This document shows positions 1 through 64,000 of a stretch of DNA of 64,000 bases, piece by piece. The stretch is from Bacillus rhizoplanae (GTDB taxonomy: Bacteria > Bacillota > Bacilli > Bacillales > Bacillaceae_G), in the NCBI RefSeq assembly GCF_917563915.1, contig NZ_CAKJTI010000002.1, positions 62,001 through 126,000 on the forward strand. Reading direction: 5' to 3'. Each line of letters starts with the position of its first letter. The stretch's first letter is position 1. A model generated the notes under the pieces. The model worked only from the letters and a program-made list of their open reading frames with translations, made no database searches and was not told the DNA's origin. The position numbers and the translations under genes are program-made.

Positions 1-77
1 ATAAATCGACCTCATTTTCTTATTTTGCTGCATTCAAGAATATCACGTTTTCATAGAAAAGAAAAATGAGGGAAGGT

Positions 78-106
78 ACTGTTTACATGAGAAATTGTGG
101 TACAAT
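78..106 (+). promoter_or_regulatory. Probable sigma-A promoter of ytgP (extended -10)
   Basis: A TGGTACAAT sequence (98-106) is an extended -10 with one mismatch to TATAAT; the -35 region is weak (ACTGTT at 78-83, 17-bp spacer). It lies about 45 bp upstream of the ytgP start codon. The remaining bases 1-77 hold nothing I can name. Confidence 0.4.
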
Positions 107-151
107 ACAAAAGTTGAGTTCAGCGTTTTAAATAATGGAGGAGGATTTTTT

Positions 152-1807
152 ATGTCCGATTCAAAATTTTTACGTGGAACGCTTATTGTGACACTTGGGA
201 CATTTTTAGTAAAGTTCCTCGGTATGATCTATGTCTTTCCGTTTCATGCGTTAGTTGGCACAGAAGGCGGGACGCTGTATACATATGGATATATTCCATA
301 TACAATCTTTTTAAGTATCGCAACGGCAGGAGTGCCGCTTGCAGTTTCGAAGTTTGTTTCGAAGTATAATGCGCTTGGAGATTATAAAACGAGCCGAAGA
401 ATGTTTCGCTCAGGTATGATTATGATGATTGTGAGCGGAATTCTTTCCTTTTTCGTATTGTATATGTCAGCGCCGTTATTTGCTGAGGCAATGCTAGGGA
501 AACAGAGTTTACATAGCAGCTTAGAAGATGTAACAATGATTATTCGTCTGGTCAGCTTTGCGCTTATTGTTGTACCAGCAGCGAGTTTAATTCGCGGCTA
601 CTTCCAAGGTCACCAATCAATGGGACCTACAACAGTGTCGCAAATTATTGAACAAATTATTCGTATCGTATTTTTACTTGCAGGTAGTTTTATCGTAATA
701 AAAGTATTGAAGGGTTCGGTTGCAACCGCAGTTGGTGTGGCGACGTTTGCAGCGTTTGTTTCCGCCGTCGGGGCATTAGCTGTGCTCATTTGGTATTGGA
801 TGAAGAGAAAGCATCATTTAGATCAATACATCATCAATCAAACCGTACCAGAATCAACAGTTCGTACATTTGACCTATTTAAAGAGCTGTTTGCTTATGC
901 GATTCCTTACGTTGTAGTTGGATTAACGATCCCGCTTTATCAGCAAATTGATGCGTTAACATTTAACTCAATTATGCAAGCAATTGGACAAGGGGATATT
1001 GCAGAGCGTGCTTTCGGTATTTTTACGATGTGGACACATAAGTTAATCATGATTCCAGTATCGCTTGCAACGGCGTTTAGTTTAACGCTTGTACCAGCGA
1101 TTACAAAATCGTTTACAGAAGGACAGTTCCGTTATTTAAACCAGCAAATTACACAAACGTTTCAAGTGAATATGTTTTTAACATTACCAGCTGTCATTGG
1201 AATTTCCACTTTAGCGTATCCAATTTATACCGCATTTTATGAAGCTGATCCGCTCGGCGGAAAAATATTAATGTGGTATGCACCAGTCGCATTATTATTT
1301 GCACTATTTACAGTAACAGCGGCAATTTTGCAAGGAATTAATCAACAAAGGCATGCAATCGTTGCACTTGGCATGGGAATTATTTTAAAATTCTTATGTA
1401 ATGTACTATTCATTCGTTATTTTGGCACAATAGGTGCGGTCGTAGCAACAGGTGTAGGGTTCTTCGCATCCATTTGGTATACAAATAAACAAATTCGAAA
1501 ACATGCCCATTTCTCATTTGAACTTGTTTATAAACGAACGTTCCAAATTGCAGTGTTAACAGCTGCGATGGTGATTGTTGTAAAGCTATTATTATGGATT
1601 CTTTCGTTTATGCTTCCATATGAGACAAGCCGTTTTGCGGCATTGGTTACAGTAGGTATTTGCGCAATGGGAGGTGCGGCTGTATATGGCTATTTAGCAC
1701 TTCGTACAGGCGTAATCGAACGAGTACTTGGCGGTGAATTTTTAGAGAAGATTCAGCGTAAACTTGGTAGTAGATTGAAAATTAAAGTGAAAACGAAAGG
1801 GGCGTAA
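152..1807 (+). CDS. ytgP: MurJ-type lipid II flippase / polysaccharide biosynthesis membrane protein (YtgP/SpoVB family)
   Basis: A 551-residue polytopic membrane protein of the SpoVB/YtgP branch of the MOP (MviN/MATE-like) flippases. In B. subtilis, YtgP is the MurJ orthologue that moves the peptidoglycan precursor lipid II across the membrane, redundantly with Amj. The chain is almost entirely hydrophobic helices with short charged loops, ending in a basic tail (KIKVKTKGA). The reading frame opens at 95, but ATG 152 is the better start because GGAGGAGG lies just upstream and the protein then begins MSDSKFLRGTLIVTLGTF. The neighbouring pseudouridine synthase and ytzE match the B. subtilis order. 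Family assignment is secure; the substrate is inferred from the orthologue. Confidence 0.9.
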   Translation: MSDSKFLRGTLIVTLGTFLVKFLGMIYVFPFHALVGTEGGTLYTYGYIPYTIFLSIATAGVPLAVSKFVSKYNALGDYKTSRRMFRSGMIMMIVSGILSFFVLYMSAPLFAEAMLGKQSLHSSLEDVTMIIRLVSFALIVVPAASLIRGYFQGHQSMGPTTVSQIIEQIIRIVFLLAGSFIVIKVLKGSVATAVGVATFAAFVSAVGALAVLIWYWMKRKHHLDQYIINQTVPESTVRTFDLFKELFAYAIPYVVVGLTIPLYQQIDALTFNSIMQAIGQGDIAERAFGIFTMWTHKLIMIPVSLATAFSLTLVPAITKSFTEGQFRYLNQQITQTFQVNMFLTLPAVIGISTLAYPIYTAFYEADPLGGKILMWYAPVALLFALFTVTAAILQGINQQRHAIVALGMGIILKFLCNVLFIRYFGTIGAVVATGVGFFASIWYTNKQIRKHAHFSFELVYKRTFQIAVLTAAMVIVVKLLLWILSFMLPYETSRFAALVTVGICAMGGAAVYGYLALRTGVIERVLGGEFLEKIQRKLGSRLKIKVKTKGA

Positions 1808-1852
1808 TCGTACGCCTCTCTTTTTCTGAGTATAACAAGAAGGTGTGAAACG

Positions 1853-2590
1853 ATGAGATTAGATAAATTATTAGCAAATATGGGCTATGGCAGCCGCAAA
1901 GAAGTGAAGAAGTTATTAAAGGACGGCGTCGTAAAAATAGATGGCGTACCGGTGAAAGATGCGAAATATCATGTGAATGTGGAAGAACAAGAGGTTATGA
2001 TTCACGGTGAAGTAGTGGAGTATAAAGAATTTGTGTATTTAATGATGCATAAACCTCAAGGCGTCATTTCTGCAACAGAAGATGATAATCATGAAACGGT
2101 TGTTGATTTATTAGAACTAGAAGATGCTATTTTTGATCCATTTCCAGTAGGAAGACTTGATATTGATACAGAAGGTTTTCTTTTATTAACGAATGACGGA
2201 AAGCTAACGCATCAATTACTTTCTCCGAAAAAGCACGTGCCGAAAAAATATTTTGCGAGAGTAGCTGGGAAAGTTACAGAAGAGGATATTGCTGCGTTCA
2301 AAAAAGGTGTTATTTTAGATGACGGATATGAGACGAAGCCAGGAGCGCTTACGATTTTACAAAGCGATGATGTGTCTGAAATTGAACTTGTCATTACAGA
2401 AGGTAAGTTTCATCAAGTAAAGCGCATGTTTGAAGCAGTTGGAAAAAAGGTTGTGTATTTAAAACGTACAGAGATGGGGCCTTTAGTATTAGATGAGGAA
2501 TTAGAACTTGGGCAATATCGTGAGTTAACAGATGAAGAAGTAGAAATGCTGAAGTCATATCATTCTCAAACAGAGGGTTTAGATAATTGA
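1853..2590 (+). CDS. ytzG: 16S rRNA pseudouridine synthase, RsuA family
   Basis: A 245-residue RsuA/RluB-family enzyme that isomerises a uridine in rRNA. An N-terminal S4 RNA-binding domain covers about residues 1-50 (MRLDKLLANMGYGSRKEVKKLL). The catalytic motif GRLDIDTEGFLLLTNDG is at about residues 101-117, with its Asp as the expected nucleophile, and the family signature KFHQVKRMFEAVGKKV follows near residue 185. Start ATG 1853 has AAGGTG upstream. It follows ytgP by 45 bp and is probably co-transcribed. Family is certain; the precise site (U516-type) is inferred from homology to RsuA. Confidence 0.9.
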   Translation: MRLDKLLANMGYGSRKEVKKLLKDGVVKIDGVPVKDAKYHVNVEEQEVMIHGEVVEYKEFVYLMMHKPQGVISATEDDNHETVVDLLELEDAIFDPFPVGRLDIDTEGFLLLTNDGKLTHQLLSPKKHVPKKYFARVAGKVTEEDIAAFKKGVILDDGYETKPGALTILQSDDVSEIELVITEGKFHQVKRMFEAVGKKVVYLKRTEMGPLVLDEELELGQYRELTDEEVEMLKSYHSQTEGLDN

Positions 2591-2618
2591 TTTAATATAT
2601 TTCCCTAAGACCGATTCC

Positions 2619-2660
2619 AAAAACGAAAAAGAATCCCCTTTCTCTGTATAGAAAGGGGAT
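2619..2660 (-). terminator. Rho-independent terminator of ytzE
   Basis: A perfect 10-bp stem, ATCCCCTTTC (2633-2642) paired with GAAAGGGGAT (2651-2660). The U-rich tract follows on the minus strand (A-rich run at 2619-2631), so it serves ytzE; it may also stop transcripts from the convergent pseudouridine synthase gene. Confidence 0.75.
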
Positions 2661-2686
2661 ATATATTGTAAATCAAGTTATATTTG

Positions 2687-2911
2687 TCACGAGGTCATTC
2701 TCACTTTCTTTCCTGTTGTTGTCCACTTGCCGCGGCAAGGGCTATACACGAGTTCATTAAATTGCAACACATTCAGATCGCGCTGTATCGTTCGCGGTGT
2801 GATCCCGAACTCATCTACAAGGTCTTGCGTCGTTACGGTGCCTTTCTCATTAATGTACATATAGATAGATTTAATGCGTGTTAGCATACGAGTAGTTGTA
2901 GGTTTTATCAA
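2687..2911 (-). CDS. ytzE: Small DeoR-type helix-turn-helix regulator YtzE
   Basis: A 74-residue protein consisting of essentially only the DeoR N-terminal winged helix-turn-helix (TRIKSIYMYINEKGTVTTQDLVDEFGITPRTIQRDLNVL), followed by a short basic tail. Full-length DeoR regulators are about 250 residues, so there is no sugar-phosphate sensor domain; this short form is the normal length of B. subtilis YtzE, which lies at the same place beside ytgP. It is convergent with the pseudouridine synthase gene. No target genes are known to me. Confidence 0.85.
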   Translation of the reverse strand: MIKPTTTRMLTRIKSIYMYINEKGTVTTQDLVDEFGITPRTIQRDLNVLQFNELVYSPCRGKWTTTGKKVRMTS

Positions 2912-3262
2912 AAAACCACTCCTCTACAAGTTTTTTGACCCATTCAGGAAAGAAGGTCCTTACTTCCATTGTACTCCATATGAAAAAAAATCATGCTCTA
3001 ACTTGCTCAAATTTTACAAAATTTTAACATATACTAGAGTTTGTAGAAAGAAAGTTGTTGATATTCTGTTTCTCTTTATCAACTATCTTATAAATTTCTA
3101 CGTAAAACGTCAAATTCCTGCAAAAAACTTTGAAAAAAATAAGAAAAAACTAAATTTAATTATCTGAAATATTTAAATTGTTCGGTATTGCCCCTTTCCT
3201 TGCTAGCATAATAAGAAATCGTTTGCTATGATGAAAGAGAGAATAGAGAAGAAGGTGAAGGT
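2912..3262. other. Intergenic region between ytzE and pepV
   Basis: About 350 bp of AT-rich DNA separating two divergent genes. A 97-codon frame crosses it, but it has runs of Lys, Asn and Phe and no ribosome binding site, so I do not call it a gene. It must contain both promoters. The pepV ribosome binding site (GAAGGTGAAGG) is at its right end. Confidence 0.6.
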
Positions 3263-4669
3263 ATGAAAAATATAAATTGGATGCAAGAAGTAGAGAAACG
3301 AAAAGATGCTCTTATTCAAGACGTACAGCAATTTTTACAAATTAAAAGTGTATGGGAAGAAGAGACGGCAAAAGAAGGCGCACCATTTGGAGAAGGGGTA
3401 GCAAAGGCATTATCTTTCATGCTAGATAAGGGAGAAGTTGACGGATTTCTTTCTAAAAATTTAGAAGGATATGCAGGTCATTTAGAAATGGGACAAGGAG
3501 AAGAACTTCTTGGTATTTTATGTCATGTTGATGTTGTACCAGAAGGAGACGGCTGGACAACTCCTGCATATAGTGCGGATATTCGCGATGGTAAAATTTT
3601 TGCACGCGGTGCAATTGATGATAAAGGGCCAACAATGGCAGCTTACTATGCAATGAAAATTGTAAAAGAATTAGGATTGCCGCTTTCTAAACGCGTTCGG
3701 ATGATTTTAGGAACAGATGAAGAAAGTAATTGGAAGTGCGTGGATCATTACTTCAAACATGAAGAAATGCCAACGATGGGATTTGCACCAGATGCAGATT
3801 TTCCGATTATTAATGCTGAAAAAGGAATTTGCGATTTATATGTTGTTCAAAATAAAAAAGAACACGCAGCAGGAGAGAATGTATTAGTATCATTTTCATC
3901 TGGTCGCCGTTTAAATATGGTTCCTGATTTTGCAGAAGCTGTTGTAACGAGCGAAAAAGCAGCAGAACTTGCAAGTCAGTATGAACAATATGTGCAAGAA
4001 GCAAAGAAAAATGGAAAAGCAATTGTAGAAGGAAATACAGTTACACTGCAAGTAAAAGGTATTTCTGCACACGGCTCTACGCCTGAACAAGGAGAAAATG
4101 CAGGATTAACACTTGTAAACTTCTTAACGACAATCTCTTTAGATGAGCAAGGCGCAGCATTTGCTAGCCTAGCGGCGGAAACATTCACAAATGATACGCT
4201 TGGGAAAAAAGCTGGCATTGCTTATGCAGATGAGATTACAGGACCATTAACAGTAAACGTTGGTCTTCTTTCATATACGAAAGAAGAAGGCGGTAAACTT
4301 GGATTAAATATTCGTTATCCAGTTACAACAAACTTAGAAGGAACGCTGCAAACATTAATGAATTATGTGGGTGCACAGGACTTTGCTATAACAATTGTGT
4401 CAGACTCTCGTCCGCATCACGTAGATAAAAATCATGTGTTAATTCGTACACTTCAGCGTGTATACGAAGAGCAAACAGGCGAAAAAGCAGAGTTATTAGC
4501 AATCGGCGGCGGTACATATGCACGTTCATTGGAAGCTGGTGTTGCGTTTGGTCCTCTATTCCCAGGAAAAGAAGAATTAGCACATCAAAAAGATGAGTAT
4601 ATTGAAATTGAGGATTTACTAAAAGCAACAGCCATCTATGCACACGCTATTTATGAATTAGCGAAATAG
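3263..4669 (+). CDS. pepV: Dipeptidase PepV (M20 family zinc aminopeptidase)
   Basis: A 468-residue M20-family metallopeptidase of the PepV type, which cleaves unblocked dipeptides in the cytoplasm. Visible metal-site motifs are CHVDVVPEGDGW (about residues 87-98, His and Asp ligands), ARGAIDDKGPTMAAYYAM (bridging Asp at about residue 119), GTDEESNWKCVDHYF (general-base and ligand Glu pair) and the late ligand His in FPGKEELAHQKDEYIE. The length equals the family norm. ATG 3263 follows GAAGGTGAAGG. It is followed by its own terminator and is probably monocistronic. It corresponds to B. subtilis ytjP in the same gene order. Confidence 0.92.
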   Translation: MKNINWMQEVEKRKDALIQDVQQFLQIKSVWEEETAKEGAPFGEGVAKALSFMLDKGEVDGFLSKNLEGYAGHLEMGQGEELLGILCHVDVVPEGDGWTTPAYSADIRDGKIFARGAIDDKGPTMAAYYAMKIVKELGLPLSKRVRMILGTDEESNWKCVDHYFKHEEMPTMGFAPDADFPIINAEKGICDLYVVQNKKEHAAGENVLVSFSSGRRLNMVPDFAEAVVTSEKAAELASQYEQYVQEAKKNGKAIVEGNTVTLQVKGISAHGSTPEQGENAGLTLVNFLTTISLDEQGAAFASLAAETFTNDTLGKKAGIAYADEITGPLTVNVGLLSYTKEEGGKLGLNIRYPVTTNLEGTLQTLMNYVGAQDFAITIVSDSRPHHVDKNHVLIRTLQRVYEEQTGEKAELLAIGGGTYARSLEAGVAFGPLFPGKEELAHQKDEYIEIEDLLKATAIYAHAIYELAK

Positions 4670-4686
4670 TAGCAACAATAAATGAA

Positions 4687-4716
4687 CCGCTCTCTGCAAG
4701 GAGAGCGGCTTCTTTT
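4687..4716 (+). terminator. Terminator of pepV
   Basis: CCGCTCTC/GAGAGCGG stem with a 6-nt loop, followed by CTTCTTTTG. Confidence 0.8.
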
Positions 4717-4821
4717 GTATGTATGGAGAATAAGAAGACGTTTCACACTAATAATAGTGAAAAGTCCTGTTGAGATGTATTGTGTTAGACAGTTTAATAA
4801 CAGGCAAAGGAGTTAGAAAAG

Positions 4822-5376
4822 ATGGCGAGACATTATTTTATTGCAGTGAAATTACCAAATGAGATAAAGAATGTGCTGGCGGAGTGGAAAGAAACGATAG
4901 AAGAAACCGCCCCGTTTCGTTCTTGGGTGCATAAAGAGGACTATCATATTACACTCTCGTTTTTAGGAAGTGCTGAGGAAGCGCAGCTTAAAAAACTGAA
5001 ACAAGACTTGCAGCAGCTAGCTAAAATTTCACGTTTTTCACTTACATTGCAAGGATGTCATACATTTGGAAGAAAAGAACAGCCGCGTGTTTTTTGGGTG
5101 GGAGTGGAAGAAGAAAGGGCTTTGTTTGACTTACAAAAACAAGTGTATACAATATGTGAACAGAATGGTTTTCAATTAGAAACACGCCCATATCACCCTC
5201 ACATTACGATGGCTCGTAAATGGAAAGGTGAAGAAAAATTTGATGAGAAGCCGCTTTCAGTAGTACCGCGGCGTACATTTGAAGTCGAAACAGTAACCTT
5301 ATACGAAACTCATGTAGACCAGGTACCGAAGTATGAGGCAATCCATGAAATATCTTTACAGAAGACACAAGCTTGA
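4822..5376 (+). CDS. thpR: RNA 2',3'-cyclic phosphodiesterase / 2'-5' RNA ligase family (ThpR)
   Basis: A 184-residue member of the 2H phosphoesterase superfamily. The two HxTx motifs that define the active site are present: HITL in KEDYHITLSFLG (about residues 42-45) and HITM in YHPHITMARKWKG (about residues 127-130). The length is standard for the family. ATG 4822 is preceded by AAAGGAGTT. In bacteria these enzymes hydrolyse 2',3'-cyclic phosphates on RNA; the cellular substrate is unclear. It corresponds to B. subtilis ytlP. Its stop codon lies inside the cre sequence for the downstream pullulanase gene. Confidence 0.88.
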   Translation: MARHYFIAVKLPNEIKNVLAEWKETIEETAPFRSWVHKEDYHITLSFLGSAEEAQLKKLKQDLQQLAKISRFSLTLQGCHTFGRKEQPRVFWVGVEEERALFDLQKQVYTICEQNGFQLETRPYHPHITMARKWKGEEKFDEKPLSVVPRRTFEVETVTLYETHVDQVPKYEAIHEISLQKTQA

Positions 5377-5387
5377 AAACGTTTTCT
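5374..5387. promoter_or_regulatory. cre site (CcpA operator) of the pullulanase gene
   Basis: TGAAAACGTTTTCT fits the cre consensus TGWAANCGNTNWCA at 13 of 14 positions and is nearly palindromic. It lies 56 bp before the pullulanase start, in its promoter region (TATACT at 5399-5404), and overlaps the thpR stop codon. A position over the promoter predicts repression by CcpA when a preferred sugar is present. Confidence 0.7.
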
Positions 5388-5443
5388 GGTTTTTTGAATA
5401 TACTATAGAAAATGGAATGTCTCTTGGGAGGATGTGAGTACAT

Positions 5444-7585
5444 ATGTTAAACATACAGCGTACGTTTGAAGCATATTTAGATGAAATGGATAAAATCACA
5501 ATTTTACTTCCGCATGCGTACGGAACGAGTAGCATCTTCCATTTAAAACAAGATGCAAATGAATGGGAGCTCTCGATCGAACGTATCACCTCTCTTCCAC
5601 ATGCAATAAAATATGAATGTAAAGTGAGTGAACCAATTACACTGAATCAGTGTTATATCATATATGATGAGCGCGGTGTAGAAACAGATTTGCAGATGGG
5701 TGCTGTCATTAGAACAGCGAAGTTTGATGAGTTATATATGTACGAGGGAAGCGATTTAGGAGCTTCTTATTCAAAGGTACAAACGAAGTTTAAAGTGTGG
5801 GCACCGACAGCCACTAAAGCAAAAGTTCGTATTTATGAAAGCGACGATGTATATACAGATTATGAAATGAATGGACAAGAAAAAGGCGTTTGGTGCTATG
5901 AGTTGTCGGGAGACTGGGATGGTGCGCAATATACATTTCTTGTCTGTATCAATCTTATTTGGAGAGAAGCAGTTGATCCATATGCAAAATCAGTTTCTTT
6001 AAACGGCACATATGGAATCGTCGTAAATCTTGCGAAAACATATGTACAAGACCATGAACCGTTACCGCCAATGACTTCTATGACGGATGCCATTATTTAT
6101 GAGGCACACATTCGTGATATGACGGTTCATCCTGATAGCGGTGCGAGCAATAAAGGAAAGTACCTCGGTTTAACGGAAGAAGGAACAGTAGGAAAAGATG
6201 GGACGTTCACAGCTCTTTCTTATATAAAGGAATTAGGAGTTACACATATCGAACTATTGCCCATTCATCATTATGCTGGAGTAGATGAGAAGCAGCCGTT
6301 CACAACGTATAACTGGGGATATAACCCGTTATATTACAACGTTCCAAATGGCAGTTATGCAACAAATCCGATTGATCCGTACAACCGAATTGTTGAATGT
6401 AAACAAATGATTCAAGCACTTCATCGAAATGGTCTACGCGTTATTATAGATGTTGTTTATAATCATATGTATGAAAGAGAAACATCTTCTTTTGAGAAGC
6501 TTGTACCAGGATATTACTTTCGGCACGATGAAAATGGGATGCCGTCAAATGGGACGGGTGTTGGAAATGATATTGCATCAGAGCGTAATATGGTCCGTAA
6601 ATTTATTGTCGATTCGGTATTATATTGGTTAACAGAATACAATGTGGACGGATTTCGTTTCGACTTAATGGGTATTTTAGATGTTGATACAATGAACGAA
6701 ATTCGTGAAAAAACAAATGCAGTGAAAGAACATGTAGTATTACTAGGTGAAGGATGGGATTTGCAAACACCGCTTGCTGCTGATAAGAAAGCAACGTTAC
6801 AAAATGCAATCCAAATACCATCTATTGCTCAGTTTAATGATCAATTTCGAGATGGAATCAAGGGAAGTACATTTGATGTGCAAAAAAGCGGCTACGCTCT
6901 TGGTGAAACAACAAATAAAGAGCATATCCAATATTTACTTACAGGAAGTATCCCTTATTTAAAGTCGTCTAGTTTATTTCAAGAGCCTGTGCAAAGCATT
7001 AATTATGTAGAATGTCACGATAACATGACAATGTGGGATAAGATTGCAAGCAGCAGTAAAGAAGAGGAACAACTGCAAAAACGTCGTCACCGCCTCGCGA
7101 CGACAATGACATTATTAGCACAAGGTATTCCGTTCTTACATGCTGGTCAAGAATTTTACCGTACAAAACAAGGAAATGAAAATAGTTATAATGCCCCGGA
7201 TTGCATCAATCAGATGGACTGGGATCAAAAAGAGCGAGAAGAAGAAAATGTTTCCTATATAAAAGGAATGATTCGTATTCGAAAATCACACGGAGCATTT
7301 CGTTTTGCGTCTTCTGAGCTGATTAAGCGGTATATGTCCTTCTTAAATACGGTTCCTTCTGTTATCGCGTATTACTTACAGGATGTGCAGCAGTTTGGGA
7401 CGTGGAAAGAAATTGTTGTGTTCTTTCATAACGGAATAGAAGAGCAAACTGTTTCATTGCCAAATAGCGGTGTATGGCATGTACTTGCAAATGATAAAAA
7501 TGCAGCAGAGAGTCCAATTTCTTCATTTGATGGAGATACATTTGTTATTGCTCCGATTAGTACCTATATATTGGCGAAAATGTGA
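5444..7585 (+). CDS. pulA: Type I pullulanase (GH13 alpha-1,6-glucan debranching enzyme)
   Basis: A 713-residue glycoside hydrolase family 13 enzyme that cleaves alpha-1,6 branch points in pullulan, glycogen or amylopectin. The type I pullulanase signature YNWGYNP (B. subtilis AmyX-like) is present at about residue 287. The four GH13 catalytic regions follow in order: DVVYNHMY, GFRFDLMGI (nucleophile Asp), GEGWDLQTP (acid/base Glu) and VECHDNMTMWD. There is no signal peptide, so it is probably cytoplasmic like AmyX. Residues 1-215 hold CBM48-like N-terminal domains. ATG 5444 follows GGGAGGATGTG. A good cre lies in its promoter region. Confidence 0.93.
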   Translation: MLNIQRTFEAYLDEMDKITILLPHAYGTSSIFHLKQDANEWELSIERITSLPHAIKYECKVSEPITLNQCYIIYDERGVETDLQMGAVIRTAKFDELYMYEGSDLGASYSKVQTKFKVWAPTATKAKVRIYESDDVYTDYEMNGQEKGVWCYELSGDWDGAQYTFLVCINLIWREAVDPYAKSVSLNGTYGIVVNLAKTYVQDHEPLPPMTSMTDAIIYEAHIRDMTVHPDSGASNKGKYLGLTEEGTVGKDGTFTALSYIKELGVTHIELLPIHHYAGVDEKQPFTTYNWGYNPLYYNVPNGSYATNPIDPYNRIVECKQMIQALHRNGLRVIIDVVYNHMYERETSSFEKLVPGYYFRHDENGMPSNGTGVGNDIASERNMVRKFIVDSVLYWLTEYNVDGFRFDLMGILDVDTMNEIREKTNAVKEHVVLLGEGWDLQTPLAADKKATLQNAIQIPSIAQFNDQFRDGIKGSTFDVQKSGYALGETTNKEHIQYLLTGSIPYLKSSSLFQEPVQSINYVECHDNMTMWDKIASSSKEEEQLQKRRHRLATTMTLLAQGIPFLHAGQEFYRTKQGNENSYNAPDCINQMDWDQKEREEENVSYIKGMIRIRKSHGAFRFASSELIKRYMSFLNTVPSVIAYYLQDVQQFGTWKEIVVFFHNGIEEQTVSLPNSGVWHVLANDKNAAESPISSFDGDTFVIAPISTYILAKM

Positions 7586-7751
7586 CAAATCGACCCTTGA
7601 CGATGCGAATATAATAAATGTAGAATTGACAAAGGTGGCTATTCAGATAAGTTGCCAGATATATTATTGTTTTTGTAAAATAAAGTAAAAGAGTGAACAG
7701 CTTGTTTGTTTCTTTTCATAACTATAAAAGATAAGGAATTGTTAACGGGTA

Positions 7752-8549
7752 ATGAACATGGAATGGTTGGAACAATTGTTAGGAGAAGAGTGGAAAGTAA
7801 TACCAGCCGGAGGGGCGACAGGAGATGCCTACATTGCGCACAATGAACAACATAAACTATTTTTAAAGCGCAATTCATCGCCCTTTCTTGCGGTATTGTC
7901 AGCAGAAGGGATTGTTCCGAAGCTACTTTGGACAAGGCGATTAACAAATGGCGATGTCATTTCGGCGCAAAAGTGGCTGCCAGGACAAAGGTTAGAGCCA
8001 GAAGATATGAAATCTAAGCGAGTTGCAGCATTGCTGAAAAAAATTCATTCTTCTGAAGCGCTGGTGCATATGATTCAAAAGCTTGGTAAACAGCCCTTGC
8101 ATGCGCAAGATATATTAGAAGAAGTGCTTCTCACTTTGCAAGAGGATGTAAAGCAAAATGAAATCATTCAAAAAGGACTTCAGTATTTACAAAAGTCCCT
8201 TCAGCATGTAGAATTTGATAATCTTGCTGTTTGCCATTGCGATGTGAATCATAACAATTGGTTATTAACAGATGATGATGAATTGTTCTTGATTGATTGG
8301 GACGGAGCAGTTATTGCAGACCCAGCTCTTGATATTGGAATGCTACTCCATTGGTATATTCCAAGAGATGAATGGCACGAGTGGCTTGAGCATTATGGAT
8401 TAGAACTGACTGATTCTTTGCTAAGCCGTATGAAATGGTATGTTACACTGCAATGTATGATTTTCGTACAATGGTACACAGCAAAAAATAAGCAAGTAGA
8501 AGCAGAATATTGGCTTCAATATTTAATACAACTACTCGCTTCAGAATAA
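7752..8549 (+). CDS. ytmP: Aminoglycoside phosphotransferase/choline kinase-like protein YtmP
   Basis: A 265-residue protein of the APH/ChoK kinase-like fold. The catalytic loop CHCDVNHNNWLL (about residues 157-168, HxDxxxxN type) and the metal-binding LIDWDGAVIADPALDIGML are both intact. The phosphate acceptor is unknown; the orthologue in B. subtilis (ytmP) sits in the same ytmP-ytzH-trmB order. A second in-frame ATG at 7758 is an alternative start; neither has a strong ribosome binding site (AAGGA at about 7732). Confidence 0.8.
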   Translation: MNMEWLEQLLGEEWKVIPAGGATGDAYIAHNEQHKLFLKRNSSPFLAVLSAEGIVPKLLWTRRLTNGDVISAQKWLPGQRLEPEDMKSKRVAALLKKIHSSEALVHMIQKLGKQPLHAQDILEEVLLTLQEDVKQNEIIQKGLQYLQKSLQHVEFDNLAVCHCDVNHNNWLLTDDDELFLIDWDGAVIADPALDIGMLLHWYIPRDEWHEWLEHYGLELTDSLLSRMKWYVTLQCMIFVQWYTAKNKQVEAEYWLQYLIQLLASE

Positions 8550-8550
8550 T

Positions 8551-8829
8551 TTAAGAAAAACTATCCATTCCTGTAATCCATTGTGACAGTTGTTCTTGAT
8601 GACCAGAAATATGGCCGTCTAAATCAGGAGACAATTTACCCGATTGACTATAGTAATATACATCGTTTAACATCGTTTTGACCTCATTGCTCACACTGTC
8701 ATTTACGAGTAATGATTGAATGAGACGTTCTAATTGTTCACACTCAGAAACCGTTCCACAACAATCACTTTGATGATTGACTAAGATGTCTTTTAAGATT
8801 GCCATTTGATGTTCATGATTAAGTGGCAT
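8551..8829 (-). CDS. ytzH: YtzH-like protein
   Basis: A 92-residue soluble protein matching YtzH in length and position (between ytmP and trmB). The frame is open further upstream, to 8883, but ATG 8829 is preceded by AAAGGATG at the right distance and gives the start MPLNHEHQMAILKDIL. Two cysteines (DCCGTV) lie near residue 26. Its function is not known. It converges on ytmP with only one base between the stop codons. Confidence 0.8.
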   Translation of the reverse strand: MPLNHEHQMAILKDILVNHQSDCCGTVSECEQLERLIQSLLVNDSVSNEVKTMLNDVYYYSQSGKLSPDLDGHISGHQEQLSQWITGMDSFS

Positions 8830-8928
8830 TTTTGACACATCCTTTTCAGTTGTTATCGTAACAATGAAACGAGCGTAATGCACCGCCAGCGAAGAGCTGA
8901 TGGAAGTTGTATGTAATACACTTTGTAG

Positions 8929-8997
8929 TTTCCATCAAAATAGCAAATCTTATACTAGAAAGAAACGGACCGAGTGCTCGTACGTACTTGGTTTTTT
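8929..8997 (+). promoter_or_regulatory. Promoter and leader hairpin upstream of trmB
   Basis: TATACT (8951-8956) with TTTCCA at 8929-8934 is a plausible promoter. About 13 bp downstream a hairpin, ACCGAGT/ACTTGGT (8969-8992, one G-U pair), is followed by TTTTTTATTT: an intrinsic terminator lying in the leader of trmB. It could attenuate trmB or simply end an upstream transcript. Confidence 0.45.
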
Positions 8998-9038
8998 ATT
9001 TGATATACACATCTTGAAATACAGAGAGGGAGAGAACT

Positions 9039-9692
9039 ATGCGCTTAAGACATAAACCATATGCAATGGACCGAACGAAAGAATATTCGCAGTTTGTAAT
9101 TGGAAATCCGGAAGAACATAACGGGAAATGGAAAGAGTTGTTTGGTAACGACAACCCAATTCATATTGAAGTTGGAACAGGACGTGGTCGCTTCATGTAC
9201 GAAATGGCAAAAGCAAATCCCGATGTAAACTATATTGGAATTGAGAAGTTTACAAGTGTGGTTGTAGATGCACTTGATAAACTAATTGAAGAAGCAGTGC
9301 CGAATTTAAAATTAATTAATAAAGACGCAGAAGATTTAACAGTATTTTTTGCGGAGAATGAAATTGATCGCGTTTATTTAAACTTCTCTGATCCATGGCC
9401 AAAGAATCGTCATGAAAAACGCCGTTTAACGTATAAAGCGTTTTTACGTAACTATGAAACAGTACTTGTAAAGGGCGGAGAAATTCACTTCAAAACAGAT
9501 AACCAAGCTCTATTCGAATACTCTCTTACAAGTATGGCGGAATATGGCATGCTGCTGCCGTATATTAGCTTAGATCTTCACAACAGTGATTTTGAAGGCA
9601 ATATTATGACGGAATACGAAGCAAAATTCTCAAGCAAGGGAAATCGTATTTACCGCGTTGAAGCAAAATATCGTACGGAACCTGCGCAATAA
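9039..9692 (+). CDS. trmB: tRNA (guanine-N7)-methyltransferase TrmB
   Basis: A 217-residue Rossmann-fold methyltransferase that makes m7G46 in the variable loop of tRNA using S-adenosylmethionine. The SAM-binding motif [14 protein letters not shown] (about residues 44-57) and the family signature [16 protein letters not shown] (about residues 115-130) are intact, as is the C-terminal TEYEAKF. ATG 9039 follows GGGAGAG. A terminator overlaps its end. Confidence 0.96.
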
Positions 9693-9710
9693 TGCGCAGG
9701 TTTTTTCTTT
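9681..9710 (+). terminator. Terminator of trmB
   Basis: CCTGCGCA/TGCGCAGG stem with a 4-nt loop, followed by TTTTTTCTTTTTT. The stop codon lies within the hairpin. Confidence 0.9.
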
Positions 9711-9732
9711 TTTAGGGAAGCTGCATAAAATA

Positions 9733-9772
9733 AAGAAGCCGCCCCAAAGTACTAGCTTTGTGACAGCTTCTT
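9733..9772. repeat. Imperfect hairpin downstream of trmB
   Basis: AAGAAGC/GCTTCTT outer arms enclose CCAAAG/CTTTGT-like inner arms. There is no T-run after it on the plus strand, so I call it only a hairpin. Confidence 0.4.
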
Positions 9773-9876
9773 GGAAAAAAGAAAGAGTTAGAGAAGCACA
9801 AGAATGTCAATGAAAGTGAAACGGTTTAAAAAACTAAATTTTCAGAAAAATATAAAGCTTATAGGGTGTTTTTTTC

Positions 9877-9959
9877 TACTCTTTCTTTATGATTATGAGT
9901 TTATCATTAAAAATAAAATAAATCAACAAAAAATAGACAATTTTCTTTATAATTCGACA
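9877..9959 (+). repeat. 83-bp leader repeat, copy 1 (with a perfect 0A-box)
   Basis: This stretch aligns without gaps to 11523-11605, with about 70 of 83 positions identical by eye. Both copies end in TTCGACA, the reverse complement of the Spo0A box TGTCGAA. Copy 1 lies upstream of the S66 peptidase gene, separated from it by a bcr1 element. The rest of 9711-9876 shows no gene. Confidence 0.7.
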
Positions 9960-9974
9960 TTTTTACAGATTGAT

Positions 9975-10120
9975 CCCGCATTAACGGGCAGTAAGACCCC
10001 TACCTCAAGATTTAGAGAGAAGCGAGGAAGATAGGTGGGGGGCAAATGCCCGTTAAAGCCCGATTGGTTCAACTAACCATCAGTGGGGGATGAAAAAAAC
10101 CCCACTGATGGAAGTTTCAC
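9975..10120 (+). repeat. bcr1 element, full-length copy 1
   Basis: This copy has the bcr1 layout seen at several places in the window: left end CCCGCATTAACGGGCAGTAA, a central CCACCT-type stem, GCCCGATTGGTTCAACTAA, a CAGTGGGG/CCCCACTG stem and right end GATGGAAGTTTCAC. Its flanks (TTGAT, TTTAC) are only imperfect versions of the TTTAT target duplication, which suggests an older insertion. bcr1 is a known mobile repeat of the B. cereus group with no open reading frame. Confidence 0.85.
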
Positions 10121-10199
10121 TTTACATCAGAACCATCTAAAGTATTATTAAGTCATATTAAATGTGGATATCACATGTAATACATAGGAGTGAAAAGGA

Positions 10200-11183
10200 T
10201 TGTTTCAGTTAGACAAAGGAGATCAAATAGGTATTTTTTCACCATCACTGCCAGGTACATATACATCGCCTAATAGATTCAAACGCTCCAAACAGTTTAT
10301 GGAAAGTAAAGGATTTCGTATAGTTGATGGAAGTCTTACTGAAAAACATGATGGGTATCGATCTGGAAGTATAAAGGATCGTGTTCAAGAGTTGAATGAA
10401 CTCATTCGAAATCCAGCGATTAAGTGTATTATGTCGTCTGTTGGAGGGAGCAATTCAAATTCTTTACTTCCCTATTTAGATTACGAAGCAATAAAACAAC
10501 ACCCTAAAATTTTTGTTGGATATTCAGATGTTACAGCAATTTTATTAGGTATTTATGCTAAAACAGGTATTCAAACATTTTATGGACCTTCCTTGATTTC
10601 TTCATTGGGAGAATTTCCTCCGTATGTAAATGACACATTTTTATCATTTGAAGATGTGCTAATAAAAAGTGAAGCACTTCCATATGAGTATCCTGTATAT
10701 CCTTTTTGGACAGATGAGCAATTAAATTGGCAGACACAAAATAGGCCAAAAAAAAGTTATCCGAATGAATGGATTTGTGTAAAAGAAGGTATAGCAACAG
10801 GTCGGTTAATAGCTGGAAATTTAACGACAATGTTAAGTATATGGGGAAGTCCTTATATGCCTGCTATTAATAAGGGGGATATTTTAATGATTGAAGACTG
10901 TAAAAAAACAGCAGCGATCGTTGAAAAGCATTTTAGTTTCCTAAAAATAAATGGTGTGTTCGACAAGGTTAGCGGCATAATCTTAGGAAAGCATGAACAG
11001 TTTGACGATCAAGGAACAGGGTTAGCGCCATATGACATTTTACTCGAAGTAATCGGGGACCTTGATATACCTATCTTAGCGGATTTTGATTGCTGCCATA
11101 CACATCCTATTGTAACAATGCCAATTGGAGCAACTATTGAATTAAATGCAACGCAGAAAACAGTTCGTATTTTGAGCTTTTGA
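10200..11183 (+). CDS. S66 peptidase, LD-carboxypeptidase / microcin C7 immunity (MccF)-like
   Basis: A 327-residue serine peptidase of family S66. MccF members cleave the amide bond in processed microcin C and related aminoacyl-nucleotides, while LdcA members trim murein tetrapeptides. The nucleophile elbow GYSDVTAILLGIYAKTG (Ser at about residue 112), the Glu region MIEDCKKTAA and the catalytic His in CCHTHPIVTMPIGA near the end are present. The length and the AGNLTTMLSIWGSPYMP motif favour the MccF-like branch. The start is TTG 10200, after AGGAGTGAAAAGGA. It is monocistronic and ends in a bidirectional terminator. Upstream lie a bcr1 copy and the 0A-box leader repeat. Confidence 0.85.
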   Translation: MFQLDKGDQIGIFSPSLPGTYTSPNRFKRSKQFMESKGFRIVDGSLTEKHDGYRSGSIKDRVQELNELIRNPAIKCIMSSVGGSNSNSLLPYLDYEAIKQHPKIFVGYSDVTAILLGIYAKTGIQTFYGPSLISSLGEFPPYVNDTFLSFEDVLIKSEALPYEYPVYPFWTDEQLNWQTQNRPKKSYPNEWICVKEGIATGRLIAGNLTTMLSIWGSPYMPAINKGDILMIEDCKKTAAIVEKHFSFLKINGVFDKVSGIILGKHEQFDDQGTGLAPYDILLEVIGDLDIPILADFDCCHTHPIVTMPIGATIELNATQKTVRILSF

Positions 11184-11264
11184 TTGTTTATAGCATTTTC
11201 AATTGGAATTATATACCTATCTAGAGCGAAAAATATGTGTATTTTAATCTTATAAGAGACATAA

Positions 11265-11299
11265 AAAAATCCCTTCAGAAAAAATCTAAAGGGATTTTT
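11265..11299. terminator. Bidirectional terminator after the S66 peptidase gene
   Basis: AAAAATCCCTT (11265-11275) pairs with AAGGGATTTTT (11289-11299) around a 13-nt loop, giving U-tracts on both strands. Confidence 0.8.
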
Positions 11300-11359
11300 G
11301 ATATTGAAAAAACATACAAGTCTTTGTGTTAATAATCTAGTTAAATAATAGATAAAATA

Positions 11360-11409
11360 CATATCAAACCAAATAACCTCAAAAAGTTTAAGGTATTTGG
11401 TTTGATATG
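11360..11409. repeat. Long inverted repeat (about 19-bp arms)
   Basis: CATATCAAACCAAATAACCT (11360-11379) pairs with AGGTATTTGGTTTGATATG (11391-11409) with one bulged A and an 11-nt loop. There is no T-run on either side, so it is not an ordinary terminator. It sits in a 570-bp gap without a convincing gene and may be a decayed repeat or a structured RNA. Confidence 0.6.
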
Positions 11410-11522
11410 ACAGGACAGCAAAGAAAGAGTGGTAAATGCACATACATGTCAAACAAGTGGAAATGGATTAAACAAGCGAAAAAATGAATATTTATACTTC
11501 TTGGAATACAGAGGGTTTTAGT

Positions 11523-11605
11523 TACTCTCTCTTTGTGATTGTAAGTGTAACACTAAAAATAAAATAAAGCAACGGAAAATAGACAATTTTCCTATTAATT
11601 CGACA
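11523..11605 (+). repeat. 83-bp leader repeat, copy 2 (with a perfect 0A-box)
   Basis: The ungapped partner of 9877-9959, ending in TTCGACA (11599-11605). It lies about 150 bp upstream of the YxeA-like gene. Confidence 0.7.
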
Positions 11606-11644
11606 ATTAGGGTTTTTGGATAATATCTGTGATAAAGATTCAAG

Positions 11645-11677
11645 CATTACAGAAATGTAATGTTTACGTCACGTAAA
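11645..11677. promoter_or_regulatory. Two adjacent palindromes upstream of the YxeA-like gene
   Basis: CATTAC-N6-GTAATG (11645-11662) is immediately followed by TTTACGT-C-ACGTAAA (11663-11677), a perfect palindrome around one base. Both are typical operator sizes and lie 80-110 bp before the start codon. I cannot name the regulator. Confidence 0.4.
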
Positions 11678-11756
11678 TCGATAACAAATCACGCACAAAA
11701 CCTTTACGATACAAAAAGATAATACATTGCAAATTCATGGAAAAGGCGTGAACGAT

Positions 11757-12158
11757 TTGAAGAAATATGTAGTAGGTATTATGACATGTGTTTTATTATT
11801 TTTACTATCTTCAGTAGTAGTATTGGCTGTTGCTGAAAAGAATGATGTACTAGATATTAAAAAATGGGGAACAAAAGAATATTATGTTCAAATCACAGAG
11901 AACGGAAAAGAAGAATCTACGAAAGGTGAAGATGGGGAAATGTATACGCTGTATTGGTATACATTGAAAGCATATGATGATAAAGGTAAGGAAGTAACTG
12001 TTAAATTTTTTGCAAATAAAAATTTGAAATTACATGCATTTCTTCGTGTATATGTAGAGGGTGAATATGATGACAAAACGAAATCAATTCAAAGTTATGA
12101 AGAGGTAACAATGAATGAATTACCTGTGAAGGCAAAAGAAAAGTTAGGTGTGAAATAA
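11757..12158 (+). CDS. YxeA family (DUF1093) secreted or membrane-anchored protein
   Basis: A 133-residue protein with an N-terminal hydrophobic segment (MKKYVVGIMTCVLLFLLSSV, then VVLAVA). It is followed by an OB-like DUF1093 region (YYVQITENGKEE, TLYWYTLKAYDDKGKEVTVKFFANKNLK, LRVYVEGEYDDKTKSIQSYEEV). The frame is open from TTG 11727 and GTG 11748, but TTG 11757 is best placed after GGAAAAGG and gives a normal signal sequence. YxeA-family proteins are often found near bacitracin-type peptide sensors; no such genes are adjacent here. The function is unknown. Confidence 0.75.
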   Translation: MKKYVVGIMTCVLLFLLSSVVVLAVAEKNDVLDIKKWGTKEYYVQITENGKEESTKGEDGEMYTLYWYTLKAYDDKGKEVTVKFFANKNLKLHAFLRVYVEGEYDDKTKSIQSYEEVTMNELPVKAKEKLGVK

Positions 12159-12189
12159 TATATAAAAAAAGCAGTCCATATTTATGTAG

Positions 12190-12238
12190 AAAAAACGCTA
12201 TTCTTTTTGTAGAAATATAAAAAGGATAGCGTTTTTTT
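12190..12238 (+). terminator. Terminator of the YxeA-like gene
   Basis: AAAAAACGCTATTCTTTTT pairs with AAAAAGGATAGCGTTTTTTT around a 10-nt loop. The sequence resembles the terminator at 25610-25656. Confidence 0.85.
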
Positions 12239-12299
12239 ACCAATCTCGTTTTTTTAATTACAAAACCAATTACAAAACTTACAAAATCTGTTTTTATTA

Positions 12300-12315
12300 T
12301 TGAAAGCGTTTTAAT
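12300..12315. promoter_or_regulatory. cre site (CcpA operator) of the malate transporter gene
   Basis: TTGAAAGCGTTTTAAT matches the 16-bp cre form WTGAAARCGYTTTWWN at every position. It lies 32 bp before the transporter start, where CcpA binding would block transcription. Confidence 0.75.
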
Positions 12316-12346
12316 ATTGTGAATAACGACATAAGGGGGTGCCTCT

Positions 12347-13693
12347 ATGGGGATTCAAAAAAAAATGGAAACGGTGTCACCTGTAGGTGAAGTAGAAACA
12401 AAACAGGAATCACTTGTTTCAAAAATCATGAATATAAAAATTGGTGTTATACCGTTGCCTTTATATATCGTGCTAGCGGCTGTTATTTACGGAGCATCTG
12501 TATATAATAAGTTGCCTGCTGATATGATTGGTGGATTTGCAGTAATTATGATTATGGGAATTTTCTTAGGTGATATCGGAATGAGAATTCCAATTTTAAA
12601 AAACATTGGTGGACCAGCAATTCTTTCATTATTTATTCCTTCGTTACTCGTGTTCTTTAATTGGATGAGCCCAGCTTCAATGAATGCTGTGAATATGTTA
12701 ATGAAAAAATCGAACTTTTTATATTTATATATTTCTTGTTTAGTAGTCGGCAGTGTTTTAGGAATGAATCGTAAAGTGTTAGTACAAGGGTTTATTCGTA
12801 TGTTTATTCCATTAGTTGTAGGAACAATTGCTTCTATTGCAGTTGGATTATTAGTTGGATCATTATTTGGATTTGAAATGAAGAGAACGTTCTTCTTTAT
12901 CATTGTACCAATTGTGAGCGGTGGTATCGGAGAAGGTATTTTACCACTTTCTCTAGCTTACAGTGACATTTTACATCAATCATCAGCAACATTTGTATCT
13001 CAGCTTATTCCAGCAGCGGTTATCGGAAATATGTTTGCGATTGTAGGCGCTGGATACATGAAGCGATTAGGCGAGAAAAAACCAGAGCTTAGCGGTAATG
13101 GTATGTTGGTGAAAACAGGTAATCAAGATGAATTATTAAAAGAACAAAATACAGAAAAACCAATTGACTTCTCATTAATGGGAGCAGGTTTATTAATTGC
13201 ATGTACGTTCTTTATTTTCGGTGGACTTGCTTCTAAATTTATTGGTATTCCAGGGGCAATCATTATGATCTTTTCAGCAGCACTTGTAAAATACTTTAAA
13301 TTAATGCCAGCAAAAATGGAGCAAGGTTCATATCACTTATATAAATTTATTTCAACAAGCTTAACGTGGCCATTAATGGTTGGTTTAGGATTGCTATACA
13401 TTCCGTTAAAAGATGTAGCAGCTGTTCTTTCAGTTGGATATGTTGTTGTGTGTGCATCAGTAGTAGTAACAATGATAGCTTCTGGTTATTTTGTTGGAAA
13501 AATTATGAAGATGTATCCAGTTGAATCTGCGATTGTAACAGGATGTCATAGCGGATTAGGTGGAACAGGAGACGTTGCGATTTTATCAGCTTCAAACCGT
13601 ATGGAATTAATGCCGTTTGCACAAATTTCAACGCGCTTAGGCGGAGCAGCGATGGTTGTAATAGCATCAATTTTATTAAAAATGTTTTCGTAA
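12347..13693 (+). CDS. maeN: 2-hydroxycarboxylate transporter, probable Na+/malate symporter (MaeN/CitS family)
   Basis: A 448-residue polytopic transporter of the 2-hydroxycarboxylate family (CitS, CimH, MaeN). The two family re-entrant loop motifs are visible: SGGIGEGILPLSLAYS in the first half and HSGLGGTGDVAILSASNRMELMPFAQISTRLGG near the C-terminus. ATG 12347 follows GGGGGTG. The next gene encodes malic enzyme and then a DctS-type sensor and regulator, so malate is the most likely substrate; citrate cannot be excluded. A cre site overlaps its promoter region. Confidence 0.88.
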   Translation: MGIQKKMETVSPVGEVETKQESLVSKIMNIKIGVIPLPLYIVLAAVIYGASVYNKLPADMIGGFAVIMIMGIFLGDIGMRIPILKNIGGPAILSLFIPSLLVFFNWMSPASMNAVNMLMKKSNFLYLYISCLVVGSVLGMNRKVLVQGFIRMFIPLVVGTIASIAVGLLVGSLFGFEMKRTFFFIIVPIVSGGIGEGILPLSLAYSDILHQSSATFVSQLIPAAVIGNMFAIVGAGYMKRLGEKKPELSGNGMLVKTGNQDELLKEQNTEKPIDFSLMGAGLLIACTFFIFGGLASKFIGIPGAIIMIFSAALVKYFKLMPAKMEQGSYHLYKFISTSLTWPLMVGLGLLYIPLKDVAAVLSVGYVVVCASVVVTMIASGYFVGKIMKMYPVESAIVTGCHSGLGGTGDVAILSASNRMELMPFAQISTRLGGAAMVVIASILLKMFS

Positions 13694-13701
13694 TGTATGC
13701 A

Positions 13702-13737
13702 GACAAGCTAGCTATGGAAAGACGTAGCTAGCTTGTC
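13702..13737 (+). repeat. Perfect 13-bp intercistronic hairpin between transporter and malic enzyme genes
   Basis: GACAAGCTAGCTA (13702-13714) pairs perfectly with TAGCTAGCTTGTC (13725-13737) around a 10-nt loop. It is not followed by a T-run but by the ribosome binding site of the malic enzyme gene. This looks like an mRNA stability or processing element that could set different levels of the two products, not a classical terminator. Confidence 0.7.
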
Positions 13738-13759
13738 GAATTAGGAGGAGATTATTTCT

Positions 13760-14971
13760 ATGTTAGAGAGTCAAATTAAGGAACGTTCGTTATTACTTCA
13801 TAAAGAATTAGTAGGAAAAATTGAGATTACAAGCAAGGTAGAAGTGAATTCAGCAGATGATTTAAGTTTGACATATACACCAGGCGTAGCTGAATCTTGT
13901 AAGGCCATTGCTGCGGATGAAGAAACAGCTTACGACTATACTGCACGCGGTAATATGGTTGCCGTTATATCTGATGGAACGGCAGTGCTTGGATTAGGGG
14001 ATATTGGACCGAAAGCAGCTATGCCTGTTATGGAAGGAAAAAGTATTTTATTTAAAAAGTTTGCGAATGTCGATGCATTTCCGCTTTGTCTTGGAACGAC
14101 AGATGTAGATGAAATCGTAACTATTGTTAAAAATTTAGAACCTACATTTGCAGGGATTAATTTAGAAGATATCGCAGCACCGCGTTGTTTTGAAATTGAA
14201 AAACGTTTAAAAGAAGAAACGAATATTCCCGTGTTTCATGATGATCAGCACGGAACAGCAATTGTTGTTTTAGCTGCGGCTATTAACGCGTTAAAAGTTG
14301 TAAATAAAACGATGAATGAAGTAAAGATTGTCATTAATGGTGCTGGTTCTGCAGGAATTGCAATTGGTAAATTATTATTAAAAGCAGGCGCACAGCATAT
14401 GACATTAGTAAGTTTAGAAGGTGTTGTTTGTGAAGGAGAGTCATGGATGAACCCGGCACAAATCGAGATTGCGAAAGAAACAAATCGTGAACTTGTACGT
14501 GGAACATTAAAAGAAGCGATTGATGGTGCAGACGTTTTTATCGGTGTATCTGCTCCTAACGTATTAACAAAGGAACTTGTAAAAACAATGAATGAAAATC
14601 CAATTGTGTTTGCAATGGCGAATCCAGTACCGGAAATATTCCCAGAGGATGCGCTGGAGGCCGGAGCAGCTGTTGTTGGAACAGGACGCTCTGATTATCC
14701 GAACCAAGTGAACAATGTATTAGCATTTCCAGGTATATTCCGCGGTGCATTAGATGTCCGTGCAACAGATGTTACAGAGGAAATGAAATTAGCTGCGGCG
14801 TACGGAATTGCTAACATTATTACGGATGAAGAACGAAATGCAAATTACGTCATTCCAAATCCACTGGATAAAAGAGTTGTACCAAGTGTAGCAGCTGCGG
14901 TAGCAAAAGCAGCTATTCAATCAGGAGTGGCGCAAATTACAACGATGCCAAACTATTCTACAGAACAATAA
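13760..14971 (+). CDS. NAD(P)-dependent malic enzyme
   Basis: A 403-residue short-form bacterial malic enzyme that converts malate to pyruvate and CO2. Motifs present are LTYTPGVAESCKAIA, SDGTAVLGLGDIGPKAAMPVMEGKSILFKKF, the metal-binding NLEDIAAPRCFEIE and FHDDQHGTAIVVLAA, and the nucleotide-binding GAGSAGIAIGKLLL. It resembles B. subtilis YtsJ/MalS-type enzymes; the cofactor preference cannot be told from sequence by eye. ATG 13760 follows GGAGGAG. It is in an operon with the transporter, 66 bp downstream. Confidence 0.93.
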   Translation: MLESQIKERSLLLHKELVGKIEITSKVEVNSADDLSLTYTPGVAESCKAIAADEETAYDYTARGNMVAVISDGTAVLGLGDIGPKAAMPVMEGKSILFKKFANVDAFPLCLGTTDVDEIVTIVKNLEPTFAGINLEDIAAPRCFEIEKRLKEETNIPVFHDDQHGTAIVVLAAAINALKVVNKTMNEVKIVINGAGSAGIAIGKLLLKAGAQHMTLVSLEGVVCEGESWMNPAQIEIAKETNRELVRGTLKEAIDGADVFIGVSAPNVLTKELVKTMNENPIVFAMANPVPEIFPEDALEAGAAVVGTGRSDYPNQVNNVLAFPGIFRGALDVRATDVTEEMKLAAAYGIANIITDEERNANYVIPNPLDKRVVPSVAAAVAKAAIQSGVAQITTMPNYSTEQ

Positions 14972-15002
14972 AATGAAACTTTGAATGGAAGTTTCACTTT
15001 AT
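14968..15002. repeat. Inverted pair of bcr1 right ends after malic enzyme
   Basis: ATAAAATGAAACTT (14968-14981) faces GGAAGTTTCACTTTAT (14987-15002), which is the bcr1 right end plus its TTTAT target. The left half is a mutated inverse copy of the same end. The malic enzyme stop codon lies in the left ATAAA. It could fold as a hairpin, and it sits before a real terminator. Confidence 0.6.
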
Positions 15003-15034
15003 AATTTGTTGTTCTTTTGGCTTGTTAAATTAAA

Positions 15035-15066
15035 TAGGTATCCATTGCTACTTATGGATATCTTTT
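15035..15066 (+). terminator. Terminator of the malate operon
   Basis: GGTATCCAT/ATGGATATC stem, 7-nt loop, followed by TTTTTTG. Confidence 0.75.
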
Positions 15067-15149
15067 TTGTTTGTTTAAAATCACCACTAGTATAATCTTT
15101 GGAAATAGAGTGTTCTAATTCGCATTCTTTTGAATCTATACTCAAAATC

Positions 15150-15527
15150 TTAACTTTTATTAAGTGTGAAGAAATCTTGTAACAAAAATATAACAGTTAT
15201 AATGATCATTCCCAAGTTAAATATAAGAGCTGTTATAACAGATAAGTCTGTGATATTTAATAATACGATACAGATTGAAAAAATTGATGCAATAAAAGGA
15301 ATGATTTTTTTCGTTCTTGATATCACATACCCTTTACTTTCCTGAAGATATATCATCATTACAGCAATAATTAATAGTAGGGGAGCAGTAATAAGGACCC
15401 CAAACCAACCTACAGCATCTTCAACAAACCAAGGTAAAAATCGTATGGTCGAGGAGAATATAAATAGGTTAAGTACGAAAACGAGTAATTGTACGAGAGA
15501 TAATCTATACATGTTTTTTTGCTTCAT
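15150..15527 (-). CDS. Small four-helix membrane protein of unknown function
   Basis: A 125-residue, very hydrophobic protein with about four predicted transmembrane segments (LVQLLVFVLNLFIFSS, VLITAPLLLIIAVMMIYL, IIPFIASIFSICIVLL, LIFNLGMIIITVIFLL) and short basic loops. I recognise no family. ATG 15527 follows GGAG. An identical 16-bp palindrome lies 17 bp upstream here and in front of the DUF3139 gene at 43430, suggesting a shared regulator. Confidence 0.65.
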   Translation of the reverse strand: MKQKNMYRLSLVQLLVFVLNLFIFSSTIRFLPWFVEDAVGWFGVLITAPLLLIIAVMMIYLQESKGYVISRTKKIIPFIASIFSICIVLLNITDLSVITALIFNLGMIIITVIFLLQDFFTLNKS

Positions 15528-15544
15528 AGTGTCAAATCTCCTAG

Positions 15545-15560
15545 AGTGTAATTTTACACT
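15545..15560 (-). promoter_or_regulatory. 16-bp palindromic operator, copy 1
   Basis: Read towards the gene at 15527, the sequence is AGTGTAAAATTACACT (arms AGTGTAA/TTACACT). Exactly the same 16 bases in the same orientation lie in front of the gene at 43430. The distance to the start codon is the same within a base. Confidence 0.65.
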
Positions 15561-15611
15561 ATTTTAAAAATAATTCACTATGATGTCAAGTGGCTCTTCA
15601 GTAAATTTTAT

Positions 15612-15752
15612 CCCGCTATTCGCGGGCAATAAGACCCCCACCTCAAGATTGTGAGGAATCCGATGAAGATAGATGGGGGGTAACTGCTGGCATGTACCCG
15701 ATTGGTTCAACTAACCATTCGGAGGAAAAGCATCTCCGAATGGAAGTTTCAC
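15612..15752 (+). repeat. bcr1 element, full-length copy 2 with perfect target duplication
   Basis: CCCGCTATTCGCGGGCAATAA at the left and TGGAAGTTTCAC at the right, flanked by TTTAT on both sides (15607-15611 and 15753-15757). The left terminal stem is CCCGC/GCGGG and the inner stem is CATTCGGAGG/CTCCGAATG. It lies 190 bp upstream of the malK-like gene; no further feature is visible between. Confidence 0.9.
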
Positions 15753-15948
15753 TTTATGCTCTTTTTTCTATTTTTGTACCAAAATCTAGAAATCTGTATG
15801 GACCTTTTGGAACTATAGTATATTTGTATTAAAACTAGTAAAGTAATGTAGATGATTTTACTTATAAAAAGTGTTGTTTTCATTAAAGAGAATAAGTAAA
15901 TATAGATTTTGCATGCGGTATAGAAGAAATAAGGGAGAAAATAGAGAG

Positions 15949-17556
15949 ATGAGAAAAAGAAAAAACTTGTTAGGTTTACGGACAACGATTACATTGCTAG
16001 TATGTACGGTTGTCATATTGTCTTTGCTTGTAACAGACATTTTAATTAGTCATCATGTCGAGCGTATGACAGAAGAAAGCCAAATGGAAAAAGCTAAAGC
16101 AGTTGCACGTATTACAGCAAATTCACCGCTCGTAATCGATGCTTTAACGGGAAGAAAAGATGCATCTGAAATTCAAGCGTATACGAATAGACTTTTAAAA
16201 AATACAGATGTTCAATTCATTGTAGTCATGGATATGAATGGAATAAGAAAGTCTCATCCAGATCCTAAGAAGATCGGCCAACATTTTGTTGGGGGCGATG
16301 AAGGCTTAGCCATGAAAGGAAAAGAACATGTATCAAAAGCAGAAGGAACATTAGGGAGATCTATGCGGGTATTTGTACCCATTTTTTCTGAAGCGAAAGA
16401 ACAAATTGGGGTTGTTGCTGTTGGAATTTCAGCTGATAATGTGGAAGAAAGGGTTAAGGAGAGTAGACATATTATTTACATCGGTGTTAGTGTTGGAATT
16501 TTAGTTGGTGTTATAGGTGCTATTTTATTAGCTAGACATATTAAGAAAATTTTATTTGGCCTCGAACCTAGTGAAATCTCAAAAATTTTAGAAGAGCGGA
16601 ATACGATGCTACAATCCGTCAAAGAAGGAATTATTGCGATTGATAAAGATGCGAGGATTACTTTAATTAATAACGAAGCGAAACGGTTAATTGAGAAAAG
16701 CGGAATCAAAGAAGAGTGTATTGGTAAAGACATTGAGCAGTATATGCCGAACACAAGGATAAAAGAAGTATTACAAACGGGAGTAGCGCAGCTCGATGAG
16801 GAACAAAGTCTACATGGGATTACAATTGTTACGAATCGAGTTCCTCTATACGTAAAGGGTGAAATTGTTGGTGTCATTGCAACATTTCGTGATAAAACGG
16901 AAATGAGAAAATTAGCAGAGCAGTTAACGGGTATTCGACTATATGCAGAGGCTTTACGGGCACAATCTCATGAATTTATGAATAAGATGCACGTTGTATT
17001 AGGGCTAACACATATGAAAAATTATGAAGAATTAGAGACGTATGTTAGTAGCATGGTATCAGAGCATCAATATGAAATTGGCGGTGTGATGAGGAAAATA
17101 AAAAATCCCGTGTTTGCAGGGTTTATGCTTGGCAAGCTTAGCTATGCGAGAGAAAAGGGAATAGAACTGACTATAAGTGAGGATTCGTATTTACCAGATC
17201 CAGATGATGAGAGATTGATTCATGAACTCATTACAATTGGAGGAAATTTAATTGATAATGCACTAGATGCGGTGGCGAGTTGTGAATATAAGCAAGTACA
17301 TGTTTCCGTCCAATATCATGATAAATTGATTATTAAAGTTACCGATACAGGAAATGGAATTCCGAAAGAAGAAGTGGATAAAATATTCGTCAAAGGATAT
17401 TCCACAAAAGGTGAAAATCGAGGGTATGGTTTATATCTTGTAAATGAAAGTATAAGGCGCATAAAAGGGAACATATATATCGATTCCGTCTTAGGAAAGG
17501 GAACGACCATCACAATTGAAATACCATATAAAAGTAGGGATGAGATAGGAAAATGA
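15949..17556 (+). CDS. malK: Sensor histidine kinase of the CitA/DcuS/MalK family
   Basis: A 535-residue membrane sensor kinase. The order is transmembrane helix 1 (about residues 10-32), an extracytoplasmic Cache-type sensor (SHPDPKKIGQHFVGGDEG is typical of C4-dicarboxylate sensors), transmembrane helix 2 (about 175-195), a PAS domain (ILEERNTMLQSVKEGIIAIDKDARITLINNEAKRLI), the phospho-acceptor helix RAQSHEFMNKMHVVLGL (His at about residue 341) and an HATPase domain (NLIDNALDA, GNGIP, GYGLYLV). ATG 15949 follows AAGGGAG. The regulator gene overlaps its end by 4 bp. With malate uptake and malic enzyme genes next door, it probably senses malate as B. subtilis MalK (YufL) does. Confidence 0.88.
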   Translation: MRKRKNLLGLRTTITLLVCTVVILSLLVTDILISHHVERMTEESQMEKAKAVARITANSPLVIDALTGRKDASEIQAYTNRLLKNTDVQFIVVMDMNGIRKSHPDPKKIGQHFVGGDEGLAMKGKEHVSKAEGTLGRSMRVFVPIFSEAKEQIGVVAVGISADNVEERVKESRHIIYIGVSVGILVGVIGAILLARHIKKILFGLEPSEISKILEERNTMLQSVKEGIIAIDKDARITLINNEAKRLIEKSGIKEECIGKDIEQYMPNTRIKEVLQTGVAQLDEEQSLHGITIVTNRVPLYVKGEIVGVIATFRDKTEMRKLAEQLTGIRLYAEALRAQSHEFMNKMHVVLGLTHMKNYEELETYVSSMVSEHQYEIGGVMRKIKNPVFAGFMLGKLSYAREKGIELTISEDSYLPDPDDERLIHELITIGGNLIDNALDAVASCEYKQVHVSVQYHDKLIIKVTDTGNGIPKEEVDKIFVKGYSTKGENRGYGLYLVNESIRRIKGNIYIDSVLGKGTTITIEIPYKSRDEIGK

Positions 17557-18260
17557 TCAAAGTTTTAATTGTAGAAGATGACCCAATGGTGGCGATGCTA
17601 AATAAGCATTATTTAGAACAAGTTGGAGGATTTGAACTTGTTCATATAGCTAAATCCGTAAACGAAGCAGTACAAATATTAGAGGAATCTCATATAGATT
17701 TTATACTGCTTGATATCTTTATGCCTGGTGATACAGGGTTTGAATTGTTATTGCATATCCGCAATAAAGAAAAAGAAACTGATGTTATGATGATTTCAGC
17801 GGTACATGATATGGCAAGTATTAAAAAAGCACTGCAATATGGAGTTGTCGACTATTTAATTAAACCATTTACGTTTGAACGTTTTAAGGAAGCGTTAACT
17901 GCATATCGTGAGAAATTTAGATTTATGAAGGCGCAACAAAAGATTAATCAATCCGAACTAGATGCACTGATTTTACAAAAAGAAAAAGTAGAATCTCACG
18001 TAAGTAAAGAACTTCCAAAAGGATTAACAAAACAAACATTGCAGTTAATTTGGAAACAAATAGAATCGCTCCGTGGAAACGAATTTACAACAGATGAAAT
18101 GGCGCAATTAGTTGGAATCTCAAGGGTGTCTATTCGAAAGTATGTCATATTTTTAATTGAAATTGGAGTTTTAGAAAATGAAATGGTTTATCAGCAGGTA
18201 GGAAGACCGGTAAGTAAATTGCGTTGTATTGATGAAACAAAAATACAGTTGTATATATAA
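17553..18260 (+). CDS. malR: Response regulator of the CitB/DcuR/MalR family
   Basis: A 235-residue regulator. The receiver domain has the acidic pair ED (residues 8-9), phospho-acceptor Asp in FILLDIFMPGDTG (about residue 54) and Lys in YLIKPFTFERF (about residue 106). The C-terminal helix-turn-helix (EFTTDEMAQLVGISRVSIRKYVIFL) is the CitB-type. The start ATG overlaps the kinase stop (ATGA). Expected target: the transporter-malic enzyme operon upstream. A hairpin terminator follows directly. Confidence 0.9.
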   Translation: MIKVLIVEDDPMVAMLNKHYLEQVGGFELVHIAKSVNEAVQILEESHIDFILLDIFMPGDTGFELLLHIRNKEKETDVMMISAVHDMASIKKALQYGVVDYLIKPFTFERFKEALTAYREKFRFMKAQQKINQSELDALILQKEKVESHVSKELPKGLTKQTLQLIWKQIESLRGNEFTTDEMAQLVGISRVSIRKYVIFLIEIGVLENEMVYQQVGRPVSKLRCIDETKIQLYI

Positions 18261-18283
18261 GCAGCTTATGGAAGCTGCTTTTT
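18259..18283 (+). terminator. Terminator of the malK-malR operon
   Basis: AAGCAGCTT/AAGCTGCTT stem with a 4-nt loop and TTT following; it overlaps the malR stop codon. Confidence 0.7.
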
Positions 18284-18303
18284 AAAATTACAAAATCTAT
18301 TAA

Positions 18304-18618
18304 GATTTAGTAGCATACGATGCAGACGGCAAAGCATACAAGTATGAAGTGAAAGAACAACTAGTAGCTGGATACAAATCAGAAGTAAACGGTTATGATA
18401 TCACGAATACAGAAATCAAGGACGGAACAGTCGAAGTTCCTAAAGACAATCCAAACACGAATAGCGATTCAAAAGTTCCACCTACTAAAGAAGATGATAA
18501 AACGACAGTATTACTTCCTAAAACAGGAGGAACACCAGCGGAGATGATTTCAATTGCTGGAGGTATGATATTGTTTGTTTTAGGTAGAATCCTATTCTTT
18601 CGTCAAAGAGTTAAATAA
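18304..18618 (+). pseudogene. C-terminal remnant of an LPXTG-anchored Cna B-type surface adhesin
   Basis: A frame of 104 codons open from a TAA at 18301 to TAA 18616-18618. The first part (DLVAYDADGKAYKYEVKEQ, then VNGYDITNTEI) reads as the end of a Cna B-type repeat of collagen-adhesin-like proteins. Then come a Pro/Asp/Thr-rich spacer, the sortase motif LPKTGG, a hydrophobic segment (AGGMILFVLGRILFF) and a basic tail (RQRVK). The sorting signal is intact but there is no signal peptide, no start codon with a ribosome binding site, and no ligand domain. The rest of the gene has been lost. GTG 18349 could start an 89-residue product, but nothing supports its expression. Confidence 0.8.
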
Positions 18619-18641
18619 TTAGATTATTTATTAACGATAAC

Positions 18642-18683
18642 CCGAGTAGTAGACAAGTTAACAAGTCGCTATTCGGTTTTTTT
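18642..18683 (+). terminator. Terminator of the former adhesin gene
   Basis: CCGAGTAG (18642-18649) pairs with CTATTCGG (18669-18676, one mismatch) followed by TTTTTTTG. It abuts the next bcr1 copy. Confidence 0.6.
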
Positions 18684-18688
18684 GTTAT

Positions 18689-18834
18689 CCCGCACTAACG
18701 GGCAGTAAGACTCCCACCTCAAGGTTCTGAGAAAACAAAGAAGATAGGTGGGAGCTAACTGCCCGTAAGAGCCCGATTGGTTCAACTAACCATCAGTGGG
18801 GGATGAAGAAAACCCCCACTGATGGAAGTTTCAC
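18689..18834 (+). repeat. bcr1 element, full-length copy 3
   Basis: CCCGCACTAACGGGCAGTAA to GATGGAAGTTTCAC. The flanks are GTTAT (18684-18688) and TTTAT (18835-18839), a target duplication with one change. It lies just downstream of the adhesin terminator and 70 bp upstream of cwlJ. Confidence 0.9.
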
Positions 18835-18908
18835 TTTATTTAGAACATGTCTTTTTTAAACAAATGCTCTTTACTGCATATAGTTATAGGGAGAACGGAG
18901 GGATAAAA

Positions 18909-19340
18909 GTGACTAGAATTGCCTATACAGAAAGTGATGTCGATTTACTTGCTCGTCTTATGAGAGCGGAAGCAGAAGGTGAAGGGCAACAAGGTATGAT
19001 GGCAGTAGGAACAGTTGGTGTGAATCGTGTAATGTGCGATTGTTTGGATTTTAAACAAATTACAAATATTTCACAAATGGTGTATCAGCAGCCAGGCGGA
19101 TTTGAAGCAGTGACGAAAGGGTATTTCTACCAACGAGCAAGAGAGAGCGACAAAGAAATGGCAAGAAAATGTTTGAATTATGCTCGCATATGGCCAGGTG
19201 TATATTCTCTTTGGTTCTTTCGTCCAGTTGGCAATTGTCCTCCTACGTGGTGGGATCAACCTCATGCAGGACAATATAAGAATCATTGTTTTTACGAACC
19301 GACTGGAGATGAATGTCCGAAGGTATATAGCGGAAAATAG
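18909..19340 (+). CDS. cwlJ: Spore cortex-lytic cell wall hydrolase CwlJ
   Basis: A 143-residue SleB/CwlJ-type hydrolase (Hydrolase_2 fold) that degrades spore cortex peptidoglycan during germination. Recognisable blocks are DVDLLARLMRAEAEGEGQQGMMAVGTVGVNRV (Glu in the RAEAEGE motif is the expected catalytic residue), YQQPGGFEAV and YSLWFFRPVGNCPPTWWDQPHAGQYKNHCFYEP. There is no signal peptide, as normal for CwlJ. The frame extends upstream into bcr1, but GTG 18909 follows GGAGGG. No gerQ partner follows, so this may be the second CwlJ of the B. cereus group. The germinant receptor operon lies next to it. Confidence 0.9.
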   Translation: MTRIAYTESDVDLLARLMRAEAEGEGQQGMMAVGTVGVNRVMCDCLDFKQITNISQMVYQQPGGFEAVTKGYFYQRARESDKEMARKCLNYARIWPGVYSLWFFRPVGNCPPTWWDQPHAGQYKNHCFYEPTGDECPKVYSGK

Positions 19341-19356
19341 AGTAAGTAGCTTGGGA

Positions 19357-19470
19357 CGAATATATCGGCGCTTTTCATGATATATCGGCGCAAGTGCATC
19401 ATTTATCGGCGTTTTTTACAATATATCGGCGCTTCGACACAACATAAAGACCGCTCGACGATATTCGACA
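19357..19470 (+). repeat. Dispersed repeat with four TATATCGGCG units at 20-21 bp spacing
   Basis: TATATCGGCG occurs at 19361, 19381 and 19422 and TTTATCGGCG at 19402. It is followed by CACAACATAAAGACCGCTCG and ACGATATTCGACA. A related, inverted, shorter copy with the same trailing sequence is at 38803-38878. I do not recognise a coding role. Confidence 0.7.
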
Positions 19471-19474
19471 TACG

Positions 19475-19512
19475 AAAAAAACACCTCATTTCCAAAATGA
19501 GGTGTTTTTTTG
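19475..19512. terminator. Terminator after cwlJ
   Basis: ACACCTCATTT/AAATGAGGTGT stem preceded by a run of A and followed by a run of T, so it can act in both directions. Confidence 0.8.
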
Positions 19513-19642
19513 TTGTATTCATAGAAAATGATATTACCTCTTGTCAGCTCGCGAATAATGAATGGAGATAAGAATTAGAATATTTTCCCTTAAAGAATAC
19601 ATAATAAAAAATAGTTATGAAATGCAGAAAGGGATGGAGTTT

Positions 19643-21190
19643 ATGTTTAAGTTTCTGAAACCATTAAAAGGTAAACGCAATTCAAAGTCTTTTCAAATAA
19701 ACAATAATACTCATTTTCAGGAAAAAAACATAGAAGATTCTCCCTTGGACGTTAATTTATCTAAGAACATAGCTCAACTTCAACAACTCTTCTGTCAATC
19801 TCCTGATTTGGTCATTCGTCCGTTTCCAATCACAGTCGATGGATTAGAAGCAGCTTTAGTCTATTTGTCTGGCTTAACAGACAAGCGATCGATTCAAAAT
19901 CATGTTTTAAGTCCTTTGATGAATAGCGTCCGTGATCCTAACATGGATCTGCCCATTACATTAGGGCAGGTCAAAGTCGTCGATACGTGGACCAAAATTG
20001 AAAGTGCTATTTTGGAAGGAGATAGCGTTTTATTTATTCACGGCCAGACTACAGCGCATCAATTAGATACGAAAGGATGGCCGCAAAGAAATATTGAAGA
20101 TTCTAGGAATGAAATATCACTAAAAGGTGCTCATCAAGGGTTTGTAGAAACTGGAAGTCAAAATATCGCATTGATTCGGAGATACATTCCTCATCGAGAA
20201 TTAATGTTAAAAGAGATTACAATTGGTGTGCGGGGTAAAACGAAGATTTCCATTTTATATTTGAAAGATGTAGCTTCCGAAGATGTGCTGAAAGAATTGG
20301 AAACACGGATTCAAGATATTATGGTGGACGCTGTCATTAGTACGGGTGAACTTATCGAGTTCATTGAAGATAATCCGTATTCACCGTTTCCTCAATTTAT
20401 ATTAACTGAAAGACCTGATTTAGCTGTATCTCACATTCTCCAGGGAAGATTTGTGATTGTTGTAGATCATTCTCCAAATGTATTGATTGCTCCGACAAAT
20501 TTTATATCCTTTTTTCAAGGAGTTGATGATTACGGGACACGTTGGTTAGTTGCCTCGTCTATTCGGATACTTCGTTTCATCGCTTTTATGATTGCTCTAT
20601 TTTTGCCTGCGAGTTATGTTGCGTTTATTTCCTTTAATTTTGAAGTCATTCCTGTGGAGCTTTTTTTATCTATTGCGGAATCAAGAACGCGCGTACCATT
20701 TTCTCCAGTTATGGAAGCACTGCTTATGGAAATGACTTTAGAAATGATGAGGGAAGGAGCTTTGCGGCTACCTACTCCTATCGGTCAAACAGTTGGAATT
20801 GTAGGGGGGATTATCATTGGACAGGCGGCTGTTCAGGCGGGAATTGTAAGCAACATTATGATTATTGTTGTTGCTGTTACAGCCATCGCTTCCTTTATCA
20901 TTCCGAATTATGATATGGGAGCGGCAGTCAGATTGTTGCGATTTCCTATGATGATATCAGCTGCTTTGTTTGGAATTGTAGGAATTGTTATCGGGTGGAT
21001 GACATTAATTGCGCATCTCATCAGTCTTGAATCGTTAGGTACTCCTTATGGGACTCCGTTAGCACCATTTCGCTTTGCGGATATGAAGGATGCTTTTGTA
21101 CGCTTTCCTCTATGGGCAATGAGAAGTCGTCCTAAGGGTACGAGAGCTATTCAATCTATTCGCCAAGGAAAAAACCACAATAAAAGGTGA
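19643..21190 (+). CDS. Spore germinant receptor subunit A (GerA family)
   Basis: A 515-residue GerA-family subunit located in the inner spore membrane. Residues about 1-270 are the soluble N-terminal domain (QSPDLVIRPFPITVDGLEAALVYLSGL; PHRELMLKEITIG), then about five transmembrane helices (IRFIAFMIALFLPASYVAFISF onwards), and a cytoplasmic tail with FRFADMKDAFVRFPLWAMRSRPKG. The frame opens at 19562, but ATG 19643 has GGATGGAG upstream and gives a normal-length product. It forms a tight A-B-C operon. The germinant specificity cannot be read from sequence alone. Confidence 0.92.
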   Translation: MFKFLKPLKGKRNSKSFQINNNTHFQEKNIEDSPLDVNLSKNIAQLQQLFCQSPDLVIRPFPITVDGLEAALVYLSGLTDKRSIQNHVLSPLMNSVRDPNMDLPITLGQVKVVDTWTKIESAILEGDSVLFIHGQTTAHQLDTKGWPQRNIEDSRNEISLKGAHQGFVETGSQNIALIRRYIPHRELMLKEITIGVRGKTKISILYLKDVASEDVLKELETRIQDIMVDAVISTGELIEFIEDNPYSPFPQFILTERPDLAVSHILQGRFVIVVDHSPNVLIAPTNFISFFQGVDDYGTRWLVASSIRILRFIAFMIALFLPASYVAFISFNFEVIPVELFLSIAESRTRVPFSPVMEALLMEMTLEMMREGALRLPTPIGQTVGIVGGIIIGQAAVQAGIVSNIMIIVVAVTAIASFIIPNYDMGAAVRLLRFPMMISAALFGIVGIVIGWMTLIAHLISLESLGTPYGTPLAPFRFADMKDAFVRFPLWAMRSRPKGTRAIQSIRQGKNHNKR

Positions 21191-21194
21191 AACT

Positions 21195-22298
21195 ATGAAA
21201 AAGTATGCCTATAATGACATCACTCTTATGCAGTATATTTTTATAATTAATGGAATGCAGGTGGCAACTGGAGTTTTATCTCTCCCACGAGTGCTTGCAG
21301 AAAAAGCTGGAACAGATGGATGGATAGCTATACTTATCGGCTGGGTATTCTCCACAATATCCGGTATTTTTATAATTAAAACATCTGCAAGATATCCAGA
21401 GGACACGCTTTATGACATTCTTATACGATTGTTTGGAAAAATAGTTGGGAAAGCACTAGTTGTTATTTACACGATATACTTCGCTTGTTATTCCGGTATC
21501 GTTCTTGTGAACGCTATGCTTTATCTTAAGGCGTGGCTTCTCCCGAAAACGCCTGATTATATCATTATATTTTTGTTTTCAATTCCTATTTTTCTTGTTG
21601 CACGCAACGGCCTTCGTATTATAGGACGATACTGCGAACTCGCTTTTTATATGATGCTTTGGATTCCGCTGTTTTTTTTGATACCGCTAAGAGGTGGTTG
21701 GAGTTGGCTGCCTTTCTTTCCATTGTTGAAGGATGGATGGAATCCGATATTGACAGCTGTGCCAACTACTATTTTTGCATATTTAGGATTTGATATTACG
21801 TTCTTTTTGTATCCTTTTTTACAAAAAAAGCAGTACGCGGTCCATGGATTCGTTATTGCAAATACTTTGACGATGTTATTCTATCTGTTTGCTACTCTTG
21901 TTTGCTTTTCCTATTTTAGCCCTGATAGCATTACAGAATTTAACCAACCAGTACTAAATTTACTTAAAGTAATTGAATTTCGTTTTTTAGAACGCTTTGA
22001 CATGGTTTTATTAGCTGTTTACTTAATTGTTGTTTCCACAGCCTGGATCCCTTGCATATACTGCGCTGTATTTTGTTCTAGTCAATTACTTGGAAAAGAA
22101 GATCATAGCTCTCACGTCATTGTTTTATTATTGTGCATTATCGGTTTCGTATTTTTGACCCATCCTACTTGGAATCAATCTGAGGTTTGGCAACAGGCAA
22201 TATCAAATGCTGGATTAGGATTGACGTATATATCACCTGTGATTTTATGGATGTACAGCTGGGTATATGAGAAGTATAGCCGGAGGGGGATACATTGA
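21195..22298 (+). CDS. Spore germinant receptor subunit B (GerB, APC-type permease)
   Basis: A 367-residue integral membrane protein of the spore-germination permease family (APC superfamily), about 10 transmembrane helices. It begins YNDITLMQYIFIINGMQVATGVLSLPR, a typical GerB N-terminus. GerB subunits carry the germinant binding pocket. The start is 5 bp after the gerA-type stop, and the next gene overlaps its stop by 4 bp, so the three genes are translationally coupled. Confidence 0.92.
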   Translation: MKKYAYNDITLMQYIFIINGMQVATGVLSLPRVLAEKAGTDGWIAILIGWVFSTISGIFIIKTSARYPEDTLYDILIRLFGKIVGKALVVIYTIYFACYSGIVLVNAMLYLKAWLLPKTPDYIIIFLFSIPIFLVARNGLRIIGRYCELAFYMMLWIPLFFLIPLRGGWSWLPFFPLLKDGWNPILTAVPTTIFAYLGFDITFFLYPFLQKKQYAVHGFVIANTLTMLFYLFATLVCFSYFSPDSITEFNQPVLNLLKVIEFRFLERFDMVLLAVYLIVVSTAWIPCIYCAVFCSSQLLGKEDHSSHVIVLLLCIIGFVFLTHPTWNQSEVWQQAISNAGLGLTYISPVILWMYSWVYEKYSRRGIH

Positions 22299-23398
22299 AA
22301 AAGAAGGTACTATGTTGCATTTTGTTATTGACGTTCACGATGACGGGATGCTTTGATCAAACAAATGTTGAAGATGTTTCTCTTACTCTTATACTTGGTA
22401 TTGATTTAGATCGCAATAATAATTTATTGGTATACATGTCAAGTCCTGTGTTTAATAAAGAAGCACAGATAAAGGAAGAAAATTCTGGTGTAAAGTCTGT
22501 TACGGTTCGAAAGTCTAGACAGAAATTTGATGCTACGGTTATGGCGCTAACATCGGGAAGCAAAACTCAAGTCTTCTTAGTTGGAAAACGGCTGCTAAAA
22601 CGAAAAAACTGGGAAGATTACCTTGATCCATTTTACCGTGATCCAAAAAATACGGTTACTGCACGGGTTGTCGCTGTAGATGGACCTGTTTCGGACGTAA
22701 TTTTTTATAGACCAAAAGATAAGCCTCGGCTCCCTTTGTATTTATCAAAATTAGTTGATACCGCCTATTTAAGAAATGTTACGGTAAAAACAACTCTTCA
22801 AAAATTTCATCAACAAATGACAGATAAAGGGATGACAGCGAGTATTACCGAGATGAAAAAAAAGAATAGAGTATGGGTGACAGGAACGGCTTTGTTGGAC
22901 GAAAAAGGCAGATATAAATTAACGCTAACACCGGATGAAAACAGATTATTACGTATTTTACAGCATGAAACTAAAGGTGAGTTTCTATTTACACTGCCAA
23001 TCAAGCCGAAAACGGATGATCGTAATAAAGATTGGATCAGCTTTGCTGCTCAAAATATCAAGGTAAAGACAAAGGCAAAATATGACGGTCGTTTTATATT
23101 TAATACAGATGTAAAGATGAGAATCATCATTACAGAACGGCTTTTTCCGTTCAATACAAGAAAGGACGCAGCAAAGCTGCAAAAAGCTATTGAAACTAAG
23201 CTGGAAGCTGATTTCAAGCACTTAATAAAGAAAATACAAGCAGCCGAAATCGATCCTTTTGGACTTGGTAAATATGCAAGAACTTACACATATCCAGAGT
23301 GGAAAAAAGTCCAAAATCAATGGGATAAGGAATTGGCAAAGGGAGATGTAAATGTCAAGGTAAGTGTAAAAGTTGCTGGGATGGGAACGATTAAGTAA
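22295..23398 (+). CDS. Spore germinant receptor subunit C (GerC lipoprotein)
   Basis: A 367-residue GerC-family lipoprotein. The signal peptide ends in the lipobox MTGC (Cys at about residue 19), followed by FDQTNVEDVSLTLILGIDLD, a conserved GerC opening. The C-terminal domain carries the family segment DFKHLIKKIQAAEIDPFGLGKYAR. The start is TTG 22295 after GGAGGGGG, overlapping the stop of subunit B. Lipidation by Lgt anchors it to the outer face of the inner spore membrane. Confidence 0.92.
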   Translation: MKKKVLCCILLLTFTMTGCFDQTNVEDVSLTLILGIDLDRNNNLLVYMSSPVFNKEAQIKEENSGVKSVTVRKSRQKFDATVMALTSGSKTQVFLVGKRLLKRKNWEDYLDPFYRDPKNTVTARVVAVDGPVSDVIFYRPKDKPRLPLYLSKLVDTAYLRNVTVKTTLQKFHQQMTDKGMTASITEMKKKNRVWVTGTALLDEKGRYKLTLTPDENRLLRILQHETKGEFLFTLPIKPKTDDRNKDWISFAAQNIKVKTKAKYDGRFIFNTDVKMRIIITERLFPFNTRKDAAKLQKAIETKLEADFKHLIKKIQAAEIDPFGLGKYARTYTYPEWKKVQNQWDKELAKGDVNVKVSVKVAGMGTIK

Positions 23399-23431
23399 TT
23401 AAGATACGGATGAAAATTGAGTATAATTTGC

Positions 23432-23464
23432 AAGCCCCTTCAGAAGATCTGAAGGGGGCTTTTC
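23432..23464 (+). terminator. Terminator of the ger operon
   Basis: AAGCCCCTTCAGA/TCTGAAGGGGGCTT stem with a 3-nt loop, then TTTC. The pairing of the right arm includes one extra G. Confidence 0.8.
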
Positions 23465-23479
23465 TAATGTGAAAGTAAA

Positions 23480-24031
23480 TTAAAGTGGTAATACTTCTTC
23501 TAGATGTGTATTTAGTTCAGATACAAATTTATCAACATCAGGGTTCTTTATTACATTATAGCAAGCGAAGCTCTTTAACGGTTTCATACCGATAAACTCT
23601 TGCATCCGGTGTAAATGACTGAGTGCGTCCTCTAAGCTTTTTCCTCCAAAGAATTGTGTTGGATCGTTAAATGCTTTTTCGGGAGCGTTCCATGTAGTCG
23701 AGAACATATAGTGTTTATCAGTTAATAATCCGCCTCTTCCGTATTGCTCAGAGCCTTTGAAAAATAATCCGTAAGCATATACCTCATCCATGTATGTTTT
23801 CAGTAATCCTGGAACATTGAACCAATAAATAGGTGTTTGGAAGATTAGAATATCAGCCCATAAAAACTTATTTTGTTCTTCTTCGATATCATATCCGTTT
23901 TGAATGACTGTTGTTTGTACATGATTCTCGGGACTTAATATATTCACCATGTTGTCTGTTAATGTTTTGTTTAGTTTTCCTTCCGCTGATCTATATGTTT
24001 GATGCCCGTTTATAATAAGTATATTTTTCAT
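23480..24031 (-). CDS. Flavodoxin-fold NAD(P)H:quinone oxidoreductase (MdaB-like)
   Basis: A 183-residue flavodoxin-fold protein of the NQO1/MdaB type, likely reducing quinones with NAD(P)H and FAD or FMN. Motifs are MKNILIINGHQTYRSAEGKLN (phosphate-binding loop), DILIFQTPIYWFNVPGLLKTYMDEV (the conserved P-x-YW-x-x-P-x-x-x-K motif) and GGRGGLLTDKHYMFSTTWNAP. ATG 24031 follows AAAGGGGAAAAA. The tail of a decayed gene ends 2 bp upstream, so it was once the second gene of an operon. Its promoter region carries the HxlR-type motif also found before the SDR gene. Confidence 0.85.
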   Translation of the reverse strand: MKNILIINGHQTYRSAEGKLNKTLTDNMVNILSPENHVQTTVIQNGYDIEEEQNKFLWADILIFQTPIYWFNVPGLLKTYMDEVYAYGLFFKGSEQYGRGGLLTDKHYMFSTTWNAPEKAFNDPTQFFGGKSLEDALSHLHRMQEFIGMKPLKSFACYNVIKNPDVDKFVSELNTHLEEVLPL

Positions 24032-24033
24032 CT

Positions 24034-24184
24034 TTATTTTTCCCCTTTATACGATAATGTGTTAGCGATTCTAAAAACTTCGAAATCTTTCAAAGTAGTT
24101 TTATTTTTAAGTACGATACCGAGTCGTTGCATGAGAATAAGATGATCCTCTAAGTGCCAATCTTCAATAATTTTCTATCCTCAT
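24034..24184 (-). pseudogene. Internally deleted SnoaL-like ester cyclase gene
   Basis: On the minus strand, a ribosome binding site (AAGGGGG) is followed by ATG 24184 and then MRIENY-stop. In another frame, open from 24174 to 24034, the sequence KIIEDWHLEDHLILMQ, then RLGIVLKNKTTLKDFEVF, follows. That stretch reads like the C-terminus of SnoaL-like ester cyclases (consensus KIVEDW...LLQQLG). So the initiation site and the last 46 codons survive while the middle is deleted and the frame is shifted. It lies between the HxlR-type operator and the oxidoreductase gene and ends 2 bp before that gene's start. Confidence 0.6.
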
Positions 24185-24213
24185 TTTCAATACCCCCTTA
24201 TTTCTAAAATAGC

Positions 24214-24229
24214 GTCTAGTCGCTAATGA
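24214..24229. promoter_or_regulatory. Small palindrome in the oxidoreductase leader
   Basis: The local sequence TAGCGTCTAGTCGCTA (about 24210-24225) is palindromic at 14 of 16 positions. It lies between the HxlR-type motif and the ribosome binding site of the decayed first gene. It may be a second operator or a 5' hairpin. Confidence 0.3.
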
Positions 24230-24252
24230 TATTGTATGTATAGTTGATTCCT

Positions 24253-24287
24253 TTTGGAAAGTAGTGATATTTATTTCATATAGTTAC
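24253..24287 (-). promoter_or_regulatory. HxlR-type operator, copy A (oxidoreductase / hxlR intergenic region)
   Basis: Read towards the oxidoreductase gene, it has GTAACTATATGAAATAAAT followed by ATCACTACTTTCCAAA. The same motif in the same orientation relative to its gene lies before the SDR (24764-24798). The outer parts GTAACTATAT and ATATCACTAC form an imperfect dyad. It also lies 65-100 bp upstream of the hxlR-family start, which would allow autoregulation. Confidence 0.7.
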
Positions 24288-24351
24288 CGTAAGGATAGAA
24301 TTGTGATAGCATAAAGGAAATCAGTCAAAAAATTTTTAGGAGTGTGTTTCT

Positions 24352-24690
24352 ATGAGTAGCATGGATCCAATTGAATTAACAAAAGGAACACCAGGGCAAG
24401 TTTGTCCCATTGCGAAAACACTTGACGTGATCGGAACAAAGTGGACTTTTTTAATTATTCGAGATCTTCTTATTGAAGGAACGATGCGATTTAGCGATTT
24501 ACAAAAATCAATGGATGGAATCAGCCCGAAAACCCTCTCACTTCGTTTGAAGGAACTTGAAGCACAAGGGATCGTGGAAAGAACGGTATACCCAGAGGTT
24601 CCTCCGCGGGTAGAATACAAATTAACAGAGAAAGGAAAACAATTAGAAAGTATTTTTATTGAATTAAAGCGCTTCGGGTTAACATTATAA
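24352..24690 (+). CDS. HxlR-family winged-helix transcriptional regulator
   Basis: A 112-residue HxlR regulator. The family signature is complete: CPIAKTLDVIGTKWTFLIIRDLLIEGTMRFSDLQKSMDGISPKTLSLRLKELEAQGIVERTVYPEVPPRVEYKLTEKG. A single Cys near the N-terminus (residue 18, GQVCPIAK) corresponds to the redox-sensing cysteine of YodB/HypR-type members, which respond to quinones and disulfide stress. ATG 24352 follows TTAGGAGTG. The gene is divergent from the oxidoreductase and upstream of the SDR; both promoters share one motif, so these are the likely targets. Confidence 0.9.
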   Translation: MSSMDPIELTKGTPGQVCPIAKTLDVIGTKWTFLIIRDLLIEGTMRFSDLQKSMDGISPKTLSLRLKELEAQGIVERTVYPEVPPRVEYKLTEKGKQLESIFIELKRFGLTL

Positions 24691-24763
24691 AGAGCTTTGA
24701 AACGAGATAAAAAATAAATTTTTTGTGCGTACATTTCTTGCTAAAAAAGAAACTTTCTAAAAT

Positions 24764-24798
24764 GTAACTATGTGAATTTAATATCACTACTTCCAAAA
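24764..24798 (+). promoter_or_regulatory. HxlR-type operator, copy B (SDR promoter)
   Basis: GTAACTATGTGAATTTAAT followed by ATCACTACTTCCAAAA. It aligns to copy A with one 1-bp gap and only a few mismatches, and lies about 65-100 bp before the SDR start. Confidence 0.7.
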
Positions 24799-24861
24799 AT
24801 AAAGTATTAGAAATACAATAACCTCAGCAAAACAAAACAAGAAAAACTGGGGGAAATGAAC

Positions 24862-25575
24862 ATGTTAAGTAATAAAAAGATTGTAATTATCGGTGGAAGT
24901 TCTGGAATTGGTTTAGAAACAGCGAGACTTGCACTCCTGCAAGATGCTGAGGTTATCATTGCTAGTCGTTCTGAGGAAAAGTTACAGAGAGCGAAGGATC
25001 ATTTAGGAGGAAACGTAACAGTTTATACGCTGGATACAACGCAAGAACAACAAGTTCAATCCTTTTTTGAACAAGTCGGTACGATGGATCATTTAGTTGT
25101 TACAGCGGCAGAAACATCCGGGGGCTCTTTTATTGACACAGATACAGCTGCAGCACGTCAGTTGTTTGAAAATAAATTTTGGGGACAATTCTATTCTGCA
25201 AAATATGGTGCATCAAAGATTGCTGAGAATGGCTCCATCACTTTATTTTCCGGAGTTGTTGCTTATAAATCTATGGTTGGGTCTGCAACGCTTGGTGCAG
25301 TCAATGCAGCCGTTTCTAATCTTGGCCAAACGTTAGCGTTAGAACTAGCTCCTATTCGAGTGAATGTTGTTTCTCCTGGAATTATTGATACACCGTCACG
25401 CAGTAAAATGGCAGAAGAAGCGCGTAATAAATTCTATACTGACTTAGGAAACAAACTTCCTGCAAGGCGAGTAGGTAAGGCTGAAGATGTAGCGAAAGCT
25501 GTACTATATGCGATGCAAAACGGTTTTGTTACGGGAACGGTTCTTCATGTTGAAGGTGGGCATACTTTGATTTAG
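24862..25575 (+). CDS. Short-chain dehydrogenase/reductase lacking the canonical YxxxK pair
   Basis: A 237-residue SDR-fold protein. The nucleotide-binding GGSSGIGLETA motif is at residues 10-20 and ASRS (about residue 35) suggests NADP(H) preference. The C-terminal ELAPIRVNVVSPGIIDTP is typical. The expected active-site Tyr-x-x-x-Lys is absent: after the catalytic-type Ser (LFSGVVAYKS) the sequence reads SATLGAVNAAVSNLG, with neither Tyr nor Lys at the right place. ATG 24862 fits the GGGGGAAATG ribosome binding site better than ATG 24856. It is probably part of the HxlR regulon. The reaction is unknown. Confidence 0.85.
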   Translation: MLSNKKIVIIGGSSGIGLETARLALLQDAEVIIASRSEEKLQRAKDHLGGNVTVYTLDTTQEQQVQSFFEQVGTMDHLVVTAAETSGGSFIDTDTAAARQLFENKFWGQFYSAKYGASKIAENGSITLFSGVVAYKSMVGSATLGAVNAAVSNLGQTLALELAPIRVNVVSPGIIDTPSRSKMAEEARNKFYTDLGNKLPARRVGKAEDVAKAVLYAMQNGFVTGTVLHVEGGHTLI

Positions 25576-25609
25576 TAGATTAAGATGAATTTATATTTAG
25601 TATAAAGGG

Positions 25610-25656
25610 AAAACGCTATTCTTTTGTGGAAACATACAGAGAGAATAGCGTTTTTT
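25610..25656. terminator. Terminator of the SDR gene
   Basis: AAAACGCTATTC/GAATAGCGTTTT stem followed by TTTT. It has the same stem sequence as the terminator after the YxeA-like gene. Confidence 0.8.
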
Positions 25657-25726
25657 ATGAATTTATCGATGTTTGATAAATTTCAGTTGTAGACTGAAAA
25701 GGGGAAAATCCCTTTTATAAATTCCG

Positions 25727-26299
25727 TTAGCAACATTTATTTTTGCTTAACCAATCCTCTTTATAAAGAGCATAGTGATTTTCCGTAAAAACTTGGTTGT
25801 ACTTAGTAAACAACCGTTTTATTTGTTTTTCTAATTGAAATCCCATGTTCTCCATGGAACTACATGAATTTATGTTATTATTCCAAGCTTGTGCATGAAC
25901 TTCATCCACCTTTAATGTCGAAAACACATAATGATATATTAAAGTTCTAGCTTCACGAGCAATTCCTTGTCGCCAAAATTCACGTGCGATTCGCTGAGCT
26001 TCTGAAGCAATCACTAAATGATTATTCTCATCCTCTGTTGGTACAGTAATCCAATACGTGCCTATCATTTCTCCTGAACTTTTTAATATAACAGACCAAG
26101 CAATCATATCTTCTAGGTCTTTATACTTCTGAAGCAATTGTTTAATTTCATCAGCATTTACAGGAACTGTGTTTCCTGTCCAATGATGCATTTCAGGATC
26201 TTTCATGGTCTCATACCACTGCTTATAATCCTTTTCTGGATCTATTGGACGCAGTAGTATGTTTGTTCCTTCTAATATAGGTATTGTTATAAGCGACAT
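25727..26299 (-). CDS. GNAT-family N-acetyltransferase (RimJ/RimL type)
   Basis: A 190-residue acetyltransferase of the GNAT_3 type. N-terminal ILEGTNILLRPIDPEKDYKQWYETMKDPEMHHW, a beta-sheet with MIGTYWI, the acetyl-CoA loop in REFWRQGIAREARTLIYHYVF, and VDEVHAQAWNNNINSCSSMENMGFQLEKQIKR are the usual landmarks. It begins at ATG 26299 behind GGGAG. The substrate is unknown. It is the last gene of a minus-strand group. Confidence 0.85.
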   Translation of the reverse strand: MSLITIPILEGTNILLRPIDPEKDYKQWYETMKDPEMHHWTGNTVPVNADEIKQLLQKYKDLEDMIAWSVILKSSGEMIGTYWITVPTEDENNHLVIASEAQRIAREFWRQGIAREARTLIYHYVFSTLKVDEVHAQAWNNNINSCSSMENMGFQLEKQIKRLFTKYNQVFTENHYALYKEDWLSKNKCC

Positions 26300-26444
26300 A
26301 ATTCATCTCCCTTTGTTATTGAGATGTAAACCAATAATTCATTTGTATCAAACAGAATAAATTTTGGGGTTCCCATATGTCATACATCTACTATTTAGTC
26401 TAATACTTTTGTTTTTACCTTATTTAGCAGTCGAACTAAACAGT

Positions 26445-27392
26445 CTACATACTATGAGTTTTGTCTATGGCTTCACGTAGTGCTTTAGCTAATTTGATTG
26501 GATCGTCATTTGCCCAAAAATGCATAAAAAACAGTCGGGGATTCTCGGTTAACATGTGATTATGTACAGCCGTTACTTCAATATCGTATTTACGTAACGT
26601 ACTTGCAACAGGATTTATCTCTTCTGCAGTAAGCACAAAATCACCAGTTATGGCTGCTTTTCCATTTTTCGTCGGCTGAAAATTGATTGCTGTTGCTACC
26701 CCCATAGCAGGAGGAATTTCCATGCCATTTTCCATGATTTTTTCTAACCGTGGAATACTTACGTGATAAACACCACCACTAACTGTACCTTTATGTCTAA
26801 ATATTTTATCAAGCTTCTGTTGATCAATGGAAAAGGCATGCGAATCATTCGGTAATTTGTTGTTCCATGGTATTGTTGTTAGTTTCATTGCGGATTTAAT
26901 CCCTTTAGCTAATTGAACTGGATTACCATACCCTTTCACATGCAAATACATAATACGTGTTGACTCTCCTAGTAAATGATTGTGTAGTGCAGAAACTTGA
27001 ATTCCTTGTTGGAAAAGTTGATCCATGACAGGTTGAACTTCATTTTCTGTAAGAACTAAATCACCCATAACCATCGCTTGACTACCCATTTGTTTAAAGG
27101 CGGTCCAGCCCCCCAAGGCTAAACTTGCTCGGATTGATATTCCCTTTACACTTACTTGTAAATCACTACGTGGAAGGCTGATATAAAAGACTTCACCTGG
27201 CTTCATCGCACCTGATTTTCCCATTGTTTTCTCAACTAGTTTCCAGTTTACTTGCTGCGATAAACGATTTGTTGAATGACTGTAATTAGGAGAAGAAGGG
27301 TTCTCCATCGCTTGAATCAAGGAATTCGATGGAAAATCATAAATTATAACAACAACTAAAAAAGTAACTATAATATACTTCCACTTATGCAT
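26445..27392 (-). CDS. Secreted protein with two DUF1259 domains
   Basis: A 315-residue exported protein. An N-terminal hydrophobic segment (WKYIIVTFLVVVIIYDF) resembles a signal peptide or anchor. Two tandem DUF1259 domains follow, at about residues 50-175 and 190-312; each contains KSGAMKPGEVFYISLPR- or KGTVSGGVYHVSIPR-type openings, a GDLVLTENEV/GDFVLTAEEI strand and a VSALHNHLL/VTAVHNHML motif followed by YLHVKGYG or FMHFWAND. The strictly repeated HNH and MHF residues look like a ligand or metal site, but the biochemical role of DUF1259 is not known. A single-domain relative lies 0.5 kb upstream. Confidence 0.85.
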   Translation of the reverse strand: MHKWKYIIVTFLVVVIIYDFPSNSLIQAMENPSSPNYSHSTNRLSQQVNWKLVEKTMGKSGAMKPGEVFYISLPRSDLQVSVKGISIRASLALGGWTAFKQMGSQAMVMGDLVLTENEVQPVMDQLFQQGIQVSALHNHLLGESTRIMYLHVKGYGNPVQLAKGIKSAMKLTTIPWNNKLPNDSHAFSIDQQKLDKIFRHKGTVSGGVYHVSIPRLEKIMENGMEIPPAMGVATAINFQPTKNGKAAITGDFVLTAEEINPVASTLRKYDIEVTAVHNHMLTENPRLFFMHFWANDDPIKLAKALREAIDKTHSM

Positions 27393-27472
27393 AGATTAAC
27401 TCCTTTTTAGATGTATGGTGAAATATTAGGAAACGATATTATAATTCCCCATTCATCTTTTTTCTTACACAT

Positions 27473-27501
27473 AAAAGCTCGTTAGTGAATGAGCTTTTTT
27501 A
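27473..27501 (+). terminator. Hairpin terminator in the DUF1259 intergenic region
   Basis: AAAAGCTC/GAGCTTTT stem followed by TT on the plus strand. No plus-strand gene precedes it closely. Confidence 0.45.
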
Positions 27502-27816
27502 TTCTCGATTACGTCTCGATTCTTTTGTTGCATATAAAAAAGGTTAATTGATATAGCTAGTAGGAGAAAACAAATACTTAAGAATTTCATAAGCCAATGA
27601 GGGGAAACGGAATGACTGGTTCAGTGCTGTTAGATGAACAAGGCATCTTCGTTAGGACTAATCATTCCTTTTAGAAATGGAATGCACATTTATTATTATG
27701 ACTTTTATACAACTCATGTTAAGGGAGTGAATCGACCTGCTTCAGAGAATAGATGCGGTCTGATATAAGAGCTATTATGTAAAAAAGGTTAGAAATGCCC
27801 TTATAGAAACAGAAAT

Positions 27817-27843
27817 AGGGAGGATTGATGAGAATTCCTCCCT
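27817..27843 (-). terminator. Hairpin after the single-domain DUF1259 gene
   Basis: AGGGAGGA/TCCTCCCT stem, 11-nt loop. It lies 18 bp beyond the stop of the minus-strand gene, followed by only a weak U-tract (CTATTTCTGTTTC). Confidence 0.5.
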
Positions 27844-27861
27844 GATATAAATAAAATCAAA

Positions 27862-28287
27862 CTATTTTTTTAATACTTTAAATGCTGCTCTTATTTTTCT
27901 AGCAAACTCTAATGGTGGTTCAACTGATTCAAAATGCATATACATAGCCCGTGGTTCTTCAAATAACCAATGATTATGAAGTGCTGTAACGATAATGTCT
28001 CTTTTTCGAAGTTCAGTTAATAATGGATTAACCTCTTCTTGTAAAAGAACTGTTTCCCCTAAATTCAACGCATTTCCTTTACTATCAACATCTTCAAACG
28101 AAAAAAACTGTGGGTTAACCAGTGGAGAGTGTGTTCTACGTCCAAGAATAGTAATTTTAATATCACGAAACTTTTGTACTAAGCAGACCCCTTCTGGAGT
28201 AACTGTTGCAGATCCACCTAAGATTTTCCCAAATTCTTTACATAAGTCACATATAGAGTCATTTGAACGATGACTATTTGAACCCAT
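27862..28287 (-). CDS. Single-domain DUF1259 protein
   Basis: A 141-residue protein with one DUF1259 domain. It shares LGETVLLQEEVNPLLTELRKRDIIVTALHNHWLFEEPRAMYMHFE with the two-domain protein (GDLVLTENEVQPVMDQLF...VSALHNHLL...MYLHV), including the HNH and M-H-F residues. There is no signal peptide, so it is probably cytoplasmic. The N-terminal part contains two cysteines (CDLCKEFGKILGG). The start ATG 28287 follows GAAAGAAGG. The function is unknown. Confidence 0.8.
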   Translation of the reverse strand: MGSNSHRSNDSICDLCKEFGKILGGSATVTPEGVCLVQKFRDIKITILGRRTHSPLVNPQFFSFEDVDSKGNALNLGETVLLQEEVNPLLTELRKRDIIVTALHNHWLFEEPRAMYMHFESVEPPLEFARKIRAAFKVLKK

Positions 28288-28460
28288 AAAAAACCTTCTT
28301 TCCGTAAATATTTGGGGTTTATATAATCAATTCCCTCTAGTAAAGTATTCATAGTATAGAGAAAAGGCTTGGACTATTTACGTACTATTAATAGAATTAA
28401 TATAAATATTTTAATAGTTTTATATACTTAAGAATTCTAAAAGCTCAATATTTCCTATTT

Positions 28461-28496
28461 CAAAAAACAAGAGCAGTCTTTTCGACCTCTCTTGTT
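28461..28496 (-). terminator. Orphan hairpin with minus-strand U-tract
   Basis: AACAAGAG/CTCTTGTT arms around 14 nt, with AAAAAA on its left (U-tract on the minus strand). No minus-strand gene ends here, so it may be left from a lost gene. The rest of 28288-28580 shows only promoter-type AT-rich DNA. Confidence 0.4.
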
Positions 28497-28580
28497 CCAT
28501 AAATTTTAACTTCCTTTTCCTTTAATAAGCTGTTTTTTCTGAATTATATGATAACATGAAAGAAAAGGGGGCATACAAAA

Positions 28581-29444
28581 ATGGAACGTCTACAAATTGG
28601 AGATATACAAGTGACATGGCTGCGAGGAGGAAATACGCATTTAGATGGCGGAGCGATGTTTGGCGTTGTGCCGAAAGCGCTTTGGTCACGTAAATATAGC
28701 CATAACGATAAAAATCAAATTTATTTACGAACAGATCCATTGTTGCTGCAAACGAAAGATGGAAATATGCTCATAGATTCAGGTATGGGAAATAACAAAA
28801 TGAATGAGAAGATGAAACGAAATCAAGGAGTGACAGAAGAGTCATCTGTTGAACAATCGCTCGCTCAGCTCGGTTTGAAAGCGGAAGATATTCAGTATGT
28901 TCTTATGACGCATCTTCATTTTGATCATGCCTCTGGTTTAACGAAATGGGAAGGTGAAAAGCTTGTCCCGACGTTTCCGAATGCAAAAATATATGTATCG
29001 CAAACAGAATGGGACGAAATGAGAAATCCGAATATCCGTTCACGCAATACATATTGGAAAGAAAATTGGGAGCCAATTGTACATCAAGTACATCTCTTCA
29101 CAGAGGAAGTTAATGTTACAGATGAAATCAGAATGGTTCATACAGGCGGACATAGTGATGGACATGCGGTTGTCATTGCGCAAAGCCAAAATGAAACATT
29201 GCTGCATTTAGCAGATCTACTGCCAACACATGCGCATCAAAATGTATTGTGGGTCATGGCGTATGATGATTATCCAATGACATCAATTGATAATAAACAA
29301 AAATGGATGAAATACGGAACAGAGCAGAAAGCGTGGTTTACGTTCTACCACGATGCATATTACCGTGCGGTGAAATGGGACGAAGAGGGGCATATGGTAG
29401 AAAAATTAGAACGTAAAGAAGTAGAAGTACCGAGCGAAGTGTAA
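28581..29444 (+). CDS. ytnP: Metallo-beta-lactamase-fold lactonase YtnP
   Basis: A 287-residue MBL-fold hydrolase. The metal-binding HxHxDH motif is in [17 protein letters not shown] (about residues 112-117), with further ligands in [14 protein letters not shown] (His) and [13 protein letters not shown] (Asp). The overall sequence ([32 protein letters not shown]) matches B. subtilis YtnP, which hydrolyses acyl-homoserine-lactone-type signals. It lies in the same neighbourhood as ytmP-ytzH-trmB in B. subtilis, here displaced about 19 kb by accessory genes. ATG 28581 follows AAAGGGGG. Confidence 0.88.
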
Positions 29445-29507
29445 TGGAGTAAAACTTGAATCAGTAAACATGAAGCGAATGAAAAGATAACTCATATGAG
29501 TACATGC

Positions 29508-29539
29508 AAAGTATCGGTCTACACTGACCGATACTTTTT
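29508..29539 (+). terminator. Terminator of ytnP
   Basis: AAGTATCGGTC/GACCGATACTT stem, 6-nt loop, TTT following. Confidence 0.85.
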
Positions 29540-29587
29540 ATGTATTAGAAAAAATTCTGAAAATATAGACATTTACACATGAATGTT

Positions 29588-29617
29588 TTATAGTAGTTAA
29601 TACAATAACTACTATAA
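29588..29617. promoter_or_regulatory. 30-bp palindromic operator of the TrmB-family regulator
   Basis: TTATAGTAGTTA and TAACTACTATAA are perfect 12-bp arms around ATACAA. The site ends 10 bp before the start codon (ribosome binding site GGGAGG between). The core GTAGTTA-N6-TAACTAC recurs before the EamA gene, so the regulator probably binds both. Confidence 0.75.
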
Positions 29618-29627
29618 GGGAGGACTT

Positions 29628-30440
29628 ATGGAAGAGAAAGCAATTATTGAATTGCAAAAACATGGATTTTCAAAATACGAGTGTAAGGCCTATATAGGTT
29701 TATTGAAATCACCAGCCATCACTGGCTATGAATTAAGTAAGCGTTCTGGCGTCCCGCGCTCAATGATTTATGAGGTATTGGGAAAGTTACTTGATAAAGG
29801 AGCAATTCAAACTGTTCCTTCTGATCCCATTGTTTATAAACCTGTTGAGCCGAAACAGTTGCTCGCTCGTCTTAAAGAAGAGATGAATACATCATTAGAA
29901 GTGCTAGAATCGTCCCTTACAACATTAGAAAGTGATCAGAAAGTGGATGTCGTGACTAGAATTGTTCAGTATGAACATATTGTTCAAGAAATGCTTTCGA
30001 TGATTCGAGATGCAAACAAAGAACTTTGGTTATCCATTTGGTCTCCTATTGTGAAAGACATTGAAAAAGCCGTTCGAGAGAAAGAAGGATCAATCCCTAT
30101 TTTTACAGTTTTATTTGGAGCAGAAGATAAGACGCTAGGACACACGTATCATCACAACTATATGGCACCGGACATTGTTAGTAAACGTATGGGCGGGTAT
30201 TTGACCATTCTTATTCGAGATGAAGAAGAAGCCTTAATTGCTAAGTTTAGCGACAGAGGTTCAGAGTGGGCTGTGAAGTCAACTGATCCTGCTCTCGTTC
30301 TTATCGCTACTGAATACATTCGGCACGACATTATGGTAGAAGAGATTACAGCTGCGTTCGGTCCTGAAAAGCTAGATGAGCTATGGAAAAAGCGAGAAGA
30401 TTTAATTCATGTCATGACGGGAAGAAACAGCTTAGCGTAA
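29628..30440 (+). CDS. TrmB-family transcriptional regulator
   Basis: A 270-residue regulator. The N-terminal winged helix (LQKHGFSKYECKAYIGLLKSPAITGYELSKRSGVPRSMIYEVLGKLLDKGAIQ, residues about 8-60) is the TrmB signature. A coiled coil (KQLLARLKEEMNTSLEVLESSLTTLES) follows, and then a PLD-like effector domain (VKDIEKAVREKE, DEEEALIAKFSDRGSEWAVKS). TrmB-type proteins commonly sense sugars or related small molecules, but nothing here identifies the ligand. A perfect palindrome overlaps its promoter and is repeated before the EamA exporter. Confidence 0.85.
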   Translation: MEEKAIIELQKHGFSKYECKAYIGLLKSPAITGYELSKRSGVPRSMIYEVLGKLLDKGAIQTVPSDPIVYKPVEPKQLLARLKEEMNTSLEVLESSLTTLESDQKVDVVTRIVQYEHIVQEMLSMIRDANKELWLSIWSPIVKDIEKAVREKEGSIPIFTVLFGAEDKTLGHTYHHNYMAPDIVSKRMGGYLTILIRDEEEALIAKFSDRGSEWAVKSTDPALVLIATEYIRHDIMVEEITAAFGPEKLDELWKKREDLIHVMTGRNSLA

Positions 30441-30451
30441 AGCTGTTTTTT
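30425..30451 (+). terminator. Terminator of the TrmB-family regulator gene
   Basis: AAACAGCTT/AAGCTGTTT stem overlapping the stop codon, followed by TTT. It abuts the target duplication of the next bcr1. Confidence 0.75.
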
Positions 30452-30453
30452 AT

Positions 30454-30597
30454 CCCGCATTAACGGGCAGTAAGTCCCCCACCTTAAGGCTGAGAGAAGC
30501 AAGGAAGATAGGTGGGGAATAACTGTCCGTAAAAGCCCGATTGGTTCAACTAACCATCAATGGGAGGTGAAAAACCCCCCACTGATGGAAGTTTCAC
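30454..30597 (+). repeat. bcr1 element, full-length copy 4 with perfect target duplication
   Basis: CCCGCATTAACGGGCAGTAA to GATGGAAGTTTCAC, flanked by TTTAT at 30449-30453 and 30598-30602. It separates the regulator gene from the operator of the EamA gene. Confidence 0.9.
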
Positions 30598-30612
30598 TTT
30601 ATCATAAAACAA

Positions 30613-30636
30613 AAGTCGTTATAACTATAACTACTT
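30613..30636. promoter_or_regulatory. TrmB-type operator before the EamA gene
   Basis: AAGTCGTTA-TAACTA-TAACTACTT has the same dyad and the same 6-bp spacer as the autoregulatory site at 29588-29617, with one mismatch in the left arm core (GTCGTTA). It lies just before the GGGGGG ribosome binding site of the exporter gene. Confidence 0.65.
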
Positions 30637-30648
30637 TGGGGGGATTAG

Positions 30649-31530
30649 ATGTATGCAAAATTAAAATTTGCCATCTCTATGGCTATCTTTGGTTCAATCG
30701 GTTTATTTTCAATAGAAACAGGTCTTCCATCGATTGAATTGGTTTTTGTGCGTTGCCTCTCTGCAAGCATTCTTTTAGGAGCAATATGGGGGTTTCGTGC
30801 ATTAACAACGAAACAGCAGCACAACAATTCTATTCCGCGCCGGGAGTACTTACTCGCCTTACTATGTGGTGTATTTCTTGTTATAAACTGGGTCTTTTTC
30901 TTTCGCTCTTTTGAAGTAATGCCTATTACTGTGGCAGTATCCATTTATCATTTAGCACCTGTTATTGTGCTTTTATTAGGCTCCTTTATCTTTAAAGAAA
31001 AAATAACAGGAACAGGTTTATTATTTTTCTTTGTTTGCTTTGTAGGAACACTGTTAGCCGGAGGGATTCATCAACATACAACCGTTGCTGGATTTTTGTC
31101 CACAGGTGTTCTCTGGGCGTTTGCAGCAGCATTCTTCTATGCACTTACTTCAATCACGGGAAAGGGAATTCAAACACTTAGCCCGTTGTTAACAACGGTT
31201 ATTCAAACGAGTTTAGGTGTTTTATTATTGATTCCATTCGTAGATTGGTCAAAGTTTATGCATCTTACCACTGAAAATTGGTTCTATATCCTTGTTACAG
31301 GATTTATTCATACAGGATTCGTATTTTATTTGTTTTTCAGTAGTTTGCGAGAATTAAAGGCTCAAACCATTGCTATTTTAGTCTTTATTGATCCGATTGT
31401 TGCAATCTTACTGGATGTTACTATTTTGAATTACCATCCTGATGTCTATCAGCTTCTTGGGATTTTGCTAGTGTTTGTAGGGATTAGTTATTCTCCTAAA
31501 AAAGAAAGACGATTAGCAGCGGAAGCGTGA
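30649..31530 (+). CDS. EamA-family (DMT superfamily) exporter
   Basis: A 293-residue membrane protein with ten predicted helices in two EamA repeats (about residues 5-135 and 150-285). Typical segments are FRSFEVMPITVAVSIYHLAPVIVLLLGSFIFKEKI and TIAILVFIDPIVAILLDVTIL. DMT exporters move amino acids, nucleosides or drugs; the substrate here is unknown. ATG 30649 follows GGGGGGATTAG. It shares an operator with the upstream TrmB-family regulator. Confidence 0.85.
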   Translation: MYAKLKFAISMAIFGSIGLFSIETGLPSIELVFVRCLSASILLGAIWGFRALTTKQQHNNSIPRREYLLALLCGVFLVINWVFFFRSFEVMPITVAVSIYHLAPVIVLLLGSFIFKEKITGTGLLFFFVCFVGTLLAGGIHQHTTVAGFLSTGVLWAFAAAFFYALTSITGKGIQTLSPLLTTVIQTSLGVLLLIPFVDWSKFMHLTTENWFYILVTGFIHTGFVFYLFFSSLRELKAQTIAILVFIDPIVAILLDVTILNYHPDVYQLLGILLVFVGISYSPKKERRLAAEA

Positions 31531-31585
31531 GTAGTAAAACTTTAATCAAATTTTTTTATAAAATGAGGTTGTATATACTTATGTT

Positions 31586-31629
31586 AAGAGCATGTTTTGA
31601 TTAATCTTTTATCTAAACATGCTCTTTAT
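31586..31629. terminator. Terminator between convergent EamA and MFS genes
   Basis: AAGAGCATGTTT (31586-31597) pairs with AAACATGCTCTT (about 31615-31626) around a 17-nt loop. Confidence 0.6.
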
Positions 31630-31713
31630 ATTTGAACTTATATCAAAGTTGAAAGCGTTAATTTAATCAAACTTTATTTCAAAGCTACATGATTGTATGG
31701 ATATAAGATTATG

Positions 31714-32889
31714 TTAGCTTGATAACGATGCTTGGTTACTAGAGTTGAAAAATTTTAGTTTTATGATGATCAATAAAAACGAAAGCAGTGTAAATGTGAA
31801 TCCGCTCCAGATAAGCTGGTGAATGCCTAATCGAGAAATGAACCAGCCGCCAATAGAGGTTCCTAAAGTAATTCCAAGGTTGGAAAACGAGACGAATAAG
31901 CTATTGCCAAATTCCGGAGCTTCTTTTGCTTCACTTATTAACCATGCTTGACCAACAATTAAACCGCCGGAATGTACGATTCCCCAAATGAATACCATAA
32001 AAATCATCGGAACAAGATAAGACCCTAAATAATAAACCAATAAATAAACGACTGAATATAAAATTGGAAAAAATATTATGGTATTTACTATACTTTTTTG
32101 AAGAAAAACTCCAAATAAATGATTACCTAAAATCATAGTGACACCAAATATGAATAGCATGATACTGATGAGAGAGCTGTTCATGTCAGTTACTTTTGCA
32201 AGGTACTCGGCAAAGTAACTGTATACTGAAAACATGGCTGCAAAAAGAAAGGTAACAGTTGCGATATTTAACCATAATGCTGATTTACGCAATATGCGAA
32301 TTTGCTTGCCAAAAGACATTTTTTCTTCAACGGGCATAGAAGGAAGCAAAATCAATATTCCGATAAATGCGAGAGCATTTACAAATGCTCCAAATAGGAA
32401 TGCAATTTCTAATGAAAACTGTTCTGCAAGGTAAGAAGTCAATGGTACACCTAAAGCAAATCCAACAGTAATTCCCGTAAAAACTTTTGTAACTGCTTGA
32501 CCGCTTTTTTCTGGAGGGACAAGTTTTGCAGCAGTTACAAGAGCGATTGAAAAGAAGAGTGGGTGAAGTGCTGCTGGTAGAATACGAAAAATGAGCATAA
32601 CTTCAAATTGTGTTGTATAAGCGTAAATCATATTAGAGATAGCAAAAATAGATATTGCTGTTAATAAAAGTATTTTACGATTAATCCCAGATACGAGCAG
32701 TATTAAAAATGGTCCAGAGATCGCAACAACTAGAGCAAATATACTTACTAATAATCCGGCTTGTGCAGTTGAAATTCCAAATTTTTGAGTGATTTGTGGT
32801 AATACGCCGACAATACTCATCTCTGTTGTAATAATTCCAAATACACCTACTGCTAGCATAATAATAAGTAGATGGTTTACTGTTTTCAT
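31714..32889 (-). CDS. MFS transporter (drug:H+ antiporter-1 type)
   Basis: A 391-residue major facilitator with 12 predicted helices. It has an N-terminal GIITTEMSIVGVLPQITQKFGISTAQAGLLVSIFALVVAISGPFLILLVSGINRK block (family motif A region after helix 2) and a KSGQAVTKVFTGITVGFALGVPLTSYLAEQFSL block (motif C region), as in the YdhP/AraJ/Bmr-like efflux group. The substrate is unknown. ATG 32889 follows GGAG. The ArsR-family gene lies upstream on the same strand, separated by a decayed bcr1. Confidence 0.85.
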   Translation of the reverse strand: MKTVNHLLIIMLAVGVFGIITTEMSIVGVLPQITQKFGISTAQAGLLVSIFALVVAISGPFLILLVSGINRKILLLTAISIFAISNMIYAYTTQFEVMLIFRILPAALHPLFFSIALVTAAKLVPPEKSGQAVTKVFTGITVGFALGVPLTSYLAEQFSLEIAFLFGAFVNALAFIGILILLPSMPVEEKMSFGKQIRILRKSALWLNIATVTFLFAAMFSVYSYFAEYLAKVTDMNSSLISIMLFIFGVTMILGNHLFGVFLQKSIVNTIIFFPILYSVVYLLVYYLGSYLVPMIFMVFIWGIVHSGGLIVGQAWLISEAKEAPEFGNSLFVSFSNLGITLGTSIGGWFISRLGIHQLIWSGFTFTLLSFLLIIIKLKFFNSSNQASLSS

Positions 32890-33123
32890 TTATAAAAATC
32901 TCCATTCTTATATTGATTTTAAAAGTCTGTATACATAAATGCTTAAAATTTATAGGGATCCAATTCATTAACATAAAAAATAGTTGGATATTGTTGCAAG
33001 GAGATATCGCTAAAAATGTCATCGTTCTTTTGTTTATGTACGGAATTTCCAAACATACAATAACAGATATCTGTATAATTAGATATGAAATCTTAAAAAA
33101 AATCCTCCTTTCTATTTGTCTTG
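32890..33123. other. Intergenic DNA upstream of the MFS gene
   Basis: About 230 bp of AT-rich sequence. A 71-codon plus-strand frame crosses it but lacks a ribosome binding site. The MFS promoter must lie here; I see no clear operator. Confidence 0.5.
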
Positions 33124-33238
33124 CATGAACGGGCAGTAAGGTTCCTTTCACAAAATGGTGAGGGCCTGTAAAAGCAGAATTCGAGAAGACTAAGAATCAG
33201 TGGGGGTGAAGAAAACTCCCACTGATTCAAGTTTCACT
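33124..33238 (+). repeat. Degenerate bcr1 element
   Basis: GAACGGGCAGTAAG at the left, TCAGTGGGGGTG and CTCCCACTGA in the inner stem and CAAGTTTCAC at the right end align with bcr1, but the element is about 115 bp, with the first left-end bases and part of the middle lost. It overlaps the 3' end of the ArsR-family gene region. Confidence 0.75.
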
Positions 33239-33550
33239 CTATAATTCGTTTTGGACGTAATCGGAAAATTCTTGTATTGTTTTTTCATTTCGCCGATAAT
33301 ACGTCCATTTCCCAATTCGTTCGGATTCTAATAATCCTGCTTTTTTCATCGTTAATAAATAACTAGAAACAACAGATTGGGCTAAGCCAGTTTTGAGTTG
33401 GATATCTCCTACACATACTCCAACTTGAAAACTAATTCCTTGTTCTAAATAAGGTTTTTCGTCAAAAAACTTTTCTGGATTCTTTAGCCATAATAAGATT
33501 TGACTTCTAGTATCATTTGATAATGCTTTATAAATTAATGAAGGTTCCAT
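33239..33550 (-). CDS. ArsR-family winged-helix regulator
   Basis: A 103-residue regulator beginning MEPSLIYKALSNDTRSQILLWLKNPEKFF, with the recognition region DIQLKTGLAQSVVSSYLLTMKKAGLLESERIGKWTYYRRNEKTIQEF. One cysteine (VGVCVGD, about residue 50) is not in the ELCVCDL metal-site position of classical ArsR, so metal sensing is unlikely. Its last bases (stop TTATAG region) coincide with the end of the degenerate bcr1. It probably controls the MFS gene downstream. Confidence 0.85.
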   Translation of the reverse strand: MEPSLIYKALSNDTRSQILLWLKNPEKFFDEKPYLEQGISFQVGVCVGDIQLKTGLAQSVVSSYLLTMKKAGLLESERIGKWTYYRRNEKTIQEFSDYVQNEL

Positions 33551-33584
33551 AACAACAATTATATCTACTTTTATAGATTTGTAA

Positions 33585-33800
33585 ATAGGAGATGCTGTAG
33601 CTGCCTGGTATAAAGAAGAAGAGCGAAAGAAAGATCCAACATATAAGAAACAAATTGCTCCTCAATTTGAATATAATCAATTTGTTCGTGACTTTTTTGC
33701 GGATTCAAACAATAAAGGAAAAAGTCATGAAGAAGCGATTAAAGCTTGGAACACCATTAAGAAACTTCCCGGAAGTAATAAACATACGCCTAACCATTAG
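33585..33800 (+). pseudogene. C-terminal remnant of a DUF6434/SAP-type protein
   Basis: A 71-codon frame open from a TAA at 33582 to TAG 33798-33800 with no usable start codon. It encodes AAWYKEEERKKDPTYKKQIA, QFEYNQFVRDFFADSNNKGK, and SHEEAIKAWNTIKKLPGSN. This reads like the C-terminal domain of DUF6434 proteins of Bacillus, which normally have a preceding SAP-like domain; that part is missing. It is a real coding relic but not an intact gene. Confidence 0.65.
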
Positions 33801-33998
33801 TATCTTAAGCACCTCTGAGTATTTTTTGTGATATGAAAAAACAAGCATTTGTTTGGCATTTTTAAATTATCGAGGCCAATAGGCGTTTTCTCTAAGTTTT
33901 GTTGTAACTATTTGTCGAAATGTTCGCCTCTAAAACATTCTGAAAATTGTTATAATAACCCCAAGCTATTCCATTTTTTATAAGAAGATAACAAAAAA

Positions 33999-34014
33999 AT
34001 GAAAGCGTTTTAAT
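33999..34014. promoter_or_regulatory. cre site (CcpA operator) of the beta-oxidation operon
   Basis: ATGAAAGCGTTTTAAT matches WTGAAARCGYTTTWWN throughout and is almost identical to the cre of the malate transporter. It lies 23 bp before the first start codon of the fatty-acid operon, so CcpA should repress the operon in the presence of sugar. Confidence 0.75.
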
Positions 34015-34036
34015 GGATGGGGAGGGGAAATGTATC

Positions 34037-35584
34037 GTGTATATGACGATTGGGAAGCTGCTGGAATTAACGGTTGGAAGTTATCCGAATAAGGAAGCAA
34101 TTGTTGAGCCGGAAAAACAGGTTCGCTGGACGTATGCAGAGTGGAACGAGCAGGTAAACAAACTTGCCCATGCACTTCAGCAAAGCGGGATACGAAAGGG
34201 TGACCGCGTTTCGACATTTCTTTTTAATAGTAGTGCGCTGGCAACGACATGTTTTGCCTGTGCAAAAATTGGGGCTGTATTCAATCCAATTAATTTTCGG
34301 TTAAAGCCGCAAGAACTTGCTTATATATTAGAAGACGCTTCTCCTAAAATCGTACTTTTTGAACAGCAATTATCCTCCCAAGTACAAAGCATTCATACAC
34401 AATTTCCTCACATTCAGTTTTGGTACATTGATCAAGATCAGCCAACGTTTTCTATTTCTTATGAAGAAAAAGTATCTAGTGCCACGCCATATTTTGAAAA
34501 AATAGAAGTAAAAGAAGATGATATTTGTTCCATTATGTATACAAGCGGAACAACGGGTTATCCAAAAGGTGTGCTTCATCGTCACCGAGAGATTATTGAT
34601 CAAAGTTTGATGGGCGTTGCTTATTTACATTACACGGAAAATAGCCGCGGCCTTGTAACAGCGCCGATGTTTCATTGCGCGGAGCTGCATTGCTGCTTTA
34701 TTCCGAGAGTACATAGCGGTGCAACAAATATCATTCTTCATCATTTTGATGCAAAGCTTGTCTTAGAGACAGTTCAAAGTGAAAAGGTGACTGTTATGTT
34801 TGCGGCACCGACAATGTGGAATATGATACTGCAAGAAGATTTGTCACAGTATGATTTATCCTCACTTCAATACGGTTTATATGGAGCGGCGTCGATGGCA
34901 CCTGCACTTGTGAAAGCTTGCGATGCAAAATTGAATGTTTCATTAGTACAAGCTTACGGAATGACAGAGATGGGACCAGCCGTTACGTTTTTACGTGAGC
35001 ATGAGCAGCTTTCAAAAGTTGGTTCGGCAGGAAAGGCTGGGTATAATCATGAAATTCGCATTGTCCGTCCGAACGATGATGGACCGTCTGAACCGGATGA
35101 TGTATTACTTCCATATGAAATTGGAGAAATTATTATAAGAGGTTCGTGTGTAATGGCAGGGTATTACAACAATAAAGAAGCGACAGAAAAGGCTTTATAT
35201 AAAGGGTGGTATCATTCAGGCGATTTAGGGTATGTAGATAGCGATGGGTATTTATACGTTGCAGACCGCGTTGATGATATGGTCGTGAGCGGCGGTGAGA
35301 ATATTTATCCGCGTGAAGTTGAGGACTTTTTGTATACGCATGAAAGTGTGTTAGACGTTGCGGTGCTGGGAGAGAAGGATGAACTGTGGGGACAGCGGGT
35401 TGTTGCGTATGTCGTTTCGAAGGACGGGTCTCTTACAGAAGAAATGCTAGATGAATATTGTAAACAAAGCGATAAACTTGCTGATTATAAACGCCCGCGC
35501 AAGTATGTATTTACGGAGCAGTTGCCGAGAAATGCGAGCGGGAAAATTCAAAAGTTTATTATACGTAGTGAAGGGCAGAGGTGA
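34037..35584 (+). CDS. Acyl-CoA synthetase (AMP-forming fatty-acid-CoA ligase)
   Basis: A 515-residue adenylate-forming enzyme that activates a fatty acid to acyl-CoA. The P-loop YTSGTTGYPKGV (about residue 170), VQAYGMTEMGP, YHSGDLGYVDSDGYLYVADRVDDMVVSGGENIYPREVE and the catalytic Lys motif PRNASGKIQK near the C-terminus are all intact. GTG 34037 is 9 bp after GGAGGGG; ATG 34043 (MTIGKLLELT) is the alternative, and the longer frame to 34013 is unlikely. First gene of a four-gene operon (synthetase, acyl-CoA dehydrogenase, 3-hydroxyacyl-CoA dehydrogenase, thiolase). Confidence 0.9.
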   Translation: MYMTIGKLLELTVGSYPNKEAIVEPEKQVRWTYAEWNEQVNKLAHALQQSGIRKGDRVSTFLFNSSALATTCFACAKIGAVFNPINFRLKPQELAYILEDASPKIVLFEQQLSSQVQSIHTQFPHIQFWYIDQDQPTFSISYEEKVSSATPYFEKIEVKEDDICSIMYTSGTTGYPKGVLHRHREIIDQSLMGVAYLHYTENSRGLVTAPMFHCAELHCCFIPRVHSGATNIILHHFDAKLVLETVQSEKVTVMFAAPTMWNMILQEDLSQYDLSSLQYGLYGAASMAPALVKACDAKLNVSLVQAYGMTEMGPAVTFLREHEQLSKVGSAGKAGYNHEIRIVRPNDDGPSEPDDVLLPYEIGEIIIRGSCVMAGYYNNKEATEKALYKGWYHSGDLGYVDSDGYLYVADRVDDMVVSGGENIYPREVEDFLYTHESVLDVAVLGEKDELWGQRVVAYVVSKDGSLTEEMLDEYCKQSDKLADYKRPRKYVFTEQLPRNASGKIQKFIIRSEGQR

Positions 35585-35604
35585 AAAAATAAGGAGAGAA
35601 TACG

Positions 35605-36750
35605 ATGAAGCATGCGTATTTGGAGGAGGAGCATCACATTTTCCGTGATGCCTTCCGTAAATTTTTAGAAAAGGAAGCGTATCCGCACTATAACCAATGG
35701 GAGAAAGACGGTATTATTCCGCGTTCCTTATGGAAAAAGATGGGCCAAAATGGCTTTCTTTGTCCGATGGTAGAGGAGAAATACGGCGGAGCTGGAGCAG
35801 ATTTTGGATATTCAGCTGTGATAAATGAAGAGTTAGAAAAGGTTGGTTCTAGTTTAGTAGGAATTAGTCTCCATAATGATATTGTCGTTCCTTATTTAAC
35901 AGCATATGGAACAGAAGAGCAAAAGAAACGTTGGCTTCCAAAATGTGTGAGCGGTGAATACATTACTGCAATTGCGATGACAGAGCCGGGAGCAGGTTCT
36001 GATTTAGCTGGTATTCGCACAACAGCACGAAAGGAAGGAGCTCATTATGTTGTAAACGGAGAAAAAACATTCATTACAAATGGCATTCATGCAGATTTAG
36101 TCGTTGTTGTTTGTAAGACGGATTCTACTGTAAAGCCAGCTCATAAAGGAATGAGTTTGCTTGTTTTAGAGAGAGGAATGGAAGGATTTAAAAGAGGGAA
36201 AAAATTAGAAAAGGTTGGATTACATAGCCAAGATACAGCAGAACTTATTTTTGAAGATGTGAAAGTTCCTGCCTCTAATTTGTTAGGAGAAGAAGGAAAA
36301 GGTTTTTATTATTTAATGGACAAATTGCAGCAAGAGCGCCTCGTTGTCGCGATTGCTGCCATAACTGCAGCAGAAGTGATGCTGCGTTTAACAAAGGAAT
36401 ATGTAAAAGGGCGAAAAGCATTCGGAAAGAGTATAAGTGATTTTCAAACTGTTCAATTCAGACTCGCAGAAATGTATACAGAAATTGAAATTGGCCGCAC
36501 ATTTATTGATGAATGTATTAGGGCACATATGCATGGGGAAAACATCGTTACCAAAGTATCGATGGCAAAGTGGTGGATAACAGACCTTGCGAAGAAAGTA
36601 GCGGCAGAGTGCATGCAACTGCACGGCGGGTATGGATATATGGAAGAATACGAGATTGCAAGGCGGTACCGTGATATTCCAGTAAGTGCGATCTATGCCG
36701 GAACAAACGAAATTATGAAAAGTATTATCGCGAAAAGTATGGGATTGTAA
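35605..36750 (+). CDS. Acyl-CoA dehydrogenase (long-chain/isovaleryl-type active site)
   Basis: A 381-residue FAD-dependent acyl-CoA dehydrogenase. Signatures are AIAMTEPGAGSDLAGIRTTA, GEKTFITNGIHADLVVVVCKT, QTVQFRLAEMYTEIE and MQLHGGYGYMEEYEIARRYRD. The position that carries the catalytic Glu in medium-chain enzymes is Ala here (IYAGTNEIMK). The sequence DKLQQERLVVA instead matches the long-chain enzyme arrangement (LPQERL), so Glu in QQERL at about residue 236 is the likely base. ATG 35605 follows AAGGAGAG. Resembles B. subtilis MmgC. Confidence 0.92.
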   Translation: MKHAYLEEEHHIFRDAFRKFLEKEAYPHYNQWEKDGIIPRSLWKKMGQNGFLCPMVEEKYGGAGADFGYSAVINEELEKVGSSLVGISLHNDIVVPYLTAYGTEEQKKRWLPKCVSGEYITAIAMTEPGAGSDLAGIRTTARKEGAHYVVNGEKTFITNGIHADLVVVVCKTDSTVKPAHKGMSLLVLERGMEGFKRGKKLEKVGLHSQDTAELIFEDVKVPASNLLGEEGKGFYYLMDKLQQERLVVAIAAITAAEVMLRLTKEYVKGRKAFGKSISDFQTVQFRLAEMYTEIEIGRTFIDECIRAHMHGENIVTKVSMAKWWITDLAKKVAAECMQLHGGYGYMEEYEIARRYRDIPVSAIYAGTNEIMKSIIAKSMGL

Positions 36751-36775
36751 TGAAAGAGGAATGGGAGGAGAAACG

Positions 36776-37648
36776 ATGATTCAAAATATTGCAGTAATTG
36801 GTGCCGGAATTATGGGAGGCGGTATTGTCCAAGCATTAGCGATGGGCGGAAAGTGTGTGAAAATGTATGATGTATCGGAAGAAAGTTTACAAAAAGCATA
36901 TAAGGCGATTACCACAAGTTTAGATCGCTTTGTAAAAGCTGGGCGTATGGGTGAAGAAGAGAAAGAGCAGATTCTAGCTAATATTGTTTCTACGATTACG
37001 TTAGATGAAGCATGTAAAGATGTAGAACTTGTTATTGAAGCTGCACCTGAAAATTTGCAGTTGAAAAAAGAGATTTTTAAACAGCTAGATAGCTATGCTT
37101 CTCAGGCTACTATTCTTGCGACAAATACATCTGAATTAAGTGTAACGGCGATTGCAAGTGCGACAAACCATCCAGAGAAAGTAGTAGGGATGCATTGGTT
37201 TAATCCAGCGCCTGTTATGAAACTCATTGAAATTGTGAAAGGGGTTGATACAGAGGAACATACAATACAAGCAGTGAAAGAATTAGCAGAAGAGATTGGA
37301 AAAGAAACAGTTGTTGTGAAAGATGTGCAAGGATTTGTCACTTCAAGAGCAATTGCAGTGCATTTGTTAGAGTGTATGCGCATGTATGAAGAAGGAGTAG
37401 GAAGTAAAGAGGAAATTGATAAAGCAATTAAACTCGGCTTGAATTATCCAATGGGTCCGTTTGAGTTAGCGGATTATGTTGGATTAGATACGATGCTATT
37501 TGCAAGTCAAGGCTTAAGCGAAGCGTTTGGTGATAGATTCCGCGCTCCGCAAACACTTGTAAAACTTGTAGAGGCAGGACATCTTGGCCGGAAAACGGGA
37601 AAAGGGTTCTATGATTATCAAAAAGGGAAAGTGGGAGAGAAAATATGA
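36776..37648 (+). CDS. 3-hydroxybutyryl-CoA / 3-hydroxyacyl-CoA dehydrogenase
   Basis: A 290-residue NAD-dependent 3-hydroxyacyl-CoA dehydrogenase. The Rossmann motif IGAGIMGGGIVQALA is at the N-terminus; ATNTSELSVTAIA and HWFNPAPVMKLIEIV (catalytic His) follow, and the C-terminal domain ends GRKTGKGFYDYQKGK. The frame begins at 36761, but ATG 36776 lies at the right distance from GGGAGGAG. Its stop overlaps the thiolase start (ATGA). Resembles B. subtilis MmgB. Confidence 0.93.
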   Translation: MIQNIAVIGAGIMGGGIVQALAMGGKCVKMYDVSEESLQKAYKAITTSLDRFVKAGRMGEEEKEQILANIVSTITLDEACKDVELVIEAAPENLQLKKEIFKQLDSYASQATILATNTSELSVTAIASATNHPEKVVGMHWFNPAPVMKLIEIVKGVDTEEHTIQAVKELAEEIGKETVVVKDVQGFVTSRAIAVHLLECMRMYEEGVGSKEEIDKAIKLGLNYPMGPFELADYVGLDTMLFASQGLSEAFGDRFRAPQTLVKLVEAGHLGRKTGKGFYDYQKGKVGEKI

Positions 37649-38796
37649 ATCGAGAAGTCGTTATTGTTGAAGCGGTACGTACTCCAGTTGGAAAAAGAAA
37701 CGGTGCTTTTCGTGAACTTCATCCAGTACAACTTGGAGCAGTTGCACTGAATGAAGTAACAAAACGTGCAAATATCGAAAAAGGAATCGTAGAAGATATT
37801 GTAATGGGATGTGTGACGCCGATTGCGGAGCAAGGTTTTAATATTGGTAGACTTGCCGCGCTAGAAGCAAATTTTCCGATTACAGTTCCTGCCGTAACGA
37901 TTAACCGTCTTTGCGGTTCGGGACAGCAAGCGATCCATTTTGCGGCGCAAGAAATTAAATCTGGTGATATGGATATTACCATTGCTGCTGGTGTTGAGCA
38001 TATGACGAAAGTGCCAATTTTAAGCGATGGCAATGCAAATACAATTCCGAGTAGTCTTCATGCGAAATATGAAGTTGTACATCAAGGTGTATCAGCAGAA
38101 ATGATTGCTGAAAAATATGGAATTACAAGAGAGCAACTAGATAGCTATGCCTTTGAAAGTCATCAACGCGCACTACATGCGATAGAAGCAGGTCATTTTA
38201 AACGAGAAATTGTACCTGTAAATGGAATAGATAAGGAAGGAAATGCAATACTAGTTACAAATGATGAAGGGCCGCGGGCGAATACTTCTCTTGAAGCACT
38301 AGCAAATTTAAAGGCTGTGTTCAAGGAGAACGGATCGATTACAGCAGGAAATGCAAGTCAAATTAGTGACGGAGCAGCAGCGATTCTTTTAATGGACAGT
38401 GAAAAAGCGAAAGAGCTAGGATATAAAGCACGGGCGCGAATTGTGAATCAAGTTGTTGTTGGCTCAGATCCTACAATGGGACTTACTGGAGTTATTCCAG
38501 CAACGAAAAAAGTACTGCAAAAATCAAACTTAACGATTCATGATATGGACTTAGTAGAAATTAATGAAGCATTCGCTTCCGTTGTTCTTGCATGGCAAAA
38601 AGAAATGGAAGCAGATTTACATAAGGTGAATGTCAATGGCGGTGCTATTGCATTAGGGCATCCGCTTGGAGCAACAGGTGTGAAATTGATGACTTCCCTT
38701 CTCCATGAACTGGAAAGAAGAAATGGAAGATACGGGTTGCTTACGATTTGTATTGGACACGGGATGTCAACGGCAACAATTATTGAGAGAATATAA
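37645..38796 (+). CDS. Acetyl-CoA acyltransferase (thiolase)
   Basis: A 383-residue thiolase. The acylated cysteine is Cys90 in NRLCGSGQQAIHFAAQEI. The second active-site block NGGAIALGHPLGATG (His at about residue 342) and the third, CIGHGMSTATIIE (Cys at about residue 372), are intact. No hydratase gene is present in the operon, so the crotonase step must come from elsewhere. Translationally coupled to the preceding dehydrogenase. Resembles B. subtilis MmgA. Confidence 0.93.
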   Translation: MNREVVIVEAVRTPVGKRNGAFRELHPVQLGAVALNEVTKRANIEKGIVEDIVMGCVTPIAEQGFNIGRLAALEANFPITVPAVTINRLCGSGQQAIHFAAQEIKSGDMDITIAAGVEHMTKVPILSDGNANTIPSSLHAKYEVVHQGVSAEMIAEKYGITREQLDSYAFESHQRALHAIEAGHFKREIVPVNGIDKEGNAILVTNDEGPRANTSLEALANLKAVFKENGSITAGNASQISDGAAAILLMDSEKAKELGYKARARIVNQVVVGSDPTMGLTGVIPATKKVLQKSNLTIHDMDLVEINEAFASVVLAWQKEMEADLHKVNVNGGAIALGHPLGATGVKLMTSLLHELERRNGRYGLLTICIGHGMSTATIIERI

Positions 38797-38802
38797 CAGT
38801 AA

Positions 38803-38878
38803 ATTTAAGTCATATATTGTCGACTCGCCGTTATGTTGTGTTGAATGGTCGATATATCATAAAAAACGCCGATATATT
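38803..38878 (-). repeat. Second copy of the TATATCGGCG dispersed repeat
   Basis: On the minus strand this reads CAATATATCGGCGTTTTTTA, TGATATATCGACC, CAACACAACATAACGGCGAG and TCGACAATAT, matching the right part of 19357-19470 (TATATCGGCG then CACAACATAAAGACCGCTCG). It has only two of the four units, and one (TATATCGACC) has decayed. Confidence 0.65.
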
Positions 38879-38886
38879 GATGTGAT

Positions 38887-38926
38887 AATTAAAAGGGTGC
38901 AGAAATGAATCTGCACCCTTTTAATT
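38887..38926. terminator. Bidirectional terminator between thiolase and ytzB
   Basis: AATTAAAAGGGTGCAG/CTGCACCCTTTTAATT is a perfect 16-bp stem with an 8-nt loop, with A and T tracts built into the arms, so it can stop both convergent transcripts. Confidence 0.9.
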
Positions 38927-39236
38927 AAGCAACTTTTACTTCTAAAATTGTACCTGTTTTTGCATCTACTAAAAATTCAAATCGTTCTTGTACATCGTGT
39001 AATAACGTTGTAATACCACCACGGTATACATCATAAGTAACATCATATTTTTCAAACGTCTCTGGGACCATATGGACCCAAGAACCTGTAATTTCACCTT
39101 TATGACTTAATGCTTGTTTCACCATTTTTAATGCTTTTTCAGAAGAAATGTGTGCTTGTTCTTGTACTTTATTTGCAACAACATATCCAGCCGCAAAACC
39201 TATACCAACACCAGCTAATAAGCTTTTCCAGTTCAT
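38925..39236 (-). CDS. ytzB: PepSY-domain membrane-anchored protein YtzB
   Basis: A 103-residue protein with an N-terminal glycine-rich membrane segment (WKSLLAGVGIGFAAGYVVA). It is followed by a PepSY-like domain (SSEKALKMVKQALSHKGEITGSWVHMVPETFEKYDVTYDVYRGGITT, ending FLVDAKTGTILEVKVA). PepSY domains can inhibit proteases; the partner here is unknown, though the divergent neighbour is an M42 aminopeptidase. Position and size match B. subtilis YtzB beside ytoP. ATG 39236 follows GAGGTG. Confidence 0.8.
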   Translation of the reverse strand: MNWKSLLAGVGIGFAAGYVVANKVQEQAHISSEKALKMVKQALSHKGEITGSWVHMVPETFEKYDVTYDVYRGGITTLLHDVQERFEFLVDAKTGTILEVKVA

Positions 39237-39379
39237 GTATTCACCTCTATCCTATAAAAAGTTCATCTTCATAATTATAAATCAATTTACATGAAAAAAG
39301 AAGAAACTAGAAAGATTTCGAAAATTTCGTTACAATAAAAAGAGTGATTCTATTATTGGATTGAAGGAAGGATAACGCG

Positions 39380-40453
39380 ATGAATAAAGAGACAATGGAG
39401 CTATTTCGTACGTTAACAGAGCTGCAAGGAGCTTCTGGATTTGAGCATGATGTGCGTCGTTTTATGAAGCAAGAACTGAGTAAATACTCAGATGAGATTG
39501 TGCAAGATCGTTTAGGAAGTATCTTCGGCTTAAAAAAGGGTGACGAAAATGGACCGCGCGTTCTTGTAGCTGGTCATATGGATGAAGTTGGCTTTATGGT
39601 AACGCAAATTACGAAAAACGGAATGGTTCGTTTTCAAACATTAGGCGGCTGGTGGAGCCAAGTGTTACTAGCGCAGCGCGTACAAATTATGACAGACAAT
39701 GGACCAATTATCGGTGTAGTAGGTTCTGTTCCTCCTCACTTATTAAGTGACGAACAACGTGCGAGACCAATGGATATAAAAAATATGCTAATTGATATCG
39801 GTGCAGATAGCCGCGAGGAAGCGCATGAAATTGGCGTGAAACCTGGTCAACAAATTGTGCCAATTTGTCCGTTTACACCAATGGCAAATCCAAAGAAAAT
39901 TATGGCGAAAGCTTGGGATAACCGTTATGGCTGCGGCCTTGCGATTGAATTGTTAAAAGAGTTAAAAGATGAAAAATTACCAAACACGCTATATTCCGGT
40001 GCAACTGTACAAGAAGAAGTCGGCCTTCGCGGTGCACAAACAGCAGCGAATATGATTCAGCCAGATATTTTTTATGCGTTAGATGCAGGCCCAGCAAACG
40101 ATGCATCAGGAGATAAAACACAGTTTGGTCAAATCGGAAAAGGTGCTGTGCTTCGTTTGTATGATCGTTCTATGGTAACACACCGTGGAATTCGTGAATT
40201 TATTTTAGATACAGCAGAAACGCATAACATTCCGTATCAATATTTCGTATCACAAGGTGGTACAGATGCAGGACGCATACATACAAGTAACTCTGGTGTA
40301 CCATCAGCTGTTATTGGTGTATGTGCTCGTTACATTCATACACATGCTTCGATTTTACATATCGATGATTATGCAGCTGCGAAAGAATTGCTGATTCATT
40401 TAGTAAAAGCAACAGATAAAACAACATTTGAAACAATTAAACAAAATGTTTAA
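39380..40453 (+). CDS. ytoP: M42-family glutamyl aminopeptidase YtoP
   Basis: A 357-residue dinuclear metallo-aminopeptidase of family M42. Ligand motifs are [12 protein letters not shown] (His at about residue 67), [15 protein letters not shown] (bridging Asp), [12 protein letters not shown] (catalytic and ligand Glu pair), [13 protein letters not shown] (Asp) and [16 protein letters not shown] (His). Length is normal. Start ATG 39380 follows GAAGGAAGG. Cytoplasmic peptide turnover is the expected role. Confidence 0.93.
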
Positions 40454-40457
40454 TATG

Positions 40458-40486
40458 GAAAAGGCCAAATGCGGCCTTTTCTTTTT
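40458..40486 (+). terminator. Terminator of ytoP
   Basis: AAAAGGCC/GGCCTTTT stem with CTTTTT following. It lies just before the DUF84 gene, so some read-through is likely. Confidence 0.75.
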
Positions 40487-40504
40487 AAATTAGGAGGTTT
40501 AACA

Positions 40505-41014
40505 GTGAAAGTAGCAGTCGGATCAAAAAATAAAACGAAAGTAAATGCTGCTCAGCAAGTGTTACCAGATGCTGAAATGATTTCATTGTCTGTACCATCT
40601 CATGTGTCAGCGCAGCCGTTTTCTGATGAAGAAACGCTGCAAGGGGCAAGTAACCGGGCAAAATTAGCATTAGCAGAAGGAAAAGCAGATATTGGAATTG
40701 GTTTAGAAGGCGGTGTGATGCACACAGAACACGGCTTGTTTATGTGTAACTGGGGTGCTTTAGCAACGAAAGAAGGAAAGCTATTTACCGCAGGCGGAGC
40801 ACGTATGAGACTGCCAGATGAATTTATTCAGCCTCTTGAAGAAGGAAAAGAATTAAGTGAAGTGATGGATGACTATACAAAGCGGCATGACATTCGCAGC
40901 CATGAAGGAGCAATCGGCATTTTTACAAACAATTACGTAGATCGAACGGATTTGTTTGTGCATGTTGTGAAGCTATTAGTTGGACAATATATGTATGACA
41001 GAAATGAAGCATAA
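40505..41014 (+). CDS. DUF84 family non-canonical purine NTP phosphatase (YjjX-like)
   Basis: A 169-residue protein of the inosine/xanthosine triphosphatase (DUF84) family, thought to remove damaged purine nucleotides. Visible motifs are VAVGSKNKTKVNAAQQVL at the N-terminus, FSDEETLQGASNRAKLAL and ADIGIGLEGGVMHTEHGLFMCNWGAL. GTG 40505 sits behind AGGAGG and is chosen over the longer frame from 40469, which would start inside the ytoP terminator. Confidence 0.85.
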   Translation: MKVAVGSKNKTKVNAAQQVLPDAEMISLSVPSHVSAQPFSDEETLQGASNRAKLALAEGKADIGIGLEGGVMHTEHGLFMCNWGALATKEGKLFTAGGARMRLPDEFIQPLEEGKELSEVMDDYTKRHDIRSHEGAIGIFTNNYVDRTDLFVHVVKLLVGQYMYDRNEA

Positions 41015-41097
41015 ACCTTGCACCGTACTTCATGTATGGTAGTATATAAATACAAATTAAAAAAACGACATAAAAACCCTCTTTCTTTTTAGGGGGG

Positions 41098-41215
41098 CGA
41101 GAGCATCTGGCCATGCATAGAAGCGGTCAGGGCCTTTTCCTGCCACATGCAAGGGTTAAAACAAAGGTGGAAAGCGAGTGCAGGTCATGTTTTAATCTGC
41201 ATAGCAGCGACTTAT
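41098..41215 (+). ncRNA. GC-rich patch, candidate structured RNA (or a 44-codon ORF)
   Basis: About 120 bp with clearly higher GC content than the surrounding intergenic DNA. Possible stems are GCAT/ATGC around 41105-41118, GG(T)CAGG/CCTGCC around 41125-41146 and TGCAGGT/ATCTGCA around 41181-41204. A 44-codon frame (ATG at about 41113, beginning MHRSGQGLFLPHARVKTKVE and with CRSC near the middle) spans the same bases; its nearest purine-rich site (AGGGGGG) is too far away. I cannot decide between them and name no known RNA family. Confidence 0.35.
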
Positions 41216-41297
41216 ATGTTGATAAATCAAAATGGATTTATATATAAATTAAGATTAGATTAGTAAATATACACTTCTTTTTAGGGAGGAATAATAG

Positions 41298-41612
41298 ATG
41301 AAATCATTAGAAAGCATGGAGCAATTTCAAGAATTGAAAAACGAAGAGAAAGTGATCTTTTTATTCTCAGCAGACTGGTGCCCGGATTGCCGTTTTATTG
41401 ATCCATTTATGCCGGAAGTAGAAGAAAAATATAGCGAGTTCTCTTTCTATTATGTAGACCGTGATGAATATATCGATCTATGCATCAAATTAGACGTATT
41501 TGGTATTCCAAGCTTTGTCGCTTACAATAAGGGAGAAGAAATTGGTCGTTACGTTAACAAAGATCGTAAAACACAAGAGCAAATTGAAGAGTTTATTGAA
41601 GGGTTAAAATAA
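41298..41612 (+). CDS. ytpP: Thioredoxin-like protein YtpP
   Basis: A 104-residue thioredoxin-fold protein with the active site WCPDC (residues 27-31, FSADWCPDCRFIDPF) and the cis-Pro loop FGIPSFVAYNKGEEIGRYV. The variant WCPDC differs from the WCGPC of classical thioredoxin. ATG 41298 follows GGGAGGA. A bcr1 copy begins at its stop codon: the TAA lies inside the ATAAA target duplication. A terminator follows the bcr1 element. Confidence 0.9.
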   Translation: MKSLESMEQFQELKNEEKVIFLFSADWCPDCRFIDPFMPEVEEKYSEFSFYYVDRDEYIDLCIKLDVFGIPSFVAYNKGEEIGRYVNKDRKTQEQIEEFIEGLK

Positions 41613-41613
41613 A

Positions 41614-41751
41614 GTGAAACTTCCGTCAGTGGGGGGTTCCCCCGTTGATGGTTAGTTGAACCAATTGGGCTTTTACGGGTAGTTATCCTCCCTATTTTCC
41701 TCGTTTCTCTTTGAATCTTGAGGTAGGGGTCTTACTCCCGCGAATAGCGGG
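41614..41751 (-). repeat. bcr1 element, full-length copy inserted at the ytpP stop codon
   Basis: The element reads in the reverse orientation, from GTGAAACTTCCGTCAGTGGG to CGCGAATAGCGGG. Flanks are ATAAA (41609-41613) and ATAAG (41752-41756). It lies between the ytpP stop codon and the ytpP terminator. Confidence 0.9.
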
Positions 41752-41782
41752 ATAAGCTGTTTCCAGCCAATTACAATGCGAA

Positions 41783-41820
41783 AAACAACCTCTATCTTCA
41801 CATGTGGAGGTTGTTTTTTT
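41783..41820 (+). terminator. Terminator of ytpP, downstream of bcr1
   Basis: AAACAACCTC/GAGGTTGTTT stem with 14-nt loop, then TTTT. It lies 20 bp before the ytpQ start codon. Confidence 0.8.
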
Positions 41821-41839
41821 CGGAAGGGAGGTACATCAT

Positions 41840-42652
41840 ATGAAAATGACGAGTAAAAAGATGAAAGACGAGCTCATGAAGCGCCTTGAAAGAGCAGAGT
41901 GGAGTTTTCAGTACGATAGTGAAAAGGAGACACTTCGCATTGAACAGACAGATACGGAAAAGGGAATCACGGTTTCTCTTCCGGGTATCGTAGCGAAGTG
42001 GGAGGTAAAGAAAGAGAAGGCAATTGACGAAGTTGTATATTACATAGAAGAAGCACTTGTTGCGATGCATAAAGAAGTAAAAAGTACGGCGAAAGTTTTG
42101 CCGGTCATTCGTTCAACGTCCTTTCCGAAAGAAGCGGAAAAAGGAAATCCGTTTGTCATGACAGAGCATACAGCAGAAACACGTATTTACTATGCATTAG
42201 ATTCAGATAAAACATATCGCCTTATTGATCAGCGTTTGTTGCAAAAACTTGGAATGACAGAAGAACAAGTGCGTGAAATGGCATTGTTCAACGTTCGTTC
42301 TTTAAGTGCTGATTTTAAGCGAGACGAAGTCGCTGGAAATACGTTTTATTTCTTAAATACAAATGACGGCTATGACGCAAGCCGTATTTTAAACGATTCA
42401 TTATTACGAGAGATGCGTAAACAAATTTCAGGTGATATGGTTGTTGCGGTTCCACACCAAGATGTATTAATTGTTGCTGATATCGAGAACAAAATCGGTT
42501 ATGATATTATTGCACAAATGACAATGAAGTTTTTTGCAGAAGGTCATGTTCCGATTACATCACTTTCATTCGTATATGAAGATGGTAATTTCGAACCAAT
42601 CTTTATTTTGGCGAAAAATCGGAAGGAACGAAGTGAAAAAGAGAAAGGATGA
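41840..42652 (+). CDS. ytpQ: DUF1444 family protein YtpQ
   Basis: A 270-residue cytoplasmic protein of the DUF1444 family, matching YtpQ of B. subtilis in context (ytpP-ytpQ-ytpR). Conserved blocks include [32 protein letters not shown] and [21 protein letters not shown]. The frame opens at 41804, inside the preceding terminator, but ATG 41840 follows GGGAGG. The function is unknown. Confidence 0.85.
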
Positions 42653-42657
42653 ACAAA

Positions 42658-43263
42658 GTGAACGTTTTTTATAACCTTGAAGGTATTGGGGATACATTAA
42701 TTGTTGCCCTGCAAGATATTACATTAGAAAACCGTACATTTGAGCGTAAAGGAGATGTAGCGCGCGTTTTCGATCGTGAAAGTAATGTAACAGCAGGATT
42801 CAACATTTTTAATGCTTCTTCTTATATGGAAGTAACAGAAACAGGCAATCTTACATTAACGAAAGAGCTTGTTGAAAAAATCAATGAAATTTTAGCAAAG
42901 AACGATTTTACAGAAAAAGTAGAAGCGGATCTTTCTCCAAAATTTGTTGTTGGTTACGTAGCAGAAAAAGAAAAACATCCAAATGCGGATAAATTAAATG
43001 TATGTAAAGTAGAAGTTGGGACAGAAACATTACAAATCGTATGCGGTGCGCCAAACGTTGACGCAGGTCAAAAAGTAGTTGTTGCGAAAATCGGTGCGGT
43101 AATGCCAAGCGGTATGTTAATTAAACCAGCAGAGCTTCGTGGTATTCCATCTTCAGGTATGATTTGCTCAGCACGTGAATTAGAGCTTCCAGATGCTCCA
43201 CAAGAAAAAGGAATTCTTGTACTTGAAGACAGCTACGAAGTTGGACAAGAGTTTAAATTTTAA
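42658..43263 (+). CDS. ytpR: tRNA-binding-domain protein YtpR (PheRS beta-like)
   Basis: A 201-residue protein. An N-terminal DUF4479 domain (about residues 1-85) is followed by an EMAP/CsaA-type tRNA-binding OB fold ([67 protein letters not shown]), as in the beta subunit of phenylalanyl-tRNA synthetase. GTG 42658 is better spaced from AAAGGA than ATG 42649 and gives the length of B. subtilis YtpR. It follows ytpQ by 5 bp. Its role is unknown. Confidence 0.88.
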
Positions 43264-43268
43264 ATATA

Positions 43269-43287
43269 TGGCCCGTTAGAGCGGGAT
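43269..43287 (-). repeat. Short bcr1-end-like remnant
   Basis: TGGCCCGTTAGAGCGGGAT resembles the reverse complement of a bcr1 left end (CTGCCCGTTAATGCGGGAT). The rest of the element is absent. It lies between the ytpR stop codon and its terminator. Confidence 0.4.
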
Positions 43288-43288
43288 G

Positions 43289-43323
43289 AAAAATAGTCTC
43301 ATTGTTAATGAGGCTATTTTTTT
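43289..43323 (+). terminator. Terminator of ytpQ-ytpR
   Basis: AAAATAGTCTCATT/AATGAGGCTATTTT stem (one mismatch) with TTTT following. Confidence 0.85.
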
Positions 43324-43395
43324 ATGGTTATATATTTTCTTCGTAAAGAATTTCATTAAAAAAGGAATATACATATCCTCCGTACAATATTATAA

Positions 43396-43411
43396 AGTGT
43401 AAAATTACACT
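43396..43411 (+). promoter_or_regulatory. 16-bp palindromic operator, copy 2
   Basis: AGTGTAAAATTACACT, identical to the site in front of the gene at 15527 and in the same orientation and distance (18 bp) relative to the start codon. Here the dyad extends one base further on each side (AAGTG...CACTT). Confidence 0.65.
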
Positions 43412-43429
43412 TTAAGGGTAGGGGATTGT

Positions 43430-43828
43430 ATGAAAAAAATAATTGTCATATCACTTCTTAGTATCGTTGCTGCTATCGCTGTTTTGTTTTACGTTGCTTT
43501 TAACGGTAATCCTATTAGTAAATATGTAATGGAGAGAGATACAAGGTTGTATTTAGAAAAGAAGGGATATAAAAAAGATGAGATTCTTTCTATAGAATCA
43601 ACATATAACATGAAACGGAATACTGACTGCATTGAAGGAACCATTACGAAGGTTGTATTTAAGGACGAGCAGAACGTAACATATATATACGTTAAGCATC
43701 GAAAGGACAATCGTATTTTACAACACTGTGAATATTATAATCACGATACAGGAACATGGGAGGTATGGGAGGTTGAATTTAATTCTAAACGTAAACATAT
43801 GGAGAGAACTTGTATAAAAATGTATTGA
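43430..43828 (+). CDS. DUF3139 family membrane-anchored protein
   Basis: A 132-residue protein with one N-terminal transmembrane segment (IIVISLLSIVAAIAVLFYVAF). It is followed by a DUF3139 domain (GNPISKYVMERDTRLYLEKKGYKKDEI, with a compact beta-rich rest containing DCIEGTITKVVFKDEQNVTYIYVK). Three cysteines occur in the exported part. ATG 43430 follows AGGGTAGGGG. A shared palindrome in its leader links its regulation to the membrane-protein gene at 15527. The function is unknown. Confidence 0.8.
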   Translation: MKKIIVISLLSIVAAIAVLFYVAFNGNPISKYVMERDTRLYLEKKGYKKDEILSIESTYNMKRNTDCIEGTITKVVFKDEQNVTYIYVKHRKDNRILQHCEYYNHDTGTWEVWEVEFNSKRKHMERTCIKMY

Positions 43829-43830
43829 AG

Positions 43831-43855
43831 TGGTCCGGTAGACGGACTTTTTTTA
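43831..43855 (+). terminator. Terminator of the DUF3139 gene
   Basis: GTCCG/CGGAC stem with a 5-nt loop followed by TTTTTTT. Confidence 0.7.
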
Positions 43856-44034
43856 TGTATGAGTTTTTTATTTTGATATCTAATGTAGTGATTCTCCTTT
43901 TTCGATTGAAACAGTTTTTATCTCGTAATATTTTTCACTTTTCTGTAAATAAAATGAAAGCAATTTCATCTGCACTTTTTGCCGAATGCTGATACAATAA
44001 AGGGTGTTACTATTTAGTAGAAAGAGTGGTAAGC

Positions 44035-47000
44035 ATGCTAGATTGGATGAAAAAGCTTTTTAAAAAAGAGGAAGAAAATGAAGCAACAACATGGATAGAA
44101 GCAGAAAATTCTGTAGAGACAAAGGTTACTTCTCACATTCCTCGTGTAAACTACTACTCTGATAAACGAGAAGATGAGCGGCAAGTGTCCAAGCCATATT
44201 CAAGTGGGAATTTTCGTTTTCCATTAATTCCTGACGGAGGACTTGAGGAGAACACAATGAAATCGCCTCGGAGAGAGGAGCGCGTTATACAAGAAATACC
44301 GATTAGAGAACGACGCCAATCAAGACGAGTAGAAGAGACACAGATTGAACTGATAGAAGAGACACAGATTGAACCGATTATTCAAGAGGTAACGAAAGCA
44401 AAGTCTACTTCTGGAGAAGAAAGTCACCGAAGACCGTTTCGTCCAACAGAAATGATTTCTCCGATTTTTGGATATAAACGCCCAGAAGTAGGGGGACAAG
44501 AACATACTGAAAGTAAGAAACAACAACAAGAAGATATTGAGATATCAATAGAAGGAAAAGCAGTTGTTGATGCGTGGTTTGAGAAGAATGGCTATGCAGT
44601 TTACGGTTTATCACAAGATGTTCTACCAGAACAAAATCAAGTAGAATCTACACAAATCGAAGCCGATGCAATGCAAGAGGGATCGGTAGTTAAGAAGTCT
44701 GTTGTTGATACATGGTTAGAGAAAAATGAAACAACATTCGATGAAACGGTGCTACATAATCGTGATACAGAACAGGCAAATATGTCCGAAGATGCTGTTG
44801 TGTTAAAGGAAGATTCTAGTCAGCAAATTTATTCATTTGAAAGTGAAACAGCTGCGTCTCAAGGTGAAAATGAATTACCTGAACCTATTGCTGTGAAGAC
44901 AGAATTTGAAATGAAAGAAGAAGCAAAAGAATCTGAAGAGTCTAAGGAAACAGAAGAAATAGAGTTATCTTCAGAGACAGAAGAATCGGATGTACAAGAA
45001 GAAACACAAGAATCTGAAGAGCCTAAGGAAATAGAAGTAGTGGAAGTATCTTCAGAGACGGAAGAATCGGATGTACAAGAAGAAACATTTGAAGTTGAAG
45101 AGCCTAATGAAATAGAAGTAGTGGAAGTATCTTCAGAGATAGAAGAATCCGTTATGCAAGAAGAAGCAAAAGAATCTGAAGAGCCTAAGGAAATAGAAGT
45201 AGTGGAAGTATCTTCAGAGATAAAAGAATCCGTTATGCAAGAAGAAGTACAAGAATCTGAAGAGCCTAAGGAAATAGAAGAAGTAGAGTTATCTTCAGAG
45301 ACAGAAGAATCGGATATACAAGAAGAAACACAAGAATCTGAAGAGCCTAAAGAAATAGAAGTAGTGGAAGTATCTTCAGAGATAAAAGAATCCGTTATGC
45401 AAGAAGAAGTACAAGAATCTGAAGAGCCTAAGGAAATAGAAGTAGTGGAAGTATCTTTAGAGATAAAAGAATCCGTTATACAAGAAGAAGTACAAGAATC
45501 TGAAGAGCCTAAGGAAATAGAAGTAGTGGAAGTATCTTCAGAAATGGAAGAATCGGATATACAAGAAGAAGCACAAGAATCTGAAGAGCCTAAGGAAATA
45601 GAAGTAGTGGAAGTATCTTCAGAGATAAAAGAATCGGATATACAAGAAGAAGCACAAGAATCTGAAGAGCCTAAGGAAACAGAAGAAGTAGAGTTATCTT
45701 CAGAGACGGAAGAATCGGATGTACAAGAAGAAACATTTGAAGTTGAAGAATCTAAGGAAATAGAAGTAGTGGAAGTATCTTCAAAAACGGAAGAATCCAA
45801 TACACAAGAAGAAGTACTTGAGGCTGAAGAGTTCAAGGAAGCATTTTCAATAATAGAAGAACCGCTTGAAGCTAAGGAAGCGGAAGCAGTAGAGTTATCT
45901 TCAGAAATGGAAGAGTCCAATATACAAGAGGAAGTACTTGAAGCTTCAATAACAGAAGTACCGCTTGAATCTAAGGAAGTGGAAGCAGTAGAGTTATCTT
46001 CAGAAATGGAAGAATCCAATATACAAGAAGAAGTACTTGAAGCGGAAGCAATAGTAACTGAAAATTTCGTTCATGAACAAAGTGAAGAACAAACACAGCA
46101 AGCTGTACAAAGCTTTGCAAACACATTAATAGGAGAAACAGAGGAAAAACAAAATGCAGTTGCTGAGCAGACTAAAGTAAAAACAGAGCAGTCCAAAGTA
46201 GATGCAACGAAAGAACCAAACCGCGAGAAGAAACGTTTCGTTCCGTTTAATGTAGTGATGTTGAAGCAAGATAAACGGATGTTAGAAGAAAAGCGCCGTG
46301 TAGTAATGCCATCACAACCGGCTCCCTCACACAATGTGACTGAGCAAAAACAAAATATTGAACCGCCAGCAGTGAAACAACCAGTGCAAGAAGAGATGAC
46401 GCATCGAGTTGTTGTAGAAACAAAACAAGATATTCGTAATGTTTTACAGGCACCGCCAACGTATGAGTTTCCACCATTAGCACTTTTAAATATCCCAAGT
46501 TATCCGGCGGCACATGATGCTGAGTGGTTAGAGGAACAAAAAGAGCTGTTAAATACGACATTCCATAATTTCCATGTCGGTGCAAAAGTGGTGAATGTGA
46601 CGCAAGGGCCAGCTGTAACTCGTTTTGAAGTGCAGCCAGAACCTGGTGTGAAAGTAAATAAAATTACGAATTTAAGTGACGATATTAAACTAAATTTAGC
46701 TGCTCGTGATATTCGAATTGAGGCGCCAATTCCAGGGAAAAATGCAGTTGGAATTGAAGTGCCGAATAAAGAGAGCAAAGCTGTATTTCTTCGTGAAATT
46801 TTACGAAGCCCAGTGTTTACGAAAAGCGAATCGCCGCTGACAGTCGCACTTGGTCTTGATATTTCAGGGACACCGATTGTAACGGATATTCGAAAAATGC
46901 CGCACGGTTTAATTGCTGGGGCAACGGGATCAGGAAAAAGTGTATGTATTAATGCAATTTTAACAAGTATTTTATATAAAGCGAAGCCACACGAAGTAAA

Positions 47001-47880
47001 GCTGATGCTCATTGATCCGAAGATGGTTGAACTTGCGCCGTACAATTCTGTACCGCACCTTGTTGCGCCTGTTATTACGGATGTAAAAGCGGCGACGGCG
47101 GCATTAAAGTGGGCAGTAGAGGAAATGGAACGTCGTTATGAATTGTTTGCGCATGCAGGTGCGCGTGATTTAACGCGTTACAATACAATTATGAACGAAC
47201 AAGAAATTCCAGGCGAGACGTTGCCGTATATCGTTATTGTTATTGATGAGCTGGCTGATTTAATGATGGTTGCACCGGGTGATGTGGAAGAAGCGATTTG
47301 CCGGATTGCCCAAAAAGCAAGAGCGTGTGGAATTCATTTATTAGTAGCGACGCAGCGTCCATCTGTAGATGTTATTACAGGGTTGATTAAATCGAACATT
47401 CCAACGCGAATTGCTTTTACAGTGTCATCGCAAGTAGACTCACGTACAATTATTGATATTGGCGGAGCTGAGAAATTACTTGGCCGTGGTGATATGCTAT
47501 TTTTAGATAATGGAACATCAAAACCGGTTCGTGTGCAAGGAGTATACGTTTCAGATGAAGAAATTGAAAAGTCTGTTGCGCATGCGAAACGTCAAATGAA
47601 GCCAAATTATTTATTCCATCAAGAAGACCTATTGGCAAAAACAGAACAGCAAGAATCTGAAGATGAGTTGTTCTTTGAGGCATGTCAATTTGTTGTAGAA
47701 CAAGGGGGAGCATCCACGTCTTCTGTGCAGAGAAGATTCCGAATTGGGTATAATCGTGCAGCTCGTCTTATTGAAGACATGGAAGCGCAAGGGATTATTT
47801 CAGAAGCACGCGGAACAAAACCAAGAGACGTCCTCATTACAGAAGATGAATTTGCTGCAATGCAGGATATACATGTATAA
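44035..47880 (+). CDS. sftA: DNA translocase SftA (FtsK/SpoIIIE family) with an expanded acidic repeat
   Basis: A 1281-residue soluble FtsK-type translocase that helps clear chromosomal DNA from the division septum. The C-terminal motor (about residues 800-1200) has Walker A GATGSGKS at about 961-968, Walker B VIVIDELADLMM, and ATQRPSVDVITGLIKSNIPTRIAFTVSS. The gamma winged helix (EACQFVVEQGGASTSSVQRRFRIGYNRAARLIEDME) is at the end. There are no transmembrane helices, as in SftA and unlike SpoIIIE. The N-terminal linker carries about eleven 27-residue acidic repeats, making the protein about 330 residues longer than I recall for B. subtilis SftA. ATG 44035 is preferred to GTG 44026. Confidence 0.92.
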   Translation: MLDWMKKLFKKEEENEATTWIEAENSVETKVTSHIPRVNYYSDKREDERQVSKPYSSGNFRFPLIPDGGLEENTMKSPRREERVIQEIPIRERRQSRRVEETQIELIEETQIEPIIQEVTKAKSTSGEESHRRPFRPTEMISPIFGYKRPEVGGQEHTESKKQQQEDIEISIEGKAVVDAWFEKNGYAVYGLSQDVLPEQNQVESTQIEADAMQEGSVVKKSVVDTWLEKNETTFDETVLHNRDTEQANMSEDAVVLKEDSSQQIYSFESETAASQGENELPEPIAVKTEFEMKEEAKESEESKETEEIELSSETEESDVQEETQESEEPKEIEVVEVSSETEESDVQEETFEVEEPNEIEVVEVSSEIEESVMQEEAKESEEPKEIEVVEVSSEIKESVMQEEVQESEEPKEIEEVELSSETEESDIQEETQESEEPKEIEVVEVSSEIKESVMQEEVQESEEPKEIEVVEVSLEIKESVIQEEVQESEEPKEIEVVEVSSEMEESDIQEEAQESEEPKEIEVVEVSSEIKESDIQEEAQESEEPKETEEVELSSETEESDVQEETFEVEESKEIEVVEVSSKTEESNTQEEVLEAEEFKEAFSIIEEPLEAKEAEAVELSSEMEESNIQEEVLEASITEVPLESKEVEAVELSSEMEESNIQEEVLEAEAIVTENFVHEQSEEQTQQAVQSFANTLIGETEEKQNAVAEQTKVKTEQSKVDATKEPNREKKRFVPFNVVMLKQDKRMLEEKRRVVMPSQPAPSHNVTEQKQNIEPPAVKQPVQEEMTHRVVVETKQDIRNVLQAPPTYEFPPLALLNIPSYPAAHDAEWLEEQKELLNTTFHNFHVGAKVVNVTQGPAVTRFEVQPEPGVKVNKITNLSDDIKLNLAARDIRIEAPIPGKNAVGIEVPNKESKAVFLREILRSPVFTKSESPLTVALGLDISGTPIVTDIRKMPHGLIAGATGSGKSVCINAILTSILYKAKPHEVKLMLIDPKMVELAPYNSVPHLVAPVITDVKAATAALKWAVEEMERRYELFAHAGARDLTRYNTIMNEQEIPGETLPYIVIVIDELADLMMVAPGDVEEAICRIAQKARACGIHLLVATQRPSVDVITGLIKSNIPTRIAFTVSSQVDSRTIIDIGGAEKLLGRGDMLFLDNGTSKPVRVQGVYVSDEEIEKSVAHAKRQMKPNYLFHQEDLLAKTEQQESEDELFFEACQFVVEQGGASTSSVQRRFRIGYNRAARLIEDMEAQGIISEARGTKPRDVLITEDEFAAMQDIHV
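44917..46045 (+). repeat. Tandem 81-bp repeats inside sftA
   Basis: About eleven copies of a 27-codon unit (consensus EVQESEEPKEIEVVEVSSE, then IKESVMQE), then two diverged units with EVLEAEE- and VELSSEMEESNIQE-type sequence. The repeats are close enough to keep an open frame on the opposite strand over most of the stretch. Such arrays change copy number easily. Confidence 0.9.
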
Positions 47881-47941
47881 GAAAAGGTTTTGCTGTATAC
47901 TAAGAGAAAACGCTGGATAGTAAAGTAGGGAGTATAGCGAC

Positions 47942-49063
47942 ATGAAAGAAATCGAATTAAAATTACAAGGTGAAATAAATCGACTAACAAATAAGACGTT
48001 CAAGTTTGATGAGCGCGTTGGCGAAGGTTGGTTTTCTGCGGTTTATTTCTTAAAAACTCGTGATATTATTAAAGAATTTCGACCAGGAAGCGTTGTGACA
48101 ATGCAGTTTTTCCAAAAGGAACATGCTGTATTATGCGGAACAGATGAAGCACTTGCTTTATTACAAACATTTGCAGAGCATCCTGAAGAGCTTGAAATTT
48201 ATTCCTTAAAAGATGGGGATCAGGTTAATCCGTTTGAAACAGTATTAACAATTCGCGGACCGTATGAGTATTTCGGTTATTTAGAAGGTGTAATAGATGG
48301 CATTTTAGGACGCCGCACTTCTGTTGCAACAAATGTGTATAATGTTGTGCAAGCTGCGCGCAGCGGTGAGAAAGAGAAGCCTGTTATTTTCATGGGTGAT
48401 CGTGATGATCATTATACGCAACAAGCTGGTGATGGTTATGCGGCTTATATCGGTGGCATGAGCGCGCAAGCAACGCATGCGATGAATGAATGGTGGGGTA
48501 GAAGCGGCATGGGAACAATGCCTCACGCTTTAATTCAAATGTTTAACGGTGATGTTGTGGAAGCGGCAAAAGCATACCATAAAAAGTTCCCAGAAGATGA
48601 GTTAGTTGTACTAATTGATTACAATAACGATGTGATTACAGATGCGCTTCGCGTGGCACATGAATTTGGATCAGAGCTAAAAGGAGTACGTGTAGATACA
48701 TCTCGTACGATGATTGATCAATACTTCATTCGTCATCCGGAAGTGCTTGGTACATTTGATCCGCGCGGTGTGAATCCGTCTCTTATCTTTGCACTTCGCA
48801 AAGCATTAGATGACGAAGGATTCCAGCATGTAAATATCGTAGTGAGCGGCGGATTTGATGAAAAACGTATCCGTGAGTTTGAAGCACAAAATGTTCCTGT
48901 TGATATTTATGGCGTTGGCAGCAGCTTATTAAAAATGAATATTGGCTTCACAGGTGATAACGTAGAATTGAACGAAAAACCGGAAGCGAAAGCAGGACGT
49001 AAATATCGTCCAAATCCACGCTTAGAGCGTGTTCAATTGCAAGCAAGAGAAAATGAGGAATAA
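47942..49063 (+). CDS. Nicotinate phosphoribosyltransferase
   Basis: A 373-residue enzyme of the short-type nicotinate phosphoribosyltransferase family (NAD salvage: nicotinate to nicotinate mononucleotide). Signatures are LKTRDIIKEFRPGSVVTMQFF, GILGRRTSVATNVYNVVQAA, GTMPHALIQMF, LIDYNNDV, GVRVDTSRTM and VVSGGFDEKRIREFEAQNVPVDIYGVGSSLLK. It is shorter than the roughly 490-residue B. subtilis PncB, so it is a different subgroup. ATG 47942 has GGGAG upstream. It has its own terminator. Confidence 0.9.
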   Translation: MKEIELKLQGEINRLTNKTFKFDERVGEGWFSAVYFLKTRDIIKEFRPGSVVTMQFFQKEHAVLCGTDEALALLQTFAEHPEELEIYSLKDGDQVNPFETVLTIRGPYEYFGYLEGVIDGILGRRTSVATNVYNVVQAARSGEKEKPVIFMGDRDDHYTQQAGDGYAAYIGGMSAQATHAMNEWWGRSGMGTMPHALIQMFNGDVVEAAKAYHKKFPEDELVVLIDYNNDVITDALRVAHEFGSELKGVRVDTSRTMIDQYFIRHPEVLGTFDPRGVNPSLIFALRKALDDEGFQHVNIVVSGGFDEKRIREFEAQNVPVDIYGVGSSLLKMNIGFTGDNVELNEKPEAKAGRKYRPNPRLERVQLQARENEE

Positions 49064-49068
49064 GAGGA

Positions 49069-49103
49069 AAAACTGATAGGGAATTGACCCTATCAGTTTT
49101 TCT
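49069..49103 (+). terminator. Terminator of the nicotinate phosphoribosyltransferase gene
   Basis: AAAACTGATAGGG/CCCTATCAGTTTT stem, then TCTG. Confidence 0.85.
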
Positions 49104-49276
49104 GTTATCATAGTATAACGGATTGTTTTTTGCTATAATAAGTTTGTTGTGGATTTAAAAGAGAGCATGAACGTGATTATAAGAAATTCGAGATGATTAC
49201 CAAAATAAAAAGAAAATCATATACTGTCTTATAGATAGACCGTTGGAATAGTTCGAAATGTTGGAGGTTCTTTAAG

Positions 49277-50590
49277 ATGACAGTTTACCATTTTGTGGGA
49301 ATTAAAGGGACAGGGATGAGTGCTTTAGCGCAAATTTTACATGATATGAAGCATACTGTTCAAGGTTCTGATGTAGACAAACGTTTTTTTACGCAAACAG
49401 CATTGGAAAATCGTGGGATTTCTATCCTGCCTTTTGATAAGAATAATGTTGAAGAAGGACAAGTGATTATCGCAGGAAATGCATTCCCAGATACGCATGA
49501 GGAAATTGAAGCTGCGAAGGAATTAAATTTACCTATTTATCGTTATCATCATTTTTTAGGCGACTTTATGAGTAAGTATACGAGTGTTGCTGTAACCGGT
49601 GCTCACGGAAAAACATCAACGACAGGTTTGTTATCTCACGTGATGCAAGGAGCAAACCCTACATCTTGTTTAATTGGTGATGGAACAGGACTTGGAGTAG
49701 AAGATAGTAAGTATTTTGTATTTGAAGCGTGTGAATATCGTCGTCATTTCTTGTCATATCATCCAGACTATGCAATTATGACAAATATTGATTTTGATCA
49801 TCCAGATTATTTTGCAGACATTAATGATGTATTTAATGCGTTCCAAGAGATGGCACTGCAAGTGAAGAAAGGTATTATTGCGTGTGGTGATGATGAAGAA
49901 CTTCAAAAAATTCATGCGAAAGTACCAGTTATTTTCTATGGATTTGGTGAAGATAACGATTTCCAAGCACGTAATATTCAAAAAAGAACAGATGGTACAG
50001 TGTTTGATGTCTTTGTTCGTAATACGTATTATGGAACGTTCCAAATTACAGGTTACGGCAATCATAGTGTGCTAAATGCATTGGCGGTTATTGCTCTTTG
50101 TGATTATGAAAACATTGATGTCGAAGTTGTGAAACATCAGTTAACAACATTCGGTGGTGTAAAGCGTCGCTTCAATGAAAAGAAAATGGGCGAGCAAGTG
50201 ATTATTGATGATTATGCACATCATCCAACAGAAATCAATGCGACAATTGAAGCTGCTCGTCAGAAATACCCAGAGCGTGAAATTGTAGCAGTATTTCAGC
50301 CTCATACATTCTCTCGAACACAAAAATTCTTAGATGAATTTGCAGAGAGTTTACGTAAGGCTGATCAAGTATATTTATGTGATATTTTTGGTTCTGCTCG
50401 TGAAAATAGAGGAGAATTAACGATTCAAGACCTGCAGCAACGCATTGATGGTGCAGAGCTTATTACAGTTATGACTACAGAAGCATTAAAGAAACATAAA
50501 AACGGCGTACTTATTTTTATGGGCGCTGGTGATATTCAAAAATTTGAAGCTGCTTATGCGAAGGAAGTACAAGTAGCGGAGAAGAAGTAA
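49277..50590 (+). CDS. murC: UDP-N-acetylmuramate--L-alanine ligase MurC
   Basis: A 437-residue Mur ligase that adds L-Ala to UDP-MurNAc in peptidoglycan precursor synthesis. The Rossmann start [17 protein letters not shown], the ATP P-loop [14 protein letters not shown] (about residues 108-121), [11 protein letters not shown] and the C-terminal [22 protein letters not shown] are all present. Normal length. ATG 49277 follows GGAGG. It occupies the same place after ytpR-sftA as in B. subtilis. Confidence 0.96.
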
Positions 50591-50598
50591 GGTAGAAA

Positions 50599-50627
50599 TG
50601 ACGTGCAATTAGCACGTCATTTTTTTG
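50599..50627 (+). terminator. Terminator of murC
   Basis: ATGACGTGC/GCACGTCAT stem, 4-nt loop, TTTTTTT. Confidence 0.9.
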
Positions 50628-50741
50628 TTGACTTAAAGTTAGCTCTAATCCATAAGATGGAAGAGTGAAAGTTAGGGGGATATGATGTATACAATTGCAG
50701 GCATTCTTTGTTCCTCAGAGCTGTTTGTATTAAACAATTAA
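50628..50741 (+). pseudogene. MerR-type promoter leading into a 19-codon gene remnant
   Basis: TTGACT (50628-50633) and a downstream CATAAG/TAAGAT -10 region flank a dyad TTAAAGT-TA-GCTCTAA. This is the arrangement of operators bound by MerR-family activators between -35 and -10. An AGGGGGA ribosome binding site and ATG 50682 follow, but the frame stops after 19 codons (MMYTIAGILCSSELFVLNN). The initiation region looks real while the gene body has been lost. Confidence 0.45.
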
Positions 50742-50831
50742 AAAAGAGTTTCCTTTTGAATTGTTATTTTTTTTTAGAAAAATTGTAATTTCAAATGTTA
50801 GAATAATAAGAAAAAATAAGGGGAGAGGAAA

Positions 50832-51383
50832 ATGTTTACACTACGTGTTGATGATGAAATTTCATTACAATTATTAGAAAGGCAATATAAAGATGAACTA
50901 TACGAATTAGTGGACAGCAACCGAGAATATTTACGAGAATGGCTTCCATGGGTGGATCGTACGAAATCAGCTGAAGGGTACAATGAATTCTTTCCAATGT
51001 GGCTGCATAACTTCGCAGATGGGAATGGTTTTGAAGCAGGTATACGCTATAAAGGAAAGCTCGTTGGGATGGTTGGGATTCATCCGGTGGATTGGGCGAA
51101 GAAGGCGACAACTCTTGGATACTATCTTGTGGAAGAAGCAAGTGGAAAAGGAATTATGACGCGAAGTGTAAAGGCTGCACTTCGTTATGCTTTCGAAGAA
51201 TTAGAATTAAATAAGGTTGAAATTCATTGCGGAGTAAAAAATCGAAAGAGCCGTGCAATTCCAGAGCGGTTAGGTTTTCACTTAGATGGAATTATACGTG
51301 AGGGAGAATGGTTATATAATCATTTTCAGGACATTGCGGTGTATAGTATGTTAGCGAGAGAATGGAGGGAGAGAAGCGTTTAA
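50832..51383 (+). CDS. GNAT-family N-acetyltransferase (ribosomal-protein-type)
   Basis: A 183-residue acetyltransferase of the RimL/YdaF type: FTLRVDDEISLQLLERQYKDELYELVDSNREYLREWLPWVD, then ATTLGYYLVEEASGKGIMTRSVKAALRYAFEELELNKVEIHCGVKNRKSRAIPERLGFHLDGIIREGEWL. The loop between them contains the acetyl-CoA-binding G-K-G-I motif. Such enzymes acetylate N-termini of ribosomal proteins or small molecules; the target is unknown. ATG 50832 follows GGGGAGAGG. Confidence 0.87.
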   Translation: MFTLRVDDEISLQLLERQYKDELYELVDSNREYLREWLPWVDRTKSAEGYNEFFPMWLHNFADGNGFEAGIRYKGKLVGMVGIHPVDWAKKATTLGYYLVEEASGKGIMTRSVKAALRYAFEELELNKVEIHCGVKNRKSRAIPERLGFHLDGIIREGEWLYNHFQDIAVYSMLAREWRERSV

Positions 51384-51400
51384 AATGACGCTTCTTTTTT
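51372..51400 (+). terminator. Terminator of the GNAT gene
   Basis: AGAAGCGT/ACGCTTCT stem overlapping the stop codon, with TTTTTT following. Confidence 0.85.
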
Positions 51401-51449
51401 CTGAATTTATCAACAATTGATGGTATAATATGGATAAGGAGTGATAAAG

Positions 51450-51860
51450 ATGGAGTTTTACGTGAAAAAAAATCCAGTTATGATACTGTTTACTGTCATT
51501 ATGCTGTTACTTGTCGTAATCTCTCCCGTTATATCATTTATGCTGAACGAGAAAGGTTGGCTGACGGGACTTGCAGCAGGAATCTTATTTCTAGCTGCAA
51601 ATATTATTCCCATTTCTGAAATGTTTGTATTTCAGCATAAAGTTGTTGATGGTGAATTAATAACAGGGCATTGGCTAACAAAGAAGAAAATTCCGACTGT
51701 AAGCATTCGTGCTATGCGATTTGTTGGAAAAAACAATAAAAGCTTAGAAATCACGTACGGTAGTAATTTTGAAGTACATATGATTACAATGCCAAAAGAG
51801 AAAGAAAAGTTCATGGAGCTGCTTTTGCAAGGAAGTCCTTATGTGAGAATAGAAGACTGA
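51450..51860 (+). CDS. Two-helix membrane protein with a bacterial PH-like domain
   Basis: A 136-residue protein with two N-terminal transmembrane helices (VMILFTVIMLLLVVISPVISFML and GLAAGILFLAANIIPISEMFVF). A small beta-rich domain follows (HKVVDGELITGHWLTKKKIPTVSIRAMRFVGKNNKSLEITYGSNFEVHMITMPKEKEKFMELLL) that looks like a bacterial PH-like domain. ATG 51450 follows AAGGAGTG. The function is unknown. Confidence 0.7.
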   Translation: MEFYVKKNPVMILFTVIMLLLVVISPVISFMLNEKGWLTGLAAGILFLAANIIPISEMFVFQHKVVDGELITGHWLTKKKIPTVSIRAMRFVGKNNKSLEITYGSNFEVHMITMPKEKEKFMELLLQGSPYVRIED

Positions 51861-51899
51861 GTATTATATTTTCAGGGAGAAGCTGATGGAGGTTTTACT

Positions 51900-52475
51900 A
51901 TGACTAAAATAGGTATAATTCGTCACGGAAGTACACCGTGGAATAAAGAAGGAAGAGCACAGGGGAGTTCAGAGATTTCCCTTGATCAAGATGGAATATT
52001 AGATGCGTATAAACTTGCAGAGCGCTTGCGTAAGGAGAATTGGGATTTCATATATTCTAGTAATCTATTAAGAGCAAAGCAAACTGCTGAAATTATAGGA
52101 GAAAAAATTGCGAATATACCAATTTACTTGGAACCTAGGCTTCGTGAAGCAGGCGGAGGACAGATTGAAGGGACAACGGAAGAAGAGCGAGTTTTAAAAT
52201 GGGGAAAGAATTGGAGAGAGCTAGATTTAGGAATTGAAAGTGCTGATAGTGTAATCACAAGAGGTCTTTCGGTAATTGAGGAGATTGCATCTAAACATGA
52301 TAACAGGAATATATTAATTGTTAGTCATGGTGCATTCATTAGACATCTTCTAAAGGAACTAGTACCGCATTTAAATATGGTAGAATCTCCGAGAAACACG
52401 TCTCTAACTAAACTTATAAAAGCAAAGAATGGTTGGGATTCAGAACTATATAATTGCACAGTACATTTGGGATAG
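51900..52475 (+). CDS. Histidine phosphatase family protein (phosphoglycerate mutase-like)
   Basis: A 191-residue member of the histidine phosphatase superfamily. The phospho-acceptor motif IIRHGSTPWNKEGRAQGSSEISLDQDG (His8) is followed by SSNLLRAKQTAEII (second Arg), the proton donor region PRLREAGGGQIEGTTEEE, and the second catalytic His in ILIVSHGAFIRHLL. The substrate is unknown; the size matches PhoE-like broad phosphatases. ATG 51900 is preceded by GGAGG. Confidence 0.9.
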   Translation: MTKIGIIRHGSTPWNKEGRAQGSSEISLDQDGILDAYKLAERLRKENWDFIYSSNLLRAKQTAEIIGEKIANIPIYLEPRLREAGGGQIEGTTEEERVLKWGKNWRELDLGIESADSVITRGLSVIEEIASKHDNRNILIVSHGAFIRHLLKELVPHLNMVESPRNTSLTKLIKAKNGWDSELYNCTVHLG

Positions 52476-52481
52476 AGGAAA

Positions 52482-52520
52482 AAGAGGGATTGACGCTTTT
52501 TAAAGTAAAGCTCCCTCTTA
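52482..52520 (+). terminator. Hairpin after the phosphatase gene
   Basis: AAGAGGGA/TCCCTCTT arms with a longer inner loop that contains a second pairing (GCTTT/AAAGC-type). Only a weak T tract follows. Confidence 0.45.
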
Positions 52521-52623
52521 TCTGCTTATCTCTGCTTTCTTCTAATTTCATCACACAATCTTTTTCGGGGTCTTCTCAGTGCTGTTATTTGATTGGAATG
52601 TAGGGAAAAGGGAGATGTGAAAT

Positions 52624-53127
52624 ATGATAAATTCCACATTAGAAATGTATGACTACCATGTGTGGGCGACTAAAAAAATGATTGATCGATTAAAAGAACT
52701 GTCTCAGGATGTTTACACCAAGGAAATGCAGAGTATTTTTCCTTCTATATCAAAAGCGTTATCTCATATCTATCTCACCGATCACTTATGGTTAGATGTG
52801 ATTTCTGGTAAAAGTATGAATGAAGCATTCGAATTAGTAAATCAATTAATAGAGCAAACAGAGTCAAAAAGTATCGAGGAAATGGAGAGCATATTTTTCG
52901 ATTTATCAAGGAAATATACAGACTTTCTAAGTGTTCAAGAAGATATGGAAAAGGTAATAGTAGTTGATAATCCATATGCTGGTTTACTTACAACTTCTAT
53001 TTCTGAATCTATACTACACGTTGTTACTCATGGATCTTATCACCGTGGCAATATCGCAGCTATGTTACGACAACAAGGTCACGCTTCCGTTATGCAAGAT
53101 TATGGTCTTTATTTGTATAAGAAGTAA
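52624..53127 (+). CDS. DinB-family metal-dependent protein
   Basis: A 167-residue DinB/YfiT-like four-helix bundle protein. The three metal-binding histidines are in place: SKALSHIYLTDHLWLDVI (His at about residue 42) and HVVTHGSYHRGNIAAMLRQQGH (about residues 135 and 139). Members may act as thiol-dependent transferases; the substrate is unknown. ATG 52624 follows GGGAGATG. Confidence 0.88.
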   Translation: MINSTLEMYDYHVWATKKMIDRLKELSQDVYTKEMQSIFPSISKALSHIYLTDHLWLDVISGKSMNEAFELVNQLIEQTESKSIEEMESIFFDLSRKYTDFLSVQEDMEKVIVVDNPYAGLLTTSISESILHVVTHGSYHRGNIAAMLRQQGHASVMQDYGLYLYKK

Positions 53128-53197
53128 TTCTCTATTAGGAAAAGAGTACCTTTATTTTGTATTTAGCTTGTAATGTAGAAGCAAGGGAGAAATAAAT

Positions 53198-53461
53198 ATG
53201 AATTCTTGGGTTATAACTGCATTTGTTTTTTTCGGTGTCATTTATATTTCAGATCGTATCAATCAAATTAATAAAAGAGTAAAACGAACAGAAAATCAAT
53301 TAGAGCAAATAGCTAAACAAGTGGGTGTTCCAGAGCATGTAAGCAATGAAGAGATCCATCAGTTAGTTAAAGATGGAGAGAAAATTAGAGCGATTCAAAA
53401 AGCCTAGAAAGATCTAGGATTATCATTACGTGAGTCTAAAGATTCTATTGATTCTTTATAA
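53198..53461 (+). pseudogene. Membrane-anchored L7/L12-C-terminal-like protein, interrupted by a nonsense codon
   Basis: The intact part (69 codons) has one transmembrane segment (WVITAFVFFGVIYI), a coiled coil (RINQINKRVKRTENQLEQIAKQ) and the beginning of a ribosomal L7/L12 C-terminal-like domain (IHQLVKDGEKIRAIQKA). TAG at 53405-53407 interrupts it, and the same frame continues KDLGLSLRESKDSIDSL to TAA 53459-53461. That matches the rest of the family motif (AIK-x-x-REx-TGLGLKEAKDYVDSL), the TAG replacing a usual Arg-type position. This is a recent point nonsense mutation; a 69-residue truncated product may still be made. ATG 53198 follows AAGGGAG. Confidence 0.75.
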
Positions 53462-53496
53462 TACATATAATTTCCGCTAACGAACCTCATGTTGAA

Positions 53497-53528
53497 AAAC
53501 AAAAATGAGCACAGCAACCTGTGCTCAC
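53497..53528 (-). terminator. Terminator of the M29 aminopeptidase gene
   Basis: TGAGCACAG/CTGTGCTCA stem with a 4-nt loop. The minus-strand U-tract is TTTTTGTTTTTC, so it serves the minus-strand gene. Confidence 0.8.
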
Positions 53529-53538
53529 TTTCTCTATC

Positions 53539-54654
53539 TTATTTTAAGTTCTCAGGATTTAATGCTTCTAATTCAGGTACAACGAAGCGGCCGTCTTTAC
53601 GGATCAATACGTCATCGAAATAAATTTCTCCGCCGCCGTATTCAGGGCGTTGGATACATACTAAATCCCAGTGGATGTTAGAGTTGTTGCCGTTCCATGC
53701 ATCTTCGTATGCTTGTCCTGGTGTGAAGTGGAAGCTGCCGTCGATTTTCTCATCGAATAGAATATCGCCCATTGGATGTAAAATGTATGGGTTTACGCCA
53801 ATTGCGAATTCACCAACATAGCGTGCGCCTTCATCTGTATCGAAAATTTTGTTAATGCGTTCTGTATCGTTTGCAGTTGCTTCAACGATTTTACCGTCTT
53901 TAAATGTAAGTTTTACATTTTCGAACATGTAACCGTTGTATGGAGATGGTGTGTTGTAAGAAACTGTACCGTTAACAGAATCGCGAACAGGCGCAGAGTA
54001 TACTTCGCCGTCTGGAATATTTAAGTGACCAGCACATTTAATTGCTGGAATGTCTTTAATTGAGAATGTTAAGTCAGTTCCAGGTCCAACAAGACGTACT
54101 TTGTCTGTTTTGTTCATTAACTCAACAAGATTGTCCATCGCTTTATCCATTTTAGCGTAGTCTAAGTTACATACGTCAAAGTAGAAGTCTTCAAAGCCTT
54201 CTGTGCTCATTTTTGCAAGCTGTGCCATAGAAGCGTTTGGATAGCGAAGTACAACCCATCTTGTTTTTGGAACACGAATGTCTCTATGTACTTTTTTACC
54301 TACTGTGTTGCCGTAAATTTTCATGCGTTCGCTTGGAACGTCAGCTTGTTCATTTACGTTATCACCAGAGCGAAGGCCGATATAAGCATCCATATCTTTC
54401 ATTACGCTTGCTTCATATGCAGCGATTTGCTCGAAATGTTCTTCTGTTGCGCCCATCATTAAAGAGCGGTCTACTTGATGATCTTTTAATAGTACGAATG
54501 GATAACCACCAGCTTCATATGCAGCTTTTACAAGTGCTGTTACAAGCTCTTTTTGTAAGCCGAAGTTTTCGATTAATACTTTTTCGCCTTTTTGCAAACG
54601 AATAGAGTAATTAATTAAATTTTTTGCTAATGTTTCAATACGTGGGTCTTTCAT
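53539..54654 (-). CDS. ampS: M29-family aminopeptidase (AmpS-type)
   Basis: A 371-residue thermophilic-type (M29) metallo-aminopeptidase. It lacks about 40 N-terminal residues relative to longer forms. Family blocks are LAKNLINYSIRLQKGEKVLIEN, VRLVGPGTDLTFSI, GHLNIPDGEVYSAPVRDSVNGTVSYNTPSPYNGYMFENVKLTFKDGKIVEATA (with metal-ligand Glu), VGEFAIGVNPYI, SFHFTPGQAYEDAWNGNNSNIHWDLVCIQRPEYGGGEIYFDDVLI. ATG 54654 follows GGGAGG. General peptide turnover in the cytoplasm. Confidence 0.9.
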   Translation of the reverse strand: MKDPRIETLAKNLINYSIRLQKGEKVLIENFGLQKELVTALVKAAYEAGGYPFVLLKDHQVDRSLMMGATEEHFEQIAAYEASVMKDMDAYIGLRSGDNVNEQADVPSERMKIYGNTVGKKVHRDIRVPKTRWVVLRYPNASMAQLAKMSTEGFEDFYFDVCNLDYAKMDKAMDNLVELMNKTDKVRLVGPGTDLTFSIKDIPAIKCAGHLNIPDGEVYSAPVRDSVNGTVSYNTPSPYNGYMFENVKLTFKDGKIVEATANDTERINKIFDTDEGARYVGEFAIGVNPYILHPMGDILFDEKIDGSFHFTPGQAYEDAWNGNNSNIHWDLVCIQRPEYGGGEIYFDDVLIRKDGRFVVPELEALNPENLK

Positions 54655-54839
54655 ATGTAAAGCCTCCCTTATATGTGTATCCTTACTTATTGTAACCTAC
54701 TTGTCTGAATTTGTTTAATAATTTATGTTGCAGTTGCCAAACAAATATGAAAATTAATACGAAATATGGAACAATTAGAATGAAACGGAAAATGATTGTA
54801 TAATAGAAAAAAGCATAAAAAGATAAAGGAGTGATTCGT

Positions 54840-55343
54840 ATGCAAATTCTTTTATACGTCAGTGTAGCCATTATCGCAATTGCGTTTGCCGTATTAGTTG
54901 TATATGTATGTAAGACTTTAGTATCTGTCCAAAAAACGTTAGAAAATGTAGCAAGTACGATGGAAGGTCTTGAAAAACAAATGCAGGGCATTACTGTAGA
55001 AACAGAGCAGCTTCTTCATAAAACAAATGCATTAGCAGAAGATATTCAACAGAAATCACAATCGTTAAATAAAGTTGTGGAAGGTGTAGAGGGAATTGGA
55101 ACAACGATTCATTCTTTAAACACAAGACTACGCAGCGTTTCTGATTCTGTTGCAGATCAAGTAGAAAATAATGCAGATAAAGTAGCACAAGTGGTGCAAT
55201 GGAGTAATGCGGTCATTGATGTGTATAATCGCTTTCGTGCAAAAAAGAAAGAGGATGAAGTAGAGCAGCTTGAAAAGCCAGAGAAAAAACCGAAGAAGGA
55301 AAAGAAATTACCGCGACTTCCGATTCGAATGAGAGGCGAATGA
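54840..55343 (+). CDS. ytxG: DUF948 family stress protein YtxG
   Basis: A 167-residue protein with an N-terminal membrane segment (ILLYVSVAIIAIAFAVLVVYVC). A long coiled coil (about residues 30-125: ENVASTMEGLEKQMQGITVETEQLLHKTNALAEDIQQKSQSLNKVVEGVEGI) and a very basic tail (PEKKPKKEKKLPRLPIRMRGE) follow. It matches the YtxG/DUF948 family, sigma-B-controlled in B. subtilis. The B. subtilis operon is ytxG-ytxH-ytxJ; here ytxH is missing and ytxJ starts 2 bp after the stop. ATG 54840 has AAAGGAG. Confidence 0.85.
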   Translation: MQILLYVSVAIIAIAFAVLVVYVCKTLVSVQKTLENVASTMEGLEKQMQGITVETEQLLHKTNALAEDIQQKSQSLNKVVEGVEGIGTTIHSLNTRLRSVSDSVADQVENNADKVAQVVQWSNAVIDVYNRFRAKKKEDEVEQLEKPEKKPKKEKKLPRLPIRMRGE

Positions 55344-55344
55344 A

Positions 55345-55671
55345 ATGAGCATGACGAAGATTGAAACAATGGAGCAATTTGAAGAAGTAACAGCAAGTAA
55401 AGGGCCATATATATTGTTTAAACATAGTACAACATGTCCAATTAGCCACGGTGCTTTCACAGCGTTTCAAGAATATCGCAGTGAAGAGCAAGCTGTGCCG
55501 GCATATTATTTATATGTGCAAGATGCACGTCCTGTTTCAAATAAGGTTGCCGAGCATTTTGAAATTAGACATGAATCACCGCAAGTATTATACATAAAAG
55601 ATGGTAAAGTGCTATGGCATGCATCGCATTGGAAAATTACAAAGCAAGCGTTACAAGAGAATATAAAGTGA
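55345..55671 (+). CDS. ytxJ: Monothiol bacilliredoxin-like protein YtxJ
   Basis: A 108-residue thioredoxin-fold protein of the DUF2847/YtxJ family with the single-cysteine active site TTCPISHGA (Cys at about residue 32), linked to the bacillithiol system. The rest (YYLYVQDARPVSNKVAEHFEIRHESPQVLYIKDGKVLWHASHWKIT) is conserved. Its stop codon TGA comes from an inserted bcr1 element: the gene ends ATA-AAG-TGA where ATAAA is the target duplication. Rejoining the flanks would give ATA-AAA-TAA, the same protein. Confidence 0.88.
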   Translation: MSMTKIETMEQFEEVTASKGPYILFKHSTTCPISHGAFTAFQEYRSEEQAVPAYYLYVQDARPVSNKVAEHFEIRHESPQVLYIKDGKVLWHASHWKITKQALQENIK

Positions 55672-55752
55672 AACTTCCATCAGTGAGGTTTTTTCATCCC
55701 CCACTGATGGTTAGTTGAACCAATCGGGGTCTTACTGCCCAAAAGTAGCGGG
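55668..55752 (-). repeat. Short (85-bp) bcr1 derivative at the ytxJ stop codon
   Basis: GTGAAACTTCCATCAGTGAG through TTAGTTGAACCAATCGGGGT and CCCAAAAGTAGCGGG. It retains both ends and the inner stem but lacks the central CCACCT-type segment. Perfect ATAAA duplications flank it (55663-55667 and 55753-55757). It lies between ytxJ and the ytxJ terminator. Confidence 0.85.
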
Positions 55753-55764
55753 ATAAAATAAGGG

Positions 55765-55792
55765 AAAGCAAGCAAATGCGCTTGCTTTTTTA
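55765..55792 (+). terminator. Terminator of ytxG-ytxJ, downstream of bcr1
   Basis: AAAGCAAGC/GCTTGCTTT stem, 6-nt loop, then TTT. Confidence 0.8.
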
Positions 55793-55987
55793 ATTTTTTG
55801 AAAATAATATTGACGTACCATGCGTTTTACGATTAAATTAAGAAAAAATAACGATTCCATACGTAATCTAATGCGAAGTGTATGAAGTGACATCCGCATA
55901 TGTATCATATATAATAAGTTATCTTATGGATGATATTTATATCTTTTTATTAATATACATATAAATTTTGAAAGAGGTGGCTTTATT

Positions 55988-57058
55988 ATGGCATCACAGG
56001 AATTAGATCGTTTACGTTCTCAAATTGATGAAAAAAACTTGCAAATTTTAAAATTATTAAATGAGCGCGGTCGTCTTGTACAAGAGGTTGGTAAATTAAA
56101 AGAAGTACAAGGTGTGAAACGTTTTGATCCAGTACGCGAGCGTAAAATGCTCGATTTAATCGCAGAAAACAATGATGGACCATTCGAAACATCAACGCTT
56201 CAACATTTATTTAAACAAATTTTTAAAACAGGTTTAGAATTGCAAGAAGATGATCATCGTAAAGCACTTCTTGTATCTCGTAAGAAAAAGTCAGATGATA
56301 CGATTGTTGATATTAAAGGTGAAAAAATTGGTGATGGCAATGCTCACTTTATTATGGGGCCATGTGCAGTTGAAAGTTATGAGCAAGTTCGTCAAGTAGC
56401 GGAAGCAATGAAAGAACAAGGATTAAAACTTATGCGCGGCGGAGCATTTAAACCGCGTACATCACCATATGATTTCCAAGGTCTTGGTGTTGAAGGGTTG
56501 AAAATTTTACGCCAAGTAGCAGATGAGTATGATTTAGCTGTAATTAGTGAAATTTTAAATCCAAATGATATTGAAATGGCGCTTGATTACGTAGATGTAA
56601 TTCAAATTGGTGCGCGCAATATGCAAAATTTTGAGCTATTAAAAGCCGCTGGTTCTGTCAATAAGCCAGTATTATTAAAACGAGGATTATCCGCAACGAT
56701 TGAAGAGTTTATGTATGCGGCAGAATATATTATTGCACAAGGGAACGGCGATATTATTTTATGTGAGCGCGGCATTCGTACGTACGAGAAAGCAACGCGA
56801 AATACATTAGATATTTCTGCTGTACCAATCTTAAAGAAAGAAACGCACTTGCCGGTTGTTGTAGATGTAACACATTCGACAGGACGCCGTGATTTATTAT
56901 TGCCAACTGCAAAAGCAGCGATGGCAATCGGAGCAGATGCGATTATGGCAGAAGTGCACCCTGACCCAGCTGTAGCACTTTCAGATTCAGCGCAGCAAAT
57001 GGATATTCCGGAATTTAATGCATTTATGAACGAATTAAAAGCATTTCGTATGAGATAA
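55988..57058 (+). CDS. aroA: Bifunctional chorismate mutase / DAHP synthase
   Basis: A 356-residue fusion. Residues about 1-90 form an AroQ-type chorismate mutase ([35 protein letters not shown]), and residues about 105-356 a type I-beta DAHP synthase ([103 protein letters not shown]). It catalyses the first step of aromatic amino acid synthesis; the mutase domain also gives feedback sensing, as in B. subtilis AroA(G). ATG 55988 follows AAAGAGGTGG. A 43-bp bcr1 derivative begins right after its stop codon. Confidence 0.95.
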
Positions 57059-57059
57059 A

Positions 57060-57102
57060 GTGAAACTTCCATCAGTGGGGGTCTTACTGCCGTTAATGTG
57101 GG
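57060..57102 (-). repeat. Minimal (43-bp) bcr1 derivative at the aroA stop codon
   Basis: GTGAAACTTCCATCAGTGGG followed directly by GGTCTTACTGCCGTTAATGT and GGG: only the two ends of bcr1 remain. Flanks are ATAAA (57055-57059, containing the aroA stop TAA) and ATAAG (57103-57107). A terminator follows. Confidence 0.8.
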
Positions 57103-57116
57103 ATAAGAATGGCTTC

Positions 57117-57153
57117 AAAATCTATGTAGCTGAATGCTGCATAGATTTTTTTC
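57117..57153 (+). terminator. Terminator of aroA, downstream of the bcr1 derivative
   Basis: AAAATCTATG/CATAGATTTT stem with a 13-nt loop, then TTT. Confidence 0.8.
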
Positions 57154-57234
57154 TCGAAAATAAGTATTTTTCTATTTAAAATATGAAAATATAAGAAAAG
57201 GAACAAATTTTTTCGAAACTTTTTCGGGAAAATA

Positions 57235-57264
57235 TTGTCTCAATCCTTATTTGTATCGTATCAT
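57235..57264 (+). promoter_or_regulatory. Probable sigma-A promoter of ccpA
   Basis: TTGTCT (57235-57240) and TATCAT (57259-57264) are separated by 18 bp. The transcript would start near 57271, about 105 bp before the ccpA start codon, and would run into the hairpin at 57285-57318. Confidence 0.5.
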
Positions 57265-57284
57265 TAGTAAAAGGGCTCGGGAGT

Positions 57285-57318
57285 GACATCTTCAAGTAGA
57301 GTGGATGTCTTTTTTTTC
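57285..57318 (+). terminator. Terminator-like hairpin in the ccpA leader
   Basis: GACATC (57285-57290) pairs with GATGTC (57304-57309), followed by nine T. It lies between the probable ccpA promoter and the ccpA start codon, so it could attenuate ccpA or create a short leader RNA. Confidence 0.6.
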
Positions 57319-57376
57319 ATTCAAGTTAACCGATACATAGTATATAGATAAATTTTATAAAGGAGTGTGTGAAAAG

Positions 57377-58375
57377 ATGAACGTAACAATATATGATGTA
57401 GCGCGCGAAGCAAATGTCTCAATGGCAACAGTATCACGTGTTGTGAACGGCAATCCAAATGTAAAACCGACAACAAGAAAGAAAGTACTAGAGGCGATTG
57501 AGCGCCTTGGCTACCGTCCAAATGCAGTAGCACGAGGATTAGCAAGTAAGAAAACAACAACAGTAGGGGTTATTATTCCAGATATCTCTAACACGTTTTA
57601 TGCAGAACTTGCACGTGGTATTGAAGATATCGCAACAATGTACAAATATAATATTATTTTAAGTAACTCTGACCAAAACAAAGAGAAAGAGTTCCATTTA
57701 TTGAATACAATGCTTGGTAAGCAAGTAGACGGCATCGTATTTATGGGAGAAGATATTACAGACATTCATGTAGAGGAATTTAAAAAATCTCCTGTTCCAA
57801 TCGTACTTGCGGCATCGTTTGATGAGCAAAACATTACACCATCTGTAAATATTGATTACACACAAGCAGCATATGATGCAATGAAGCATTTCTTAGAGCA
57901 AGGTCATACACGCATTGCTTTCGTAACTGGTCCTTATGTTGATAAAGCAGGCAGCGCAAAAAAATTACAAGGATATAAACAAGCATTAGAAGAAGCTGGT
58001 ATTGCTTACGACGAAGAGCTTGTTGTTGACGGTGATTATACATACGATTCAGGTATGGAAGCATTAGATAAGCTATGGGAACTTGCTGAAAAGCCAACAG
58101 CAGTATTCGTATCCTCTGATGAAATGGCATTAGGTGTGATTCATGCAGCTCAAGATAAAGGTCTAAACGTGCCAAACGATTTAGAAGTACTTGGTTTTGA
58201 CAATACGCGTCTTGCAATTATGGTACGCCCGCAGCTTTCAACAGTTGTACAACCAATGTATGACATCGGAGCAGTTGCAATGCGCTTATTAACAAAATAC
58301 ATGAACAAAGAAACAGTAGAAGATCATACGGTTATCTTACCGCACAGTATTAAGTTTAGAGATTCAACAAAGTAA
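57377..58375 (+). CDS. ccpA: Catabolite control protein A (CcpA)
   Basis: A 332-residue LacI/GalR-family regulator, the master regulator of carbon catabolite control in Firmicutes. The N-terminal DNA-binding domain [60 protein letters not shown] is the CcpA form, followed by the periplasmic-binding-protein-like core that binds HPr-Ser46-P ([72 protein letters not shown]). ATG 57377 is preferred over the frame start at 57365 because it gives the standard N-terminus. Likely cre targets in this window are at 5374, 12300 and 33999. Confidence 0.97.
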
Positions 58376-58382
58376 TAAGGAG

Positions 58383-58416
58383 AAAACTCGTGGAAATACA
58401 ACCACGAGTTTTTTAT
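58383..58416 (+). terminator. Terminator of ccpA
   Basis: AAAACTCGTGG/CCACGAGTTTT stem, 8-nt loop, then TTTATTTT. Confidence 0.9.
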
Positions 58417-58456
58417 TTTGTAAAGAGTTCAATAGTCACTGTGACATTTGTTTTTA

Positions 58457-58475
58457 GATGGAAGTTTCGCTTTAC
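58457..58475 (+). repeat. bcr1 right-end fragment
   Basis: GATGGAAGTTTCGCTTTAC matches the bcr1 right end and target with one change. It faces the inverted end of the next derivative (58500-58522), making an 18-bp inverted repeat (TAAAGTGAAACTTCCATC). Confidence 0.65.
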
Positions 58476-58504
58476 CACTATTTCTAATGTATAATGATTA
58501 TAAA

Positions 58505-58549
58505 GTGAAACTTCCATCAGTGGGAGATCATACTGTTCGTGAATAGCGG
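58505..58549 (-). repeat. Minimal (45-bp) bcr1 derivative with perfect target duplication
   Basis: GTGAAACTTCCATCAGTGGG joined to AGATCATACTGTTCGTGAAT and AGCGG. Flanked by ATAAA at 58500-58504 and 58550-58554. Same structure as the derivative at 57060. Confidence 0.8.
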
Positions 58550-58575
58550 ATAAAACGATGTGAGGGGGAGATGAA

Positions 58576-58848
58576 ATGATAATTCTTTGGGGAATTACGC
58601 TTTGTGTGACGGCTATATTCGCTTATATGACGTTAAAGCAGAGTGGTATGAGACGCTTTATTCCTGGTGGTGTTTTGGCAGGGATAGCCCTAATCACATA
58701 CGTTACTTCGATTTTTTTAGAAAGTGCTGGAGAACAAATACATGACAGTTTTGTGTTTTTTTCCACTACATTATTTATAGGCGCTATTATTATTTTACTT
58801 GTCGCAGGTATTATTTTGTTTATTCATACAAATTCAGAAACGCTATAA
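58576..58848 (+). CDS. Small three-helix membrane protein of unknown function
   Basis: A 90-residue hydrophobic protein with three predicted transmembrane segments (ILWGITLCVTAIFAYMTL, GGVLAGIALITYVTSIFL, FFSTTLFIGAIIILLVAGIILFI). I recognise no family. ATG 58576 follows GAGGGGGAG. The gene is flanked on both sides by bcr1 derivatives, and its stop TAA lies inside the ATAAA target of the downstream one. Confidence 0.65.
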   Translation: MIILWGITLCVTAIFAYMTLKQSGMRRFIPGGVLAGIALITYVTSIFLESAGEQIHDSFVFFSTTLFIGAIIILLVAGIILFIHTNSETL

Positions 58849-58849
58849 A

Positions 58850-58935
58850 GTGAAACTTCCGTCAGTGAGGTTTTTTTCATCCTCCACTGATGGTTAGTTG
58901 AACCAATCGGGCTCTTACTGCCCAAAAGTAGCGGG
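58850..58935 (-). repeat. Short (86-bp) bcr1 derivative with perfect target duplication
   Basis: GTGAAACTTCCGTCAGTGAG to CCCAAAAGTAGCGGG, almost identical to the derivative at 55668 and with the same internal deletion. ATAAA flanks at 58845-58849 and 58936-58940. A terminator follows at once. Confidence 0.85.
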
Positions 58936-58940
58936 ATAAA

Positions 58941-58973
58941 AAAGAGAGCAGATCTATGTCTGCTCTCTCTTTG
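58941..58973. terminator. Terminator between the small membrane gene and mscL
   Basis: AAAGAGAGCAGA/TCTGCTCTCTCTTT stem, 6-nt loop. It is bracketed by A and T tracts and can serve both convergent genes. Confidence 0.8.
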
Positions 58974-58982
58974 TCTATTTCA

Positions 58983-59384
58983 TTATGCATTGTCTCTTGA
59001 GGCATTTTGTTGTTTTAATAAATCACGAATTTCTGTAAGAAGCTCTTCTTCTTTCGATAAAGCAGCTGGTACTTCTTCTTTCTTCTCTTCTTCTTTTTTG
59101 AATGATAGTTTATTGAATAGTTTAATGAATAAGAAGATAGAGAATGCAATGATGAAGAAGTCAACAATAGTTTGAATGAATGCACCGTATTTTAATGCTG
59201 CATCACCTACTGGATAAGAAAGACCCGTAAAGTCAACGCCACCTAGTAAAATTCCGACCAATGGCATAATAATATCATTTACTAATGAAGAAACAATTTT
59301 ACCAAATGCGCCACCGATTACAACCCCGACAGCTAAATCCATGACGTTCCCTTTTAAAGCGAACTTTTTAAACTCGTTCCACAT
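58983..59384 (-). CDS. mscL: Large-conductance mechanosensitive channel MscL
   Basis: A 133-residue MscL, the pressure-release channel of the cytoplasmic membrane. The N-terminal amphipathic helix and first pore helix ([42 protein letters not shown]) and the second helix ([28 protein letters not shown]) are intact. A charged cytoplasmic helix with [11 protein letters not shown] ends the protein. Length is normal. ATG 59384 follows AAAGGATGGG. Confidence 0.95.
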
Positions 59385-59453
59385 TTATAATTCCCATCCT
59401 TTTCACAATTATGTATAAAATTATTAGTCCTATCCCATACATTGTATATAGAT

Positions 59454-59690
59454 TTAAGGTAGAAATAAAGAGTAAAAGGGAATGAAAGTGAATTCGGAAA
59501 ACTGAATGCGTTTTCCTTTTTTGTTACAAATTTCTAGCAAGGTATGAAGAAATTGCTGCGATTTCAACCCTTCTAAACCATCAATGATTGGTTTTGTATT
59601 ACCGTAATGACAGATAGGAGAAAATGATCTCGTATTAACATTAATAAATAGTTTTCTGGTCCTGATGTAAGGTGTAAATATTAAATTTTT
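59454..59690 (-). other. Gene-free gap; minus-strand open frame without a start codon
   Basis: The 59385-59795 region has no called gene. On the minus strand a 78-codon frame is open (RTRKLFINVNTRSFSPICHY, GNTKPIIDGLEGLKSQQFLH, ending IPFYSLFLP) but contains no ATG or GTG. It may be a gene relic or chance. The promoters of mscL and the sensor kinase must also lie in the gap. Confidence 0.3.
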
Positions 59691-59795
59691 CTAAACTGGT
59701 GCTTAAATAACTATAAAATCGCTTGAGTATTGGAAACTATCTTCTTATGCTTAGCAGTAAGCCCCAATGATGGGAATGAAGCGAGGTTTGTAGCT

Positions 59796-61277
59796 ATGTC
59801 TATAAAAACAAGATTTTTATTATCGTATATTGCAGTTATTTTTGTATCGATTACGTTATTAATAGTTACAGGTTTCTTAATCGTATTTTCGATAACAGGG
59901 GATTTGGAATCTGTGAAAAATTTTTATAAAAGCTCTTATATTCAAAAGCCTCTTACTCCAGAAGAAGAGAATGCATTTCTTGAATTAAAGCTAGCTGCCA
60001 AGAAAAATCCAGAACAGTTATTAGATGAAAAGATGATAGCATCATTAGAGCAAAAAGATGTCAAAATTATTGTGAGAAAAGGAAAACGAATTTCGTATGT
60101 ATCAAAAGCAATTCAAAATGTCTCTTTAGATGAGGCTCTTCCAAATTTTGAAGTTACAAATATTAACAGTCGTGGTACTGCGGATTTGAATAATGAACTT
60201 TATAGATATGTGAAATTCGATTTTTATTTTCCGAAAGATGAAGAGGGAAGTATATTTGTTCTAAAAAAGCAAAGTTCTTATGAGGAATTAATACAGAAAT
60301 TATTTCCAATTTTGTTTTTATCGGTACTGTTATTGGCAATTTTTATTATTGGATTAGTAAGTTATTTTGTTTCAAGAAGTGTCATAAAACCAATTTTTAA
60401 ATTGAAGGGTGCAGCGAATCGAATTAAAGAGGGAGATTTGCAATTTCAAATTTCGGCAACTTCACGTGATGAAATGGGACAGTTAAATCAAGCATTTGAA
60501 GAAATGAGGAAAAGGCTGAAAGAATCGATTGAGGTTCAGTCTAAATATGAGGAAAACCGAAAAGAGCTTATTTCTAATATTTCACATGATTTAAAAACAC
60601 CAATTACCTCTATTATTGGTTATGTGGAAGGAATACAAGATGGCGTTGCCAACACACCAGAAAAGATGAATCGATACTTAACAACAATTCATGCGAAGGC
60701 AAAACATATGGATACTCTTATTGATGAATTATTTCTATTCTCAAAATTAGATTTAAATCGAGTTCCATTTCGATTTGAAAAGATAGAATTATACACGTTC
60801 ATGAAGGATTTAGTAGAAGAAATGCAAATGGATTTATATGAAGATGGAATCGAGTTGCAATTAATTTCGAATATACATGAACCAATATATGTTACGGCTG
60901 ATCGTGAGAAGATTAACCGGGTTATATCAAATTTAATTCATAATAGTGTTAAATATATGGATAAACAACAAAAGAAAATTATAGTTTCTCTACTTGATGA
61001 AGAAGATGTGATAATTGTAAGTGTGAAGGATAACGGTGCGGGTATAGCAGCTGAAGCGCTGCCTTACATTTTTGATCGTTTTTATCGTGCCGAACAATCA
61101 CGTAATTCTAGTACAGGAGGAAGTGGGCTCGGTTTAGCGATTGCAAAGCAAATTGTAGAAGAACATGGCGGAGTAATTTGGGCAACGAGTGCAATCGGCA
61201 TTGGTACAAATATTTTCTTTTCACTAAAAAAAGTAAAGGAATGTGGTGAGGGAATTGAAGAGAGTTCTGCTAATTGA
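59796..61277 (+). CDS. Membrane sensor histidine kinase (OmpR-partner type)
   Basis: A 493-residue kinase: transmembrane helix 1 (LLSYIAVIFVSITLLIVTGFLIVFSI), an extracellular domain of about 145 residues, transmembrane helix 2 (LFPILFLSVLLLAIFIIGLVSYFV), a HAMP domain (SRSVIKPIFKLKGAANRIKEGDLQFQISATSRDEMGQL), an HisKA domain with the H-box NISHDLKTPITSIIGYVEGI (His at about residue 264) and an HATPase (NLIHNSVKYMDK, VKDNGAGI, GGSGLGLAIAKQIVEEHGG). The frame opens at 59730, but ATG 59796 follows GCGAGG. The stimulus is unknown. The regulator gene overlaps its 3' end by 35 bp. Confidence 0.88.
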   Translation: MSIKTRFLLSYIAVIFVSITLLIVTGFLIVFSITGDLESVKNFYKSSYIQKPLTPEEENAFLELKLAAKKNPEQLLDEKMIASLEQKDVKIIVRKGKRISYVSKAIQNVSLDEALPNFEVTNINSRGTADLNNELYRYVKFDFYFPKDEEGSIFVLKKQSSYEELIQKLFPILFLSVLLLAIFIIGLVSYFVSRSVIKPIFKLKGAANRIKEGDLQFQISATSRDEMGQLNQAFEEMRKRLKESIEVQSKYEENRKELISNISHDLKTPITSIIGYVEGIQDGVANTPEKMNRYLTTIHAKAKHMDTLIDELFLFSKLDLNRVPFRFEKIELYTFMKDLVEEMQMDLYEDGIELQLISNIHEPIYVTADREKINRVISNLIHNSVKYMDKQQKKIIVSLLDEEDVIIVSVKDNGAGIAAEALPYIFDRFYRAEQSRNSSTGGSGLGLAIAKQIVEEHGGVIWATSAIGIGTNIFFSLKKVKECGEGIEESSAN

Positions 61278-61944
61278 AGATGAGGTGAGCATTGCTGAAT
61301 TACAGCGAGATTATTTAGAAATCAATGGTTTTCAAGTTGATATACAACATTCCGGTGAAACAGGACTACACTGTGCGTTGCGAGAAAACTATGATCTCAT
61401 TATTTTGGATATTATGCTTCCAAAAGTAAATGGATTTGAAATTTGTAGACAAGTACGAGCTGTAAAAGATATTCCGATTTTACTTGTATCAGCTAAAAAA
61501 GAAGACATTGATAAAATTCGCGGACTTGGTTTAGGAGCCGATGATTATATTACGAAACCATTTAGTCCAAGTGAATTAGTGGCAAGGGTAAAAGCTCATA
61601 TTGCCCGTTATGAACGTTTGTCTGCTAATACGATAAAACAGGGAAATACGCTATATATACATGGGATCTCTATTGATCAAGCTGCTAGAAAAGTATATAT
61701 AAACGATGATGAAGTTTCTTTTACAACGAAAGAGTTTGATTTATTAACCTTTTTAGTTATGCATCCGAATCAAGTATTAAGTAAGGAACAGTTATTTGAA
61801 CGAATTTGGGGATTAGACTCAGCAGGAGATTTATCTACTGTTGTTGTTCATGTTAGAAAGCTACGTGAGAAAATTGAAAGAGACCCTGCCAATCCGCAAT
61901 ATATTGAAACGGTTTGGGGTGTTGGGTATCGATTGAATGTGTAG
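61243..61944 (+). CDS. OmpR-family response regulator
   Basis: A 233-residue regulator with a receiver domain (acidic pair ED at about 12-13, phospho-acceptor Asp in DLIILDIMLPKVNGFEI, Lys in DDYITKPFSPSELVARV) and an OmpR-type winged helix (VSFTTKEFDLLTFLVMHPNQVLSKEQLFERIWGLDSAGDLSTVVVHVRKLREKIERDP). GTG 61243 follows AAAGGA. TTG 61252 (behind GTGAGGG) is an alternative giving MKRVLLIEDE. It overlaps the kinase gene; together they form a two-component system whose targets may include the lipoprotein gene downstream. Confidence 0.9.
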   Translation: MVRELKRVLLIEDEVSIAELQRDYLEINGFQVDIQHSGETGLHCALRENYDLIILDIMLPKVNGFEICRQVRAVKDIPILLVSAKKEDIDKIRGLGLGADDYITKPFSPSELVARVKAHIARYERLSANTIKQGNTLYIHGISIDQAARKVYINDDEVSFTTKEFDLLTFLVMHPNQVLSKEQLFERIWGLDSAGDLSTVVVHVRKLREKIERDPANPQYIETVWGVGYRLNV

Positions 61945-61972
61945 ACCTGCCAAAGAGTTGGCAGGTTTTTTA
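61945..61972 (+). terminator. Terminator of the two-component operon
   Basis: ACCTGCCAA/TTGGCAGGT stem, 4-nt loop, then TTTTTAT. Confidence 0.9.
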
Positions 61973-62182
61973 TATTAAGAAATAGATTAGCTTTATTTAA
62001 TAGTTTGTTAAGAATTTGTTTATAAGCATTTTATACTTGCCACCTATTATCGATAGTACAGAGCGGAAATAGAGAAGAGAACATGTTTTTCTTTAATGAG
62101 AGTTTTTGTTCCGTACGAAGTGGACGAAGTTTCATTTCATGTAAACAAACAATAACGAACAATAGTAATGAGGAGGCTTTTT

Positions 62183-63259
62183 ATGATGAAAAAACTTAAA
62201 TTTTTTGTACCGGCTATGATTGGATTAACGGTGATGGTAACAGGTTGTGCGCAGGAAGAAACAAAAGCAAAGCCAAAACAAGAGACGAAGCAAGAAGAGA
62301 AGAAACAGGAAGCACAAATTACAAAATTACAAGCATTAAACGCAATGACACTACAAATAACATTTGCGAAACCTTTATCAGAAGAAGAGGTGAAGTTGGA
62401 AAATTTAGAAGCAATTAAGAAAAACTTTGTATTTGATAACGGTATGACAATTGTAAACGTACCTCGCTTAAAAACAGGTGCTACAAGTACGTATATCATT
62501 CCTGTTACGATTCAGAAACCTGGCACAACATATACATTAAGTTATAAGGGTGGCAAAAAAGAAACATTTGAGGCAAGCAGTGAGAAAATTCATGTACGTC
62601 AAGCCAAACAGGTGACAAATGATACATTTGAAATTGAATCATTTTTAGAAGATGGTGTGACGGATTATGCCAATGTAATTGAAGCTTATAAAGCTGGCAG
62701 AGGGAATCAAGCATTTCAACTAGATGAAAACAACAAAGACAAAGCTGGGAAGCAATATCAAATTATTTCATCATTACGTGATCGAAAAGTAACAATTACA
62801 ACAAGTGCAGGGGGAAAAATTGAGGCAAGTTATGTACCGTTTACACAAGCGACAGATGGAAGACAAGCACCAAAGTTTCGCCTACCAGCGGGTCAAGTAT
62901 TACAACCAGGTATGTCATATACAGTAACATCTGATTGGGCAGATATTCAAAATCCGGCTTTTAGTGCTGAAACAATCGCACCACTAACGATTCAAGCTGT
63001 AGAAGCAATTGATAATAAGTCTATCCAAGTTACTTTAGATAAAGATCCAAAAACAGAGTTATTTGCCGGACGCAAAGTAGAGCTACAAGCCGCAGACGGA
63101 AATAAAATAGAAGCGCAGTACCGCTTTACATCTCGAAAAGGTGAAATAGGCATTTTTGACTTGCAAAATGGTGCAACGTTACAACCGAATGTAACATATA
63201 CAGTCGTTCCTATGAATGGATGGGCAACTGCCAATCATATTACGTTTGCAGCAAAATAA
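62183..63259 (+). CDS. Lipoprotein with repeated beta-sandwich (Ig-like) domains
   Basis: A 358-residue predicted lipoprotein: signal peptide ending in the lipobox VTGC (Cys22), then a Lys/Glu/Gln-rich spacer (ETKAKPKQETKQEEKKQEAQ). Three similar domains of about 110 residues follow, each with ITKLQALNAMTLQITFAKPL-, IHVRQAKQVTNDTFEIESFL- or IQAVEAIDNKSIQVTLDKDP-type openings and TYTL/SYTV/TYTV-type closing strands, like the Ig-like domains of S-layer and surface proteins. ATG 62183 follows GAGGAGG. It is probably bound to the outer membrane face. The function is unknown. Confidence 0.75.
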   Translation: MMKKLKFFVPAMIGLTVMVTGCAQEETKAKPKQETKQEEKKQEAQITKLQALNAMTLQITFAKPLSEEEVKLENLEAIKKNFVFDNGMTIVNVPRLKTGATSTYIIPVTIQKPGTTYTLSYKGGKKETFEASSEKIHVRQAKQVTNDTFEIESFLEDGVTDYANVIEAYKAGRGNQAFQLDENNKDKAGKQYQIISSLRDRKVTITTSAGGKIEASYVPFTQATDGRQAPKFRLPAGQVLQPGMSYTVTSDWADIQNPAFSAETIAPLTIQAVEAIDNKSIQVTLDKDPKTELFAGRKVELQAADGNKIEAQYRFTSRKGEIGIFDLQNGATLQPNVTYTVVPMNGWATANHITFAAK

Positions 63260-63263
63260 TGAG

Positions 63264-63298
63264 AAAAAAGGTGTGCTTTTAAAGAGCACATCCTTTTT
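63264..63298. terminator. Bidirectional terminator between the lipoprotein and C39 peptidase genes
   Basis: AAAAAGG(TG)TGTGCT-type arm pairs with AGCACATCCTTTTT (one mismatch) around a short loop. Confidence 0.75.
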
Positions 63299-63305
63299 GT
63301 ATTTG

Positions 63306-64000
63306 TTAACGATACGACAAAGCTTGCTTTCCTAACGCATCCCAAGATTGAATAAACGTTTCTTTGTTTACCTTCAGTGCTTTTTTCTCAGTTAAAGGAT
63401 CATTAATATAAACGTATCCATTTTCAAAACCTACGAGTACAACAGCGTGTAAATCTAGAGGAGCTGTAATATTTTCGTTTCCATGTTTCCATGACGCCCA
63501 TTTGTCAGGAAGTTTATAATCCCCTGTTGTCCAAACTACTACAGGTTTCCCCATGTTGACTTGAGCTAACACATCATCAAAAGATTTTCCTGTTAAATTT
63601 ACTGTGCGATTTGGAAGGTAGCGTGCCATCAATTCTTGCAGTGGTTCAACGTAAACAGCATATCCCATAGTTTTCCCCGTTATATCTCCAACGAACCCCT
63701 CTTTAGGGTCTCCCCATTGAAGAATGTCCCCGTCTTTGCTGACAGACGGCGGATCGTTATCTTTTTTGATATTATTTGCTAACTGCATTTTATCGACTTT
63801 CACGCCAGCATGTTGCAGTACCATCGCTAAGCTCGTCACTTCACAGCCGAATTTCAGCTCAGGTTTTTGAGGTATGAGCGGTACATCTAAAATAACCTTT
63901 TCTTGTTTTGGAGGAGTTGGAGGTTGCAGTGGTTCGTTTGGGGGCGATGAATATTTTACATTTTTCGTTAATTCGGCTTCTTCATGTTTGGGATGAGATG
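63306..64000 (-). CDS. C39-family cysteine peptidase-like exported protein (5' end outside window)
   Basis: The 231 codons in the window form the C-terminal part of a papain-like C39-type protein. A Pro-rich linker (PPNEPLQPPTPPKQEKVILDV) leads into VPLIPQKPELKFGCEVTSLAMVLQHAGVKVDK, with the active-site Cys in FGCEVTSLAM and the His in LDLHAVVLVGFENGYVYINDP. The frame stays open to the window end, so the start and any signal peptide lie beyond 64000; a GTG at 63839 is not the start because the catalytic cysteine lies before it. Related B. cereus proteins are secreted or surface-bound. Confidence 0.85.
   Translation of the reverse strand, partial: SHPKHEEAELTKNVKYSSPPNEPLQPPTPPKQEKVILDVPLIPQKPELKFGCEVTSLAMVLQHAGVKVDKMQLANNIKKDNDPPSVSKDGDILQWGDPKEGFVGDITGKTMGYAVYVEPLQELMARYLPNRTVNLTGKSFDDVLAQVNMGKPVVVWTTGDYKLPDKWASWKHGNENITAPLDLHAVVLVGFENGYVYINDPLTEKKALKVNKETFIQSWDALGKQALSYR

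Follow-up and report, generated by a model that had tools for sequence, protein, structure and literature searches.

Bacillus cereus repeat 1 (bcr1) is one of the group A bcr elements (PMC6542083, PMC3446304, both available in part). In the accessible text, bcr1 is co-transcribed in untranslated regions (UTRs), and only bcr3 was correlated with mRNA half-life (PMC3446304). The title of one paper and the available text of a later one describe bcr1 as confined to the B. cereus group.

The repeat has been listed among classical MITEs such as RUP and NEMIS, and the ends of REP elements often provide a stop codon (both from the accessible portion of PMC3733652). For IS200/IS605 elements, the rules used here for comparison were taken from the available parts of PMC5371812, PMC5934647, PMC6006769 and PMC7290912. 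Their palindrome-associated, end-only derivatives (PATEs) are recognized by insertion beside a tetra- or pentanucleotide of constant sequence, by same-strand hairpins close to both ends, each with a 5' guide tetranucleotide that matches the cleavage site, by an orientation that follows replication (lagging-strand template), by the lack of a target-site duplication, and by ends in common with an element encoding a Y1 TnpA. The searchable literature contains no mention of a replication-strand bias of bcr1 and names no transposition enzyme for it.

In this study, we analyzed bcr1 elements in a 64,000-nucleotide stretch of Bacillus rhizoplanae DNA (the window) and in genomes of another family. The original prediction, made from the window, was that bcr1 sits between stop codon and terminator, always in the same orientation, and could act as a 3'-UTR module.

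bcr1 elements in the window

A profile HMM detected 10 bcr1 elements in the window, five of them full-length and five shortened or degenerate. Membership was judged by the conserved ends ATAAAGTGAAACTTCC...GCGGGATAAA and a length of about 155 bp, both of which were found; we take these elements to be the published bcr1, following the original prediction.

Five copies are on the plus strand: a full one after ytpP (41609-41756), a short one that has lost one hairpin after ytxJ/brxC (55663-55757), a very short one after the aroA-like DAHP synthase/chorismate mutase gene (57055-57107), a short one after a DUF3917 gene (58845-58940), and a very short one between a LacI-type (ccpA-like) gene and the DUF3917 gene (58500-58554), which is sense but off the stop codon. 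On the minus strand, a degenerate copy (33115-33242) starts on the TAG stop of a minus-strand gene (33239-33550), and four full copies (9970-10125, 15607-15757, 18684-18839 and 30449-30602) are antisense to both neighbors by gene calls made here. The last of these lies in the terminator T-tract (TTTTTTAT) of a TrmB-like gene (29628-30440), and the orthologous site in genome G033 has no bcr1. Uniform orientation was therefore a selective description: there are five elements per strand, four of them antisense to both neighbors, and the sense copies at 33242 (on a stop) and 58500-58554 (away from one) had been overlooked.

Two remnants were also present. One, with no strand assigned, lies on the malic enzyme gene stop (14968-15002), where two bcr1 right ends meet head to head in inverted orientation, as had been proposed; the other is a single right end on the minus strand (58455-58475).

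Stop codons and terminators

All four insertions named in the original prediction do begin at the gene's stop codon in sense orientation. The stop TAA lies inside ATAAA in ytpP (41610-41612, within 41609-41613), the aroA-like gene (57056-57058) and the DUF3917 gene (58846-58848), and ytxJ ends at an in-frame, element-borne TGA (55669-55671) within ATAAAGTGA. The second pentamer is ATAAG after both ytpP and the aroA-like gene.

Terminators indeed follow closely, with stems about 2-28 bp past the element; read by eye, they start about 28, 4, 10 and 2 bp past the second pentamer at the four copies. Of these native plus-strand terminators, a scan of the window listed only those of ytxJ (55762-55791) and the DUF3917 gene (58943-58968), and those of ytpP (41783-41817) and the DAHP synthase gene (57117-57153), with approximate bounds, were read from the sequence. 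An automatic finder, which took the end of the HMM alignment as its starting point and therefore counted the unaligned tail of short copies, gave 30, 30, 36 and none for the four copies.

This proximity is not special to bcr1, since bcr1-free genes show a median stop-to-terminator distance of 11-25 bp. The ytpP and aroA orthologues in G033 and the ytxJ orthologue in G056 lack bcr1 at the 3' end in question and have a terminator near the stop; the ytpP and aroA terminators of G056 are more distant, about 60-80 bp. The closeness of terminators to stop-sited bcr1 is the ordinary native spacing.

Excess of bcr1 at stop codons

Stop overlap had been predicted to exceed a random choice of ATAAA sites, and such an excess was found in the window and outside it. 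Five of the window's 10 elements overlap a stop; among 143 background ATAAA sites classed as stop or intergenic, 3 do so (p = 2e-5). The larger test, run only outside the B. cereus group on 183 insertions in genomes of another family, gave 31/179 elements versus 294/5498 ATAAA sites. With a null drawn from each element's own intergenic region, overlap was seen in 19 of 22 informative cases (from 51 elements having an upstream gene in sense orientation) versus 10.4 expected, and in 19 of 20 versus 13.1 when that null was limited to ATAAA sites.

Past the stop, sense copies were not enriched (OR 1.1 at 0-20 bp, 0.6 at 20-60 bp). Antisense copies numbered 12/176 versus 81/5361 at 0-20 bp (OR 4.8) and 29 versus 359 at 20-60 bp; within gaps of at most 300 bp, the 0-20 bp excess dropped to OR 2.7 (7/73 versus 59/1576). 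In long gaps, bcr1 copies are depleted far from genes; gap length thus accounts for some of the excess at gene ends. There was a further excess of copies whose ATAAA end faces a start codon no more than 40 bp away (21/176 versus 313/5361, OR 2.2), which, with the long-gap depletion, counts against a pure harmless-site filter.

Target pentamer and hairpins

Across 165 copies, the target is ATAAA only, and the flanks beyond it resemble background. ATAAA was the first pentamer in 155, the second in 137 and present on both flanks in 130. The second pentamer was a variant in 28 copies, with an identical first pentamer in only one of these, and discordance between the pentamers was 25 versus 7 (p = 0.002). 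Thus, bcr1 inserts beside a fixed pentanucleotide and, judged from the variant pentamers, one copy is probably host-borne and the other element-borne, with no target-site duplication.

The element has two subterminal hairpins (fold z -9.5), one near each end on the same strand, with compensatory changes in 21 of 37 pairs versus 8.2 +/- 1.8 in shuffles and 8-10 in slid controls; wobble counts gave no indication of which strand folds. In an alignment, the ends are not inverted repeats of each other. Conserved TTAA and CTAA stand 5' of the two hairpins and depart from IS608 pairing; by eye, the resident IS200 of genome G168, which also uses TTAT, has AAAA there, unlike bcr1.

Orientation and replication

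Pooled over the insertions in the other family, intergenic copies were 128 lagging to 20 leading, versus 2484:2720 for ATAAA sites (OR 7, p = 3e-22). Between convergent or divergent genes the ratio was 40:8 (null 1029:1105), and in lagging-strand gene contexts the elements were still lagging-oriented (12:3 versus 241:261, p = 0.017). Stop-overlapping copies had a weaker bias (17:14 versus 89:205, OR 2.8).

In G033, HMM matches were 53 minus and 10 plus in block 300001-1100000 and 88 plus and 24 minus in block 3700001-4500000, and GC skew and gene orientation flip too between these blocks; chained into elements, the matches were 81 lagging to 20 leading. In G168, all 67 matches were merged into 39 sites, which split 18:1 in favor of minus over the first half and 17:3 in favor of plus over the second. 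The bias was weak in G151 (plus:minus 2:7, then 5:4), and G003 had none (13:9, then 4:1). Half of the 10 window copies are in the disfavored orientation, these being too few to test strand bias.

The shared orientation of the four named copies had been regarded as unexplained by target preference. Other copies mostly follow replication, and at stops orientation adds no information because the pentamer is asymmetric: an ATAAA containing the gene's TAA forces the sense orientation.

Distribution and search for a mobilizing enzyme

Of 193 genomes from another family, 109 carry elements resembling bcr1, full-length relatives included, a distribution that goes against the published B. cereus-group specificity. 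In the stretches compared, the identity of window proteins reaches at most 90% with G033 and 83% with G056, which is too low for B. cereus-group members.

No bcr1 ends were found at any of 21 Y1 loci scanned and no composite bcr1 copy in 2.9 Mb, leaving no ends in common with a Y1 TnpA-encoding element in this material. The bcr1-bearing genomes G176, G038, G055 and G195 had no Y1_Tnp match at E 0.001.

At four loci with RAYT-like genes (L200, L206, L216 and L217), three of whose genes score 53-78 bits against NCBIfam REP_Tyr_transpos, under the cut-off of 80, no bcr1 was present within 1.5 kb, and none showed a cognate rayt gene flanked by repeats. RAYT-like genes in general do not track bcr1 (present in 81/142 genomes with and 28/51 without such a gene); the closest RAYT group has a weak link (29/40 versus 80/153, p = 0.03).

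Origin of the stop-codon overlap

Counts establish the target pentamer, strand bias, paired hairpins and stop enrichment of bcr1. From these we infer a single-strand insertion mechanism, and the presence of bcr1 on stops seems to follow, for the most part harmlessly, from the insertion pentamer and replication direction, with no new kind of gene tail. The best explanation, which we consider fairly likely, is IS200/IS605-like, end-only insertion at ATAAA with a lagging-template bias and restoration of the stop by the element. bcr1 would be a non-autonomous mobile element, inserting at the asymmetric ATAAA (TTTAT on the other strand) mostly while TTTAT is on the lagging-strand template. The first ATAAA would be its own, like an IS200/IS605 right-end cleavage site, and the second the host target, so that the pair would not be a true target duplication. 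A target in the A-TAA-R of a stop codon would necessarily place the element in sense orientation and, because the element itself brings an ATAAA with that TAA in frame, protein, terminator and next promoter would be untouched. Antisense copies could enter a terminator T-tract without destroying the terminator. The pattern would then follow from target asymmetry, replication bias and, probably, the survival of insertions that do no harm. Against this account stand the failure to find an autonomous element in the material scanned, the sequences beside the hairpins, the missing strand bias in G003 and weak one in G151, and the five window copies in the disfavored orientation.

Site-specific recombination that duplicates 5 bp (TTTAT), after an earlier paper's account of bcr elements, would fit the ATAAA on both flanks of 130/165 copies, but is quite unlikely, given that variant second pentamers are almost never matched by the first and that orientation follows replication. 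It is very unlikely that bcr1 is a 3'-UTR module whose sense copies after stops are kept for mRNA stabilization or 3'-end formation. Stop overlap above every null tried agrees with such a role, as does the presence of bcr1 in UTRs of mapped transcripts (PMC3446304, in the part available). A terminator was detectable within 120 bp downstream in 19/36 stop-class elements versus 387/1326 bcr1-free gene ends (p = 0.005, sets unmatched for gap length), a result that leans toward the module idea. Its prediction of enrichment in the rest of the stop-to-terminator interval failed, since there antisense copies are enriched and sense ones are not; moreover, orthologues manage without the element, most copies are antisense to leading-strand genes, and in the same partly available paper the half-life correlation concerns bcr3 only.

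Stop enrichment could instead arise through insertion targeting, selection being probably its cause. An enzyme directed to gene ends by terminator hairpins, R-loops or exposed strands is conceivable, if improbable: gene 3' ends are enriched in both orientations, the strand bias is weaker at stops than elsewhere, and the excess near some start codons is unexpected under a harmless-site filter. On the other side, there is no sequence preference outside the pentamer, and antisense copies are not commoner at the terminator T-tract (11/29) than null TTTAT sites (172/360, 20-60 bp).

Insertion at ATAAA with restoration of the stop would give bcr1 a mechanism open to testing, in which a single strand inserts into the lagging-strand template, and would explain much of its siting on stop codons with no new RNA function. 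With relatives present beyond the B. cereus group, bcr1 can instead be studied in soil bacilli. More speculatively, and with considerable doubt, bcr1 may found a Bacillaceae-wide family of single-strand, lagging-template repeats, whose ends restore stops, spare terminators and make gene ends safe places to land, and which would be moved by a non-Y1 enzyme, several bcr1-rich genomes showing no Y1 transposase.

Comparison with known systems

Like classical MITEs (RUP, NEMIS and others), bcr1 is short, non-coding, multicopy and near genes; unlike them, it has no terminal inverted repeats, and its flanking pentamers do not act as a duplication. It resembles REP/REPIN sequences and their RAYT (TnpA-REP) in having numerous hairpin-bearing copies between genes, mostly on the downstream side, but has neither a GTAG foot nor, at the four loci examined, an adjacent RAYT. 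The elements studied here match published bcr1 in being about 155 bp long, TTTAT-flanked, hairpin-bearing, intergenic and partly transcribed (PMC6542083, PMC3446304, in their available parts), and differ from it in extending beyond the B. cereus group and in their replication-strand bias. PATEs differ from bcr1 in that no Y1 transposase gene with bcr1 ends was found (21 loci, 2.9 Mb) and in that its hairpin-adjacent sequences seem to depart from the guide rule of IS608 or the G168 IS200. In the other respects compared, bcr1 is like PATEs: its termini are not inverted, a hairpin stands near each end, one short cleavage site would be fixed and the other host-borne, and orientation follows replication.

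Distribution of bcr1 elements

Both bcr1 itself and its transcription in untranslated regions (UTRs) are already known. As originally noted, four genes in the window each carry a sense bcr1 that starts at the stop codon: the genes for ytpP (41609-41756), DAHP synthase/chorismate mutase (57055-57107) and a DUF3917 protein (58845-58940), whose TAA stops lie within ATAAA, and ytxJ (55663-55757), whose stop is the TGA of ATAAAGTGA. The noted remnant after the malic enzyme gene is also present and consists of two right ends, inverted. A uniform orientation had been proposed as well, but a profile HMM detected 10 elements in the window, 5 per strand. Among these are a previously unreported minus-strand copy that starts on the TAG stop codon of a gene on that strand (33115-33242) and another minus-strand copy located in the TTTTTTAT tract of the preceding gene's terminator (30449-30602), antisense to both neighbors. 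Overall, stop overlap is common in the window (5 of 10 elements) and orientation is mixed, with four minus-strand copies antisense to both flanking genes; the non-stop copies are 4 in lagging and 1 in leading orientation (p 0.21; small n). Rfam gave zero matches in the window at gathering thresholds. In addition, a large gene at 44026-47880 contains eleven 81-bp repeats in register and, judged from the DNA, encodes an acidic, Glu-rich product.

None of 55 loci from the genome collection was titled B. cereus group, and the plasmid and phage collections had zero Bacillus records matching bcr1; bcr1-like elements were found in other bacilli instead. In the family that includes the genome with a contig bearing the label Sporosarcina globispora, bcr1 matches at E ≤0.001 occurred in 109 of 193 genomes, the best with 84% identity across positions 5-151 of the 156-position query; roughly four candidates were scored in each genome, so copy counts are lower bounds. 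Because window proteins, in the stretches compared, were at most 90% identical to those of one such genome (G033) and at most 83% to those of another (G056), we take these two, the only genomes so judged, to lie outside the B. cereus group. The title of a 2004 paper reportedly limits bcr1 to that group, and the occurrence of the family outside it goes against this title.

The sequence sampled comprised about 2.8 Mb, i.e., 1.6 Mb from G033, a complete genome, plus 60 20-kb stretches from G168, G056 and ten other genomes, picked around known bcr1 matches. Genes were called with our own simple Markov caller and elements with nhmmer. This yielded 225 elements including the window; 23 lacking a 5' end were left unclassified, and removal of 9 tandem downstream copies from the other 202 gave 193 elements, 183 outside and 10 inside the window.

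Several unusual copies were observed. Long variants of about 275 bp with an additional GC-rich inverted segment occur in G033 (locus L192, 15700-16900, and further loci). In G168, bcr1-like copies are arrayed in tandem at intervals of about 155 bp (C1:4053947-4055188 and 1976728-1977639). Their matches have a few bases in common, which would be expected if a new copy enters an existing one at its pentamer and the two then share it. Bcr1-like elements were also present on a large plasmid of a different bacillus genus, Pseudalkalibacillus hwajinpoensis (L065, 3001-3068), and, at 79% identity, on Klebsiella grimontii plasmid pNY3A (L066, 3001-3093), the latter possibly through contamination or misassembly. 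Within the viral collection, an 18-base core of bcr1 was matched exactly only by IMGVR_UViG_2926488731_000002 (L064, 2495-2512), which has two bcr1 HMM matches.

Insertion at gene ends

Stop overlap exceeded a random-ATAAA model, as had been predicted: outside the window, it was found in 31 of 179 stop-or-intergenic elements and 294 of 5498 background sites (OR 3.7, p 2e-8), and, counting only TAA within ATAAA, in 22/170 and 204/5408, respectively. When null sites came from the intergenic region of the element itself, 19 of 22 informative elements had used the stop (10.4 expected), or 19 of 20 when restricted to ATAAA sites (13.1 expected). Since it was held against both the pooled background and the same-region null, the excess at stop codons is genuine. 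Sense copies deeper in the stop-to-terminator interval were not enriched (OR 1.1 at 0-20 bp and 0.6 at 20-60 bp).

The excess extends to other gene-proximal positions. Antisense copies were overrepresented 0-20 bp past the stop (12/176 vs 81/5361, OR 4.8, with 5 of 17 copies excluded for a negative computed distance, impossible in the null) and at 20-60 bp (29 vs 359, OR 2.75; lagging orientation alone, 2.1). Many of the antisense copies lie at T-tracts, with no excess over null TTTAT sites at the same distance (11/29 vs 172/360 at 20-60 bp). A start codon facing the ATAAA end within 40 bp was also more frequent (21/176 vs 313/5361, OR 2.2). As bcr1 is depleted far from genes, gap length accounts for some of the excess at gene ends. 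A filter retaining insertions at harmless sites, in both orientations, best explains the gene-end excess, albeit incompletely. At an A-TAA-R target, the element's own ATAAA would restore the stop in frame. At one G033 insertion (L161), the orthologous gene stops at the same codon in five relatives, as TAA in four (L259-L262) and as TAG in the other (L258); for two G033 insertions, relatives were too diverged for base-exact empty-site joins. Alternatively, insertion could be targeted to gene ends, with the stop overlap arising independently of selection. The overlap itself is what such targeting would give; sequences flanking the pentamer resemble background, with nothing beyond it standing out, and we consider targeting unlikely.

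Terminators bear on another alternative, that bcr1 has a role at 3' ends. Terminator stems lie approximately 28, 4, 10 and 2 bp past the second pentamer at ytpP, ytxJ, DAHP synthase and DUF3917, respectively (by eye; two are tool-listed). This nearness had been regarded as special, but bcr1-free genes already show median stop-to-terminator distances of 11-25 bp. The stop is also near a terminator, with a 3' end free of bcr1, in the ytpP and DAHP synthase orthologs of G033 and the ytxJ ortholog of G056; in the G056 ytpP and DAHP synthase orthologs, terminators are about 60-80 bp away. G033 has a bcr1 upstream of the gene that matches ytpP, within 400 bp of it, and its counterpart of the 30449 site has the T-tract and TTTAT and no element. 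A downstream terminator was nevertheless detectable at 19 of 36 stop-class elements, compared with 387 of 1326 other gene ends (p 0.005; gap lengths unmatched). The higher frequency agrees with operon ends being safer sites and would also fit a 3'-end role, which we consider improbable. Passages of PMC3446304 describe bcr1 as transcribed within UTRs and report a correlation with mRNA half-life for bcr3 only.

Orientation follows replication

In G033, bcr1 matches were 53 minus and 10 plus in block 300001-1100000, and 88 plus and 24 minus in block 3700001-4500000; GC skew and the majority gene strand switch between the blocks along with the bcr1 strand. With the leading strand assigned per stretch by GC skew (near zero in L123 and L129, one element each), intergenic elements outside the window were 128 lagging and 20 leading, and null ATAAA sites 2484 and 2720 (OR 7.0, p 3e-22). 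The bias was also seen in convergent and divergent gaps (40 vs 8; null, 1029 vs 1105), which are informative because gene orientation has no say there. It persisted in gaps of up to 300 bp (64 vs 9; null, 727 vs 849) and where both flanking genes were on the lagging strand (12 lagging vs 3; null, 241 vs 261; p 0.017).

Other genomes varied in the extent of this bias. All 67 matches of G168 were listed and, collapsed to 39 places, comprised 18 minus and 1 plus in the first half and 17 plus and 3 minus in the second. The bias had the same direction among 33 of 51 matches listed for G056 (by half, 14 vs 5, then 9 vs 4) and 30 of 60 for G008 (13 vs 4, then 6 vs 3), was weak among 20 of 46 for G151 (7 vs 2, then 5 vs 4), and was absent from G003 (13 plus and 9 minus, then 4 plus and 1 minus).

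Element ends and search for a mobilizing enzyme

The first pentamer was ATAAA in 155 of 165 full elements, window copies included, and the second in 137; detection of the second pentamer was anchored on GAT, which by design fixes the first two positions of that pentamer (11 of 176 full elements with an unreadable second pentamer were dropped). The second pentamer was a variant in 28 elements, a single one of which carried the same variant in the first, a pattern not expected of a target duplication. Two hairpins are located near the ends (z -9.5 for a window copy folded as single-stranded DNA). Compensatory changes occurred in 21 of 37 pairs among 44 non-redundant copies (shuffles, 8.2 ± 1.8; slid controls, 8-10); G.T and A.C wobbles did not tell the folding strand apart.

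Y1 transposases (Y1_Tnp, PF01797), the type used by IS200/IS605 elements, were searched in 21 genomes. Of the six genomes examined first, G176 lacked a match and the other five supplied 21 loci, which were scanned for bcr1 ends. A permissive HMM search detected none in them (E 0.67 at best); four end matches of 14 bases with two mismatches, in four of the loci, were judged to be chance. Y1 matches were absent from four bcr1-bearing genomes (G176, G038, G055 and G195). No autonomous Y1 partner with bcr1 ends was present in the sequence readable around these loci. One end pair suggested a long composite element, but its first end is the full-length copy already counted at 401069, whose second pentamer had escaped the regular expression. 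REP-associated transposases (RAYTs) were dropped as the main candidate, as co-occurrence was weak or nil: among genomes that have a close RAYT relative (E ≤1e-55), 29 of 40 carry bcr1, vs 80 of 153 among the others (p 0.03); for any RAYT-like gene (E 1e-15), the counts were 81 of 142 with and 28 of 51 without (p 0.87), and such genes were missing at this E value from 11 of 24 bcr1-rich genomes. The RAYT-like genes of G113, G129, G163, G125, G108, G016, G145, G144 and others have exactly one TAA in the aligned stretch, which could be a common in-frame stop or an alignment overrunning the gene end.

Comparison with known systems

Taken as a whole, the data are probably best explained by entry at ATAAA in the manner of palindrome-associated, end-only IS200/IS605 elements (PATEs), with a replication bias and survival of insertions at harmless sites. 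Our literature search found neither replication-oriented insertion nor an IS200-type mechanism described for bcr1, although either may be in print. REP elements (PMC3733652) provide a precedent for repeats that are located 3' of genes and supply stop codons. In IS200/IS605 elements, the two cleavage sites differ in origin, one being carried by the element and one serving as the target in the host (PMC5934647 and PMC7290912); the bcr1 pentamer pair fits this scheme. Text in PMC5371812 states that these elements insert via the lagging-strand template, so that orientation records replication, and a counter-example lacking strand preference is described within PMC7290912. The guide rule of IS200/IS605 elements is not clearly followed in bcr1. 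Based on the pentamer arrangement, the two hairpins and the orientation following replication, we think that bcr1 works like a PATE, with which it shares paired end hairpins and replication-linked orientation, and we claim this likeness rather than membership.
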